64,000 nt of DNA from Kalaharituber pfeilii (taxonomy: Eukaryota > Ascomycota > Pezizomycetes > Pezizales > Pezizaceae): the NCBI GenBank assembly GCA_015179045.1, contig WHUZ01000037.1, positions 186,001 through 250,000 on the forward strand, written 5' to 3'. This document shows, in pieces, positions 1 through 64,000 of the stretch. Position 1 is the first letter of the stretch. Each line of letters begins with the position of its first letter. Made by a program: the position numbers and the translations under genes. The notes beneath the pieces are model-generated. The model was given only the letters and a program-made list of their open reading frames with translations. It searched no databases and had not been told where the DNA came from.

Positions 1-6
1 ATTGCG

Positions 7-400
7 TTAGTAATGTGTATGTCCACCATTGGCTATGATTACAGCTTGCACTCGGTGAGGCATAGAATCTGTCGACTCTAATATCTCTTCACCAGTAATA
101 ACATCCCACGGTTCCAGTGTTCTAGAAACAAGTTGTTCTCCACGAGGTCTAGGAGATCGCTTGTTCAGTCTTTTCTTCATTATTCCTCAGATAGCCTCAA
201 TAGGATTGAGATCTGGAGATAAGGTGCCCATATCAAAGACTGCATATTGTACCAATTCCAAAACCATTGTGTTTGCTTCGCTGTATGAGCAGAAGCACCA
301 TCCTCCATGACATACAGCCAGCAATTCGCATATGCACTTTCTACTTGGTAGAAAGGATTTAATTGGAATTGTACAGTTCTACGACTCGATATTGCATCTC
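7..400 (-). pseudogene. Tc1/mariner (IS630-type) transposase, C-terminal relic
   Basis: Read on the minus strand, this keeps the last two catalytic blocks of a DDE transposase. The second Asp lies in VMEDGASAHTAK and the terminal acidic block in SPDLNPIEAI, followed by GIMKKRLNKR and a stop at 7-9. The Trp normally found between Ile and Gly is a TGA stop, and a one-base shift separates the two catalytic blocks, so the gene is dead. The N-terminal DNA-binding part is not visible further upstream (higher coordinates), and the 3' inverted repeat would lie outside the window. The family call rests on the SPDLNPIE signature and its spacing to the MEDG..HTA block. The point where homology fades, near 400, is approximate. 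Confidence 0.75.
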
Positions 401-3400
401 ACCACACCTGAACACAGACCTGTCGCACGGTCTGCCAACATCGCCCCCACCTGCATCACTAAATGCTGGTAACGAGTACCAGACTGACAGGGATAGGGAA
501 GGACTTCCTTCCAGGTTCAGTAGATTTCAACCAGGTTCTAAAACTCGAAATAATGCGGTACATAGTCTCATGCCATCACCACGCAGACTCATTTTTCTGA
601 TTAGTATACAAGTGGCCTCATTCCATATACAAGCAAGTGGACTATGGACCCACAATAGGGCTATTCATGTGAATTGTGAGGGCTACATAGAGAGAGCTGC
701 TCAAAAGAGAGGTAAATAGTTCAAAGAACTATTCTACTGCGGTTTACTATAGTAATTAACATCTTAGTAGAGTAACAGTCAGACAAACTTCACTAGGCCG
801 CTAGCGAAGGGCCAAGCACAAGAATAAAGTCGTCGGTTCAGCATCACTCTAAAGTACTTATGCGCCGCATATGTACCAGTTACAATAGAGGCATGGGTTA
901 ATCCCATGAATCGAGACCACCCACATGTACGGAGAAATCCATACTAAACCACTTATTATTGAGTGTGGCCTTAAGCGGGATATGACTCAGAAAACAGAAG
1001 CAGCTGAGGATGTAACAAGACGAGACAGCGGGATAAATATGAATGGATGCTGAATCGAACGTTGATCATAAATAACTACTCTACGTAATAGTGAAATTCA
1101 AAATCTTACTATCGTACTTGAGTACTAATGCTTGCTTGGATATGCAAAGTTGGTGTATATTTCTAAGTGTAGTAGTATGCTGTACCAATGTAATTAAGAT
1201 AGGTGGTATGCTCGATCCTAACACAATTGTCGGATTTTAATGGATGAAATGGCGATATCGAAGCGCTCCGACGCTCGGTAATGCTTACCGCGTAAGAGTT
1301 CAGCGGAAGACATTCCTATCTGCACATTACGGTCAGAGCCCGTTCGGTGGCAACAACGCATATTATGCAAAGAAGAACCTTCTATATGAGACAGGGGCCA
1401 TGTCTTACCAATTTTGTATCAATTCATGATGAAGCGGGTCCCGAGACATGCAGCAGAGTGCATCCCCGACAGCACATCATATTGTTGAGCTGTACGCTAC
1501 GTATGATATACTGCGGGCTCGGCTTCCTCTCTCGCGACCCGATAAGCAACGCCCGTCTGCGTTGCATACTAGAGTAATTCTCTTGTCATCCTTAATTTGG
1601 GCGGCCCTATCTTGTTAATACGCTATAGTGCTCTACATGTAGTGCTGTACTTGTGCAGATGTGCGTACAGAACGTCTTGAAAAGGTAAGGAGGGTGGGGG
1701 TGACAGAATCAGGCGTGGGGGTCGGCAGTGGGGAGCATATATATACCTTTACTGCAGCTGCCTGGCTCCAGGTCTCTAGAGCTATAATACATAGCAAGCT
1801 GTAGATTGGTACCAATGTATTGCTGGTATCAATGAACGCTCAATGGGACAGAACTATAATGCTTTTTCTTGTTATAACTCTTGTATATCTAGACAGAATA
1901 GGCGCCTTCCGCTAAGGGTATGTGAAATTCAAACCCCTGCTTTGGAATAAAACCGGGGTCCGTATCCCTGTCTTATTGTTTGTAGAGCTTTCGAAACTTT
2001 TTTGAAAGCGAGGTAACCCCCCCTCTTTCAAAAAAGTCACTTGAATAAACAATAAACAATAAATTACAAAAGCAGTTAGTTTGAGTACACTACTGCTGAA
2101 GTAGCATAGTTTGTAAGAACTATATCATATAGAAGGATATTTGCACCTATTCCTGCTTGCATATGTAATATTCAGTAATGCATTCTTATCCTCCAGCGAA
2201 AAATTTTCACTCCGAGAGTTCAGCCCCCTCTACGCTTTCACTTTTAGATACATATTGATACCTGACTGCTACCTAGTGCTTGCGGCAGAACTTGACTCTG
2301 TTTCGTAAGACCTAATGCTCTCTCTTGGTGCTTCATGTTGTTTTTTGTGGTGAGATTGACAGTTTGTTCGCAGGCTCATAATTTCTGCATTTAAGGTGTA
2401 AATGTCTGCATAACAAGAAAGTTTACTAGATTTATTATTTACTCACGTCAAAGTGCTTAGAGAAACTACCCACTGCTTGCGGTGGAAATGTAGAGTACCC
2501 TGCAAAATTTGGTTTGAATTTCACATAAATCCTTAGGGGAAGGCACCCAATAAAATAATTAGACTTAACCGTTCAAGACAGCTAAAACTAAGGTGAGTTT
2601 GGACTAGGTACAGTGGGGGGTCAAGAATTCTGGGTCTGCTTTGCTTTTTTTTGCTGCTCGCTCTTGACCTGTTTTCTAGTTTCTGCGCTGTGCAAAAATC
2701 CACGCTCCTTGAATCGTGGATGTCCCATTGAGCAATTGAGAGTACTTTATACCCTGCAACAAAACATTGCATGGTTACATTGCATAACCATCAGAGCAGG
2801 GGGATGGTCTCAGTCAGGATGTCCTCTTTGCTCATTGCTGTGAACAATGGTACTTTGCTGGCACTAGATTTTGTGGCCGATGTGTTTCCGTCGAGGCCTG
2901 TACTGTATCAAATTCAATGTTGAGGTTGCAAGTGAATGCCTAGTTTGTTCGATACACAGTCCACACCAAATCTATGGCCAGCCTGACCAAACGAGAGTAA
3001 CATTGGCTACTAGACGTTACTGGTGGATTTTGGATCCCTCAGAGATATTGACTGTGTGGCATAGTCAATTACCATCAGATGCTCTGACAGCTCCTGCAAT
3101 TGAACTGGGATAAAGGAGGAATTAGAGGAAGTCCACAAATAAGAGTGGTCTTAGACTATCAAATTGTTTATCAGTGGTTATGAGGGCAACCAAACATCAC
3201 TAAAGTAACTTGGGTAGGTAAAGTAGGTGCATTAGTACTCATTGATATCATACACAAGACATTGATGTTGCAATCGGAGATCTTTTTATTATCATGCCAT
3301 TGACATTGAATTTAGCAAGGCACTTCCTGGGTGGCAGCGAGCTTTGCAGTTCACCTCGACCCGGAGTGTTCGGGCTCAAGCAATGAGTAATCATTAAGCT

Positions 3401-6359
3401 GGCCCCAGAATGGCATGTGTGTTTGGAGCTCCAGTTCTCGTGCGTATGGTTTAACTGTGCAACAGTATGTTCTTTTCGAGGCCTATACGAAGTCCCCCGG
3501 ATATTGAGCCCACGACAATGAAAACAAGCAGCCTCTCAGGTGGAGCCTATGACGTACTTAGTGCGTACTTGGGCAACGCCGCTCCTAAGGCTAGTCGCAT
3601 CGGAGTTCTGAAGTACTTTAGATAGCTGTGCACCGGAAGCAGGGTATGGAATAGATCTAACTAAATAGGTAAGTAGTATGTGAGCTTGTTACTGCGACAC
3701 TAGTCCCGGGCTGCATGCACCCAGAGGTACTTGCGAAAATCCACTCCTCGCTCTGACCGTCTAATGCTTTTCTCCTCTCCTCTAATGCCAACAATGGCCG
3801 ACACCTGGCAACAATCAGAATAGCGCTCTCTCATCGATATCTGCTGGATCGAATAATGTAATCGAGTACGTATACATCCCACACTCCTTAGCCGAATACC
3901 TACAATTGGCAGAATTGGACATGTTCGAATCCGACTTGCTCAATGGTGGTTGTTTCACGGTCTATTCAATTGGCAGAAAGGGACCCGGCCTCCGTTTGCA
4001 ATTGACTGACTTTGGTTCAGAAGCATACCGAATCCCAATATCTGAACTCGAAAACATACGTGGTGATCATTGGCGTTCAGAAAGGCAATTGCACCTCAAC
4101 AGCTGCCTCAAGTGGCCTAAATTGCGAATCTACAAGATCACTTGTAGGTATGTTAGTTCTACTATGCTTGGGGAAGCTGGGAAAGAAGATCACTTAGGGA
4201 CCTCAAGAGGGTTCGGTTCCGCGGGAGATGCTAGAACTGGGCATCAGAACACGGAGTGTCTCAAGCGTGCACAGACGCTGTCGCTTCTTTAGCGCAAGTG
4301 TACTCTGCTCAATTTTCATTTATATAAGTCAACTGATTGCTGCTGTTCAGTAAGGGGGTCGACCTTACAAGGTACCATGGCCAGGCCCTGTTATGCTCAC
4401 TATAAGCTGCGCCGAACCGGTGTGATCTACTCCATGAGAATAGAATTGATTTGGACCATCTTGGAAAGCTGTGCAGAGTTTGAGCCTGTTTACACTGTAT
4501 CTACAGTGGCAAGTCATGGGTATGGAGAGCATTCAGTCAGATATGGAAGAGCCTAACTGTATTAACTCGATGTGTAAGTGCTTCTAGCTCATCTTCGCCT
4601 GTTCGATCATCATTCATTCTATAGTGGTTTATCAAACTTACGCTGATGAGCACCCCACTACTTAACAGCATGGGTGATCTACAACGAGCGGAAGGCTGGG
4701 CCGTACACGGGCCTCATGTGGATCGAACTTGTTCAACAATTGATTGTGGTTGAGCCTACCGATAAATCGATCCTAAGTGCTATAGGCCGTGCATACTGAG
4801 CATGAAGTGCTGAAAGTTCTTCACGTTCATTATGGCCACTAGTACTCATTACCAGCAGAAATTGCGAGAAAACACACGAGACAGTTAACGCTTTTCACTG
4901 GCCAGACTTACTGGCCAACCACACTACATACTCACTTGCCTCGCGCCCGCTCCCTAAACATTTAGACCCATCTAGTTTCACGCCTATTTCTTAGTGGCTT
5001 GTTACCAAGCCATCAGCCGTCTGGACTTACCTTAACTTACCCGCCCATAACATACTACCAACCTCTGTTTTAACCATCTCAACTGCCCAGCTGCAGCCTT
5101 GGTTATTGACTGCTTTACCACTCGCCGTGAGCCCAAAAAAACAAATTATCTCAAGATTTCCTGTAGGAAAACGTTGAAACACCATCTACTAACATTTCTA
5201 TCTGATTATGAGACTACAGTTCTATCACTGTTATGCCGGCTTCCGTCAGCTAAACCTGATGGAGAGTTTCTTGAAAGGCGTTTTGAGGGCCACTGAAGTA
5301 GTTGTTATTTGCGCGTCATTGACCTTCGTACAGGGCCACATAAGAGGGTAAGACTTCATTCTCTGGAGCAAATTTTCCTGCCGTCCATACTCTAACTCTT
5401 GAACAGACCTGGGTCGCTTCGTTTGTTTCGCTCAACTGTAGAAGTATGCTACTTCAACCTTTATCAGGCTCACGCGAGGCCTGCACTCTGAAATCATCAG
5501 CTCAAAATCGTTGGAGAAGGCAGGAAGTTTAACCAGTCGCCTATGGACACGATAGAAATCGGATTTAAACAACCGCTCAACAACGTTGCCAAACATGTCG
5601 TGAGCGAGCTATCTTACAATCGGCTTTGTGCTTTCGCGAGAATCTCAAGCAAAAGCAAGATGACCTCTGCTGATGACAGTCATGATGGACATTAATTGCA
5701 GCCCAAGGACCTGCATCACTTGTTGAGGGCTCAATCAGTTCATAGTTCTTTGGCATATTGCCGACATAAGTCGTATGCCGAGGTTGTCAGGCTGAGTTGG
5801 GCATTATAATTTCTTAACTCTTTCCATATAATATGTAAGTCTGCTTACTGAGTGATTCTTGGATGTAATAAAGTGAAGGTTTGGGTGGCTGATAATTACA
5901 GGAAGAATTGGAGAGATTTCGCTATTCGAGTGATATCGTCAACGCACATCAATTTTTGTGTTTCGGCAAACGGAATGAACCAATTATGGCAAATGTGCTG
6001 AATGAAGTAATATCCATAATTATTGGTGAGCATTTAATTACTGCTTGCGATGAATGATGCGCTAACAAAGGCCCCTTTGCCCGTTTCCAGCAATTACGCG
6101 CGAAATAAGTAAGCCTTATCCAGAATTTATTTCCAACCTGAATCTCAATATTCAGCAAAACTCGGATTTCAACCTTCGCATGATAAACAAACTCCAGTGC
6201 CAAGAATTCAGTGGGGGTTATCCATAGCCAAACGCATGAAATAATTATGCAATGAACAGAAGCATGATATGCGAAAAACATCGTCATATTGTAGAAGCAA
6301 ACGAAAATAAGGTTTGGCAGAAACGGGAAAAAAAGTCGGCTAAATTAAAGAAAGCTTGA
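401..6359. other. Gene-poor stretch
   Basis: I see no convincing gene in these 6 kb. The open frames are short, have no recognisable domains, and overlap on both strands. The one structural feature is a fold-back at about 1972-2058: a 13-bp perfect inverted repeat (1996-2008 and 2025-2037, arm acttttttgaaag) extended by weaker pairing of ttattgttt with aaacaata outside it. It could be a small hairpin element. A 128-codon frame at 3906-4292 has no domain and no supporting splice signals. Confidence 0.5.
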
Positions 6360-6755
6360 TTACGCCTGCTCCAGCGTCTTATCCACTTGATCCAGGACAC
6401 TCGCAATCCTAGTCGATCGAGTCGACCAGTCAACGTCTGGATGTGTTGCCCCAGGAACAAATACCTTCTCATTCCACACTGTGAGGGGATTTTTCGTCCG
6501 ATTTTCTTCTGGTGAAGATTTATTGCCTTTTTCTAATTCCGCAATGATGGATTCGCATTGCTTCAATTTCTTTGCGATATTTTCCGGATTGTTTGCACCC
6601 GAGAGCCCGGAGCCTGGAACATAATGCTCAGCGTCGTAATCTACTGATGCGACCTCTTTGAAATTATTGGAATTCGATATCTTGTTTCTTTGCATTGCTC
6701 GTTCGGATTGTGATTTGCAGTTGTTAGTTTCTGTATGCAACCCTAACATTAACAT
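6360..6755 (-). CDS. Hypothetical protein, 131 aa (orphan)
   Basis: This open frame runs from an ATG to a TAA and has a natural-looking hydrophilic composition, unlike most frames nearby. It is rich in Asn, Ser, Glu and Lys. A helical, charged stretch around residues 60-80 (NIAKKLKQCESIIAELEKGN) could form a short coiled coil. It ends in a second amphipathic segment, IASVLDQVDKTLEQA. I recognise no family, signal peptide or membrane segment. The first codons may be intronic or untranslated, because the protein-like composition begins near residue 20. It could be one exon of a longer gene on the minus strand. The call rests only on composition and length. Confidence 0.35.
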   Translation of the reverse strand: MLMLGLHTETNNCKSQSERAMQRNKISNSNNFKEVASVDYDAEHYVPGSGLSGANNPENIAKKLKQCESIIAELEKGNKSSPEENRTKNPLTVWNEKVFVPGATHPDVDWSTRSTRIASVLDQVDKTLEQA

Positions 6756-7082
6756 ACATGGTATTCACTTGGCTGTGATAGCCGGAACCTACTAGTGTTT
6801 GGGGAGACTGGATGTTTACTATTAAGATACCCCGAATTCTTTGGAGTTATTGTCAACTCTTTATTTTTTAACCCCTCTATTTTATATTAGCGTTTCGTTC
6901 TGCATCTGAGTTAGCAAGTATTTCCTCTGATAGCAGGGGGTATTGTTGGGTCGTGGTATACCTTCTCAGAGTGATCTTTTCGGCAACTATCTACTGGATT
7001 ATATCAGCTCGATTCTGGACCAACCACTCTTTCATCATAAGGGCGGTTAAATATTAGGTACCTGGAAGAATGCAAACCTGGG

Positions 7083-7402
7083 TTGAGAAATGACAGGAAC
7101 GAAGTTCGTTTTCAATCTCCGCGTGGTAGCTTCGTTTACGAAATGATGAGAAGGGGGCGACTGTCGACTCTTGGCCAATCTTCAAGATTAGAGAAGTGCA
7201 GAAAAGTGACTTGGCGGATGATTGGGTCTATAGGGTTATCACTTTACGGGGCCGAGAGGTTGGATTGCTTACATCTGGTGGAGATTCTCTGGAATCAGAG
7301 GATAACTGGCCTTTTATCGGACATCGCTTGGCTGCGAGCTATCGAAATCTGCTGAGAATTCCTCCTTGGGTGGTCGCGAGGCTGACTGATGTCTGGAGTT
7401 AG
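7083..7402 (+). pseudogene. Protein-like ORF broken by one frameshift
   Basis: Two overlapping frames read well in succession. The first gives RNDRNEVRFQSPRGSFVYEMMR, and the second, about one base out of phase across a run of five G near 7152, continues through DSWPIFKIREV and DWVYRVITLRGREVGLLTSG to a TAG at 7400-7402. Joined conceptually, they form about 105 residues with ordinary globular composition. The homopolymer at the junction suggests either a real indel in a decaying gene or a sequencing error. I recognise no family. The 5' end is undefined, because no clear start or splice acceptor precedes the first frame. Confidence 0.3.
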
Positions 7403-8118
7403 AGCCGTCGGTTGACTTGCGCAGCACCTTCTCCTAACCCTGGCCCCCAATCAGTGGGCTTGAAAGTAGGGGTGAAGCTTATGGGCACATATTACCGTGC
7501 TTTTTGTTAACTTGCATCTATCGTGGTCGCAGAATGGGAGTGGCTTTAATAGTGATCATCAAAATATGATCCATCTGGGTCCCGAACGTCAGGATTTCTT
7601 GGTTTAGGAGAGGTACAAAATTTGGTCGCCATGAGGCTGTAGCTTTCTCTGCCGATGGTCTAGCTGGTACCTGTCGCTAGGTCTATTGGATACACTGGAC
7701 TAGAGTTGCGAGGTACAATAAACAAAAGTCATCTCAAGAAACTTGGATTTTATACAATTTATTGAACTAAGGGAGAATTCAGGAAGGAGCTGCATCCCGG
7801 AGGTTAATCTTAGGTGGAAGTAAGAGCAAGAAGGAAAGTGGCCTGAGAATATGGGGAAGTGTGCCAACAGAAAGTTGATGCAAATTAAAAGAACTAACAA
7901 AAAACAAAAAAAACAAAAAAGTATTCGGCACAATCATGACCTATTTTGCGCTACATTTTACCCTCACATGCATCACAAGAAATTTACACTCAGTCTCGGT
8001 CTGAATTCCCCCAATCAGTACATTACTCGTTACGTGAGGGAAACTAATTCCTTTATACTCGAATTTTGGTGACGAAGTTTCAAGTGGGGCGTCCTTCATT
8101 ATTTTTCTTCTCAAGACA
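7403..8118. other. Intergenic, nothing recognised
   Basis: AT-rich sequence with an A-rich run near 7895-7921 and no supportable gene. It may hold the 3' UTR of the minus-strand gene that ends at 8119. Confidence 0.4.
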
Positions 8119-9027
8119 TCATGCTAATCTATCGTCTTCTGCGTCCTTTCGTTTTCGCTTTGCAGACAGCCGGACAACCCATGAAAATAGTCCCTTGACT
8201 TTGGCACGACTGATAGTCAAGCATCTAGAAAAATTCAAGGCAGCACATTTTACTATCTTCTTGACTCTGCTTCTTTTCTCCCTCTCCTGCTTGACATCTT
8301 CTGCTGATGGGGGCGTTGCTGCGTTGGGGTCAGGCAAGCAATCCTGATACTCATCGGTCTGTATGGAGATGATGTTGAGTGAGTCGGCTGATATTGTTCT
8401 GTCGGTCTCATTCTCTGAATGAGAGTCTGTTTTCGGGGGTATCTCTGGTTGCCGGGTATGGTTTCCCAAGTGAGCTTTGTCAATTGAAGACAATATCTCT
8501 ATGCCTTCAACACCCACTCGCTCATGGTATGCAGTCGCAGCACGGCACTGCTGGAGGTTATAAGAATCTATGCTTGTTGCACTGCTGGACTCCATGCGAT
8601 TTCGGTTCGGTACAGAGCACTGTGATTTGTTCTGTTTTTCGTTGGAATTTCTTTCGTCAGCTTCAGTCACATTGAAACTGTTCACTCTCCGGACTCGACA
8701 TCAGATTGGCCTTGCGTTTAGCTCAGGCGATTAGAGTCACTCGGATCTCTGGAAGGCCTTGTCAACAATCTGCGTTTGGTGTCCACTCACGTTGGATTCA
8801 GCAGAGCTTAAGCTGTTTCTGAATGACAGCGAACAAGATGCGGAAACATCTTGGAGTGATGATCCGCTATCTAAATTTTGCTGCCGCACGTTCATTAGAA
8901 CATTTTCGATTTCATCCGTTTGTTCCGCAAATAGATGCCGACACAGAGATTTTTTTTTCGCCGAGATTATTGAAGAGGAATCTGAGTTCGAACTATCAAA
9001 CGTCGCTTGGGAGTTGTTATATTCCAT
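8119..9027 (-). CDS. Spliced hypothetical protein, 281 aa, Ser/Asn/charged-rich
   Basis: Two minus-strand exons are proposed, 9027-8741 and 8677-8119. They are joined by a 63-bp intron (8740-8678) that begins GTGACT, ends GAACAG and contains gctaaac as a possible branch site. The phases fit exactly (phase 2), giving 282 codons including the stop. The start is ATG at 9027. The protein is low-complexity: a Ser/Asn-rich N-terminus (NSSNSDSSSIISAKKK), an acidic and Thr-rich centre, and a strongly basic C-terminus with RAKVKGLF and LSAKRKRKDAEDD, which could act as a nuclear localisation signal. No enzyme domain, signal peptide or transmembrane segment is seen. I do not recognise the family. An upstream exon is possible. 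Confidence 0.5.
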
Positions 9028-12000
9028 TTCTGTTTCCAGACTGCTGACGCCTAATTATTCGGAGTGTTGTGATTTCGGATGCACAGTAAAGCTAATTAAC
9101 GGCGCGATTGCGACGCTTTGATTCTGCGAGCTCCGGGTCATGCATTGAATGGGGATGATGGTATGGAGAAAGGGGGAGTGAAATCACCTGCGAATGGTCA
9201 ACTTATTTATGTCTTGCTAACTAGGCAGCAATCAGTGTTGTAGGTTACTTGCTAACCCAAGCATAAGAGATTGGACATGCACCTGCCTACAACGTGACTG
9301 TCTAATCTCATCAAAAAAAAATCTATCTCATAAATACTCCGCCCAATACCTGCAATACATGTCCAATTCTCTCTTCCAACTATACGTCGATATATCGGTC
9401 GATTTCTGAAGTACACCGTTGTTGCTGCAATGTCACGATAATCTACTGATGCCAAGCCGTTTACTTGAGGCTCAGTATTCGTTGGAGGGCGAGCCAACTG
9501 GCTACACACTACTTAATACTCACGATCTGTGAACCTAGGAAAGCAACTGGATGCAACAAGCATGCTGATTATTGTAACCGGTGAATCAATAATGGAAATG
9601 CAAAGATCTTGATGGTGATGATGGAAACTCTTGATGCACATGGTGGTTAAACTTTCTTGACAGTTCCACTTGATTTGTACGCTTCAAGCACACTAACGAT
9701 GCGGTATGCGGTTCTCCAAGAAAGACAAAAAAACATGACAGGATCCAATGTGATCGATTGATTGTCTTGATACTAGGAAGTTGCATGCATATGAAAAATC
9801 ATTCCAGTACTCAAACTCAAGACGAACGATTGTTCGTCCGAATTATCAAAATCGCGATCCTGCAAATTGAGATTAACAGCGGCTGTAATATCTTCCGAAC
9901 CGTTTAACGGCAGATCTTTAGGGGGATTCAAGAAGTCGAACAACTGCACCAATACTTGCAAGCATCCTTTCACTGGTCATCTCCATGTCAGATCATTACA
10001 GGTGGAAAACTGTTATGTGCCGTTGTTAATATGTATCTCGTCAGTTTTGCTGGGAAAAACCTTTTGCTGCTAGGTTTCAAGTGTTACAGAGGCATCTTCA
10101 CGCTTTGCCCTACTCTGATATATTGTGGTTTGCCAAGGTAGTTTATTGGGAGGTTCCAAAAACCGATGCCCAATACACAGTTATAATCTCAACTCCTCAA
10201 AACACGACTTGTCACTTACTGTTGAGTTCATTGATTAATGCGTGGAACAGGATCTTGCGCCTATAGTGAGAAAGTTCCATAACCAGCGCTCAATCCCAAT
10301 TTCTGAAGGAATATGCATGGCCATCTAGACTCAGCATCTTTACTCCGATTGGGTATGATTAGAGTTCTCTTGGAAATTGATGGCTCTCCAAGGGAAAAAT
10401 GTGCCTTGGAGATTTGTCTTACTGTGACCGCAGGACGCCTTGAATCGTTGACATATTATCCTAAACATGTCAAAGGATGTCAAAAATCTATGCGATCCTG
10501 TTAAAGTTGCTTTTTGTTGCGGCTAACCGAATTGACGTAGGGCGGAAGAAATTGAATAAACTTCAACAATTCATTGGAATTGACTCTGGACTGGAACATT
10601 ATTCATTTTCAGGACATTCACCAGTTCAAAAAACCATATTCCAACTAGGTCACAAGAGTCTTTTTTACTTGAATGCGGGCAAACTTGCAATAGCGCTGGT
10701 TACTTCTTCATTCGGGCTTACTAACGTAGCCAATATCATACCTGTGTATCAACTTGTCGTCTGGCCGTCCTCTCTCAGCCTCTATTGTGCCTTACCTTGC
10801 CTCATGTACTATACTCCCACTCGGGTTGAAGTGAATCTATCCCCTGGCACCAACATCCAATTGCAAGTTGCGGAGCATTTAACGGAGAAGCAGTCCGTGT
10901 CCTTTCATTGGTGTGGAGAAAGTCGCAGATACAGTGGCAAGATCAAACGAATCAGCATACGATAAAAATAAAATCAAATCACTGATGTGCAGCTGTTAAA
11001 TGTGGGGTTGATAGACGATGTGGATTTTGCACATCATAGGGATGCGAACGAGCGCGAAATTTTTGCACAGCACAGTAGGTTATGTATACCTGTTTGAGAT
11101 GCATGCCATATTTGGGATGGTCTCAATTGGCTCATTGGACGAAATGAAGAGGCAAGTGTTATCTTATCCCGGTTTCCGAGATATGCACAACGAGCGCGGG
11201 CGGCATTGATATAGGCAGTGGATGCCTTCCCTATTTATTGTAGCTTTGTCTACTTGCCTGTTTGGTTGGAGTTAGCGAATTGGGATTGCGAATATATATA
11301 GGGTAGGAATATTGGTAGAAATGATTGATACTGATATTTTAGGGTGTGGCATCTAGTACACGTGCAGCTTAGAGATAGCATACCAGGGATTTCTCGGTCT
11401 TGGAATTTGAGGATAGAGGACTTGGGGCCTGACGGCACGCAGTCGGTGATATTGGATCTTCCGAGGCGGAGAGGGGGGTGTTAGAGGCGCCATTGCACCA
11501 GACTTGCAATTTCGGCATGGATGTTTGATATATCACTGGGATTGGTTATGGTTTTCGGGTTTGGGCGGCGGAGAACAAACTATCAGGAAGACGGATTTAC
11601 AGCGGCCATTACCTGTTCTAGTCCGGAGACTGGGAGCCTTAACATCCAAAGATGTCACTACTACTTCCGACCACACAAGGCGGGGGCCATCCACTCTGCT
11701 TGTGCTGGGAAAGTATGCAGAGGCATGGTAACGAGATGAAAGGGAATCGAGAGGGGGAAATTAGGAGGCAACAATGAGTCATGGCTTTCTATTATCTACC
11801 ACGGAGAGGTCCATGAATGAATTTATTTGTGCTGATACCAGTCAGAGTTGTTATAGGGGAAGGCTAGGATACACTACTAAATATATTCATGATGTCATCA
11901 TGCATGCTAACGAGAGTATGGGTAAATGCAGGGATAAATATTAAATTTTACCATGAGGACAGATTCTTCGGAAGGAGCCCTAACTGGATGGCCAGCATAA

Positions 12001-15000
12001 TCTATCCAGGTCAATAGATCTTTGATGGAGGGTAATTATAACTTACTGACGGGCGATGGCAATGGATTCTACTGTGACTGAAAACAGGCGATACTATCTC
12101 CTATAATTAGCGCTAGGAAGGTAATGGGCAACGGAGTGGAAGGGAAGGGGTGGGATGGAAAGGAAGGCTGCGAGGCAGAATTGGACTTAAGAGGAGTTGA
12201 GGAGGAGGATGAAGAGGAGGGGAAGCAGGGTGGCGGAGGCGGATGATCGGCGCATTTTCAATATGTCTGGAGGAGGATGTACTCGAGTACATGAGAATGT
12301 CTGGTCTGCCGATCGGGCTGCTTTGAAGGCAGTGCAATTGCAGATTTTATAAATGCGACAAAAAAAGAAAACTGCAGATGGGATAAGGCAGATCATAATT
12401 CATCGTCACGTCAAGGGTTGACCTAAGTAAGTATTTGTGCTGATGAAGATTTTTGAATGTGATTTTACAGCAAGTATTACAAGGAAGCTAAGTAAGGGAT
12501 CAAGTACGTTTGGGGACTGCAGATGGACAGCGTGAGGGGCGATATTGGGACCATGGGCGTTATACAGGTTCAGCACCAGTCTCCTAGGACGTGTGGTTGG
12601 CAACAAATGAGTATACGCATGCGAAAGATACTCTCAAATTCAACAGTAAACGCGGACCATCAGCAGTGATGGGATGGATGCGATGCGATGCGATGCAACG
12701 ATAGCGTGTGACGCATGTGGGATATGAAACGTGGCCGCCTGCCAACCCATCGTTGACCATCCAGCCTTGAGGGAAACGTTATTTCTTTTTGGACGAATAT
12801 CGTAGCATACCAGAGCTTCGGCAACAGTTTGGCGGTTGCAGCCGTGGGTTGAGGGATTTTTGAGTTGTGTGCAGAGCAGCCTTGTCACATGGCTGACCGA
12901 GCATTCTGGGGCAGACCAATTTGCGCATATGGACATATGCGGGGAGCAATCTAAAAAACCCGGGATTCGATATCTAAATCCAGGAAAGAGCAGAGGATAC
13001 GTGGAGCATGAAGTATGGGGCATATCTAATCATTGAGTATAACATGGGTGTATATACTAGCCAGTTACAAGTCCGAATACTTTTAAAACTGGCTAGTAGG
13101 ACGCCATTTGGTGGGAAGCCTCGTACATGTTGCTACAAGTGAGTGAGTGTGAGTCATGGTTATAAAAGAGGTATCGGATACGGGTGGCAACCGGTGGCAT
13201 TTACGGAATTTGAAGGGATACGCGATCGGTGGTCTTGTAGCGGGATCGGGATCGACGGTGGATGCGGGTATAGGGGGCGGGGGGCAGCACATAGGCTAAG
13301 TCTGGTTACGAGACTAGCACAGGATCGGTTTGTTAGCGTAATTCGTTGAGCAATGAACTTATTGTTTACTTGTTTACTTGTTTATTTGTTTCGACTTATG
13401 ATATGTGTTTCCAGCGATACAAGACGCCATGTCATCTGAGTTCACAAATCAGGTGATCGCGCGTGCCAGCATAATGTTGAGCATTTTTCGCATTGGAGTC
13501 TGCATCTGAATCAAGCGCCATGAGCATCATGATAGATTTTACATTGCTTCTGAGCTCTTGCTGTATTACAGCTCTTTGACTTAGAGTGGCATGTCGCATA
13601 TAAAGTCAATACGCGTATATTGCGGTGATGTGTAGGGCATTTAGTTGTGGTAATTCATTTTACTTACTATAATAAATTTCGCAGGGTTAAAATTATTCAG
13701 TGACAACCACTAGTATATGAGTAAATAAACATGTAATAAACAAATAGTCTAAAGAGTTGAATGAAATCTCAAGTACATTCATGTGGCAACTGCAATAATT
13801 TATGATATTAGTTTGTGTAGTGAAAAAGGTCAATACAGTATTGTACAAGTACGTATGTTGTGAATGGTCCGGGCCAGTCATGAACCGTAGTGCTACTGAG
13901 TAACCCGGACTAGTGGTGACTGAAACGTTTGTTCCGAATGACCCGGCACACATATATAAAGCAACACTGCAGCACTGTTCAAGATTATTTCGTTTCTAAC
14001 CAATATGGCTTGCAGTAGTTGAGTCACTTTTTATTTTTTCGTGATGGTCTGCTGGAATCTTAGTACTATGACTGAAGATTAGTATTTTTAGATCTCGATT
14101 TTATTCTAACTTTTTTATATATAGCTATGGAACTGGCTTCCTTTCGAATGCCGGGAGAGGGTCCCTCCTTTGGAACTAAAAGGAAAAAAAAGGTAAAAGA
14201 TACTGCATCTGCAATCTCCGGCTTCCGCATAAGTTGGGACTTCCGACATCAGCGCTTTTAAGTAGAGGAATCATGATGTGGGTTTTATATCAAAGAGCTA
14301 GAACAGATGGTTTAAGGAAGGGTTGTAATGTACTATGTTATACCAATCTTGGATAAAAATATAGGAAAAGGAATACTGGAATAAGTGTAAGTACCGCAAG
14401 TACCAGTAACGGTCAGCGATTGCGAGATGCTTACACTCATAATGAGGAAAATATAAATAAAACATGACATGAAACGAAAATAAGTACTGTACATCCATGC
14501 AGCCACAATGCACTCGTATGTCTTCTTGCGTATGCAGCCGTGACAGCTCACTGCACACAATTGAGGGTAACAGTATCTAGCTCCATCCCTTCCATGAATA
14601 AGATAAAAACAAATTCTAATCTGGACTTCATTATTTGTCAACCGCCACATTTCACTGTTGCCGAATTGGGTCGATAATAGCACTAAATAGAGGAACACAT
14701 TACAGGAACCTGTACTAGTGTTAGTTTGTAGTATATAGCTATGTACGCATGCGTATGTGGATAATCAAGTAAATAGGGATGAGTTGATGGCCTGCGTGGT
14801 GAAGGAAGCGCGGCTGAGGTAATATGTGGGGGGATGTGTGAGTTGGTTTTGAGTTTGATTGATTTGCGGTACGATGAGTCAGGTACTAATAGTTCACCAA
14901 GAAATTCACAGAAAATGAAATTTGAGTTTCCACGTTGTTTTGGAATAGAAAGAAAAAGAAATGAATCAATACCCAATAACTGAGGGTCAAAATGCCAATT

Positions 15001-16511
15001 AGTGGCAAGCATGTATTGAAGTTATAGTGATTAAGTATGTAGCATTAACTTCGACTCGAAAATCGGAATAGATAAGTATTACATTCCAACAACTATGTAC
15101 GCATCATTCCGCGATGGAACATTGCGAAAATTTGCAAGTCCCACTTGCGATTGAGTTCCCACAGACAAAGCTACGATTTCCGATTAACTGTCAATATGTC
15201 ACATTAATCTGTATACAATGGCACGCTTAATCATGTCAGAGTATTGTCTGCAGGTTATATAGTTACATATCGTCACAATCACAACCAGTAGACCACGGTA
15301 AAAGCATGATACCCACCAGCTGGCGGCCATGGCTCGAACCACCGCCGTTACCCTCAACCAATATCAATATCCGCTGGATCGAATATCGCCGTTTTCCTGT
15401 AAAGCGCCGCCAATATGGGTATTATGGGCATTATAGCTGTATATCGCTCTTCTTTCCTTGCCTGTTGCCTATCAAATAGACCCACTCTTGTTCTGACATC
15501 TCATCCGGCCGCCGTGCCCTTGTACCTCGCCATGTCCTCGTGTCCTGTTGAATCTTCCGCACCTCGCCGTAACCTCCGAAACCCGCCCAGCCGCCGCGCC
15601 TCAAGTCGCCGTACCTTGCGCGACCGCGTACCTCAGCAAAGACCCGTCATCGAGCCGCCACCACGTTATACTTGCTCTGGTAAGCAGTTAATATCTTATA
15701 TGGCTGCCCCATAGCAGAGGATGTATTTCCATTTAGGAGAGTCCGGAACTGAAAATTTTCATGATTCCATTAGAGTTTAGTAGGTGATAGGAGACCAGGG
15801 TGAGAATAAGTGATTTAGGTGATAAAGTCCAGATATCGTATTCGAATTGAAATTGCCGTCATAACTAGATGGCCAAATTCAGCTCGAATTTAACAGGACA
15901 GCCAATACAAGCCTAGCAGAGCTGTTACGATGACCTTTATAGCGGCGTACCGTTCTCATTTTATAGCCCCTTTTTTCTGCACTGGATTAGGAAATTTTCG
16001 TCATCCTCTACGATTGAGGTTCTGCCTAATGTGACATTGTATGTTCCCGTGACCTGCGTCTGAAGACTCAGATGCTGCTCAAAGGCGTGGAATGCGATTA
16101 GAGGAAGGTGTATAAATCAGAATATTTTCGGGAGCGAACCCAGCTTGCTGAGGAGCTGTGGGTGTAGGAGCTAACAACTCAAACGCCCACAGCACCCATA
16201 ACTCCATAATCTTATTTGAAAGCAATTCGCTGCTCGTTATTTAGAATTTCAGGTTGTAGAAGAGGAAGGTTGGTTCCTACAAGCGCAAGTTGCCTTGCGA
16301 GCCACTTTTGGCTAGGCATGCCGAGCCGTTGGCCAGTCTGCAGCCGGTTGGAATTTCCCCTAATCTCATGTCGAATTCAGAGTCAACTGGTCAGACGAAG
16401 AAGTATAATGGGCCCTCTCCGCGGCGAAGCGCGCTCACGCACTAATACGACAGGAGATCAGAAAGAATGAGCTAAATTAGCGAGTATGACCGCCCGCTAT
16501 ACCGTAGACGG
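9028..16511. other. Long gene-poor block
   Basis: No gene can be supported in these 7.5 kb. The longest reasonable frame is 10477-10965 on the plus strand (162 codons). It has ordinary composition but no domain, no conserved motif and no splice signals that extend it, so I do not call it. A minus-strand frame at 9773-9973 is similarly inconclusive. Short simple repeats occur: gatgc units near 12673-12695 and a ttgtttact-type repeat near 13360-13385. A GC-richer patch at 15310-15670 is open in several frames without any recognisable product. Confidence 0.45.
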
Positions 16512-16806
16512 CGAGAGACGTGGAGAAACGTGCTCCATCTGATAACTACGGCAGATATACCGCAATGAGCTCAATTCGACAGGTATCGCAGGTTCCTCAC
16601 GGCACGAGATGTGGAAAAATGAGCCGCATTTGATGGTACAACAGGTTCCTCTCGACGGCGTGAGACGTAGTAGAACGAGCCGATGTAATAGGTTTTACAG
16701 AACCCTTTCCACAGTGCGAGATGCAGCAGAACGAGCTGAGTTGACAGACAAGGCAGGTCCCGCTCGACGTCGCGAGATGTGGCACAATGGGCTCAATTGT
16801 ACGTGA
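16512..16806. repeat. Degenerate 56-bp minisatellite, about five units
   Basis: Units begin at about 16549, 16605, 16661, 16717 and 16773, exactly 56 bp apart, with a poorer partial unit from 16512. Each starts with a variant of cgagatgtggcacaatg, carries gagctcaatt-like and caggttcct-like blocks, and closes with ctcgacg(t/g)cg. Units differ at many positions, so this is an old array. Because 56 is not a multiple of three, it is not a coding repeat. Confidence 0.75.
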
Positions 16807-17312
16807 ATGCGGTGAGGCGGTAGAAGGGCATGGCAAGGTGGGATGATAAGAGGACGCGCGCATATTGGTCGCGATAGTGGCTAATATTAATATATATTGT
16901 ACTTGGTTGTCAAATATGTTGTTGCAAATAAGGGCAATATGCCGAGCTCGTTAATTAACAGACTTAAGAGAGTTGAGAACGTGGGTAGACAAGTCAGTGT
17001 ATCCCCAACGAGACCTATTGAGTCAACCGCACCCTGAGCAGAGGTGGGTACGGTATATCAAGTTCGTTATGGCGCAGTTGATCAGAGCTATGCGCTGGGA
17101 ACGTGGTTGACGGAGCACGAGCGTCGTCAACAACTTAATTGACTTGTATGTACTAGTACAGTCCCATACAAAAGTTTCGAAGGCCGAATACTCGAGTACG
17201 TAAGAGCGGCTGAACACAATATTAGAAACCATGTAGGATGGAAAATTCAAAACAACCTGTTGCGACAGCAATGGAGCCGACTAGATTTAGACGCCGACGT
17301 GGGCCCTCGAGC

Positions 17313-17373
17313 ATCTGAATTCCGTCCGCGCTTAACCGTGGAACTACAGTGTTAGCGCGGTCGGAATTCAGAT
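17313..17373. repeat. Near-perfect hairpin, about 23-bp arms
   Basis: The left arm 17313-17336 (atctgaattccgtccgcgct plus taac) and right arm 17351-17373 pair with one mismatch and one unpaired base around a 14-nt loop. There is no T-run to suggest a terminator. It lies 84 bp from a second inverted repeat (17457-17567) and could be a fold-back transposon remnant. Confidence 0.7.
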
Positions 17374-17456
17374 TGAACCGCAACAAACAACCACAAGAGG
17401 GCAAGTCTATTCATGAGAAACTGTACTAGTACGGGTACACAACGACCAATAATACT

Positions 17457-17567
17457 TACTCGCTGGTTCGGAAAGTATAACACTGTACAAAAAATTTGCA
17501 CTATTTCAAAAGGCGAATAGCGCATACGATTTATGCAGCGTTCCAATACTTTCCGAACCAGCGAGTA
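17457..17567. mobile_element. Short MITE with 20-bp perfect TIRs and TA target duplication
   Basis: A perfect 22-bp inverted repeat bounds 111 bp. Each end reads TA followed by CTCGCTGGTTCGGAAAGTAT, inverted at the other side. TA at both borders plus short perfect TIRs is the mark of Tc1/mariner-pogo superfamily MITEs. The 67-bp interior has no coding capacity. The perfect arms imply a fairly recent insertion. It lies about 190 bp left of the duplicated segment carrying the first NLR gene. Confidence 0.7.
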
Positions 17568-18122
17568 CCCATAAATGCTACTCATATTATTGTATCGGAG
17601 GCTGGTAATGAGAAGTACAGTGCTTAGCCACATGTGACGTTGATGCCGTTCAAGTTCAAACTGTATACTCAGGAAAATTGCTTGAAAATACCCTAGTAGC
17701 GTCAATCGGACAAGAGCAATCTGGCGTTGGCACAGTGCTGCGTATCTATATTGAAATTGATGACGATGAATGAAGTAGCTTCATGTATCATGTAGCTAAA
17801 TTTAGCCGGTCCTGTGGTTTCAGACTGTCTTTTACAATTTGGAGCCCCTTCGTTTACCCCTGTTGATTTGAATCTCATCCTACAAGGTTTGTTACAGGGT
17901 TGCAAAATCCCTCTAATTGGTTGCAAAGACCATGGCAGGCCTAGAGCATACCAATCACTCAACGAACGTACGTGTATTGCAACCGTAAGGTAACAAACAA
18001 TTATCATCCACCATCGCCCTACAGCTTCACCGTGAACACAAAGGCTCTCTACCCAAATCTCGTTTCCCTTACTCTGTACTACATCTGAAAATTTTGTGAT
18101 TCTGCTCCACTAGTTATTCAAG

Positions 18123-21100
18123 ATGGATCATGAGAAATCTGAAGGTTCAGGGGGGTCCTCTATGGGGAGGAGTTTTTTGCAAAAACTTCCGCTCAAGTCC
18201 GTTTCCAAGATAACAGCGCTTCATCACCACATTCCCTAGGCTAACTCCTGCCAATGGACAGACGTCTATCTAGCTCAGAATTACCTGATGGAAAAAGGAG
18301 GAATACTTGGGCCAGCGGTGCCCCCTTTCGAGCTAATGTACTTCCACTCACGACAAATAATTTGTTCAGGGAATGTAATGAAAAACTAGCTACACTGGGT
18401 GCGTATAGTTGTATCCTCTTGCTAGGCCTGAGCCCTTGTTAACATAAAGCTAGCACAAAATCAACGTCAAATAGTTGAATGGACAACTTTAATTGGAGAG
18501 TTTGAGCAGGTCAAGAACGACTACCTAGCGAGGAATCAGCTGGAGGAGTTTAAGCTCGATCTATATATTCCGGTACAGGGAATGGCGCAGCCACACGATA
18601 GTAATCGCTTTGATTTACTGGAGGCTGTTCAAACATTCCTTTCAGATGCTGTATCACAAAAGGTTTGCTTTATTTTGATTTAAGTTAATTATTTACTTTA
18701 TTTATTTAACTTCAACAGTCACTTACCGCCTACTAGATGTGGCTAACTTGTGTGAGTCAAAAGGTTTGCTTGATTCAAGGGACTGCTGGGTCTGGAAAAT
18801 CGACCTTCACCCATCATCTTGCACATCGGTTATGGTCTGAGTACGACAAAGCCTCCAATCAAGCAACTGCAGTGGTCCCCTTGTTCATTTCGCTCTTCAG
18901 AGTATATATGTCTGGAATGCGCAACCGGGATCTAATAGCCGCTTTCTTTGCTAAACAAGGTTTTCGGGAAGACCAAATACAGCTGGTTCGGCGTCAACGG
19001 GAGTTCGTGTTTCTTTTGGATGGTTATGATGAAATTGAGAGACAGGACCGCAACTTTTTTATCGAAAATGAGCTTGACCTATGGAATGCGAAAGTTATCA
19101 TTACAAGTCGACCCGAATATTTACGCTCAGGGTATCGAAGCAAGTTTTACCCTCCTGGTCAGCCACAGCTGTTGCAAGAATACTGGATTGCGCCATTTTC
19201 GAAGTCAAACATCCAGCAGTATATTTCAAAATATCTAATGGCTAAACCTAATGGCCATTCAGTCAATGAGTATGAACATTATGTGCTTAGGCCTGACATA
19301 TGTGCATTAATTAGCAACCCGTTTCTTCTCAGAATGATTATGACAGTTACACCAGTTCAAAACAGAGACAATCTCAAGCGCGGAGATTTGTACCAACAAT
19401 TCATTGATTACTGGTTAGAGAATGCACAGGCCCGTTTAGATAAAATTCAGTTACCACAGGATCACCTTCAAACTTATTCTCAATTATATGAGAATAATTT
19501 CAAGTTTCAAGCACGACTCTTCTGTCAAAAGTTTGCATTAGCCTTGTACCGTCATCAGCTGTTGGAAGCTAGCTATCAACCTATCGACATCTTCCAAGAT
19601 TACAATTCCATCCCACAGGATCAGATGATATGGCAAAATTTTTTAGCTAACGATCCAAAAATACACCTTCTACGCTCTAGTTCACCACTTATCCGACAAG
19701 GGCACGCCTACAGATTTTTACACAAATCACTACGGGACTATTTGGTAGCTGAATCCCTCTGGCAAGACAAGTCACTTGTACAATGTAAAGACGATGCAAT
19801 TATCAATCAGTTCCATCTTGTGGATGATCCTGGTATTCTGGACTTTATCATTGAACGAGCGAAATATATTAGCACATTACAAGACAATCTGCTAAATCTG
19901 GTTGAACGATCGAAAACTGATGCCAATTTTTCAACCGCCTCAGCAAACGCAATTACAATTCTAGTCAGGGCTGGAAGAAGATTTGCGGGTCATGATTTAC
20001 GTGGAATACGGATTGCTGGAGCTGATATAAGTGGTGGCTGGTTTGACTGTACTCAATTCCAAAACGCAGACCTAAGTCAGGTTCGTCATTTTTTCTTTGC
20101 TCGTTACTTACATCCAACCTAATGTCATTGTAAGCAGGTTCGTTTTCATCAAGCTTGGCTTAGAGCAGCAAACTTCAGTAAAGCTTGCATGAACTCTGTT
20201 TCGTTTGGGGAAAGACCTTTCATGACAGCATCAGACCACCCATTTGCTAGCATAAATAGTATTGCCTTCTCTCCTGATGGTCAGTTGTTTGCTTCTGGCA
20301 GCAGCTGGGATGATCTTGTTCAGCTATGGTCGGTTCAGCATCAAGAGGTAATTCATACCTTCCCTCGTCATCATGGTTCGGTAGAGAGTGTCGCCTTCTC
20401 TCCTGATGGTCAGCTGCTTGCTTCTGGCAGCCGCGATAGGACTGTACGGCTATGTTCGGTTCAGCATCAAGAGGTAATTCATTCCTTCGAGGGCCATAGT
20501 GATTCGGTACAGAGTGTCGCCTTCTCCCCTAATGGTCTGCTGCTTGCTTCTGGCAGCAAAGATGACACTGTACGGCTATGGTCAGTTCAACGCCAAGAGG
20601 TCATTCATATCTTTGAGGGCCATCATAGCACGGTATTTAGTGTCACCTTCTCTCCTGATGGTCAGCTGCTTGCTTCTGGCAGCTTAGATAAGACTGTACG
20701 GCTATGGTCAGTTCAACGCCAAGAGGTCATTCATATCTTTGAGGGCCATCATAGCACGGTATTTAGTGTCACCTTCTCTCCTGATGGTCAGCTGCTTGCG
20801 TCTGGCCACGAAGATAAGACTGTATGTCTATGGTCAGTTCAACGCCAAGAGGTCATTCATGTCTTTAATGGCCATGGTGACCGGGTATGTAGTGTCGCAT
20901 TCTCTCCTGATGGTCAGCTGCTTGCTTCTGGCAGCCACGATGATACTGTACGGCTATGGTCAGTTCAACAACAACAGGCTATTCGTATCTTTGAGGGCGA
21001 TTATGGCTCGATAGATAGTGTCGCGTTCTCTCTTGATGGTCAGCTGCTTGCTTCTGGCGGCTTCGAAGGCAGTATATATCTATGGTCAGTTCCACGTCAA

Positions 21101-22258
21101 GATGCCATTCATATCTTCGAGGGCACTGGAAGCCGGATATATTGTTTTGCTATCTCTCCTGATGGTCAGCTGCTTGCTTCTGGCGGCTTGGATTATGCTG
21201 TATGGCTATGGTCAGTTCAACGACAAGAAGTCATTCATACTTTTCAGGCCAATGTTAAAATAGGGAGCATCGCCTTCTCTCCTGATGGTCAGCTGCTTGC
21301 TTTTGGCAGCCACAATTTTGGCAGCCGCACCCCCCGCCAAAACATTATTCAGCTATGGTCAGTTCAACGTCGAGAGCTCATTCATACCTTTGAAGGCAAT
21401 GATGTTAGCTCTGTGTTGACTGTCGCCTTCTCTCCTGATGGTCAACTGCTTGCTTCTATCTCCTTGAAAAGAGCTATACGGCTATGGTCAGTTCAACATC
21501 AAAAGATTATTTTTACCCTTAAGCATATAGAGTCGGAAACAATAAGTAGTGTCGCCTTCTCTCCTGATGGTCAGCTGCTTGCTGCTGTGGCCTGTGGCAC
21601 TATACGGCTATTTTCAGTTCAACATAAAAAGGTCATTCATGACTTTGATAACTTCAAAGGCAGGGGATTGGCCCGATTGGTATACAGGAGTGTTGCCTTC
21701 TCTCCTGACGGCCAGCTGCTTGCTTCTGGTGACAGTTATAAAACTGTACGGCTATGGTCAGTTCAACGTAAAGAGATCATTCATATCCTCGAGGGTCATA
21801 GTGATCCCGTAACGACTGTCGCCTTCTCTCCTGACGGTCGGCTGCTTGCTTCTAACAGCGAGGATAAGACTCTACGGCTATGGTCAGTGACCTCAGGGCA
21901 AGCCATGGCCCAGATCACCTTCTACGGTGAGGTTTTTTCTCTGGCTTGGGACCCTATCGCTACGGCTCCATACCTTATAACATTCGGTAGTCAAGCCGCA
22001 ATTCATCTATGTCAGGTGCAACTCAAGGCCGGTTGTACTCCAGACAATCACTCCTTAGATTTTACCTGTCAATGGGTATTACCCCAGAATAGACTTGTTC
22101 TTATGAATGCGAACATCCAAGGTGCGACAGGACTGGACTTGTTAAATCTTCGCCTGCTTAGACAACACAGCGCAGTTGGGGAACCGGCAGTTATACACCC
22201 CATCTGTTATGATTGTGAGGAGAAGGGCGAGGAGGAAGAGGGGGAGAAGAGAAGTTAA
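18123..22258 (+). CDS. NACHT-pentapeptide-WD40 NLR-like protein, copy 1 (1294 aa)
   Basis: The proposed model has five exons: 18123-18196, 18262-18398, 18454-18662, 18737-20080 and 20138-22258, all joining in phase. Intron 1 has a perfect ctaac branch site, and the same borders exist in copy 2. Residues 1-140 are an unassigned helical N-terminus. The NACHT NTPase follows, with Walker A GTAGSGKST (155-163), Walker B FVFLLDGYDEIE (230-241) and IITSRPEYL (261-269). Pentapeptide-like repeats span about 558-615, then 13 WD40 repeats of about 42 residues (about 626-1186) plus a degenerate 14th, and a Glu-rich tail. In this family the NTPase module oligomerises and the propeller senses a ligand; comparable fungal proteins control heterokaryon incompatibility or defence. 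The specific ligand and effector output here are unknown. The first exon is the least certain part. Confidence 0.88.
20249..21931 (+). repeat. WD40-encoding tandem array, 13 units of about 126 bp
   Basis: Units share the core FSPDGQLLASG...TVRLWSVQ and then IH.F.GH. Units 3, 4 and 5 are almost identical at the nucleotide level over about 120 bp, while units 7-11 are diverged and vary in length (unit 9 has about ten extra residues). The variable codons cluster at two spots: the four to five residues after LLASG and the two to three residues between GH and the next V. In propellers these are surface loop positions. Confidence 0.93.
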
Positions 22259-24650
22259 GGAAGAATATGTGACGCTCTTACATAGCTACAGTGGAATAGC
22301 AATTGTCTGGCGTGCCTCAAGGCACCGCCTGGGGGCTGATTTTTCTTCATTGTTTCCTGGCCCGAGCGTGCCTCTTCTTTTCTTCTGTTCTTGTTTATAA
22401 TGCTTAACAATCAATGCTTATCTCGCCATGGCATTAGGCTACAAGCGAGTACTGATATATATATTATTTAAAGAACCAATGCTTAGTTTATCACCGTTGT
22501 TTTCCATTCAGTGGCATCAGTAGTAAGTAGTACGTTTAGCGAGCGCCACTCAGTGGCGTGTTTGCTGCACTGCCCCCTTGATTCATATCATCTCGTAATA
22601 AACTTCCGTGTTCTGACTTGTTTGCCTATTTCCCTAAGTAGCTACTTTATTCGTTTAGCCCAAGTCATCAGCAGTAGCTTCACAGGTCAGCCAGGGCTGA
22701 TATCTATATCCCCTTTATTTTGTAGTATAATGAAAGTGGCGAAGTTGGGATGGCAGAGGGATCTAGTATGGCGGACTGCCCGCAGCTTACTACTGCGAGC
22801 AACCTTACACTGTTGAGATGTCAGAATGCGTGTCAATCACGTAAGGTGAAGTGGGATATTGGAAATGAAGGGGGATGATGGGGCACATAGGGTAGTAGGA
22901 TTGCGAGCGCATGCGGGGCAGAGTTACTCGCACTGCGTAGCAGCTAATACTACCGCTGGTCTCTGAGGGCGCCTTTATGCAGTATCCTGATATCTCTATC
23001 GCAAGGGAATCACGAACAAAACAATCCTAAATATTATCCCCTGCTTTTTTCTGAACCTTGCCAAGGGGCATGACAATGGCGGGTGGATGCAAGAAGCAAA
23101 GACACAGGTCAAATTCTAATGCAAGTCTTTGCCGTTGGTGAATACGGCGGCAGTAGGAACTACGGCCATCAGCAACGGGAAGTGAGGGAGTGGAAGGAAT
23201 TTGGGGAAGATTTCTACTGTCATTAGCAGGGACTCCGTTCTGCTATGCCCTTCCTTTACATTCATACCGTTGTATGTAGCACAGTTCAGTTCAAGTTTGA
23301 GAATATATCAGTCTTTGTGTACTTGAGAGAAGTGTCTATTTGTTTAGTAGTCTCTATTTCCCTCCCCGTTACTCCAATACCCAGTCTTCCGGATTCCTCC
23401 TATAGTACGTTCCCTTAGTACTCTTCTTGGAACGGAGGCTTACTACCCCACGCGTAGCTGGATACACCCCGCGGCTCGCCACCCCTAGCTGACCTCTGAG
23501 CGAAGCGAATGGGGACCTCTAGGCAGCGCGTGTGCAAGCCGTGTTTAAACCAATCCCGTAAGACACTCGCGGTCACGAGGGCGCAACCCGCTACGGCGCT
23601 CTTTTACAGCCCACAATATTACCTAACCTCCCCGTCCCAATGCTCAACCCTCGCGGCCGCGAGATAGTTTTCCGCTCATAAATACAGCACTGTGGTTTTC
23701 TATGCTCATGATTAAACGGTAGAAGATTTGCTTTCTCGATTTTTCTATTACGCAACTTCGAGGAGAATTAAAAGGAAGTCCTGAAGTTTGAGACTAGGAC
23801 TTAGCTACACAAAGCTGTACCATCTACATGCTCATATCCACTTGTGTTTTCTGCATGATGACGTCGCAGGCTAAATTACAGCTCTAAATGGCTGGGAAGA
23901 TTGTAGCGTGGCAGAGGTGGAGAAATGTCGAAAGCGAGTCATGGGGGTAGTGAAGCTGCGGAAATATATAAATGAATTGTGTTTTGTAATATGTATATGG
24001 AGAGGATTAGTTATCTGCATTTGTCTTGTCCGGTACTTCAAATTTCGGGAACTGCTGAGGAGGAACGTGAGACTGGAGAGTGTATGAGAAGTGCTAGTGG
24101 CGTTGGGCGTGTGGATATATGTTGCACAAGGGTCAGGGTCAGGGGAATTTAAGTGGATTCTCGAGCGGGACCTGTCTTTAAGACTTATGGTAGTAGCTAC
24201 CCTAAATAAATCGCCTGTGGAGTAGTACTCTTCCTGGATAGCGGTTGAGGGTAACTTTAAACTCCACAACTACCCCCTTGAGCCCGTCGCAAGTTATGAT
24301 AAAGACAGATTCTACCCCAGGCTTGACTCTCTGTAAATAGCCACATTCCATACCCGTCGGCACGTGAGACCGATGCTCGTATTGAACGCTAAATGTTACT
24401 AAGAAACTCCAGCTCGTTACAGGAAGTTTACTAGTTTTGCCTTCTGAGTTACTGTCGGGGATTTGTTTGTGGCTGCATATGCATGCATTTGGTGGAGAAT
24501 GTAAGTAGATGTCATGAACGAATCAGTTGGTGGCATGGATGAAGGTTTAGTATTTAGTTGATGAAAGGAAGCGCACCCTGCGGGCCAATAGATTGGTGTG
24601 GGTGATTTTGGACTTGAATTAAATTATAGTATCGTTGGCATGAGAGCAGG
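22259..24650. other. Duplicated 3' flank of NLR gene 1, no gene recognised
   Basis: This 2.4-kb stretch is kept in both copies of the duplication at high identity but has no convincing gene. A 101-codon frame (22511-22816) survives in both copies, but it begins with GTG and has no recognisable domain, so its conservation probably reflects recent duplication only. A GC-rich patch at about 23440-23660 contains gagcgaagcgaatgggg and a not-I-like gcggccgc. Confidence 0.5.
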
Positions 24651-24878
24651 TGAGGAAAGAAGAAAGAGGGAATGAAGCTTGTTCATTTCTGCCACGACCA
24701 TCGAGGTCGAAACAGCTGCTATATATACATGAGGGTTTGCCATAGACTTGTGGCGACAAAGGAAAAATTTTATACATGATGTTGAATAGACTCATATAGA
24801 ACGAGCCAATAGGTATCACCGTCAGGCGATGTCACGTGAGTGGCACGGGTGCCAAGATCTCACTAGAGTATTCTAACA
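24651..24878 (-). repeat. Copia 3' LTR
   Basis: In element orientation this is the 3' LTR. It starts TGTTAGAATACTC and ends TTTCCTCA on the minus strand. A G-rich polypurine tract (GATTGAGGGGGTG, plus-strand 24879-24891) sits immediately before it, as needed for plus-strand priming. Confidence 0.93.
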
Positions 24879-25371
24879 CACCCCCTCAATCGAGATTGTG
24901 CAAGCACAATGAGATTGCTAAAACGCTAAACATCCTTGACATCTATGACATCTTGACATCCATGATATCTGGCCTCGTTAAAACTCTCCAATGATCTCTC
25001 ATATCATTGCACGCAGTGCCATATACCGAAAAACCTTTGCAGGAGAAAACGGTAAAGGAAGAGAAAGAGTACCAGGTCGCTTGCCAGTGAGTTCCCTATC
25101 GCGCGGGCTTGTAGCAGCCTATTACTAAAGCATTCAGTCATTTCAACCTTGTCAACCATCGAATCACCACATCACCTCACATCACATCACCTCCTCACCC
25201 TAAGGAGTATCGTATTCAATGTTGTATCATCGTTACCCCCTCACCCTAAGGAATATGGTGCATGCACGTATGCAACTACACACGCACGGAATTACACACC
25301 CCCTGACGCCGACTTCACAAGTCCCATGCTTCGCATATGACGATGATGTGTCTCGCTTGGCAGAACCTTCG

Positions 25372-28257
25372 TTAGCAGGTTGCTATGAATGATCTTGCCT
25401 GGCCTAGGTCTTTCATGCTATACTTTTCGCATAGCCGCTTCTTGACGTACTGGATAGGGAGGGAATTGTTCGCATCGGCAGTGGGAGAAAATAAGAGGAT
25501 ATCATCCACCCATAGGAGCAAGAGGAGATTGTCCATGATGTATAGATTGGAGTCATATTTGGAACGTTGGAAACCCAGGGAGATGAGGAAGGCATCAATA
25601 TCTGAATACCATGCTCTGGGGGCTTGTTTGAGGCCGTATAGAGCTTTGTTAAGCTTGCAGACATAGGTGCGGCGGCATTCATCTGGCGACATTGACTTTC
25701 CTGGTATTCCATATCCTTGTGGGAGCTCCATATATACCTCTTCGTCGATTTCAGGGTGGAGGAAGGCAGTGATGACATCCATTTGCCAGATGTCCCAATC
25801 CAGAGCAGCAGCAATTGCGAATAGCATGCGTATTGTGGCGAGTTTCGGGACAGGAGCGAATGTTTCTCCATAGTCGTCTTGTTCAAACCCACGGAATACA
25901 AGCCTGGCTTTGAATCTTATGCTATTGTCAGGATTATGCTTGATCTTATACAACCATTTGCTCGAAATCACTTTGGCATCCTTTGGGACCTTGGATCTGG
26001 GTATGTATGACCATGTGCCATTTTTGATAAGGCAGCCGAATTCCTCATCCATTGCGCCTTTCCATTGTTTGGCTTGGAGGCTTTGGAGTGCCTGACGATA
26101 TGTGTTTGGTGTTGGTATGTCTGAGGGAGTGGCCATGGCACTATATACATATGATGTGAGGTCAAGTTTCCGAAGGTCATTGACTAGCCGGTTCAACGTT
26201 TTGAGTCGCTCGGAATCTTCAACAAGCTTAAACTGCATAGTACCTTCTTCGAGGGTTTCATAGTGGCGCGAGATCTGTTCACCAGCAGTTGTTGTTGATC
26301 CACGAATGTGAGTTAGGAGAGCAATGGCTGCATTGGTTCTTTGTTCAGCATTCTCATTGTTGAGGACAGCATAGGCAGAGAGGGCTTTGGCTTTGGGCTG
26401 GTAAGGGATGAATTTGATTGGTTTAGCTGACAGTCTCGAGGGTTGTGTAGGCCTGTTTGATGTGGGAGGCCGTGGTTGTTGAGGCACGGGCGGAGGTGCT
26501 GGAGCAGCTACCGGAGGTGGTGCCGGAGGTGGTGCCGACGGTAATGCTGGAGGTGTTACCGGAGGTGTCGACGCAAGTGCCGGAGGTGATACCGGAGGTG
26601 GCGAAGCAAATGCCGGAGGTGGTAGCGCTAGAGATGGTGCCGGAGGTGATACTGTAGGTGCTGCTGGAGGTGGTACAGGAGGTGACGAAGCACGAGTCGG
26701 AGGTGCTGCCGGAGGTGTTGCCGGAGCTGTGGCAGGAATCTGCTTTATGGAGAGGTGAGGGCGGGAGAGAGGATGATACATTTCGTCTTCTGCGAAGACA
26801 ATATTTGCTGATTCAAATACTCTTCTCTGCACAGGATCAAACACTCTCCATATTTTCTGGGTATCATGGACATATCCCATCAACAGACAGCGTCTAGTTC
26901 TTGATTCCAGTTTCTTCCTGAGTTCTAGTGGCACAAGTGAATAGGCAGGGCAGCCGAATGGTCGAAGGTGGCTAAGCGCAGGTTTCTGACCATACCACGC
27001 TTCATATGGGGTCATTTTATTGAGGGCGGAGGTTGGTGAACGGTTCCTGAGATATACGGCTGTTTTGATGGCTTCTGGCCATAGGTCGTTGAAGTCAATG
27101 CGGGCATCATGGACCATCGTTCTAGCCATGAGAAGTACTGTCTGGATCATCCTCTCACTCACACCATTCTGGTGTTGTGTGTATGGTGCGCATGGCTCCC
27201 ATATGACCCCCATATGCCTGAATTCCTCTTGCAGCTTCTTGTTTCCATATTCTGCACCATTGTCACTTCGAAATCTGATGATTCGGCTTGACTGGCTAAC
27301 TTTGTTTGTGTCGATGTCGGCTTTGACAATGTTCTTGAAGTTTGTCCATGCCTGGTGGACATCGGCAGCTGATTTGGAGGGCAGGAAGAACACCCAGGTC
27401 ATTCTGGTATAGTCATCAACAAATATGATGAAGTATCGATTTCCACCAAGTGACACTGGTAATAGTCCGCAGACATCTGAATGAATCAATTCGAGTGGTT
27501 TGGCTGCTCTTTGTTGTGGTATTCGACTGATCACTTCCTTTTGTTTACCCTCAATGCATGGGGCGCAGGTGTTTTTCAAACCAGGAATATGCTCGCTGGC
27601 TTTGAGGATAGTAATCTCAGAGGCAAGGCCGGATGCTAATGATTGTACGCTCTGCAGGTTCAAATGGCCGAGTCGACGGTGCCATATCTCGAGTGGGAGT
27701 GGCTTTATATTGGTAGGCTGATTTCCTGCTGATGCGCGCAGTGCCAGAGCTTTTTCGTCGATTACTTGAGAGTTGAGCTTGAACATATTGGCTAGGGGCT
27801 TGCAGCGAGCGATGACCTTTCCTGACTCCACGGTTTTATCAATTAACATGCAGAACCCACTGTCAAAGATAATGGTATGGTGGGAGGAGGGTGTGGTCAA
27901 CTTCCCTATGGATATCAAATTGCAGCCAATCTTCGGAGCATAGAGGACGTTTGAGAGGCGGAGTTTATGGTGATTTCCTTGAGGGTCGGTCACACGAAGA
28001 ATAATCGTGCCGCAGCATATAGCATTGATAGTTGAGTTGTTGCCTAGCACGATTGGGATGGGTTTTTGCAGGCGCTTCCAGTCTAGGAAGTAATTGAGGT
28101 TGCAAGAGATGTGATCTGAAGCGCCAGAATCGAAGAGGAAGGCAGAGCGTTGGAGGATTGAGGTTGCGGTTTGAAGGGAAACTCGAGCTGCATGGCAGGC
28201 ATATATCAGTAGTGGGCTTGGGTGGTAGGCATATGCAATGGAGTGTGGATGTGTCAT
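25372..28257 (-). pseudogene. Copia Pol: protease, integrase, truncated reverse transcriptase
   Basis: This 961-codon frame is in the same frame as gag, which ends at a UGA 28 bases upstream. Counting from the Met at 28257, the protease site is DSGAS (43-47). The integrase has H193/H198 and C231/C234 for zinc and D261, D332, E368 as the catalytic triad. A Pro/Ala-rich linker spans about 500-600, and the RT catalytic box is WVDD at 916-919 (YVDD in most relatives). The frame stops shortly after MKDLGQARSF, where Copia polyproteins normally continue for about 300 residues of RT thumb and RNase H. The remaining 490 bp to the LTR contain no such sequence. The product should protect and integrate DNA but could not complete reverse transcription without help. 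Confidence 0.9.
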
Positions 28258-28281
28258 GGCAGCGCGTGAACTTGAGTCGGT

Positions 28282-28287
28282 TAGTCA
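28282..28287 (-). promoter_or_regulatory. Possible stop-codon readthrough site (UGA CUA) between gag and pol
   Basis: On the minus strand the gag stop reads GAT TGA CTA ACC. UGA followed by CUA is the best-known readthrough context in eukaryotes, and the pol frame continues in the same frame without another stop. The alternative is a plain TGG-to-TGA mutation. Confidence 0.45.
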
Positions 28288-29286
28288 ATCCATCTCTGTG
28301 AGTCGTGGTATCTCGATTCGGTCTTCAAGGTTTGAGGTGGCTGTATTGGTTGTGATGGCAACGTTTGCTGTTGATTGGCCACCTTTCTCGAGCTCTTTAA
28401 CAACTTTTTGGGCTCGCTTCCGTGTGAAGCATTCTTCTAACTTATGCCCTTTTCGTCCACAGTAGGTGCACAATGGTCGATTGTCGGAATTGTTGTTTCT
28501 ATCATCCTGCTTTCGGTAATTTTTCTTATGCTCACGGCGGCCACGGCGGTCACGGTCACGGTGGTCACGGCGGTCCCGGCGGTCCCTCCTTTTCGACTTG
28601 TGGTCGTCTTTATTTCTAGTACTGACTAGAGCCTTCGAATTTTGGCGGCGGTGACCAAGCTTTGTCTCTCGTTCGATCAGTTTGTTGAGGACTTGTATGT
28701 ATGAGGTTGTGGAGTTTGAGTGAGCATGAGTGACAATGTCATCATAATCTCGGGGAAGGTTGTTGGTTAGCTGGGAGATAAGGTCTTGGTCGGTGAGTTT
28801 CTTTTCTGTGAGAGCAAGACGATCTTGGTAGGACTTTAGTTTTGAACCATATTCGTCCATCGAGTTATAATTGACAAACTGTTCTCGATAGAACTCTTGG
28901 ATAAGGTTTTGTCCGTTGCTTATGCCACTGGTTCCACCATAGTGATCTTTGAGGATTTTCCATTGCTTGGCTGGATCCTCTTCGTGGGCGATATACGACT
29001 GGACAGTTGGTGAGCAGAACTGGAAGATAAGCATTGCTGCTTTCTTCTGTTTCTTCTTGTATGTTGCTACGTCATTAGATATTGTGACAGAGGAGGTACG
29101 TGTTTGACTGCCAGAGGAGGGGGTTTCAGGTATGGTTTCAGTCCCTTGCACGACTTCCCAGAGGTCTTCTCCATTGAGCAGAAATTTCATGGAGAAGCTC
29201 CATGCTTGGTAGTTGGTGCCGTTGAGTATTGGTGCGCGGAGACCGTCCTTTGTGGTGAGAAAGGTTTGATCGTTGGATGCGGACAT
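28285..29286 (-). CDS. gag: Copia Gag (333 aa)
   Basis: The start is ATG at 29286, about 170 bp inside the 5' LTR. The N-terminal two thirds resemble Copia capsid proteins: APILNGTNYQAWSFSMK near residue 20, then a helical region with KQWKILKDHYGG-type blocks. A basic Arg/Lys/Asp-rich linker (RRDRRDRRDHRDRDRRG) precedes one CCHC zinc knuckle, CTYCGRKGHKLEEC (273-286), which binds the genomic RNA. The frame closes with UGA at 28287-28285. It assembles virus-like particles in the cytoplasm in related elements. It is fully open and so likely functional. Confidence 0.9.
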   Translation of the reverse strand: MSASNDQTFLTTKDGLRAPILNGTNYQAWSFSMKFLLNGEDLWEVVQGTETIPETPSSGSQTRTSSVTISNDVATYKKKQKKAAMLIFQFCSPTVQSYIAHEEDPAKQWKILKDHYGGTSGISNGQNLIQEFYREQFVNYNSMDEYGSKLKSYQDRLALTEKKLTDQDLISQLTNNLPRDYDDIVTHAHSNSTTSYIQVLNKLIERETKLGHRRQNSKALVSTRNKDDHKSKRRDRRDRRDHRDRDRRGRREHKKNYRKQDDRNNNSDNRPLCTYCGRKGHKLEECFTRKRAQKVVKELEKGGQSTANVAITTNTATSNLEDRIEIPRLTEMD

Positions 29287-29442
29287 TGTGGTTTGAGATA
29301 TCGAGGGTCAAATTGAATGTTGAGTCGAGGATCAAAATTAAGGGCACGATAGGTGGGACCGAGTGTTGAGGGAAGGAGATAAATATCAGGGTAAAAGTGG
29401 TATAATGGGTACGATATATACGCAGATGATTAGTGCGTCAAA

Positions 29443-29454
29443 GGGCTCATAACC
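29443..29454 (-). other. Primer binding site, internal initiator-Met tRNA type
   Basis: Directly inside the 5' LTR the minus strand reads GGTTATGAGCCC. The complement, gggctcataacc, matches the anticodon stem-loop of eukaryotic initiator tRNA-Met (CAU anticodon) rather than a tRNA 3' end. This is the half-tRNA priming mode known from Drosophila copia and Ty5. Confidence 0.7.
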
Positions 29455-29682
29455 TGAGGAAAGAAGAAAGAGGGAATGAAGCTTGTTCATTTCTGCCACG
29501 ACCATCGAGGTCGAAACAGCTGCTATATATACATGAGGGTTTGCCATAGACTTGTGGCGACAAAGAAAAAATTTTATACATGATGTTGAATAGACTCATA
29601 TAGAACGAGCCAATAGGTATCACCGTCAGGCGATGTCACGTGAGTGGCACGGGTGCCAAGATCTCACTAGAGTATTCTAACA
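29455..29682 (-). repeat. Copia 5' LTR
   Basis: In element orientation this is the 5' LTR. It differs from the other LTR by a single A/G in the run near plus-strand 29568. A tatatatac motif in the middle may belong to the promoter. Confidence 0.93.
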
Positions 29683-29800
29683 GCAGGTACTTGTCACCTG
29701 ACAAAATCTTCACAGAAGCGGCGAAATCTTGATTAGCCTCGCCTATTTCGGAATAATTTTCCTTATCACACAATGTTCCTTACGGGAACGGGATAAAGCT

Positions 29801-30477
29801 TCAAAATACTTATTCCCTGACGTCTCTTATTCATGTGCGTTTCTTAGACATGAGGCATTTCTTATTCGCAAAATAATACGGCAGCTGAGAGGAAGGAAAG
29901 GAAAGAACCAGAAAAAAAAGAGAAAAAGGAAGATCGGCCACAACAACTTTGTCCCCAAAAATTTTTCCACTATCTCCTATAATACTCCGCAAGTCTATTG
30001 CTTCAATCGTAACCAGAACTTCCATTTTCCTCTCCCTTACGTTCATCAAAGAATAGGAATTTTCAGGCACAAGAAAAAGCAGCACGAAACATGACAACTG
30101 AACAAGAGATGCAAAAAACCTAACAATTAACAAATACCTTTTTTCCCCGCCTTCGTTTTTTTCCCTTTCTTCCTTTTTTTTTTTTTTTTTTTTTTAATCT
30201 TAATAGAAGACCAAGAAATCCTCATGCCCACTCAATATGCACCTAGAAGAAAGAAACGAGAATATTGATGCCCCATATGATATTCCTACATACTCCCCTC
30301 ACTCCCGTCAAGTTTCTGTCTTTTTGCATTGCTTCCATTTCCTCCACTGCTGTGACTTCCTATCGCCCAATACTCCCGAGAACTTACTGAGGATTCTGTG
30401 CTTTAATCAGTACTTCGCAAGCTTAATTAATTTTATAACTCGTCACGTCTAAAAGGTATTGTCTACTCACATGTCAT
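29801..30477. other. Intergenic; 22-bp poly-T tract
   Basis: This lies between the end of the duplicated segment and the tyrosinase fragment. It contains a run of 22 T at 30174-30195 and A/G-rich low-complexity sequence near 29885-29935. No gene is recognised. The poly-T could be the tail of an old minus-strand retroposed sequence, but nothing identifiable follows it. Confidence 0.45.
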
Positions 30478-31517
30478 CTAGAACAGGTCATCAAGGAGGG
30501 GCTTTCTGCGGCCTTCATCAGGCGGCGGCACGAAACCCTCATCGGGCGGCACGATACCCTGAGGGGGCGGCACGGGCTTTTTGCTGCGGTCATCGCCAGT
30601 TGGGTATTTATAGTTTATTTCCTGGTCAAATGTCTGTATTACCACAGAATATTCAATATCTTTGGGCTTCCTAGTTTCTCCGAGGAGTGGCGTCAACGCA
30701 GCCGCCGTTATTGGAACAGTAGCCTCTACCTCAAGATTGTTCTGGCAGTTAGCGCATCCTTCAACATTCCAACGGCTCAAGATAGGCTCTGAGCCAATTA
30801 GCAATGGCTTATCCATTCCAGAGACCCGAAGGTAGGTTTTGATAACAAAAGACCCTTTATATTCAGCCCGGTTGATGTTGTGCACTCTCTTCAAGAGGGC
30901 CACTGGCTCAGGTGGGATATCGAGAAACTTTCTGCGCCTGTCACCATCCAACAAAGCGTCAATAGCCCCTGGTCCATAAGTATACCCGAGTGTAGTAATA
31001 TCGACCACATCAGCAGAGGTATAATATATTCCGGCACGTTCATCTTTCAAAAATGGATACAGAGGAGTATGCATGTCAAGGATAGTTCCTGGTGGGAGCC
31101 CTACTACTGGGTCAGTAACTATCGTCCCAGCATAGCCATTGATGAAGCTCAAGCTGCCCTCTTGGGTGCAACCGTGCAGCTCCTGCCACTTCCACATCAT
31201 GAAGTCGATGAAACAATGATGCAGATAAAAGATTGGATCAAAGCTGGCTGTCTCGTTACAACCCATGTCACCATTTGCCCCCCGGTACTCGGGCTTGGGG
31301 TTGGCATTGTATGCCCCCTCCTGATAATATCCTCCCACAGCGAGGTGCATGCCATTGTGCGGGCTTTCCAGCGAAACAACGTAGAAAGGGTCTTGGCTGG
31401 AGTCGTTGCCATGATCCTTCATCCATTGGTTCTGAGATGTGGTGTTAGAGAAGACCGTGTAATTGGGCGCCCTGAGGCAGTACCGGAGCCTCTTGCGAAT
31501 GGAGGTTGCGTCAGCTG
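30478..31517 (-). pseudogene. Tyrosinase, C-terminal half, truncated by a LINE
   Basis: The minus-strand frame is open from the poly-T boundary at 31517 to a TAG at 30478-30480, about 346 codons. It holds the CuB half of a type-3 copper site: SPHNGMH (HxxxH) and FDPIFYLHHCFIDFMMWKWQ with the paired His. About 230 residues of C-terminal domain follow, ending in a Pro-rich tail. Tyrosinases oxidise phenols to o-quinones for melanin synthesis. The CuA half (three His) and the start are missing. The frame runs upstream of the first Met (YCLRAPNYTVFSNTTSQNQW) straight into the LINE poly-A tail. No CuA sequence is present on the far side of the LINE, so that half was lost by deletion or rearrangement. 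Confidence 0.88.
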
Positions 31518-31548
<31 letters not shown>

Positions 31549-32137
31549 TCACATAACCCCGCTTGTAGCACGTGGCTATGGCAGGGTCCCTGGGCAAGCC
31601 CTCATAGCCCGGAGACAGGCTAAACTAACTCTCTACTGTGGGAGGGAACAGACGGAAGTTCTGAGGAGGGGGAACGAGAACACACAATAGTAAAGAGCTA
31701 GAGATAACCACGAGGCACAAGACAAAGACCGGTTCACTGTATTGAAGAGGACTATGAAACACTGCAAGACGGACAGAATAACCACCCCGGTTATACTGTG
31801 ATCACCCTCGACGATGATGATGATAGAAACAAGCCTCCTTCTCCCCCTCCTTATATACCCATCACCCTCTGGTCCCCTACCCCCTTGTGGTAATCGCCGC
31901 TCCTCAGTCCCTCAGGGCCCTCCTTCCCTCTCGGGTAGTCTCATCCAGGCCGTCATGGTCCCCCTTTCCCCCTTGGGTAGTCTCATCTAGGCATCAATGG
32001 TCCCCCCTTCCATCTTGAGTTATCATCCACCGTTGCATCATCAAGCGCCAAGATTCCCACACTACATACATGGCCCCCACGCGCCGTCGCCCCCGCTCTC
32101 CTAGCTTCTAGAACTTGACGCCGCGCTCTCCTACCTT

Positions 32138-35100
32138 CTAGAACTTGACCCCAGCGAAGAAATTCTCTAAAACGTCATACTCCTCCCCATTCTCCGCCTT
32201 TCTTTTCCACTCCTTTCCCATGTCGCTCCACCTCTCAAAACCTTCTGGGCGGTTCTCCTGACTTCTGCATCGGAAAGCGAGATGCTCCCCCGTTTGCACC
32301 TCCCCACACCTGCACCTATCCGATTCCGCCACCCCTAGCTTCTTCAACCACCTAGCACACCTTCCTCGCTCCAGTCGCAATGCAGTGAAGTTTGATGTCG
32401 CCATCCTACTCCACTCCATGACCTTTCCTCCTCCAAAGCCCTCCACTTCTCTCTTCTCCTACCTAGCCTCTCTGCGCACTCCACTTTCACCTTTTCACAC
32501 TCTCCTCCCCATGACATCTCCTCGCCCTCCTCCGAGAACCTTGACCACTGCCCCTGCCAGCGGTCCAAAACGCTTTCATATCCATCCCCCTCTTCCAGGG
32601 CCCACTGCACCCCCCAGTCCTTCCAGTTTCTCATCCCCTCCTCCTTCTCCTCATTCCCTCTCTTGAAATCTCCTGTGCATAGTTCTGCAAGCTCCGATGG
32701 CACCTCCACTTCCCGAACCATCGCCCTTGCCTGTGCTGCGTCCAGGATCACCTCCACCCCCTCCACTCCGCACACTGCGTTCACCCCCTCTACCCCTGTG
32801 CCTCTCCCCCCTCCAGCTGCCTTCTTTAATGCTTGCAGCTGTACTCTCTCCATTTCTCTTCTCCATTCCGTCTGTCCTCTCCAACCTATCTCACTACCCC
32901 ACATGGCTACCGCTCTAATCATGCCCGTATAAATCTGTCTCCAGCTCCTCGGGCTTATTCCCCAATCCCTATTTCCCAACCCCGCTAGTGCTCCGGTCAA
33001 CCTTCTTGCTCTGCTGACTCTGTTTTTCCAGTGTGCCGTGAAGGTCAAATTCTCATCAAAGATGACCCCCAGCCATTTCAGAAACTCCCCCTCCTTCTTC
33101 TGCCTCTTTCCTACGCCAAACGTTATCATCTCCCACTTCGACTCTTCCAGTGGGATCTAATCCTCCTCTGCCACCTCCTTCACCTCCTTCTTTACCTTCT
33201 CTCTCAGCCTCCCCATATCCCAATAGCCATGCCAGTCTAGGACCGTTACAGCTATATCATCCACATATGATGGAGCCTCTACTTCTACTCCTGTTGCTAC
33301 CCCCCTGTCACAGACTAGCCAAGCAGGAATGGTCCGCATTAAGGAAATAAAGCCCCGGACGCCGCGGATCAAAGGATAGGCCCCGCGCCCATGAATAAGT
33401 CACTGCTCAGGAAATTAAGTCACCGCTCAGATATGCCCCGCGCCCATGAATAAGTCACCGCTCAGGGAATTAAGTCACCGCTCAGGAAATAAACCACCGC
33501 CCAGGGAAAAGTACAGGAAACTACAGTCTCCTATGTCATGTCCAGTTTTTGTATTTAATTCATGCCTTCCCCTCATGTACATAAGTCCTCAAGCAACGTC
33601 TTGTTCCCTGCCTATATCTACAACAGTACCGTACCGTAAGACCGCCCTGTCAAACTTGTGACCGGGACCTGCGAGTGACGTACTGCGGCTCTTTACACCC
33701 CCTGACTCTCCTCTCAATCTTCTCCATTGTTGGTGCCATGAATATCAGGAAGAGCACCGGTGATAGGGGGGACCCTTGTGGGACCCCCACATTTGCTCTT
33801 CCTCTCCCTCTCTCTCTTCCATCCCACTCTACACTAAATTCTCTCATCCCCATGAAGTCCTCCAGCCACTCCCTCTTCCTTCTTACCTCCTCGCTCCCCT
33901 TTTCTTCTACTCTCCTCAGCACCACCTCCTTTCTGACAATATTGAACCCCCCCTTTACATCCGCCGTAACCCATGCTACTTCCCCCCCCTCTATGCAGGC
34001 ACCTTTGTGTCTTTGTCACTGCCCTTGCCATTGCCTGCACTGCATTCCTCCCCTTCCTAGCCCCCAGCTGCAGTCTATGGAACAGTCCAGTCTCCTTCTG
34101 AAGCCTGTTTGCCATGACCTTCTCCCCGATCTTCCCTATGCAGTTGATCAGGTTGATTGGTCTCCAAGCTTTCGTCGTTTTGATATCCTTGCCGGCTTTG
34201 GTATCATGACGACCTTAATCTCCTTCCACTCTCTGGGTGTTGAGTTCTGGATCCACTTCTCTGCAATTTCACCTACCAGCTGGTCTCCCAATGGCGTCTT
34301 CAATGCCGCTTTAATGAGGCGGTACCCGATTCCATCCGGACCTGGTGCTGACGTGTTCTTTGTTCTTCTTAAGGCCTCTCTCACCTCTCTCTCCACTCTC
34401 CTTCTCTCCTCCTCGCTCACGTCCCGCCTGCCTCTCTCCTTTTCTCTTCCAACCTCCTCCCTCCCCTCCTCTTCTTCAAAGGCAAAATTTCTCTTTACTA
34501 ATGCTTCTGCCTTCTCTGAGTCTCCCACCAGCTCTTTCCCCTCGTCATCTGTAAGAGTCCCCATCTTATCTCCTCTCCCAAAGGGGTCCTTTGCTACTCT
34601 CACTAACCTCCACGGATCGCTGATCCCCTCCTCCTCTATGAAATCTCTCCAGCACCTTCTCTTCTCTTCTCGGATTTTCCACTTCATCATCCGCACCGCC
34701 GCCTTCCAGCCCCTCACTCTCTCCTCATTTTCCAATCTTGCACGAGCTCCTACTCCTCCCCTTGCAAGCCTGTTCACCTCCTTTCTCAACTCTTCAATCT
34801 CCTCACTCCACCACTTCTTGCTCCTTCCGCTTACTCGTACCTTCTTCTCTAGTAACTTTTTCCATCTCTTGGGCTTCTGGTACGCATCCCCTTCACCTAT
34901 TCTCTCTATCCACTTCTTTTTCTCCTGCTCACCCCACTCCCCATTCAACCCCTCTACCTCCTCCATCCGATCCCAATCTATACGTACCCTCTCCTCTTCC
35001 CTTTTCTCTCTCTCCTTCTCCTCAAACTCTACCACCAGTGCTGAGTGATCCGAGCCTAGATTCAGGTACTCCACTTCTACTCCATTCACCCCTCGGTACC

Positions 35101-35654
35101 ATACCAGATCTATTCTTGACTCCCTCAGTCTCCCTTCTACCTCTCTCCTCCATGTCCCTACTCTCTCACCTGCTAGGCTAAAACCTGCCTGCTCCATTCT
35201 CTCTCTTAGAATCCTCCCTCTGCTATTCTCCCCCGTCCCTTCCAAGCTCCACATCTCACTGTGTGCATTCCAGTCTCCTAGCAGTACGCAGCTTCCTTCT
35301 ACCTCCAGAACCTTCTCCAGCCATCCTTCGAATTCTTCCTCTTTCCAGTTTCCATCCACATATACCCCCCCTACCCACACCTCCCCGACTCTACCCCAAG
35401 CTACATTACTATCCCCCCTTCTTTCCATCCCGTGCCTCCCCTTCTTTTCCCAGCCAACCACCCCTCTCTTCTCTCCTACTTCTCCTATCCTTTCCAGACT
35501 TGGGTGGGAACTTGTCTTCCACTCCCCTCCTACCCTTGTCTTCCACCCCTCCGCTTCCCATCCCAGCTCCCACTGTTCTTTGTAAGATATTCTCCCTCCA
35601 TACATGCCCCACTACCGAGCTCCCCCCAACGTTCAGGTATCCTACCTTTACCAT
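32138..35654 (-). pseudogene. LINE 1 ORF2: AP endonuclease and reverse transcriptase
   Basis: Starting at MVKVGYLNV (35654), the endonuclease shows LLGDWNAHSEMW, RIDLVW and LGSDHSALVVEF, matching the catalytic Asp/Asn/His blocks of APE-type nucleases. The RT follows with APGPDGIGYRLIKAAL, GVPQGSPLSPVLFLIF and YVDD. A C-terminal Cys-rich finger (RCRCGEVQTGEHLAFRC) ends at 32138. The longest open piece is 34148-35605. Frameshifts occur near 35600, 34150 and 33920, and a solo LTR separates the RT blocks at 33306-33697. I see no RNase H signature. This enzyme nicks DNA and primes reverse transcription on the target. Confidence 0.85.
33306..33697 (+). mobile_element. Solo LTR (392 bp) inside LINE 1, CCCCC target duplication
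   Basis: The sequence begins TGTCACAGAC and ends GGCTCTTTACA, giving TGT...ACA ends, and is flanked on both sides by CCCCC (33301-33305 and 33698-33702). It interrupts the LINE RT exactly between the codons for RRVRG and VATG, as judged against LINE 2. Inside are repeated blocks of gcgcccatgaataagtcac and aagtcaccgctcag, and a tacataag motif that may be a TATA-like element, which suggests plus orientation. No internal coding part remains, so it arose by LTR-LTR recombination. Confidence 0.85.
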
Positions 35655-35721
35655 AATGCTTCAGGTACCCCACTGCTCTCAGCCTCCCAATCCCCTTGAG
35701 GCGCCTTTCCCAAGATATCTC

Positions 35722-38596
35722 CTAATATATAACCATAGGGCGATGCTTTGAACCCTCCATATCACTTCTCTCATCTACTTCCATGCTCCCCTCTCTTCTG
35801 CGCTTCAGAAAGCCTCCCAGTCCTGCTGCTGCCAGCTCTTCATCCCAGTCTCTTGTCAGAGCTCCGGAAAAAGCTACTACCTTTGACTTCGGCTCTGGTA
35901 CCTTAGTTTCAACTGCCTTCTCTTTACCCTTCCCTTCTGCTACTGCTACTCTTTCTATATCCAACTTCACCTCCTTCGTACTCCTTTCCATCTCCTTTCT
36001 CTCTAGTATATCCTCTACCCTCTCTCTCTCTTTTGACTCTGGTTCGGCATGACTGGCTTTGGTCTTGCTGGGCATACTCTTGCAATATGCCCCCATTGTC
36101 CGCATGCATAACATGCCATCTGCCCCTTTTGGAATCTACACTCTCTGGCCAAGTGCCCTCGCTTTCCACACTTGAAACACCCACCTGCTTGACTCCCCTG
36201 CGTCGACTGCTGGGTGTTAACAATCTGAACCTCCGCTGTTTGAGTTCCCTGCCGTTGCTGGACCCCTTGTATTTGCTGTTGTAGCCGCTGCTGTTGTTGC
36301 GGTTGCTGTTGGCTAACTCCCTCCTTATTCCCTGCTGCTGCTGCCATGTTTGCCTATGATACCCTCCCCTCTCCTTGCATATACACCCCTGGCTTATATC
36401 TCTCTACTATCTTTCTCACTCCCCGCCACATTAAACCCTTCTTCAAAACCTTTGCCGCCTCCTCCAAGTTCTGTACCTCAAACTTTAATTGTGAAACCCG
36501 TGGGGGACCCATCGGAGGAGCGATTCCAAACCGGACCGGGGGGTCTTGATCCGAATTTAACATCCGGATTTTCCTCCCTCAGCTTTGCTCGCATCATTCT
36601 CTCATCCCTCTCCCTTCCTCATAGTCTGCCCCCTTCATCACTAATGTTACTGCCTCCTTATTATGGACCTCTACCTTCACCAGGTCCTCTCCAAAGATCA
36701 GCTTCATCCATGCTCCAAACTTCTCCAATACCTCTTTTGGCTTTTCATCCTCTCGGATATCTACCAACAACCATGTTCTCTCAAACTTAGACACTGCAGG
36801 GTCCCTTGCTACCCTTGACACCTTCCACCCCCCCTCTCCTTCCGCCTTCTTACTTGCCTCCCATAATGTCTCGCACCTCTTCAGCAAAATATCCCTCTCC
36901 TCGAGCCCCTCCTTACCGTATGGTACTGGCTTCACATGTACAGTTCTAATTGTTCTCTTCCACAACTTCTTTCCCCTTACAATAGTCCAGTTCTCTCCCT
37001 CAATTCTCTTTTCTGCCTCCTGCTTCGCTGCCTCTGCCTCCTCTCTAGCTCTCCTATCTTTTTCTTCCAGTGCCCTCACCTCCTCCTGTGTTGCTGCTGG
37101 ACTCTCCATGATCTCAAGCACTTCCTTCAGAACTTTCGCTCTCTCCACTACCTTTGCTCTCTCGGCAGCCTCCTTTCGCTTGCTCTCCTCTTCAGCCGCC
37201 TTTCTTCTCTTTTCTCCCTCTTGATCTTCTCCTCCTGCATCTTCCTCACCTCCATTAACTCTGCCTCCCGCTTTCTCTTCTTCTCCTCCTCCTCCTTTTC
37301 TCTTTTTCTCCTTTCCTTTTCTCTCTCCAACTCTCCTTCTTCTTTTGCTGATGCTAGCCCCATTGCTGTATGCACCTCCAAAATCATTGTCTCCATCCTT
37401 CCTACCCTTTTTTCCAGTTCGCTTTCCTTCTTCTTCTCCCAATCCCCCCATGCTGCTCTCATTGCCTTTTTCCAGCTCTCTACTTCCTCTCCTGTAACCT
37501 TCGTCTCTCGGTAGTAAGTCACACTCTCTTTTTCCGCCAGCCTTCTTTTCATCTTCTTCCACCCTTCTGCAAACATTTCACTTCCTAGCAAAACCCACCA
37601 CTGCCTCCGCAGCTCTCCTTTCCCCTTTCTTCTCCTTCTTCTCCCTCAGCTCTTCGGACTTCTCATCTATTACTCGTGCTGCATGTATAAGTGCAAGAAT
37701 TTGCTTCTCCTCCTGCTCTCCCTCCTCCTCCTCATCCTCCTCTTCTTCTCCACCACTTTCTACCTCACGCCCCCCCCCCCCATTACCTCATCTACCCCCT
37801 CTACTATATGTTCTTGCTGCTTCTCTTTCTTCTCCTCTTCTCCTTCCTCCCCCTCTTCTCCACTCCTTTCCTCCCCTCTTCTCCACTCCTTTCCTCCTTT
37901 TCTTCTACTATTGTTACTAGTCCTGGTACTGGCTGTTCATACTCCGGCTGTGTATCCTGCATTTCTTGCATTGCCGCTTCCATAGCCCCCTCTTCCCTTC
38001 CCCTTCCTCTCCCCTCACATGGTGATCTTTCTCTTCTCTCTTCTCTTCTTCCCCATGCCATCATTACTCTCGTAACTCTAGGGGTTACCTGTTGCTTCTC
38101 AAAAACTACAATATCACCTTTTCTTACTGTAATGCACTCTCTGGTTGCATTCTCCAGTACTTCCACCATCTCTCTCTGTACCGCGATCTCCTCTTCCCCT
38201 TCCACATACCGCCTGAACATAGCAGCATCTGGACCCCACAATCTCACCACCTCCGCTACCTTCTCGAGGTCTGTTAGCTCTTCTGTATCTACCCACATTA
38301 CCTCCGGTGTTCCTCTTGCCAATGCTGCCTCCACCGCATCTTTTCTCATCTCCTCTATCATATCTAACTGTCCATCATATTCTCCTCCCTTCTTCCATGC
38401 CCTTTCTATCCTTTTCCTTGACTGTAATAATATCTCCCTCTTCTCCTAGCCGTGCCAGCCACCAGTTCTTCGTCTCCCAGGTGTGGATATCCTTTACTCC
38501 CCACACACAGTTTCTGTCAATAACATATACCGCCCCTGTCCAGCCGTCCCCCACTGGTCCTATGAATTCCATCCCCTGTACTGCTTCTTCCGACAT
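35722..38596 (-). pseudogene. LINE 1 ORF1 (Gag-like, zinc knuckles), frameshifted
   Basis: The protein starts at MSEEAVQGMEFIGPVGDGW (38596) and can be followed through at least five frames to about 35722. In order: an N-terminal domain with VGDGWTGAVYVIDRN, a long Glu/Lys/Arg coiled-coil-like region, a core with ENWTIVRGKKLWKRTIRTVH and KLIFGEDLVKVEVHNKEAV, a Gln-rich segment, and two CCHC knuckles (CFKCGKRGHLAREC and CYACGQWGHIARVC) near 36060-36190. ORF1 proteins bind LINE RNA. The parallel ORF in LINE 2 confirms the order. Confidence 0.8.
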
Positions 38597-38640
38597 TCTT
38601 TCTGCTTCCCTGACTTATTTCCGTTTCTGAAACCTGCCGC

Positions 38641-38898
38641 TTGTATCACTACCTTATATGGTATGTCACCGCTGATCGCGCCTTGCTGTATTCGGCAGGT
38701 ATTGCCTGTTCTTAGCCGCTAGCTATTTCCTTTCAGGTTTAAATCAATAGGTCAGTCCACACCGCTGGGGCTATGCTAGCACCAATTAGATGTAACTGCC
38801 CCTATTCCTCAAAATTGTGTGGGGATTCTTCAGAAAGACTCTGAAAACTTGACCTTGGGAAAACGACTCGCAATCTTCTGAATTCTGTACAATGAAGG
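38641..38898. other. Junction between LINE 1 and duplicated segment B
   Basis: About 260 bp between the LINE 5' end and the duplication breakpoint. It contains neither the missing tyrosinase CuA half nor any recognisable gene. Confidence 0.4.
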
Positions 38899-39274
38899 TG
38901 AAATTGATGACGATGAATGATGTAGGTTCATGTATCATGTAGTTAAATTTAGCCGGTCCTGTGGTTTCAGACTGTCTTTTACAATTTGGAGCCCCTTCGT
39001 TTACCCTTGTTGATTTGAATCTCATCCTACAAGGTTTGTTACAGGGTTGCAAAATCCTTCTATCATAATTGGTTGCAAAGACCATGGCAGGCCTAGAGCA
39101 TACCATTCACTCAACGAACGTACGTGTATTGCAACCGTAAGGTAACAAACAATTATCATCCACCATCGCCCTACAGCTTCACCGTGAACACAAAGGCTCT
39201 CTACCCAAATCTCGTTTCCCTTACTCTGTACTACATCTGAAAATTTTGTGATTCTGCTCCACTAGTTATTCAAG

Positions 39275-42200
39275 ATGGATCATGAGAAATCTGAAGGTTC
39301 AGGGGGGTCCTCTATGGGGAGGAGTTTTTTGCAAAAACTTCCGCTCAAGTCCGTTTCCAAGATAACAGCGCTTCATCACCACATTCCCTAGGCTAACTTC
39401 TGCCAATGGACAGACGTCTATCTAGCTCAGAATTACCTGATGGAAAAAAGAGGAATACTTGGGCCAGCGGTGCCCCCTTTCGAGCTAATGTACTTCCACT
39501 CACGACAAATAATTTGTTCAGGGAATGTAATGAAAAACTAGCCACACTGGGTACGTATAGTTGTATCCTCTTGCTAGGCCTGAGCCTTTGTTAACATAAA
39601 GCTAGCACAAAATCAACGTCAAATAGTTGAATGGACAACTTTAATTGGAGAGTTTGAGCAGGTCAAGAACGACTACCTAGCGAGGAATCAGCTGGAGGAG
39701 TTTAAGCTCGATCTATATATTCCGGTAGAGGGAATGGCAGACCCACACGATAGTAATCGCTTTGATCTACTGGAGGCTGTTCAAACGTTCCTTTCAGATG
39801 CTGTATCACAGAAGGTTTGCTTTACTTTGATTAAGTTAATTATTTACTTTATTTATTTAATTTCAACAGTCACTTACCGCCTACTAGATGTGGCTAACTT
39901 GTGTTGAGTCAAAGGTTTGCTTGATTCAAGGGACTGCTGGGTCTGGAAAATCAACCTTCACCCATCATCTTGCACATCGGTTATGGTCTCAGTACGACAG
40001 TGCCTCCAATCAAGCAACTGCAGTGGTTCCCTTGTTCATTTCACTTTTCAGAGTATATATGTCTGGAATGCGCAACCGGGATCTGATAGCGGCTTTCTTT
40101 GCTAAACAAGGTTTTCGTGAAGACCAAATACAGCTGGTTCGGCGTCAGCGGGAATTCGTGTTTCTTTTGGATGGTTATGATGAAATTGAGAGACAGGACC
40201 GCAACTTTTTTATCGAAAATGAGCTTGACCTATGGAATGCGAAAGTTATCATTACAAGTCGACCCGAATATTTACGCTCAGGGTATCGAAGCAAGTTTTA
40301 CCCTCCTGGTCAGCCACAGCTGTTGCAAGAATACTGGATTGCGCCATTTTCGAAGTCAAACATCCAGCAGTATATTTCACAATATCTAATGGCTAAACCT
40401 AATGGCCATTCAGTCAATGAATATGAACATTATGTGCTTAGGCCTGACATATGTGCATTAATTAGCAACCCGTTTCTTCTCAGAATGATTATGACAGTTA
40501 CACCAGCTCAAGGCAGAGACAATCTCAAGCGCGGAGATTTGTACCAACAATTTATTGATTACTGGTTAGAGAATGCACAGGCCCGTTTAGATAAAATTCA
40601 GTTACCACAGGATCACCTTCAAACTTATTCTCAATTATATGAGAATAATTTCAAGTTTCAAGCACAACTCTTCTGTCAAAAGTTTGCATTAGCCTTGTAC
40701 CGTCATCAGCTGTTGGAAGCTAGCTATCAACCTATCGACATCTTCCAAGATTACAATTCCATCCCACAGGATCAGATGATATGGCAAAAATTTTTAGCTA
40801 ACGATCCAAAAATACACCTTCTACGCTCTAGTTCACCACTTATCCGACAAGGGCACGCCTACAGATTTTTGCACAAATCACTACGGGACTATTTGGTAGC
40901 TGAATCCCTCTGGCAAGACAAGTCACTTGAACAATGTAAAGACGATGCAATTATCAATCAGTTCCATCTTGTGGATGATCCTGGTATTCTTGACTTTATC
41001 ATTGAACGAGCGAGATATACTAGCACATTACAAGACAATCTGCTAAATCTGATTGAACGATCGAAAACTGATGCCAATTTTTCAACCGCCTCAGCAAACG
41101 CAATTACAATTCTAGTCAGGGCCGGAAGAAGATTTGGGGGTCATGATTTACGTGGAATACGGATTCCTGGAGCTGATATAAGTGGTGGATGGTTTGACGG
41201 TACTCAATTCCAAAATGCAGACCTAAGTCAGGTTCGTCATTTTTTCTTTGCTCGTTACTTATATCTGACCTAATGTCATTGTGAGCAGGTTCGTTTTCAT
41301 CAAGCTTGGCTTAGAGCAGCAAACTTCAGTAAAGCTTGCATGAACTCTGTTTCGTTTGGGGAAAGACCTTTCATGAAAGCATCAGACCACACACTTGCTA
41401 GCATAAATAGTATTGCCTTCTCTCCTGATGGTCAGTTGTTAGCTTCTGGCTGCGACTGGGATGATCTTGTTCAGCTATGGTCGGTTCAGCATCAAGAGGT
41501 AATTCATACCTTCCCTCGTCATCATGGTTCGGTAGAGAGTGTCGCCTTCTCTCCTGATGGTCAGCTGCTTGCTTCTGGCAGCGACGATAGGACTGTACGG
41601 CTATGTTCGGTTCAGCATCAAGAGGTAATTCATTCCTTCGAGGGCCATAGTGATTCGGTACAGAGTGTCGCCTTCTCCCCTAATGGTCTGCTGCTTGCTT
41701 CTGGCAGCAAAGATGACACTGTACGGCTATGGTCAGTTCAACGCCAAGAGGTCATTCATATCTTTGAGGGCCATCATAGCACGGTATTTAGTGTCACCTT
41801 CTCTCCTGATGGTCAGCTGCTTGCTTCTGGCAGCTTAGATAAGACTGTACGGCTATGGTCAGTTCAACGCCAAGAGGTCATTCATATCTTTGAGGGCCAT
41901 CATGGCACGGTATTTAGTGTCACCTTCTCTCCTGATGGTCAGCTGCTTGCGTCTGGCCACAGGGATAAGACTGTATGTCTATGGTCAGTTCAACGCCAAG
42001 AGGTCATTCATATCTTTGAGTGCCATCATGGCAGGGTATTTAGTGTTACCTTCTCTCCTAATAGTCAGCTGCTTGCTTCTGGCAGCGAAGATGCGACTGT
42101 ACGGCTATGGTCAGTTGAACGACAACAGGCTATTCATATCTTTCAGGGCCATGAGGGTGGCGTATGTGGTGTCGCATTCTCTCCTGATGGCCAGCTGCTT

Positions 42201-43235
42201 GCTTCTGCCGGCGACGATAGCACTTTACGGCTATGGCCAGTTCAACATCAAAGGGCCATTCATGTCTTTGAAAACCATGATCAATCGGTAAAGAGTGCTG
42301 CATTCTCTCCTGATGGACAGCTGCTTGCTTCTGGCAGCGGAGATAACGCTGTACAGCTACAGTCAGTTCAACGTCAAGAGGCCCTTGATATCTTTAAGAG
42401 CAAATATGGCAAACCATCAAGGGGCTTCGGGTTCTCTCCTGATGGTCAGCTCCTTGCTGCCTTCTTTGACTATCAGGGACGGCTATGGTCAGTTCAACAT
42501 CAAAAGCTCATTCATGTCTTTAATGACATTAGAGGCGTGGCACGGTGTCACTGCTTCTCTTCTGATGGTCAACTGCTTGCTATTGGCGATCATGGCACTG
42601 TACGACTATTCTCCCTTCAACGTCGAGAGACCATTTTCAGATTTGAAGGCCTTAGCTTCATATGGTGTGTCCGTTTCTCTCCTGATGATCAGCTGCTTGC
42701 TTCTAGCGGTGACGATAGTACTATACGACTATGGTCAGTTCAACACCAAGAGATCATTCATATTTTTAAGGGCCATCGTGCTAGGGTAGATGATATCGAG
42801 TTCTCTCCTGATGGTCAGCTGCTTGCTTCTGGCAGTGACGATCGCACTGTACGGCTATGGTCAGTATCCTCAGGGAAGGCCATGGCCCACATGAACTTCT
42901 ATGACGAACGCATATCTATAGCTTGGGACAATATTGCTAGGAATCCGTACCTTATAACAATATGTAGTAGCAGCGTAACTCATCTATGTCAGGTGCAACT
43001 CAAGGCCGGTTGTACTCCAGACAATCACTCCTTAGATTTTACCTGTCAATGGGCATTACCCCAGAATAGACTTGTTCTTATGAATGCGAACATCCAAGGT
43101 GCGACAGGACTGGACTCGTTAAATCTTCGCCTGCTTAGACAACACAGCGCAGTGGGGGAACCGGCAGTTTTACACCCCATCTGTTGTGATTGTGAGGAGA
43201 AGGGCGAGGAGGAAGAGGGGGAGAAGAGAAGTTAA
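39275..43235 (+). CDS. NACHT-pentapeptide-WD40 NLR-like protein, copy 2 (1236 aa)
   Basis: Exons are 39275-39348, 39414-39550, 39606-39814, 39888-41231 and 41289-43235, parallel to copy 1 and all in phase. Intron 2 has a stronger donor (GTACGT) than copy 1 (GTGCGT). Walker A GTAGSGKST (155-163), Walker B FVFLLDGYDEIE and IITSRPEYL are unchanged. By eye the NACHT exon differs from copy 1 at about 34 bases, roughly half changing an amino acid. At its start a T gain and an A loss compensate, changing SQK to ESK. The array has 12 full WD40 repeats plus a degenerate 13th: repeats 1-5 match copy 1 closely, 6-11 do not, and the C-terminal tail matches again. Both genes are open throughout, so both may be functional. 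Confidence 0.88.
41400..42908 (+). repeat. WD40-encoding tandem array, 12 units of about 126 bp
   Basis: Same unit as in the first gene. Units 3-6 are the most alike at nucleotide level. Units 7-11 have no clear one-to-one partner in copy 1. Differences again concentrate after LLASG and around the GH..V junction; for example the five residues after the LLAS core read SKDDT, SLDKT, HRDKT, SEDAT and GDDST in successive units. Confidence 0.92.
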
Positions 43236-45725
43236 GGAAGAATATGTGACGCTCTTACATACCTACCTACAGTGGAATAGCAATTGCCTGGCGTGCCTCA
43301 AGGCACCGCCTGGGGGCTGATTTTTCTTCATTGTTTCCTGGCCCGAGCGTGCCTCTTCTTTTCTTCTGTTCTTGCTTATAATGCTTAACAATCAATGCTT
43401 ATCTCGCCATGGCATTAGGCTACAAGCGAGTACTGATATATATATTATTTAAAGAACCAATGCTTAGTTTATCACCGTTGTTTTCCATTCAGTGGCATCA
43501 GTAGTAAGTAGTACGTTTAGCGAGCGCCACTCAGTGGCGTGTTTGCTGCACTGCCCCCTTGATTCATATCATCTCGTAATAAACTTCCGTGTTCTGACTT
43601 GTTTGCCTATTTCCCTAAGTAGCTACTTTATTCGTTTAGCCCAAGTCATCAGCAGTAGCTTCACAGGTCAGCCAGGGCTGATATCTATATCCCCTTTATT
43701 TTGTAGTATAATGAAAGTGGCGAAGTTGGGATGGCAGAGGTATCTAGTATGGCGAACTGCCCGCAGCTTACTACTGCGAGCAACCTTACACTGTTGAGAT
43801 GTCAGAATGTGTGTCAATCACGTAAGGTGAAGTGGGGATATTGGAAATGAAGGGAGTGATGGGGCACATAGGGTAGTAGGATTGCGAGCGCATGCGGGGC
43901 AGAGTTACTCGCACTGCGTAGCAGCTAATACTACCGCTGGTCTCTGAGGGCGCCTTTATGCAGTATCCTGATATCTCTATCGCAAGGGAATCATGAACAA
44001 AACAATCCTAAATATGATCCCCTGCTTTTTTCTGAACCTTGCCAAGGGGCATGACAATGGCGGGTGGATGCAAGAAGCAAAGACACAGGTCAAATTCTAA
44101 TGCAAGTCTTTGCCGTTGGTGAATACGGCGGCAGTAGGAACTACGGCCATCAGCAACGGGAAGTGAGGGAGTGGAAGGAATTTGGGGAAGATTTCTACTG
44201 TCATTGGCAGGGACTTCGTTCTGCTATGTCCTTCCTTTACATTCATACCGTTGTATGTAGCACAGTTCAGTTCAAGTTTGAGAATATATCAGCCTTTGTG
44301 TACTTGAGAGAAGTGCCTATTTGTTTTAGCAGCCTCTATTTCCCTCCCCGTTACTCCAATACGCAGTCTTCCGGATTCCTCCTATAGTACGTTCCCTTAG
44401 TACTCTTCTTGGAACGGAGGCTTACTACCCCACGCGTAGCTGGATACACCCCGCGGCTCGCCACCCCTAGCTGACCTCTGAGCGAAGCGAATGGGGACCT
44501 CTAGGCAGCGCGTGTGCAAGCCGTGTTTAAACCAATCCCGTAAGACACTCGCGGTCACGAGGGCGCAACCTGCTACGGCGCTCTTTTACAGCCCACAATA
44601 TTACCTAACCTCCCCGTCCCAATGCTCAACCCTCGCGGCCGCGAGATAGTTTTCCGCTCATATATACAGCACTGTGGTTTTCTATGCTCATGAATAAACG
44701 GTAGAAAATTTGCTTTCTCGATTTTTCTATTACGCAACTTCGAGGATAATAAGAAGGAAGTCCTGAAGTTTGAGACTAGGACTTAGCTACACAAAGCTGT
44801 ACCATCTACGTGCTCATATCCACTTGTGTTTTCTGCATGATGACGTCGCAGGCTAAATTACAGCTCTAAATGGCTGGGAAGATTGTAGCGTGGCAGAGGT
44901 GGAGAAATGTCGAAAGCGAGTCATAGGGGTAGTGAAGCTGCGGAAATATATAAATGAATTCTGTTTTGTAATATATATATGGAGAGGATTAGTTATCTGC
45001 ATTTGTCTTGTCCAGTACTTCAAATTTCGGGAACTGCTGAGGAGGAACGTGAGACTGGAGAGTGTAAAAGAAGTGCTAGTGGCGTTGGGCGTGTGGATAT
45101 ATGTTGCACAAGGAGGGGGAATTTAAGTGGATTCTCGAGTGGGACCTGTCTTTAAGACTTGGATTCTGTTTATGGTAGTAGCTACCCTCGGCTGTGGAGT
45201 AGGATTCTTCCTGGATAGCGGTTGAGGGTAACTTTAAACTCCACTACTCCCCTTGAGCCCGTCGCAGAGATTCTACTCCAGGCTTGACTCTCTGTAAATA
45301 GCCACATTCCATACCCATCGGCACGTGAGACCGATGTTGGTATTAAACGCTAAATGTTACTAAGAAACTCCAGCTCGTTACAGGAAGTTTACTAGTTTTG
45401 CCTTCTGAGTTGCTGTCGCGGATTTGTTTGTGGCTGCATATGCATGCATTTGGTGGAGAATGTAAGTAGAACCAATCAATTGGTGGCATGGATGAAGGTT
45501 TGATATTTGATTAATGAAAGGAAGCGCACCTGGGGGCCAATAGATTGGTGTGGGTGATTTTGAACTTGAATTAAACTATAGTATCGTTGGAGCTATGGGG
45601 CATGATAGCAGGTACTTGTAGCCTGACGAAATCTTCACAGAAGCGGCGAAATCTTGATTAGCCTCGCCTATTTCGGAATAATTTTCCTTATCACACAATG
45701 TTCCTTACGTGAACGGGATAAAGCT
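43236..45725. other. Duplicated 3' flank of NLR gene 2, no gene recognised
   Basis: Counterpart of 22259-24650 plus the short piece beyond the Copia site. A 78-codon frame at 44890-45126 is broken in the other copy, which argues against it being a gene. Confidence 0.5.
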
Positions 45726-45817
45726 AGTATATTGTATTGAATTTCGATATCCAACTACATTGAAGTTCTAAGGTCGCATATTTCACTACAATCAATGCCT
45801 TATTGCATTGAAATGTC

Positions 45818-46892
45818 ATGAGACCAAATAAAATAGTATTAGTTGATCATCCGAAACTTGAACAGGGGAAAAATCTCAGTGGCGTCATGAAAACAGGGGA
45901 AAAAAAAGGTTTTTTCCCATGGGAATATGATATTCATCAAGGAGGACCAACAATGGACGCTCCACAAGTTTGGAGACATCATCCAATACACGAAGAGGGA
46001 AAAGAGAGAGGAAACGGGCCAGGAAATCGAAGACGCTACCATTTTGGCCATGGGGGGAGGCGCAGTGTTGACCGAGAAGGAATTCGATGTACCAGTCAGA
46101 GTAATAACAATCGAAGACATAGAAGCCAGACAAATATCAACCCAACAAATCATCGATTTCATCACTGAGAGCATAGCAATGGATTCAAGGCCACCGGAAG
46201 ACCAAATAGAAGACACAATAGTGGTGAGACAACCCACGATTCTACCCACATACGACAATGAATCGGAAATCCCCGACACATTTGAAGGATTCAGCAACGA
46301 TGCCGGGGAGTGACAAAAGCGACGCATCAACCAAAACAGTCATACCAGCCACCTTCACGACAACCACGCCCCTGGCCTATACACAGACCCAGTCTTTCGG
46401 GACAATGAAGGGTACATACCGGTACCCGGAACCAGGCCCCCAACCCTGGACCGACCCACCACTCCCGATGTGGACGATGTTGAGGAGGAGAACTTCCTAA
46501 TTGAAACGGTCCGAGCTGCAGTTAAGAAAGCCCAAGAATGGGAAGCCAAGGCATTAAGAGGGCATATGAAGACCGAGACCGCGAGGTATATCGGAGCATC
46601 CGCTATGGAGGCCCTGAGAGGACTGGAAAAGAGGTTCGGCCTTGACAACTAGTCTAGACAAGTAGACAAGGACACGAAGGAATGGGCGGACAGGATGACT
46701 CGGGACTACTGGCAATGGAGAGTACAAGAGAACAGGGATGAAGAACGGGAAAGCGAGAGGTCAGAATTGAAAGCGCATATCCAAATCCTTATAGAGCGGG
46801 ATGACTCGGGACAGGTACTTTTTACCTGTCCGCTCAGGGACAGGTACAGTAGTTCCTTGTACGATAAGCGGATCGCTAGTGGCGTGCGCTAA
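45818..46892 (+). pseudogene. Gag-like charged protein with a frameshift and two stops
   Basis: An N-terminal piece (MRPNKIVLVDHPKLEQGKN, from 45818) shifts frame near a run of eight A followed by six T (about 45899-45914). The frame from 45927 then runs to 46892 with only two interruptions, TGA at 46311-46313 and TAG at 46650-46652. Both would be restored by a single T-to-C change (CGA, CAG). The reconstructed frame has an acidic first half with FDVPVRVITIEDIEARQ, a Pro-rich linker (YIPVPGTRPPTLDRPTTPD), and a helical charged C-terminus (EALRGLEKRFG, WQWRVQENRDEERE). It looks like a retroelement Gag or ORF1 product. I recognise no specific family and see no zinc knuckle. Confidence 0.5.
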
Positions 46893-46978
46893 TATGCAGA
46901 AGTTTTCAAGGGTTACCATTCAGAGGTACCTAAGCTAAGATATTATGTACAATACCTGAACATCTAAATAGGTGCAGT

Positions 46979-47170
46979 GGAAGATACATGGGACCTTGAT
47001 GCAACAAGAATAATATCCTGCATAGCTTGCGTATCCTCTTCAAGCTCAACTACACCTGAGGAGCCTTCTCTATGGCACTTTCTAGTATTTCTTGCAGCAG
47101 CTGTTCATTCAGCCAACTCAGCAGAGGTCATAGCATGCGCTCTAGCTTTTCCCTTGGTTTTTTTCTGACA
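46979..47170 (-). pseudogene. Possible transposase C-terminal tail relic
   Basis: The minus-strand frame reads KGKARAHAMTSAELAE, a TGA, then TAAARNTRKCHREGSSGV and VELEEDTQAMQDIILVASR. This basic-then-acidic pattern resembles the tail of pogo/Fot1-type transposases, but the catalytic domain is not present. It ends next to the LTR-like sequence at 47227 and might instead belong to that element. This is family guesswork only. Confidence 0.25.
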
Positions 47171-47226
47171 AAATTAATTTAAAGCTGGTGGTACAAATTG
47201 CTGGATAATTGGCTGAGCACCATAAC

Positions 47227-47457
47227 TGTTACGGGTTCACCGCGACCGCAGTAGTGTGGGCGGCCGGTGGAGCGCGAAAAATGCAAGCGCATACGAAATG
47301 CGCATATGCGACATAGGCGACATGCGACAGCCGAGAGGCGCCGCAATCGCATAAATGAGTACTATATGAGCTACGCAGAGGACTAGCGAGTATCGCTAGT
47401 CAAGTGTCTTTTTAGCCTGGCGGACGGTAACTCGCTGCGTTTACCACCTCCGTAACA
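47227..47457 (-). repeat. LTR-like sequence, inverted relative to 56424-56627
   Basis: 231 bp with TGTTAC...GTAACA ends. On the minus strand it starts TGTTACGGAGGTGGTAAACG and ends GCGGTGAACCCGTAACA. It matches 56424-56627 in inverted orientation with many point differences and small indels; the shared core is cgctagtcctctgcgtagct. Both the inner and outer ends carry the same six bases, which fits an LTR better than one arm of a TIR. No clear target duplication is seen. Confidence 0.65.
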
Positions 47458-49440
47458 GACATAGCAAGAAGTTCATCTCATCTACTAATTCTGTCAGTTA
47501 AGTGTATACTATCATAGCTATTAGGGTGCTTTCATATCAGCTAATTCTGCAGTTATATACTATCGTTGGTATAGATAACTATCAGATCTACCAATCCTGT
47601 TATCCTACTAGAGGCTGTTGCACTCATAAGAGTATTTTTTCTAGCAATTAATACTATCAGTCCTGCAATATACTATAGTATTCTTGAAGATGTTTTCCTA
47701 GTAGCCAATACTCCCAATTATGCTACATACCATTGTAAACATAAGAGTAGTCTTATAGCTATTTATCCTGTTATTTTTAGTATATGTAGTTGCTTGTTGC
47801 AAGTAATAGAAGAGCATATTGGCAGTTTTAGCACTTTCGGCATTTTCAGCCATTTTAGCGACTGCTTTGAGGCTACTGAAATTCAGAGCAGCCTTATCAT
47901 ATCACCATTTAAGTTAGCTATCTTCTTCTATAGCCACTTGAGAGTGTGAAGAGCTATAGTTGAGGATAGTCATATAGTATTTAGTGTATGCTATCCTTTG
48001 CTATGCAAGGGGGGTAGAATGCCTATACTTTCTCTGCATATCATTGAATTACAAAAGATGTATATATAGTGTGGCCATCAAATAACCTCCAAATATTCAG
48101 GTGCACCTGCTGTATATTCTGCGAAGATATTGCATGTGGAAGTTGTACGAGGAGGAGTGCCAAGAGATCGGTCACTAATACATAGGTGCTCGGTCACAAT
48201 AATAGGTAATGTTGAAGATTATGCAACGAGCATCACGGGACATATCACGTGAGGCTGCCATGTGTGAAGGATAGCACATGAACCGAGATTATGGTATAAG
48301 GTAATTCCATGTGATGAGGAATCTAAGTTGCAATGTATGAAATTTAGGTCCTAGACCTAGCATCGGTACAAGTAGCCAAGACGTGATATGACGTAAAAAT
48401 TGGGGAAGTGTTTGTCTCTACATTCTCATCAACATGTACTCTACTACTTCCATTCCAATTTTCATTAATAGGTCTGGAGTGAAGATGTCGTCAGAGTTGG
48501 GTTAGCAATGCAAGCGATGTCCATGTAGTGAAGCGACCGAATGATACGTAGCTATACTCACCTATCACCATCAGTATATAAAGCCACTGCAAGTTGTTAC
48601 TACTATTGTATCTAAGTTTTAGAAGATAATCTAGGTAAGGAATCAATAATTTGCTGCATTCCGAAAGCTCTATCGGTTAAGAATGCAGAGTAGCATTCGC
48701 AAGTCACCTACAAGGATATTGCGCATCGTTCCGGTAACAATAGAATGGCCACTAAAATTTAATCAATTCACATCAAACCCAATACAAAGTAACTAGACAC
48801 TTGTAGAAATTTATTCCGTATACTAATTCAGCTACTGTGATTATTTTGGTTAGTGATATTTGCTGTTACCCTAAGTATGTGCAATATCTTGATATTGACA
48901 AATGTCCCAGTAGCTATTGTCACGGTTACTATATTTTCATTTACAAAAGAAAACCTAGAGGAAAATGGCCAACTGTAGGCCAGGTATTCGTCTTGCTATA
49001 GATTGAATTTCGAAGTGTATTACAGACAGAAATATCTAGAATCCTTCGCGATTTCAAGTATTCTTCAGTGTTAATCATTTGTATTCTAGAGGTGATAGGC
49101 TGGATTGCGTTGATTACCAAGTAGTCCAGCTTTCTACAGTGGCAATGTTTAGGCATCTACGACTAGCCACTGTAGCATGGGCTGTCCGCCGACGGTCCAA
49201 TTCTGGACTCTAAAGTCCTGTTTGGTTGGTCACGTATAGCTGTTATTTCAAGCAGAAGCTACGGCAACCGAACAATTTCGCAGGTTACGGACTCGTTTCG
49301 TTCAGGTCAAGGTTTCAGAGTTTTTCTGAGTTCCTCCCATACAAATCGCGACAAGTGAGGCACTCGTGCCCCGGCACACCCGCTTGGCACTGAGCTAGCG
49401 AACGGGGACCTAGAAGAAACAAGGGCAGAAAAGTGCACCA
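47458..49440. other. AT-rich block, no gene recognised
   Basis: The first 500 bp are built from degenerate short motifs (ctatcata, ctaattctg, tatactat) resembling worn tandem repeats. A short minus-strand frame around 47740-47880 with MAENAESAKTANMLFYYLQ is open for about 60 codons without support. Near 49205-49265 gtttggttg and caaccgaac form a weak inverted repeat. The LINE 2 5' end lies somewhere in the last 150 bp. Confidence 0.4.
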
Positions 49441-52400
49441 CCTTCAATTTTGGGAATAGCGCCGAAGCTAGTCCCAAAGCGGTGACACCCAGTTAAGGGT
49501 AGACACAAGGAAGGCAGGAGAAGGAGGTAAGAGAGGGGAAATGTCGGTGGAAGAGGATACTCCCAAGATGGTTTTCTTGGGACCAGTGGGAGATGGATGG
49601 ACGGGAGAGGTGTATGTGATTGACAGGAACAAGGTATGGTGTGTGGATGAGATCCACACATGGGAAAGGAAGGATTGGTGGTTGGCAAGGGTAGGGGAGG
49701 CGGGGGATATAATTACAGTAAAAGAAAGGGTAGAAAGGGCATGGAAAAAGGGCGGAGAGTACGATGGGCAGCTAGATATGATCGAGAAGTTGGGAAAGGA
49801 TGCCATCGCAGTGGCTCAAAGAAGGGGGGTACCGGAGGTGATGTGGGTAGAAACTGGAGGTTTGACTGGGGTTGGAGAAGTAGCAGCGGTAGTCAGACAC
49901 TGGAGTGCGGATGCAGCGATTTTTAGAGAGTACGAGGAGGGGAAGGACGGGATTGTGATTGTGAAGGAGAAAGATGCCACCAGGAAATGCATTACGGTAA
50001 AGAAGGGACCTATAGTGGTTTCAAGAAACAGCAAGTCACCCCAAGGACGACGAGAGTAATGATGAGCTGGAGGAGGAGGGAAGGAACAGAAAGAGAAAGA
50101 AGTGCCTCTCCATGTGAGGGAAGAAGCAGAAGGAGTCAGGGGAGGAGGAGAGAGATCAAGGAAATTGGAGACTCACAGCCGAATCTTGAGCCGATAGCTC
50201 CGATCTTACCGACAGTGCAAGAAGAAGAGAGAGGAGAGGTGGAGAGAAGGGACTCGGAGCAGGAGGGGGAGACCGAGGGAGGAGTTGACGAAGAGATGGA
50301 GGAGGGCGGAGAGGAGGGAGGAGAGGAGGAGGAGAACGAAGAAGAAAGCGAGGAAGAGGAGCAGGGGCAGGGGCTAGGTAAGGAGGGAAAGACAGTGTTA
50401 GCACTAGTGCATGCAGCGCAAGTGCTGGTCAAGAAGGAGGAGGTGCTGAAAGAAAAGGGAAAGAAGGGGGAGGCGAAGGCAGTGGAGGCAACACGGCAGC
50501 GGGTAGCAGCCATTTTGGGAACGACGATATTTGAGAAGGGATGGAAAGAGTTGAGAAAGAGAATGGAGGAGGGGGAGAAGGGGATGGGGTATACGAGGAG
50601 GTGGGAGACAACAGGGGAGGAGGTGAAGAGGTGGAAGGAGGAGGCGAGAGAGGAATGGAGGCAGAAGAGAAGGGCGAAGGAAACGGAGATGGAGGAGAGA
50701 ATGACAGCTCTGGAGGGGATGGTGAGAGAGATGCATGTAGCGATGGTGCTGGCCTCAGGGAAGGAGGAGAGGTGGCTAGAAAAAGAAAAGAAGAGAGAGG
50801 AGGAAAAGGCAGAGGAGGAGAAGAGGAGGAAGAGGGAAGCAGAAATCCGGGAAATCCGGAAGTGGCAGGAAGAGACAGAGAAGAAAAAGAAGAGGGAGGA
50901 GGAGAGGCGCAAAAAGGCGGAGAGGAAAGCCAGAGGAAGATTGCAGAAGAAAGAAGGGCAACGGTGAAGAGGGCGGAGGTTTTGAAGGAGGTGGCGGAGG
51001 TGATGGAGATGCCCGGAAGCTCACAAGTGAAGGTGGCAGCTCTAGAGGAGAAAGAGAAGAAGTTGAAGGAAGAGGCGGTGAGGGCAGCAATGGAGGCGGA
51101 AAAGAGGATTGAAGGGGAGGACTGGACAATAGTGAGGGGCAGGAGGTTGTGGAAGAGAACTTTGAGGACAGTGCATAAGCGGCAGTACCGTTCGGAAAGG
51201 AGGGTGTGGAGGAGAGAAATATTTTGATGAAGAGGTGTGAGTCATTGTGGGAGCAACAGCGAAAGAGGAAGGCGAGAGAGGGTGGAGGGTGACGCGAGTG
51301 GAGAGGAACTCGGCGGCTTCCAAGTTCGAGAGGACTTGGTTCTTAGTAGACATCGGAGAGAAGGAGAGCCAGAAGGAGGTGATGGAGAAGTTCGGGCATG
51401 GATGCGCCTGATCTTTGGAGAGGATCTCGTGAGAGTGGAGGTCCACAACAAGGATGCGGTCCCTCTGGTAATGAAGGGGGCTGACTATGAGGAGGGAAGG
51501 GAGGATGTGGAGGTGATGAGGAAGAAGTTGAAGGAGGAAAACCCAGACATCAAGTTCGGGTCCAGACCACCGGTGCGCTTCGGTGCAGTACCATCCATGG
51601 GGAAACCGCGAGTTTCTCAGCTCAAGTTCGAGGTGGTGGATGCGGATGAGGCAGTGAAGGTGTTGAAGAAGGGTTTGGTGTGGAGGGGGCAGAAGAGAGT
51701 GGTAGAAAGATATAGGCCAGGGGGGCACATGCAGGCGGAGGTGCGGGTGAGTTACGCCAACATGGCGGCCAACATGGTGGCAACAGCGGGGGTAGGAGGG
51801 CAGCAGCAGCAGCAGGGGCAACAGCAGCAGCAGCAGCAGCAGCAGGCGTGGAAGGGAGGGGTGGGGTATAATGTGTACTCGAGGGGACAGGTCATTCCTC
51901 CGGGAATGGGTTTTCGGACCACTGGGTGCAGGTCAGCAAGTGCAGGTAATAGGGACGCAGTTGGGCAGCCAGGGAAGCCAGGGGACGGGTTGCTTCAAGT
52001 GCAGAAAGAAAGGGCATCTGGCGCGGGAATGCAGGTTCCAGAAGGGCCAGATGGCATGTTATGCGTGTGGCAGGTGGGCCACATCGCAAGAATCTGTCCG
52101 GAGCGACCAAAACCGGTTACTCCAAATCAGAGTCAGAAGAGGGAGAGAGTGGAGGAGACTCCAAAGAAGAAGAAGCAAGAGGAGTCAAGCAAGGCGGCAA
52201 AGGTAGGGGAGACGAAGGGGAAGGAGAAGGCGGTGGAGACCGATAAGATGAGGACCGGAGTGAAGGTCTCGGGAGTTCTGTCGGAAGACTGGGACGAGAA
52301 GGGGAAGCTGCTGGAGCTGGAGGGCTTCCTCAAGGCAAGAAAAGGGGAGAGAGAATGGAGATCGATGAGAGAGACGATATGGAGGGGTCAAGGCACCGAC

Positions 52401-54769
52401 CGCGAGTGGTGCTGGGAGATTTGTTTGGAGATATGGACCTGCCGGGAGATGGATGGGAGGCAGAGAGCAGCGGGGTACCAAGAGCCTTATGGTGAAAGTG
52501 GGGTACCTAAACGTCGTGGGGTCGTCCGTGGTAGGACATGTGTGGAGGGAGAATATCTTCAAGGAGGGTTGGGAGTTAGGTTTCGAGGGAGAAGTTTGGA
52601 AGAGAAAGGAGGAGTCCGGGTGGAAGACAGGATCGCATCCAGCCCTGAGGAGGGTGGGGGAGGTGGGGGCAGGAACGCGAGTAGTAGGATGGGAGAGAAG
52701 CAGTAAGAGGAGTGCGAGGGGGAGGAGGGGGGAGAGAATGTAGTATGGGGTAGGGTGGGGGAGGTTCTGGTTGGGGGAGTATATGCTAATGGAGGGTGGA
52801 GGGAGGAGGAGTTTGAAGGGTGGGTGGAAGAGGTGACGAGGGTGGAGGGGAGATGTGTAATCATGGGAGACTGGAATGCGCATAGCCCGATGTGGAGTTT
52901 AGAAGGAACTGGGGAGAACGGAAAGGGTAGGAGACTGATGGAGAGAATGGAGGAGGCCGGCTTTACCTTGAAGGGAGAAAGAGTAGGGACGTGGAGGAGA
53001 GAAGTGGAAGGCAGGGTGCGAGAATCGAGAATAGACTTGGTGTGGGTAAGGGGGTAGAGGGGTGCAAGTAGAGCTGTGGGAAGGGGGCTCAGACCACTCA
53101 GGACTGGTAGTGGAGTGGGAGGAGGGGAAGGGAGGGAGAGAAATGGAAGAGAGGGTGAGAATTGATTGGGAAAGGGTGGAGAAAGAGGTCGAGGGGTGGG
53201 GCGGAGAATGGGGAGACGAAGAGAAGAAGAAGTGGCTGGAAAGGGTAGGAGAGGGGAGCGGGTATGAGAGACTAAAACGATGGAAGGAGTCTCTGGAGAA
53301 GAAAGTAAGGGTAGGAGGGAAGAGTAAAAGGTGGTGGACGGAAGAGATTGAAGAGATGAGGAAAGAAGTCAATAGGCTGGCGCGAGGGGGGGTGGGAGCG
53401 AGGGCGAGGTTAACAGAGGAAGAGAGAGTGAGGGGGTGGAAGGCGGCGGTACAGAAGCTGAAGTGGAAGATCCGAGAGGAGAAGAAGAGGTGCTGGAGGG
53501 ACTTCGTGGAAGAGGAGGGGCACAGTGACCCATGGAGAGTAGTGAGGGTAGCAAAGGACCCTTTCGGAGGTAAGGAGAGAATGGGGGCGCTGGTAGATGA
53601 GGAGGGGAGAGATTTGGAAGAGAACGAGGAGAAGGTGAGGGCATTGGTGAGAAGGAATTTTGAGCGGAGGGAGAGTGGAGAAGACGAGGGGAAAGAGGTA
53701 GGAGGGGACCGGGGGGTAGGGGAGATAGATGAGAGGGAGAGAAAAAGGATGGAGAAGGAAGTGAGGGCCGCGTTACAGGGCACCAAGAATAACTCGGCTC
53801 CGGGACCAGACGGAATCGGGTACCGGCTGATCAAGGCGGCCTTGAGGACACCTATAGGTGATGAGCTGGTGAGGGAGATCACTGAGAATTGGATTCGAAA
53901 CGAGATTCCGAAGGAGTGGAAGGAGATGCGGGTGGTAATGATACCCAAGCCGGGGAAGGATATCAAGACCACGAAAGCATGGAGGCCCATCAACCTGATC
54001 AACTGCATTGGGAATATTGGGGAGAAGGTGATGGCTAACAGGCTGCAGAAAGAAGACCGACTTTTCCATAGGCTTCAGTTGGGAGCTCGGAAAGGAAGGA
54101 ATGCCACTCAAGCAATGGCAAGGGCAGTGACAAAGGTACAGAGGTGCCTGCACAGGGGAGGAAGGGCAGCATGGGTGACAGCGGATGTCAAGGGTGGCTT
54201 TAACATCGTGAGGGGGGAGGTAGTTCTGAGGAGGATAGAAGAGAGAGGGAGTGAGGAGATTAAGAAGAAGAGGGGGTGGTTGGAGAAATTCATGGGGGGG
54301 AGGGAGTTTGGGGTGTGGTGGGATGATGAGGAGAGGGGGAGAGGCAGGTCGAACGTGGGAGTGCCACAAGGGTCCCCACTCTCGCCAGTCATTTTCCTAA
54401 TATTCATGGCGCCCACAATCGAGAAGATGGAGGAGAAGGTGAGGAGGGTAGCCACTGGAGCGGAGGTGGAGGTGCTGTCATATGTGGACGATTTAGCTGC
54501 GACGATCCTGGATTGGCACGGCTATTGGGATATGGGACGATTGAGGGAGAAGGTGAAGAAGGTGATGGCAGAGGTGGCAGAGGAAGATCAGGTCCCGCTG
54601 GAGGAGTCGAAGTGGGAAATGATAACGTTTGGGGTAGGGAAGAGGTGGAAGAAGCAAGGGGAGAAGATAAAGTGGCTGGGGGTCATTTTTGACGAGAATC
54701 TGACTTTTAGTCCGCACTGGCGGAACCGCGTAGGAAGGGCGAGGAGTTTGGCAGGGGCGCTGGCGGGGC
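49440..54769 (+). mobile_element. LINE 2: Tad-like non-LTR retrotransposon, 3' truncated
   Basis: Same family as LINE 1 but in the opposite orientation, with a matching ORF1 start (MSVEEDTPKM at 49541) and the same domain order. It breaks off in ORF2 after GRARSLAGALAG at about 54769, losing the C-terminal finger, 3' UTR and A tail. The sequence that follows belongs to another element. Numerous frameshifts mark it as dead. The 5' end is approximate. Confidence 0.85.
49541..52440 (+). pseudogene. LINE 2 ORF1 (Gag-like, zinc knuckles), frameshifted
   Basis: Open pieces are 49541-50059, 49987-50967, 50541-51227 and 51237 onward, each overlapping the next in a different frame. Recognisable blocks are VFLGPVGDGWTGEVYVIDRN, PEVMWVETGGLT, a very long Glu/Arg/Lys-rich coiled-coil region, EDWTIVRGRRLWKRTLRTVH, MRLIFGEDLVRVEVHNKDAV, a CAG-type Gln run (about 51799-51845), and CFKCRKKGHLAREC near 51993-52034. 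The second knuckle is damaged by another shift. The role is presumed RNA binding, as in LINE 1. Confidence 0.8.
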
Positions 54770-54789
54770 ATATATCTCTGCACCTGTAA
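52489..54789 (+). pseudogene. LINE 2 ORF2: endonuclease and partial RT
   Basis: The start MVKVGYLNV at 52489 matches LINE 1. Endonuclease blocks are IMGDWNAHSPMW, RIDLVW and GGSDHSGLVVEW. RT blocks are APGPDGIGYRLIKAAL, GVPQGSPLSPVIFLIF and YVDD. Shifts lie near 52745 and 53057. The piece 53062-54789 is open for 575 codons, but its last few residues after ALAG derive from the adjoining sequence, so the RT lacks its thumb end and the C-terminal finger. Confidence 0.83.
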
Positions 54790-54803
54790 GCTCGCTTAAG
54801 CAA

Positions 54804-55625
54804 ATGGCCGCCAGCATCCCGGTCATCGCACTGCATCAATTTCACAAACATCTGTCCTCAGTATATAGTTTTGGTGCAAATTCTTTTAGTGACGAATTTG
54901 TATTTCTGAATGATGATGATATTAACCGTATATCAAGGTGTTGTACAGATGTGTTTGACCTTGCTTCTTTACAAAAAGTACTCACAAGAAAGCGGAAAAT
55001 TCTTTATTCACCTTTAGGGATGCATATTGATGCTCTACTAACCCTACTCAAACATATTCTAGCAAATATCACTGTGGCCGCAAAGCCTACCCGAGGACCG
55101 TGGGTAGGAGTCTTAGAGGTTGCGGAAACCTCAAAGCAGTTTCCGCAACCCCCGGAAACCACAAAGCAGTTTCTGCAGCTACCGGAAACTCCAATGCAGT
55201 TTCCGCAGCCAGTTTCCGCAGTTACCGGAAACCTCAGTGCAGTTTCTGCAACCACCAACGCAGTCCGAAACCTCAAAGCAGTTTCTGCAAGCCCCGGAAA
55301 CTACAAAGCAGTTTCTGCAGCCACCGGAAACCTCAGTGCAGTTTCCGCAACCACCAATGCAGTCCGAAACCTCAAAGCAGTTTCTGCAAGCCCCGGAAAC
55401 TACAAAGCAGTTTCCGCAACCCCCGGAAACTTGAACCTCAAAGTAGTTCTCGCAGTTCCTACAGTTTCTGCAGTTTCTGCAATTTTCCCAACCACCGGAA
55501 ACACAATTGACGTTTCCGCAACCACCGGAAATGCAATTAGCGTTTCCACAACCCCCAGAAATGCAATCCCCGCTTCCGCAACCTCCGAAAACCCAAATGC
55601 AGCTTGGAGAACTCCAACAGAATAA
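54804..55625 (+). CDS. ORF with decapeptide repeats, 273 aa, unknown
   Basis: The ATG at 54804 sits in a good context (caaatggcc). Residues 1-100 are non-repetitive and helical (DLASLQKVLTRKRKILYSP, IDALLTLLKHILANI). From about residue 105 the protein is a run of ten-residue repeats such as PETTKQFLQL. An indel shifts the phase, so the second half reads as VSASPGNYKA and VSAATGNLSA repeats. The DNA repeat is 30 bp and leaves all three frames open. It lies between the broken end of LINE 2 and a Gypsy integrase relic, so it may be part of a degraded retroelement. Function unknown. Confidence 0.35.
   Translation: MAASIPVIALHQFHKHLSSVYSFGANSFSDEFVFLNDDDINRISRCCTDVFDLASLQKVLTRKRKILYSPLGMHIDALLTLLKHILANITVAAKPTRGPWVGVLEVAETSKQFPQPPETTKQFLQLPETPMQFPQPVSAVTGNLSAVSATTNAVRNLKAVSASPGNYKAVSAATGNLSAVSATTNAVRNLKAVSASPGNYKAVSATPGNLNLKVVLAVPTVSAVSAIFPTTGNTIDVSATTGNAISVSTTPRNAIPASATSENPNAAWRTPTE
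55120..55440 (+). repeat. 30-bp coding minisatellite with a longer duplicated block
   Basis: The unit is a variant of ggaaactacaaagcagtttc followed by tgcaacccc. About ten units are present. A block of roughly 115 bp (cctcagtgcagtttctgcaa onward) occurs twice in succession with few changes, showing recent higher-order expansion. Confidence 0.8.
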
Positions 55626-55860
55626 TACTCCAAATGAAACATAACCATCTGAATTCCCAATCACTATATTGGAAAACAATGAAACCCTAATTCCTGCCAT
55701 AGCCCCTAATACTGCACCAAAAAAATTAGGGTGCCCCCGTGGGGGCGCTCGGCCATTTGTACCTCCCAATTGTGATCAGATACGCAATCCAGATGAGAAA
55801 CTCCGGTTTATTGAGCAGGCTAGGTTGGCTCATAGTATCAGCGAGACATGAACTTTGCCA

Positions 55861-55996
55861 ATGCCTGCTGGTATGAAGCCTTGAGAGGAGATAGCTATGG
55901 ACTTTGTTAGAGAACTACCTGAATCCAAGAGCTTTAATGCTGTTTTAGTTGTCACAGACCGGTTTACCAAAAAAGTAATACTATACACCCCTTAGC
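55861..55996 (+). pseudogene. Ty3/Gypsy integrase core fragment
   Basis: The frame reads MPAGMKP, TGA, EEIAMDFVRELPESKS, FNAVLVVTDRFTKKVILY, then a stop. This is the start of the Gypsy integrase catalytic core (consensus W..i..DFi..LP.S.g.n.ilVvvDRfsK), with the catalytic Asp in MDFV. The Trp before EEI is TGA, consistent with G-to-A decay. The rest of pol is absent. It probably belongs with the LTR-like sequence at 56424-56627. Confidence 0.8.
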
Positions 55997-56031
55997 CATA
56001 ATATCCAGTACCTTCCAGCGCTCACTGGAGC

Positions 56032-56376
56032 CTAGCCCCTTACGCCTGTAACAAGTTTACATAACATTGGTATAGTGTTTTGAAAATGTTCGGTGATATC
56101 CTTCATGTTGAATTTCTCTGCAATCTCAGGAGTTAACTTTGAGGGTGGGGGGCATATCTTTGGTGAATTCAGTAGGGTTCTAATGTCCTTTTCGAGAATT
56201 AGGCAGAACTAATTGAATAGAATCTCAGTCATTTGAGTACCACAGTCCTGAAGTACATCAATATTTCCTTGCATCAATCGCTTTCCTACATATGACTTCT
56301 CCAGAATTTGTTCCACGATATGTATACCTCCACCGGCAACTCGAGTCCTAAGAACCTGACTACCTTGCATTTGATC
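56032..56376 (-). pseudogene. Unrecognised coding relic, about 115 codons with one TAG
   Basis: The minus strand is open from GATCAA at 56376 to a TAG at 56032-56034, apart from one internal TAG that is a single change from CAG. The conceptual protein is well-formed: SQVLRTRVAGGGIHIVEQIL, VGKRLMQGNIDVLQDCG, LEKDIRTLLNSPKICPPPSK and EIAEKFNMKDITEHFQNTIP. A TAA and a possible acceptor (cctaag) lie just upstream, so it may be one exon. I do not recognise the family; a transposon-encoded protein is likely from context. Confidence 0.4.
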
Positions 56377-56423
56377 TTAGGAACCGGTGAATCTAATAGT
56401 ACTTGAATAAATGATGTAAGAGT

Positions 56424-56627
56424 TGTTACAGAGGTGGTAAACGTAGCAAGTTACCATCCGCCAGGCCAAAAAGACACTTGACCAGCAATACTCGCTAGTC
56501 CTCTGCGTAGCTCATATAGCACATTTTTGCGACTGCGACGCCGGCGTCCGGCTGTCGCATATCGCCTACGTCGCATATGCGCGCATCCATCGACCACCCG
56601 CCCTACGGTTGCGGTGAATCCATAACA
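56424..56627 (+). repeat. LTR-like sequence, partner of 47227-47457
   Basis: 204 bp starting TGTTACAGAGGTGGTAAACG and ending CGGTGAATCCATAACA, in plus orientation. It lies 430 bp downstream of a plus-strand Gypsy integrase fragment and could be that element's 3' LTR. No polypurine tract is visible just upstream. It is shorter than its partner because a CG-rich central stretch (gcgcatttcgtatgcgc-type) is reduced. Confidence 0.65.
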
Positions 56628-56639
56628 TATAGAGAATAA

Positions 56640-56995
56640 GTAAACTTCACTATATAGCTAAAGCCATAGCAGTTTAGCAGTGGCAGTCTATAGCATTTTA
56701 GCAAGCAGTGCAGTTTAGCAGCTTTTAGTAGTTAGGTAGATTATAATGGTAGTAGACTATAGCTTTCCAGTGAACTATACTTATACCTTCCAATGGAGTA
56801 TGGCTTTTTAGTAGACTATGATAGCAGCAAACTATGGCAGCTATAATAGTGGCAGACTATAGCTTTCTGACAAACTACAGCTTTTCGATGAACTACAGCT
56901 TTCCAACGAACTATAGCTTTCCAATAAACTACAGCTTTCCGATAGATTACAGCTTTCTGATGAACTACAGCTTTCCGCTAAACTACAGTTTTGTA
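56640..56995. repeat. 18-bp tandem repeat with degenerate flank
   Basis: From about 56855 to 56991, units of 18 bp (actacagctttccgatga and variants) follow one another about seven times. The preceding 200 bp are built from looser forms (agtttagcag, gactatagct). The array starts just after the LTR-like sequence. Confidence 0.75.
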
Positions 56996-57238
56996 AAGAA
57001 GAGTATCTAGCTATACCTGAGATTTACCATACCTCTATAGAAGCAATAAAAATATAATCACCCCAAAATAGTGTGCGCAAATGGGTGAGTTGGGACGGGT
57101 TTTGCCCCCCTACGACCTGCCCGCAACCCGCCCCGCCCCATCGGCCTCTTTGGCCAACCCGCCCACGGGGCCCTGTGTTGGTCCCAAGCCACATATATCG
57201 GCCACATATAATGTAGTCACGGCGACTATATATGGCAA

Positions 57239-57505
57239 GCATATCTGGCTGCTGATACTGCCGTCGTGGCGGGCATATATGGCTGTTGATACTGCCATTA
57301 CGGCAAGCATATATGGCTGCTGATACTGTCACCGTGGCGGGCATATATGGCTGCTAATACTGCCATTGCGGCAAGCATATACAGCTGCTGACACTGCCGT
57401 CGTAGTGGGCATATATGGCTGCTAATACTGCCATTGCGGCGAGCATATACAGCTGCTGACACTGCCATTGTGGCGGGCATATATGACTGCTTATACTCAT
57501 CACGG
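57239..57505. repeat. 34-bp minisatellite, eight units
   Basis: Units begin with gcatatatggctgctgatac at 57239, 57273, 57307, 57341, 57375, 57409, 57443 and 57477, exactly 34 bp apart. Two alternating subtypes can be told apart by the tail (tgccgtcgtggcgg against tgccattgcggcaa), so a 68-bp higher-order unit has been copied. Open frames on the minus strand across this array are by-products of the repeat. Confidence 0.85.
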
Positions 57506-57587
57506 GTTTTTAGTAGATTCACTCGGACTGCCGCTGCGTTCCCCACGCCTGCTGCCAAGACCCACACAGACTGGCTGACCTTCGCTC

Positions 57588-58413
57588 TATGGTGGAGTGC
57601 ATCTATAAGGGACCCCCTACAGCCAAAATTAAGGACTCAAACTTGAAATTCAATTTCATCACCCAACAACATCTGATTAAAATTTAAAGAACGAAAATAT
57701 GTACTATTTTGTCTGCTCTACAATCCTTCGCTTTCAAATTTGAAAATTATGAAGGCGTTGTTGAGAAATTTGAAATTGAAGATTTTATACTTTGTACGAG
57801 AGGCTCTTGAATTGTTACACGCCAAGATTGCTAACTTTGCTTAATCAGTGTTAGTGTAGTGAGAGGAATTACTATATACAGAAATGATCTACTCTGTATG
57901 AGAGGTAGTGCAACCAGACTACTAACTCTGATAAGTTTTATATACATACGCGTCCAGCACTAGTACCAAAACTCTGTTATACCATATACAAAAGCTAGCC
58001 TCGTAAAACCAGTGCACAACCATCTCTATGTTCCTCCATAGTCCGTAAACATTTATAAAAAAATGAGTAGCTATATCAGAAAGAGAATCTAGAGCTTGTG
58101 GGAATAATCGCAGTTGAAAGAAGTTGTAGGTAGAATATAGTCACTGTCTGGAACTTAACTTGATCGAGCTATCTGAAGCTGAAAAGCTGTTTTGATGTAT
58201 AGAATAATAGTCAGGCTCACAGTCTAGCGAGTGGTGCAAAAGTCAGATATTGAGCAGTGCAACAATCAGGTACGAGTGGCCCAAAGAATTAAGTTCGTAG
58301 CTGAGCAAGTGATACAAGGAGGTGAATCAATGCAACCAGTAGCAAATTTTGGTGTATTAGTCAGCAAGTCAGCAAATGTTACAACTGGTCCCTTATAGAT
58401 GCACTCCACCATA
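57588..58413. mobile_element. Non-autonomous TIR element, 826 bp, TA borders
   Basis: A perfect 27-bp inverted repeat marks both ends: TA plus TGGTGGAGTGCATCTATAAG and ggacc at 57588-57614, and its exact complement at 58387-58413. TA at each border fits Tc1/mariner-pogo insertion. The 772-bp interior is AT-rich, has no frame over about 60 codons and shows no transposase motif. The perfect arms suggest recent activity mobilised from elsewhere. Confidence 0.78.
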
Positions 58414-61400
58414 TGCTTCACCACCGGCTAGCCTCGGCCCAGGTGCCGAGTCACGAAACATATGCGGATACTGATAATAGCAAGCTTATATACGGAGTAA
58501 TGCCTCTGCCAAGACCCCTCGGCCAAGGCTCAGCCCATTATCCAACTGCACCGACTGCACCGACACACACCACGATCTCATATCCCACCGCCCAGCAGGC
58601 ATACATCCGCCTCCATAGAAGAAGCACTATACTGCTTCGGACAACCGTCATGATTATACGCTCCCCCCTGCCGCCCATACACCAGAGATCCACACAGTGT
58701 GAGGAAGCACCATTGCTTTGCTATAGCCATGTCCGACCTAGTCTATGACCTGTGGCTGCGGGAGCTTACGACAGAACTTCCCTGGTACGCAATCTGGGGC
58801 CGAACGCCCGCTTTCCCAAGTGGCTTAGCGGAAATGTCGACCAGCACCAAAAAGTGTTCACGCATCCACCTCAGAATGCGAGTTAGATCACAACTGCGGG
58901 CCGAGGCTCCGGCAAGTCCATCTCTCGCTAATGCCGCAGAGGAACTTACCATTGATAATTTTGCGACGTTCTTTTTTCAAACTCTCCAGAAACTGACTAT
59001 TCGAACCAACGACAGCGTGCACAGCCTGAGCATCGCCAAGTCTCACGCAGCATGAGCCACTTGGATCCATGCCGCTCGAATCCCCCAAAATTCCCCCGCC
59101 CTGGTGCCTGATATCTTTGACATATTGGATAAACTGGTCGAGGCTGCACTTGGCTTTCCATACCACCAAGTCAACATTGAGGACCGAAATAACCAAGCCT
59201 AAAGGGTGGAAGAAAACGGCGACAGCATTTCGGCCAACTGAGGATAGGCGAAACCGCCATAGGAGGCAAGATTGAGAGGGAGTGGAAGAAATTGTTTCAG
59301 GAATGGTAGAGGAAGATTTCGCAGTGTTTCTGGCCCAGCAAGGTAGAATTGCAAAGGCAGACGACTGTAGGTTTGCAGCATAATGGGCAGCAAACGCTAT
59401 AAACCTCGCCGAGAAGTCCCAGAAAGAGAGTATGGCGGCTCAGGAACAGGTACTGCTGTCATCCTTCACTTACTAAATCCACCAACCGGCTAACTTTTGG
59501 TTGTTTATAGGTCATGTGAAGGATGAATCAGCTTGAGGCTCGATGGCTGTACACCTGCCATCGCAGGCCAACCCTTCTGGTAATCGGTCTTTGAACCACG
59601 CAGCAAGCCGTTATTACGCCTCCGGTTCCGATGTACGATCCACCGACACCCGCATCAATTCCTGATAAGCAAACCAATGCCGTGCCGGGTGTTGTTTGAG
59701 GTGGTGTGACTAGGTCTATTGCCGATACTTTTTGTCTTTTTTCGTGTTTCTTAGTTTCTTTTGTTCCCTCTCTTTCTCAGCTGCTTAATTGCGTGCCTTT
59801 CAGCTTGCCTATAAGGTACCAATGACAGTGGAAGACTGACCCATGTGTCATGGCAATTAACTGTCACTACGATTGCTCGAGAGCAGGCCTCATCGAGCGC
59901 TCATTGTCAGCAAAAAACTATTTGTTGACTCATATCCCTCATATGGCTCGTGAGACTTATGAGGGGCGCATAATCCTCTGAGAAATTCACGTGTGTCTCT
60001 TGATTTGCTTAGAATAGGTCGCTCATGAGTACCCATGAGGATTGGACCTCTTCATGCGTGGACATGTTCTTATTCCAATATTATGTATTATTTTGTACCC
60101 ACTTTTGAGCTCAATATATATCCTATTATATCATGCTTTCATAGTATTCTATCTAAGCGAAACTGCATCTCTGTTCTTATATCATACCTCAAACTTGTAG
60201 TATTCTATAATTTGCGGTATACTTAAGATGAAACCTTATTTCACTCCTGATACTATATATTAATTCCTTGGGCAAAACTAATTACTGTATTAACAAATTA
60301 TACCTAAAAGGCATGCTCTCATTATTCAAACTTTCGTTATTAATTAGGACTATGGACATTTCTCCCTCCCTCTCTTTATTTTCTCTTCCACTACCTCTCC
60401 TATCTTTCCACCCTCTTTCATGTTCTATCCTATATACTCAACCTTATTCTCCACCCTTCTCTTGATTGCACTATTCGTCTCATTCCTATTCCCACTAACT
60501 CCACACCATGCCTATTTCTACCATTCTCCACCTCTCCCCTCCCCGCCTCCGACCCTCCCACCTCCCTCCAGCATCTGCTTAAATAATCCCCTCCCTCTCC
60601 GCTCCAGCAACCACGAAACATCTCGTATCCTCCCGTTTCACCTCCTCTCGAATTCGTCCTTTCCCTTCGCCCCCTCAGCCGCACCCTCTCCCTCCGCCTC
60701 TTTAACCGCACGTTTTCACACAAGTTCAACCGCCCTTCTCATAGCTGCCTACCTAGATCCCTGCAATTACTCTTCAGTAGCTTGACTATTCCCACGTATT
60801 TTCCTGTTTTCGTTTGTTACCCCCATTTCCTTACACCTGATACCAATGGACATTTCTCGCTTTGAGTGTTCAACGGGGATTATGGGTATATTGGGCTTCA
60901 AATGGGCTGGGTCTATAACATCGTCAGCGGAGGGAAGTTGAACTGAGTTATGCGTGAATCTGCCAAGCAAGAGGCACTGTCCTGGACTCCCTCTTACAAA
61001 GAAGAAATTTGTGTATACGCGGAGGTTGTGGGTACATGGGGGGGTTTTCAGAGGTACAATGTCTATAACTTGGCCTGTGGAGGACGCCTGGGTCAGTTGA
61101 GTCATTGATTTTAAAGCGAGAGAGGGTGTACCTCTTGACGATTAAGCAATCAGCAGGCATACGGGGTTCTACATGGAGTGAACTAATCAGTGTGGAATGA
61201 AATTCTCTGCTACTTGCCATTCTACATGTAATATACAGAATGGTAGGTAAGAATGGATTAATGTATGGAAAAGAATAATAGTGCGATGATTTAAGAGAAT
61301 AAGAGAGCAACCTAGGGGCTTGGTATGAGACTAGAGAGCAACTGTGAACAATCAGATGAGGCGATGATGGTGGCGGACTATGTACACAACAACCAGACAC

Positions 61401-63391
61401 CCGCCTGCATGGATACGAAGTACGACATGTTACCCTCACACCAACTCATCGCACCTTGTGCAAGAAAGTGCCATTGACGTAAACCCATACCAAGGCAACC
61501 CTCCCCCTCCCCCTCCCCCTCAAAAAAAAATGGTGGGGGGGAAGGAGGACAAGAGATTCATCGAACATATCACCTTCGTCCAAAAAACCGGCGGTAGGAT
61601 GTGTCGACTAGGTTTTTGCTATAATGGATTATCAACCTCAAAAAAAGAACAATCGACGCGCGGTTCTTTATAGATTTTATATTAACTTCGTGTGGTGGAT
61701 GAACAACAAGGATTCGCACAGCTGTGGATGTCGGGTGCGGCTTTTTTGGGGGGGTTTCGGGAAGGTTTTTTGCTGCGGTTAAACTAAATGGCGTCGACGC
61801 TAAAAAAAAAAAAACCGCAGATAGTCTCGAAGGAAAATAGATTGTGAAAGGTTGATGTGGATTGCTGAGTTGCAGGGCGTTAACTGGCCGTTTGAGGGTA
61901 ACGGATACGGTGATGGGATCGAGCATAAATCAGATTTTGGGGGTTCTTTTGGAGCCGTATAGCTTTAAAATGTTTTTTTCCAACTCGAAACTAGCGCAAC
62001 CAAACTTTTTCCACGAGGGCCGCTTTGCGCGATATAGTCTCCGCTAGCACAAAAAACTCTAAACCTTTGCAACATAGCAAGTGTGTAACGCTCTTGCATC
62101 CGACGCCACATTACGCATGACACCACCGTACCACAAACCTTACTGGTCCCCCAAAAGTAGGAGAGTGTATATAAACCTCCGATGCAGACAATTGGGATTG
62201 CATACGTCGGTTGTTCAGGAAATCTTGCGGCGGTCTTGGGAGAGATTCAAGAGATTCGGTGGCATTATTGGTTTTCGCGAGTACATTGTAGATTATACGC
62301 AGAGATTTTTGTTGGGACTTGTTGAGTGGGTGAGGTGCTTGGGTATAGGTGTAGATATATATATTATTTGTAGTGATGCTAGCGCGGAGTTATCTGGTGC
62401 GATGGGCTGTGATTGAATGGTAGCCCCAGCCTTGTCCTGAGGGGGAGTAGAAATTGATGGTGGTGGAGCCTGGTTTTTTTTTTTTTTTTTTTTGGTTGTT
62501 GTCCGATTGCCAATTTAGAATATCCTAAACTTAGCATTACATCCTTACACAATTTCTATCCGCACATCCCGGGTCTTCCATGCGCAAGATCACAGACACA
62601 CACAATATCACGTTATGCCAACCAAAAAAAAAAAAAAAAAAACAGAAATGGGTCGCAGCGCGATTACACACCCACGTATGAAAAACTTGTAAAACAGTTA
62701 TACTGGAGTTGGCTTTCTGGTTTTAACTCTGAGCTGAAGTTGGATTGTCCTCAAAAATCTTTTCAACCTTGAATATCAGTCATCACACATATATTATGAA
62801 GATATCCCCATACGTAGTCTCCAATCGTCTGTAGTAAAACCCTTAGGAGATTTCAATTCTAGGCTTACTCAGGTGGAAGTTATTTGCTGAGTTTGAGGTA
62901 AACCGCGGCTTTAGATGCTGAGTATATACCAGAGCAGGTGATTAAGAATTGATAAGCTGCGAAACGATAAACTCGTTTAACTATGCAGATGCAATGCAAC
63001 CTTGACCTGCAGGAAAAGCTTATCCTGACATGACCGCAGGTTAATGCGATGTATGGACCGGTGCTGATCAACAGTTAAGCGGCAACTGTACTAGACAGAA
63101 AAATAAGTATTTGGACAGGGGATAATGCATATTATGCGCTATGCGGTATTTGGCGGAAACTAGCATATCTTGGCAGTAAAGAATAGGTATAAAAGTCCAA
63201 ATTCATGTCAGCTGCCCAAATTTCATCACTCTAAATACTTTCTTACATAATGAATTTGGACACCCTATCATGAATTTGGACTCTATCACCAGCCAAGCAT
63301 ACGAAAATATGCTACTGTTTTATATCGGGATACGATCTAGCTTGTTATTATTTAATGTCCCCGACGGTGCCTGGCTATCGCACATTTTCCG
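58414..63391. other. Gene-poor block before the rDNA
   Basis: No gene can be supported. A 108-codon frame at 58729-59055 (starting MSDLVYDLWLRELTTELPW) has ordinary composition but no family. A 99-codon frame ends at 62416 and is similarly unsupported. A pyrimidine-rich tract lies at 60360-60780. Simple repeats are (ccccct)n near 61500-61520 and A runs near 61526 and 61802. Near 63195-63281, gtccaaattcatg and two copies of atgaatttggac form an inverted/direct repeat cluster. Confidence 0.4.
62470..62645. repeat. Poly-T / poly-A inverted pair
   Basis: A run of 20 T (62474-62493) flanked by ctgg and ggttg faces a run of 19 A (62624-62642) flanked by caacc and cag. Together with these flanking bases the arms form an almost perfect inverted repeat with about 120 bp between them. 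It may be a fold-back or two head-to-head retroposed tails. Confidence 0.65.
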
Positions 63392-63423
63392 CGCCCGCCG
63401 CTACTACCGATTGAATGGCTCAG
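63392..63423 (+). rRNA. 18S rRNA internal segment, 32 nt, isolated
   Basis: This stretch, containing cgctactaccgattgaatgg and then ctcag, matches the conserved fungal 18S region just downstream of the universal ...CACACCGCCCGTC sequence, with one or two differences at its left end. The preceding bases do not continue the 18S, and the following 390 bp interrupt it. Confidence 0.7.
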
Positions 63424-63813
63424 TTGTAAGGGCGATGCTGGGATCAGTAGGCGAAGGCACGATCGCGGGTGCTACGAGACAGTAGGGACAGAGAGGGACG
63501 AGGTGGAAGAGAGAATGAGCGTACGTTGACCAGTGGAGACTACATACAGGCGGGTAGAAGAGGTATATATAGACGAGAGAGAGTGAACAGAAGTAGCAAG
63601 TACGAGTATTGCATGAACTTGGACATGACGACATAGAAGAAGACAGATGGAAATAGAAACATACATGACGACATAGAAGAGTGCTTGTAGAATGCTGTAG
63701 AATGATGTGGAATGATGTAGAGCTATGGCGAGCATTCTGTGGTTCCGGTCGATCACTGCATGGTTGTTACCAAGAACTAATCCCTGTTATTTCCTATTGC
63801 GGCATGACATCAG
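63424..63813. other. 390-bp insertion splitting the 18S 3' region
   Basis: The insertion sits between GGCTCAG and TGAGGCC of 18S. It begins ttgtaaggg and ends gacatcag, so TCAG stands at both borders (63420-63423 and 63810-63813) and may be a 4-bp target duplication. Alternatively a gtaagg near the start and the terminal cag could be spliceosomal-type borders, but that would leave two extra T in the rRNA. I see none of the conserved group I core elements. Inside, acatgacgacatagaag occurs twice (about 63624 and 63664). Confidence 0.55.
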
Positions 63814-63888
63814 TGAGGCCTTCGGACTGGCCCAGGAAGGTCGGCAACGACATTCCAGGTGCTGGAAAGTTGGTCAAACTTGGTCATT

Positions 63889-63946
<58 letters not shown>
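63814..63946 (+). rRNA. 18S (SSU) rRNA 3' end, 133 nt
   Basis: From tgaggccttcggactggccc to the mature end ggaaggatcatta. It contains the fungal ITS1F site (cttggtcatttagaggaagt), the ITS5 site and the universal tccgtaggtgaacctgcgg. The stem with aacgacattccaggtgctgg has paired changes relative to common ascomycete sequences, so the rRNA may be functional. Only the 3' end of the gene is present here. The rest of the rDNA unit should follow beyond the window. Confidence 0.93.
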
Positions 63947-64000
63947 TTGAGTAAGCTTTATTGTAGCTTTCTCTCTTATCCCTTTGTTTACTTTACCCTG
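63947..64000 (+). other. ITS1, 5' part
   Basis: Begins ttgagtaagctttattgtag directly after the 18S end and continues to the window edge. It is T-rich. I cannot assign a species from these 54 bases by eye. Confidence 0.85.

What the first reader, a model, noticed from the sequence alone, without database searches (positions are those of the whole stretch)
18123..43235. Two recently duplicated NACHT-WD40 genes whose WD40 arrays diverge faster than the rest
The genes at 18123-22258 and 39275-43235 are about 97-98% identical in the NACHT exon and again in the C-terminal tail. WD40 repeats 1-5 match almost exactly, but repeats 6-11 do not align one to one, and the repeat number differs (13 against 12). 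Flanks that agree around a core that disagrees point to repeat-specific change: unequal exchange or gene conversion among units. That is the mode known from Podospora HET-E/HET-D/HNWD incompatibility genes. The domain set here (NACHT, pentapeptide, WD40) with an unassigned N-terminus may be a separate recognition system.
Basis: partly seen in the sequence, partly recalled or inferred. Interest (0 to 1): 0.88.

Follow-up and report, generated by a model that had tools for sequence, protein, structure and literature searches.

The report
Fungal receptor genes with swapped sensors
A fungus, probably a relative of desert truffles, carries seven immune-receptor-like genes that are nearly identical outside their sensor part; one of the two in this window is a mosaic whose second sensor half belongs to a different lineage, and the amino-acid changes crowd into loops that likely face the target, so this looks like a way to diversify recognition, though what is recognised is untested.

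Summary
The pattern is real. Genes A (18123-22258) and B (39275-43235) lie in about 7-kb duplicated blocks. NACHT exon, tail and the nearest non-coding flank are 97-99% identical, WD40 units 1-4 97-100%, units 7-14 only 59-75%. But A and B are not a sister pair: they are two of seven copies on one contig. Blades 1-6 join B with A (support 100/99); blades 7-14 join B with four other copies (100/100), and an A+B pairing there is rejected. So B is a mosaic with a switch at blade 6/7 of a 13-14-blade array, likely two propellers. On top of this, replacement changes crowd into two loops per blade: positions 16, 18, 39, 40, 42, around conserved D17 and V41, matching the spacing of the four codons under diversifying selection in Podospora NWD genes (PMC1805685). 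The DUF7708 region common in this family was not found in these seven genes. Function, alleles and expression are untested.

The parts
17752..24638 (+). Duplicated block holding gene A (copy 1)
   Evidence: blastn of A region against B region: 94.9% over 17752-21301 and 93.5% over 21698-24638, the piece between not aligned in those two matches
38899..45590 (+). Duplicated block holding gene B (copy 2)
   Evidence: same alignment
18123..18683 (+). Gene A short N-terminal exons and linker; exon model uncertain, no Pfam domain above cut-off
   Evidence: tblastn with Kalaharituber P0008 matches only from its residue 367; three pieces scanned, none above cut-off
18737..20080 (+). Gene A NACHT exon (Pfam NACHT 18764-19240) with pentapeptide-like end; predicted 57-bp intron 20081-20137
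   Evidence: PF05729 E 3.8e-16; place; intron read by eye (inference)
20258..21016 (+). Gene A WD40 blades 1-6
   Evidence: unit coordinates
21017..22006 (+). Gene A blades 7-14, type shared with paralogue C (C292:312,676), different from B
22007..22258 (+). Gene A conserved C-terminal tail
   Evidence: 98.0% nt identity to B
39888..41273 (+). Gene B NACHT open frame (holds the start of the predicted intron near its end)
   Evidence: PF05729 E 8.6e-16
41409..42167 (+). Gene B WD40 blades 1-6, A-like
   Evidence: nearest relative A in blades 1-5, A and C in blade 6; clade A+B 100/99
42168..42983 (+). Gene B blades 7-13, of the lineage of paralogues D, E, F, G: the exchanged block
   Evidence: clade B+D+E+F+G 100/100; best match elsewhere in the assembly 78%
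42042..42293 (+). Switch point in B (blade 6 to blade 7)
   Evidence: diagnostic sites: blade 6 8 A/C-type, 2 D-G-type, 1 neither; blade 7 2, 16 and 1
42984..43235 (+). Gene B conserved C-terminal tail

Best explanation
Genes A and B are two of seven NACHT-WD40 paralogues on one contig; B's sensor array is a mosaic and replacement changes crowd into two loops per blade, so these genes likely encode intracellular recognition receptors (NLRs) whose sensors are probably renewed by exchange between paralogues and by selection on loops predicted to face the target. Shown: near-identity of NACHT exon, tail and nearest non-coding flanks; a switch of array lineage at blade 6/7 in B; variable residues concentrated in two loops per blade around conserved D17 and V41, with replacement changes above the framework synonymous rate. 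Predicted: 13-14 blades folding as two propellers of about seven. Inferred: flanks and the NACHT half are kept alike by gene conversion or recent duplication while sensor blocks are exchanged by non-allelic recombination; ligand binding to the loops opens the NACHT switch and starts a defence or cell-death response, as in HET-E. As the usual N-terminal region was not found, signalling may need a partner protein.
For: Seven copies at 95-100% NACHT aa identity, all on contig C292; the 2.3-kb 3' flank of A has seven long copies, all there (two of them in two pieces; elsewhere only 14 pieces under 200 bp). B: nearest relative changes from A (blades 1-5) to the D-G group (blades 7-14). Trees: A+B 100/99 in blades 1-6, where B+D-G is rejected (p-AU 0.0018); B+D-G 100/100 in blades 7-14, where A+B is rejected (p-AU 1.6e-92). 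Framework pS in blades 8-13 exceeds that of the NACHT exon both for A-B (0.242 against 0.061) and for B-E, of one array type (0.179 against 0.053). Loop windows: pN above pS in 21 of 21 gene pairs (blades 2-6) and 20 of 21 (blades 8-13); framework 4 of 21 and 0 of 21. In 213 units from 30 genes the five positions with pN above 0.2 are 16, 18, 39, 40, 42. Window pN against framework pS: 5.3-fold, p 3.8e-13, for A-C. In the model 28 of 35 such residues fall in loops against 99 of 259 others. Podospora positions: PMC1805685 section 9.
Against: Within the loop windows alone pN above pS is significant for A-C (p 1.2e-4) but not singly for E-F (0.13), E-G (0.33) or D-E (0.089); gene pairs are not independent. 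pS is raised in the windows too (0.105 against 0.046 in A-C), so mutation or exchange adds to selection. Second halves of E, F and G are nearly alike (window pN 0.042-0.058), so not every copy is diverging there. Blade slots of the A/C and D-G types may be mismatched, which would inflate A-B divergence. No donor closer than 78% to B's blades 6-13 is in the assembly, so the donor is inferred. One genome, no isolates, no expression data. The N-terminal gene model is uncertain. The model has pTM 0.52, mean pLDDT 73, and its coordinates were not seen, so two propellers and one common face rest on blade count, fold matches and general knowledge.
Confidence: 0.72

Rival explanations
1. Unit-by-unit change: unequal crossing-over and conversion among single repeats inside each array after a recent A/B duplication.
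For: Exact duplicate units: E2=E4 and two units of L028 within genes, A3=B3 between genes, three pairs among 213 units. Units within a gene differ by a median of 12 nt (720 pairs), units of different genes by 30 (21,858 pairs).
Against: Blades 7-14 of B form one well supported clade with D-G; the switch is one block, with 16 of 88 scored sites there going the other way. It does not explain framework pS 0.24 between A and B.
Confidence: 0.15
2. Relaxed constraint: the two loops are free to drift, no selection for change.
For: Three of four single pairs do not reach significance for pN above pS inside the windows.
Against: pN exceeds pS in 41 of 42 comparisons and exceeds framework pS 2.4- to 6.4-fold in four of four pairs tested. 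The other two loops (positions 5-9, 25-28) stay conserved, pN 0.000-0.141.
Confidence: 0.1
3. Assembly artefact: repetitive arrays collapsed or joined wrongly.
For: Short-read data are described as a poor basis for such arrays (PMC12222747, passages). The read type behind this assembly is unknown.
Against: B's second half has no match above 78% elsewhere in the assembly and its blades 1, 2 and 4 are not identical to A's, so B is not a join of two present sequences. The array frames are open in all seven genes.
Confidence: 0.06
4. RIP-type hypermutation of repeated DNA produced the array differences.
For: RIP was proposed as a possible source of new repeats in Podospora (PMC1805685, passages).
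Against: RIP gives transitions (established knowledge); blades 8-13 show 63 transitions and 77 transversions in A-C, 68 and 75 in B-E; NACHT 15 to 11 and 18 to 20; non-coding flanks 14 to 5 and 14 to 3.
Confidence: 0.04
5. The receptors sense microbes, for instance endohyphal bacteria, rather than other individuals of the species.
For: The closest named non-fungal relatives are in Mycoavidus and Glomeribacter; such genes are reported as shared between Mortierellomycota and Mycoavidus (PMC11291939, passages).
Against: Nothing here tells self from microbial targets; it is a rival on the ligand, not on the mechanism of diversification.
Confidence: 0.45

Closest known systems
Podospora anserina HNWD/NWD genes (HET-E, HET-D, HET-R)
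   Same: NACHT plus WD40 array of similar units; the most variable positions flank two conserved residues 18 apart, as the four selected Podospora codons do; double 7-blade propeller predicted there too (PMC12222747, passages).
   Different: No HET domain found; pentapeptide-like linker; seven copies on one contig; a whole second-half block exchanged; loop windows in the second half also vary in length. Podospora laboratory mutants arose by intragenic events only, though exchange between genes apparently occurs in the wild (PMC2873952 section 9).
NACHT-pentapeptide-WD40 proteins of Mortierellomycota and of the endobacteria Mycoavidus and Glomeribacter
   Same: Domain order NACHT, pentapeptide, WD40; 32-43% identity in the NACHT region.
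   Different: This genome's genes have closer relatives in Peziza echinospora (56%), Kalaharituber (54%) and Tirmania (48%).
Peziza echinospora P0098 (1518 aa)
   Same: NACHT, C-terminal tail and WD40 array of the same kind. Of its 6 usable units positions 39, 16, 18 and (tied) 31 vary most; 40 ties with 27 and 29; 42 is not among the top seven.
   Different: Carries a long N-terminal region (PF17100 precomputed) of the kind not found in the seven genes here. Three other relatives tried gave no usable units.
Solved highly repetitive propeller protein 2ymu
   Same: Best Foldseek match of A's array, TM 0.61/0.73, 39% identity; the double propeller 1nr0 also matches, TM 0.50/0.56.
   Different: Fold likeness only; function of 2ymu not examined.

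Membership tests
Fungal NLR (NACHT STAND receptor with repeat sensor) | NACHT NTPase domain | tested here: met
   PF05729 E 3.8e-16 (A) and 8.6e-16 (B), above cut-off
Fungal NLR (NACHT STAND receptor with repeat sensor) | C-terminal WD, ANK or TPR repeat domain | tested here: met
   PF00400 with 12 and 10 matched stretches
Fungal NLR (NACHT STAND receptor with repeat sensor) | Recognisable N-terminal effector domain | tested here: inconclusive
   Three N-terminal pieces of A: no Pfam family above cut-off. DUF7708-region match in 0 of 7 cluster genes. Exon model uncertain; about half of fungal NLR N-termini lack an annotation (PMC4986451, passage), so this does not exclude membership
Podospora HNWD family | N-terminal HET domain | tested here: not met
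   No HET match in the pieces of A scanned; exon model uncertain; B's N-terminal pieces not scanned
Podospora HNWD family | WD units of over 80% identity within a gene | tested here: inconclusive
   Units 2-6: mean 72-75% in A, B, C and 79-82% in D-G; 22 other paralogues 60-94%
Podospora HNWD family | Diversifying selection at four codons flanking two conserved residues 18 apart | tested here: met
   Positions 16, 18 around D17 and 40, 42 around V41, plus 39, have the highest pN, each above its pS; counting method, not the HyPhy tests of the paper; the match of numbering rests on spacing
Podospora HNWD family | Double 7-blade propeller | tested here: inconclusive
   14 blades in A, 13 in B; model pTM 0.52; fold matches to two-propeller proteins
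Podospora HNWD family | Controls heterokaryon incompatibility | not testable with these tools
   Needs confrontation of isolates
NACHT-pentapeptide-WD40 family (Mortierellomycota, Mycoavidus, Pezizales) | NACHT followed by pentapeptide repeats and WD40 | tested here: inconclusive
   Order NACHT then WD40 met; relatives carry PF00805 and align with B's exon end, but neither NACHT frame nor array frame of A or B showed PF00805 among the families printed (only the best 25 of 69 and 63 were shown for the array frames)

The most novel reading that the evidence does not exclude
A two-tier, antibody-like sensor repertoire: a seven-gene cluster with a homogenised NACHT half, in which whole second propellers are exchanged as cassettes between paralogues while the target-facing loops of both propellers are rewritten, including their length, by strong selection, in receptors that have lost their own effector domain and work through partners.
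Probability: 0.35. Interest if true: 0.75.

Novelty: new variant of a known kind. Interest (0 to 1): 0.52.

Why it matters
Fungal non-self recognition is worked out for few genes. Here the same variable positions as in Podospora appear in a different NACHT family of another fungus, and one gene shows that a sensor can change by a block swap as well as by repeat shuffling. With 22 of 23 sampled distant paralogues carrying four or more WD40 units in the stretch held, the genome offers a large natural set in which to ask how recognition repertoires are made and kept.

Tried and rejected
Considered and set aside: A and B as a sister pair (rejected for blades 7-14 and for the NACHT exon; N-terminal region plus tail do not decide); RIP as main source (transversions); simple assembly join; a donor for B elsewhere in the genome (none above 78%). 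Species name: not obtained; nearest named fungi only. N-terminal domain: three exon pieces gave nothing above cut-off. Paper searches on the family in Pezizales and on mosaic or converted propellers gave nothing on point in the listings, within the held open-access library only.

Not done: isolate comparison, expression, HyPhy-type site tests, full arrays of the distant paralogues (for the 23 only 1.5 kb on either side of the NACHT match was held), the C135 cluster. Rows dropped: units not exactly 42 aa long; one of 30 genes with fewer than 3 units; slot 11 in the blades 7-14 tree and 3' flank in the flank tree; 17 diagnostic sites at which B matches neither side. L022 had no long frame but two units. 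Of four relatives tried, three gave no usable units. Slot matching of blades between the A/C and D-G types is uncertain and may inflate divergence; B to D-G is safer.
Full report
What is in the window. The window is C292:186001-250000 of an unnamed 78-Mb, 360-contig assembly. Gene A has its NACHT frame at 18737-20122 and its WD40 frame at 20123-22258; gene B at 39888-41273 and 41274-43235. Pfam confirms NACHT (E 3.8e-16 and 8.6e-16) and WD40. The shared block runs well past the genes, 17752-24638 against 38899-45590.

Seven copies. A search of the own genome with B's NACHT exon gave 97 matches (a lower bound; a gene matches exon by exon). Seven are at 95-100% identity and all lie on C292, at 99,460, 116,825, 204,737 (A), 225,888 (B), 260,966, 312,676 and 335,407. 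I call the other five G, E, D, C and F in that order. The 2.3-kb flank downstream of A has seven long copies, all on C292, at 94-97% apart from the query itself; the copies beside D and G are in two pieces, and 14 further matches elsewhere are under 200 bp. The next paralogues are at 74% or less.

Identity along the block. The 650 bp before the NACHT exon are 97.3-99.7% identical among all seven, the tail 94.8-100%, and 700 bp of 3' flank 97.9-99.1% among six (G has a break there, 68%). The array is the exception. A against B: blades 1-4 96.9-100%, blade 5 90.5%, blade 6 81.7%, blades 7-14 59.2-74.8%. Not all pairs differ so: E, F and G have nearly the same second half (framework pS 0.009-0.028, window pN 0.042-0.058).

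B is a mosaic. At sites that separate A and C from D, E, F and G, B is A/C-type at 54 of 57 scored sites in blades 1-6 and D-G-type at 72 of 88 in blades 7-14; 2 and 15 more sites match neither. The NACHT exon has 21 A/C-type and 5 D-G-type sites, the five being the second to sixth in order. In all 91 and 80 sites fall in 38 runs; 10,000 shuffles averaged 86, minimum 63. Trees agree: A+B 100/99 in blades 1-6, with B+D-G rejected (p-AU 0.0018); B+D+E+F+G 100/100 in blades 7-14, with A+B rejected (p-AU 1.6e-92). In the NACHT exon A+B is also rejected (p-AU 0.0007) and A goes with C. N-terminal region plus tail do not decide (p-AU 0.54). Framework synonymous divergence A-B is 0.242 in blades 8-13, 0.061 in the NACHT exon and 0.019 in the tail; for B-E, of one array type, 0.179, 0.053 and 0.019: the second halves look older than the block that holds them. 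The closest match to B's blades 6-13 elsewhere in the assembly is D, at 78%. So the mosaic is shown by the sequence; the donor and the kind of recombination are inferred.

Loop-restricted change. A and C share all 14 blades and so allow a clean comparison: framework pS 0.046, pN 0.026; loop windows pS 0.105, pN 0.261. Across the 21 pairs, window pN exceeds window pS in 21 (blades 2-6) and 20 (blades 8-13); framework pN exceeds pS in 4 and 0. Against this: singly, pN above pS inside the windows is significant for A-C (p 1.2e-4) but not for E-F, E-G or D-E (0.13, 0.33, 0.089); against framework pS all four are significant. In 213 units of exactly 42 aa from 30 genes (seven here, 23 distant) the positions with pN above 0.2 are 16, 18, 39, 40 and 42, each with pN above pS, though pS is also high there (0.21-0.33); D17 and V41 between them are conserved (pN 0.069 and 0.079). 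Of 29 genes with three or more units, 23 have pN above pS at these positions, 7 at the rest. In Podospora the selected codons are 7 and 9 around 8, and 25 and 27 around 26 (PMC1805685 section 9); 8 to 26 is 18 residues, as from V41 to D17 of the next unit here. The match of numbering is my own inference from that spacing.

Structure. The AlphaFold model of A's array frame (7 sequences, mean pLDDT 73, pTM 0.52) gives four strands per regular unit. Variable positions are in loops in 28 of 35 cases against 99 of 259 others, counted on A's seven 42-aa units. They fall in and beside the b-c and d-a loops, which in WD40 propellers lie on one face (established knowledge, not computed here). Foldseek's best match is 2ymu, a highly repetitive propeller protein; the double propeller 1nr0 is at rank 24. 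Podospora HET-E is also modelled as two seven-blade propellers (PMC12222747, passages).

N-terminus. Kalaharituber relatives carry DUF7708 (P0008 residues 152-302). A tblastn with P0008 finds its N-terminal region upstream of NACHT in 16 of 23 distant paralogues, but in none of the seven cluster genes, where the match starts at residue 367 or later. Upstream lengths held were 1.5 kb for the 23 and about 1.7-3.2 kb for the seven. Three N-terminal pieces of A gave no Pfam family above cut-off. The exon model there is uncertain. A helical N-terminal NLR domain shared by Pezizomycotina, Mortierellomycetes and Mycoavidus is in print (PMC9815663, passages); whether it is this region was not tested.

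Relatives. Best named relatives are Peziza echinospora 56%, Kalaharituber pfeilii 54% and Tirmania nivea 48% (Pezizales, recalled), among many unnamed ones at 47-56%, then endobacteria (Mycoavidus, Glomeribacter) and Mortierellaceae at 32-43% (120 of 1085 hits listed). The sharing of NACHT-PPR-WD40 receptors between Mortierellomycota and Mycoavidus is in print (PMC11291939, passages). I found no paper on them in Pezizales (the held library only).

How it most likely works. Shown: copies, mosaic, loop-restricted change. Inferred: NACHT halves and flanks are kept alike by conversion or recent duplication; sensor blocks move between paralogues by non-allelic recombination; loops are selected for new binding. 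By analogy with HET-E, binding would open the NACHT switch and start a response; as no effector domain was recognised, the receptors may act through partners. The ligand, self or microbial, is open.

Verdict. Real, statistically clear, of a known kind (Podospora-like recognition genes), with a variant feature: exchange of a whole second-half block. Interest 0.52.

Noticed in passing
25372-29307 (-): Copia-type retrotransposon gag and pol open frames between the two genes.
   Followed up: no
33707-35693 and 52451-54436: Inverted pair of sequences, 74% identical, overlapping frames with endonuclease (34148-35611, -) and reverse-transcriptase (53050-54789, +) matches; LINE-like.
   Followed up: no
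30478-31548 (-): Tyrosinase-domain open frame.
   Followed up: no
about 17462-17567: Short element with terminal inverted repeats just upstream of gene A, seen by eye; MITE-like.
   Followed up: no
20081-20137: Predicted 57-bp intron in frame with one stop codon; the intron before the NACHT exon appears flanked by the repeated string AAAAGGTTTGC (by eye).
   Followed up: no
G000:C135:576715-689961: A second cluster: seven matched places at 64-66% to this NACHT exon, two of them partial.
   Followed up: no
L041 (C292:113887-121386), first 445 bases of the reverse strand: Open frame that looks like a DDE transposase piece beside paralogue E; label by eye, no family search.
   Followed up: no
P0016, P0102, P0123 and other proteins: Many NACHT-pentapeptide-WD40 relatives in fungal endobacteria, one named HNWD1 by its source (P0205).
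   Followed up: partly
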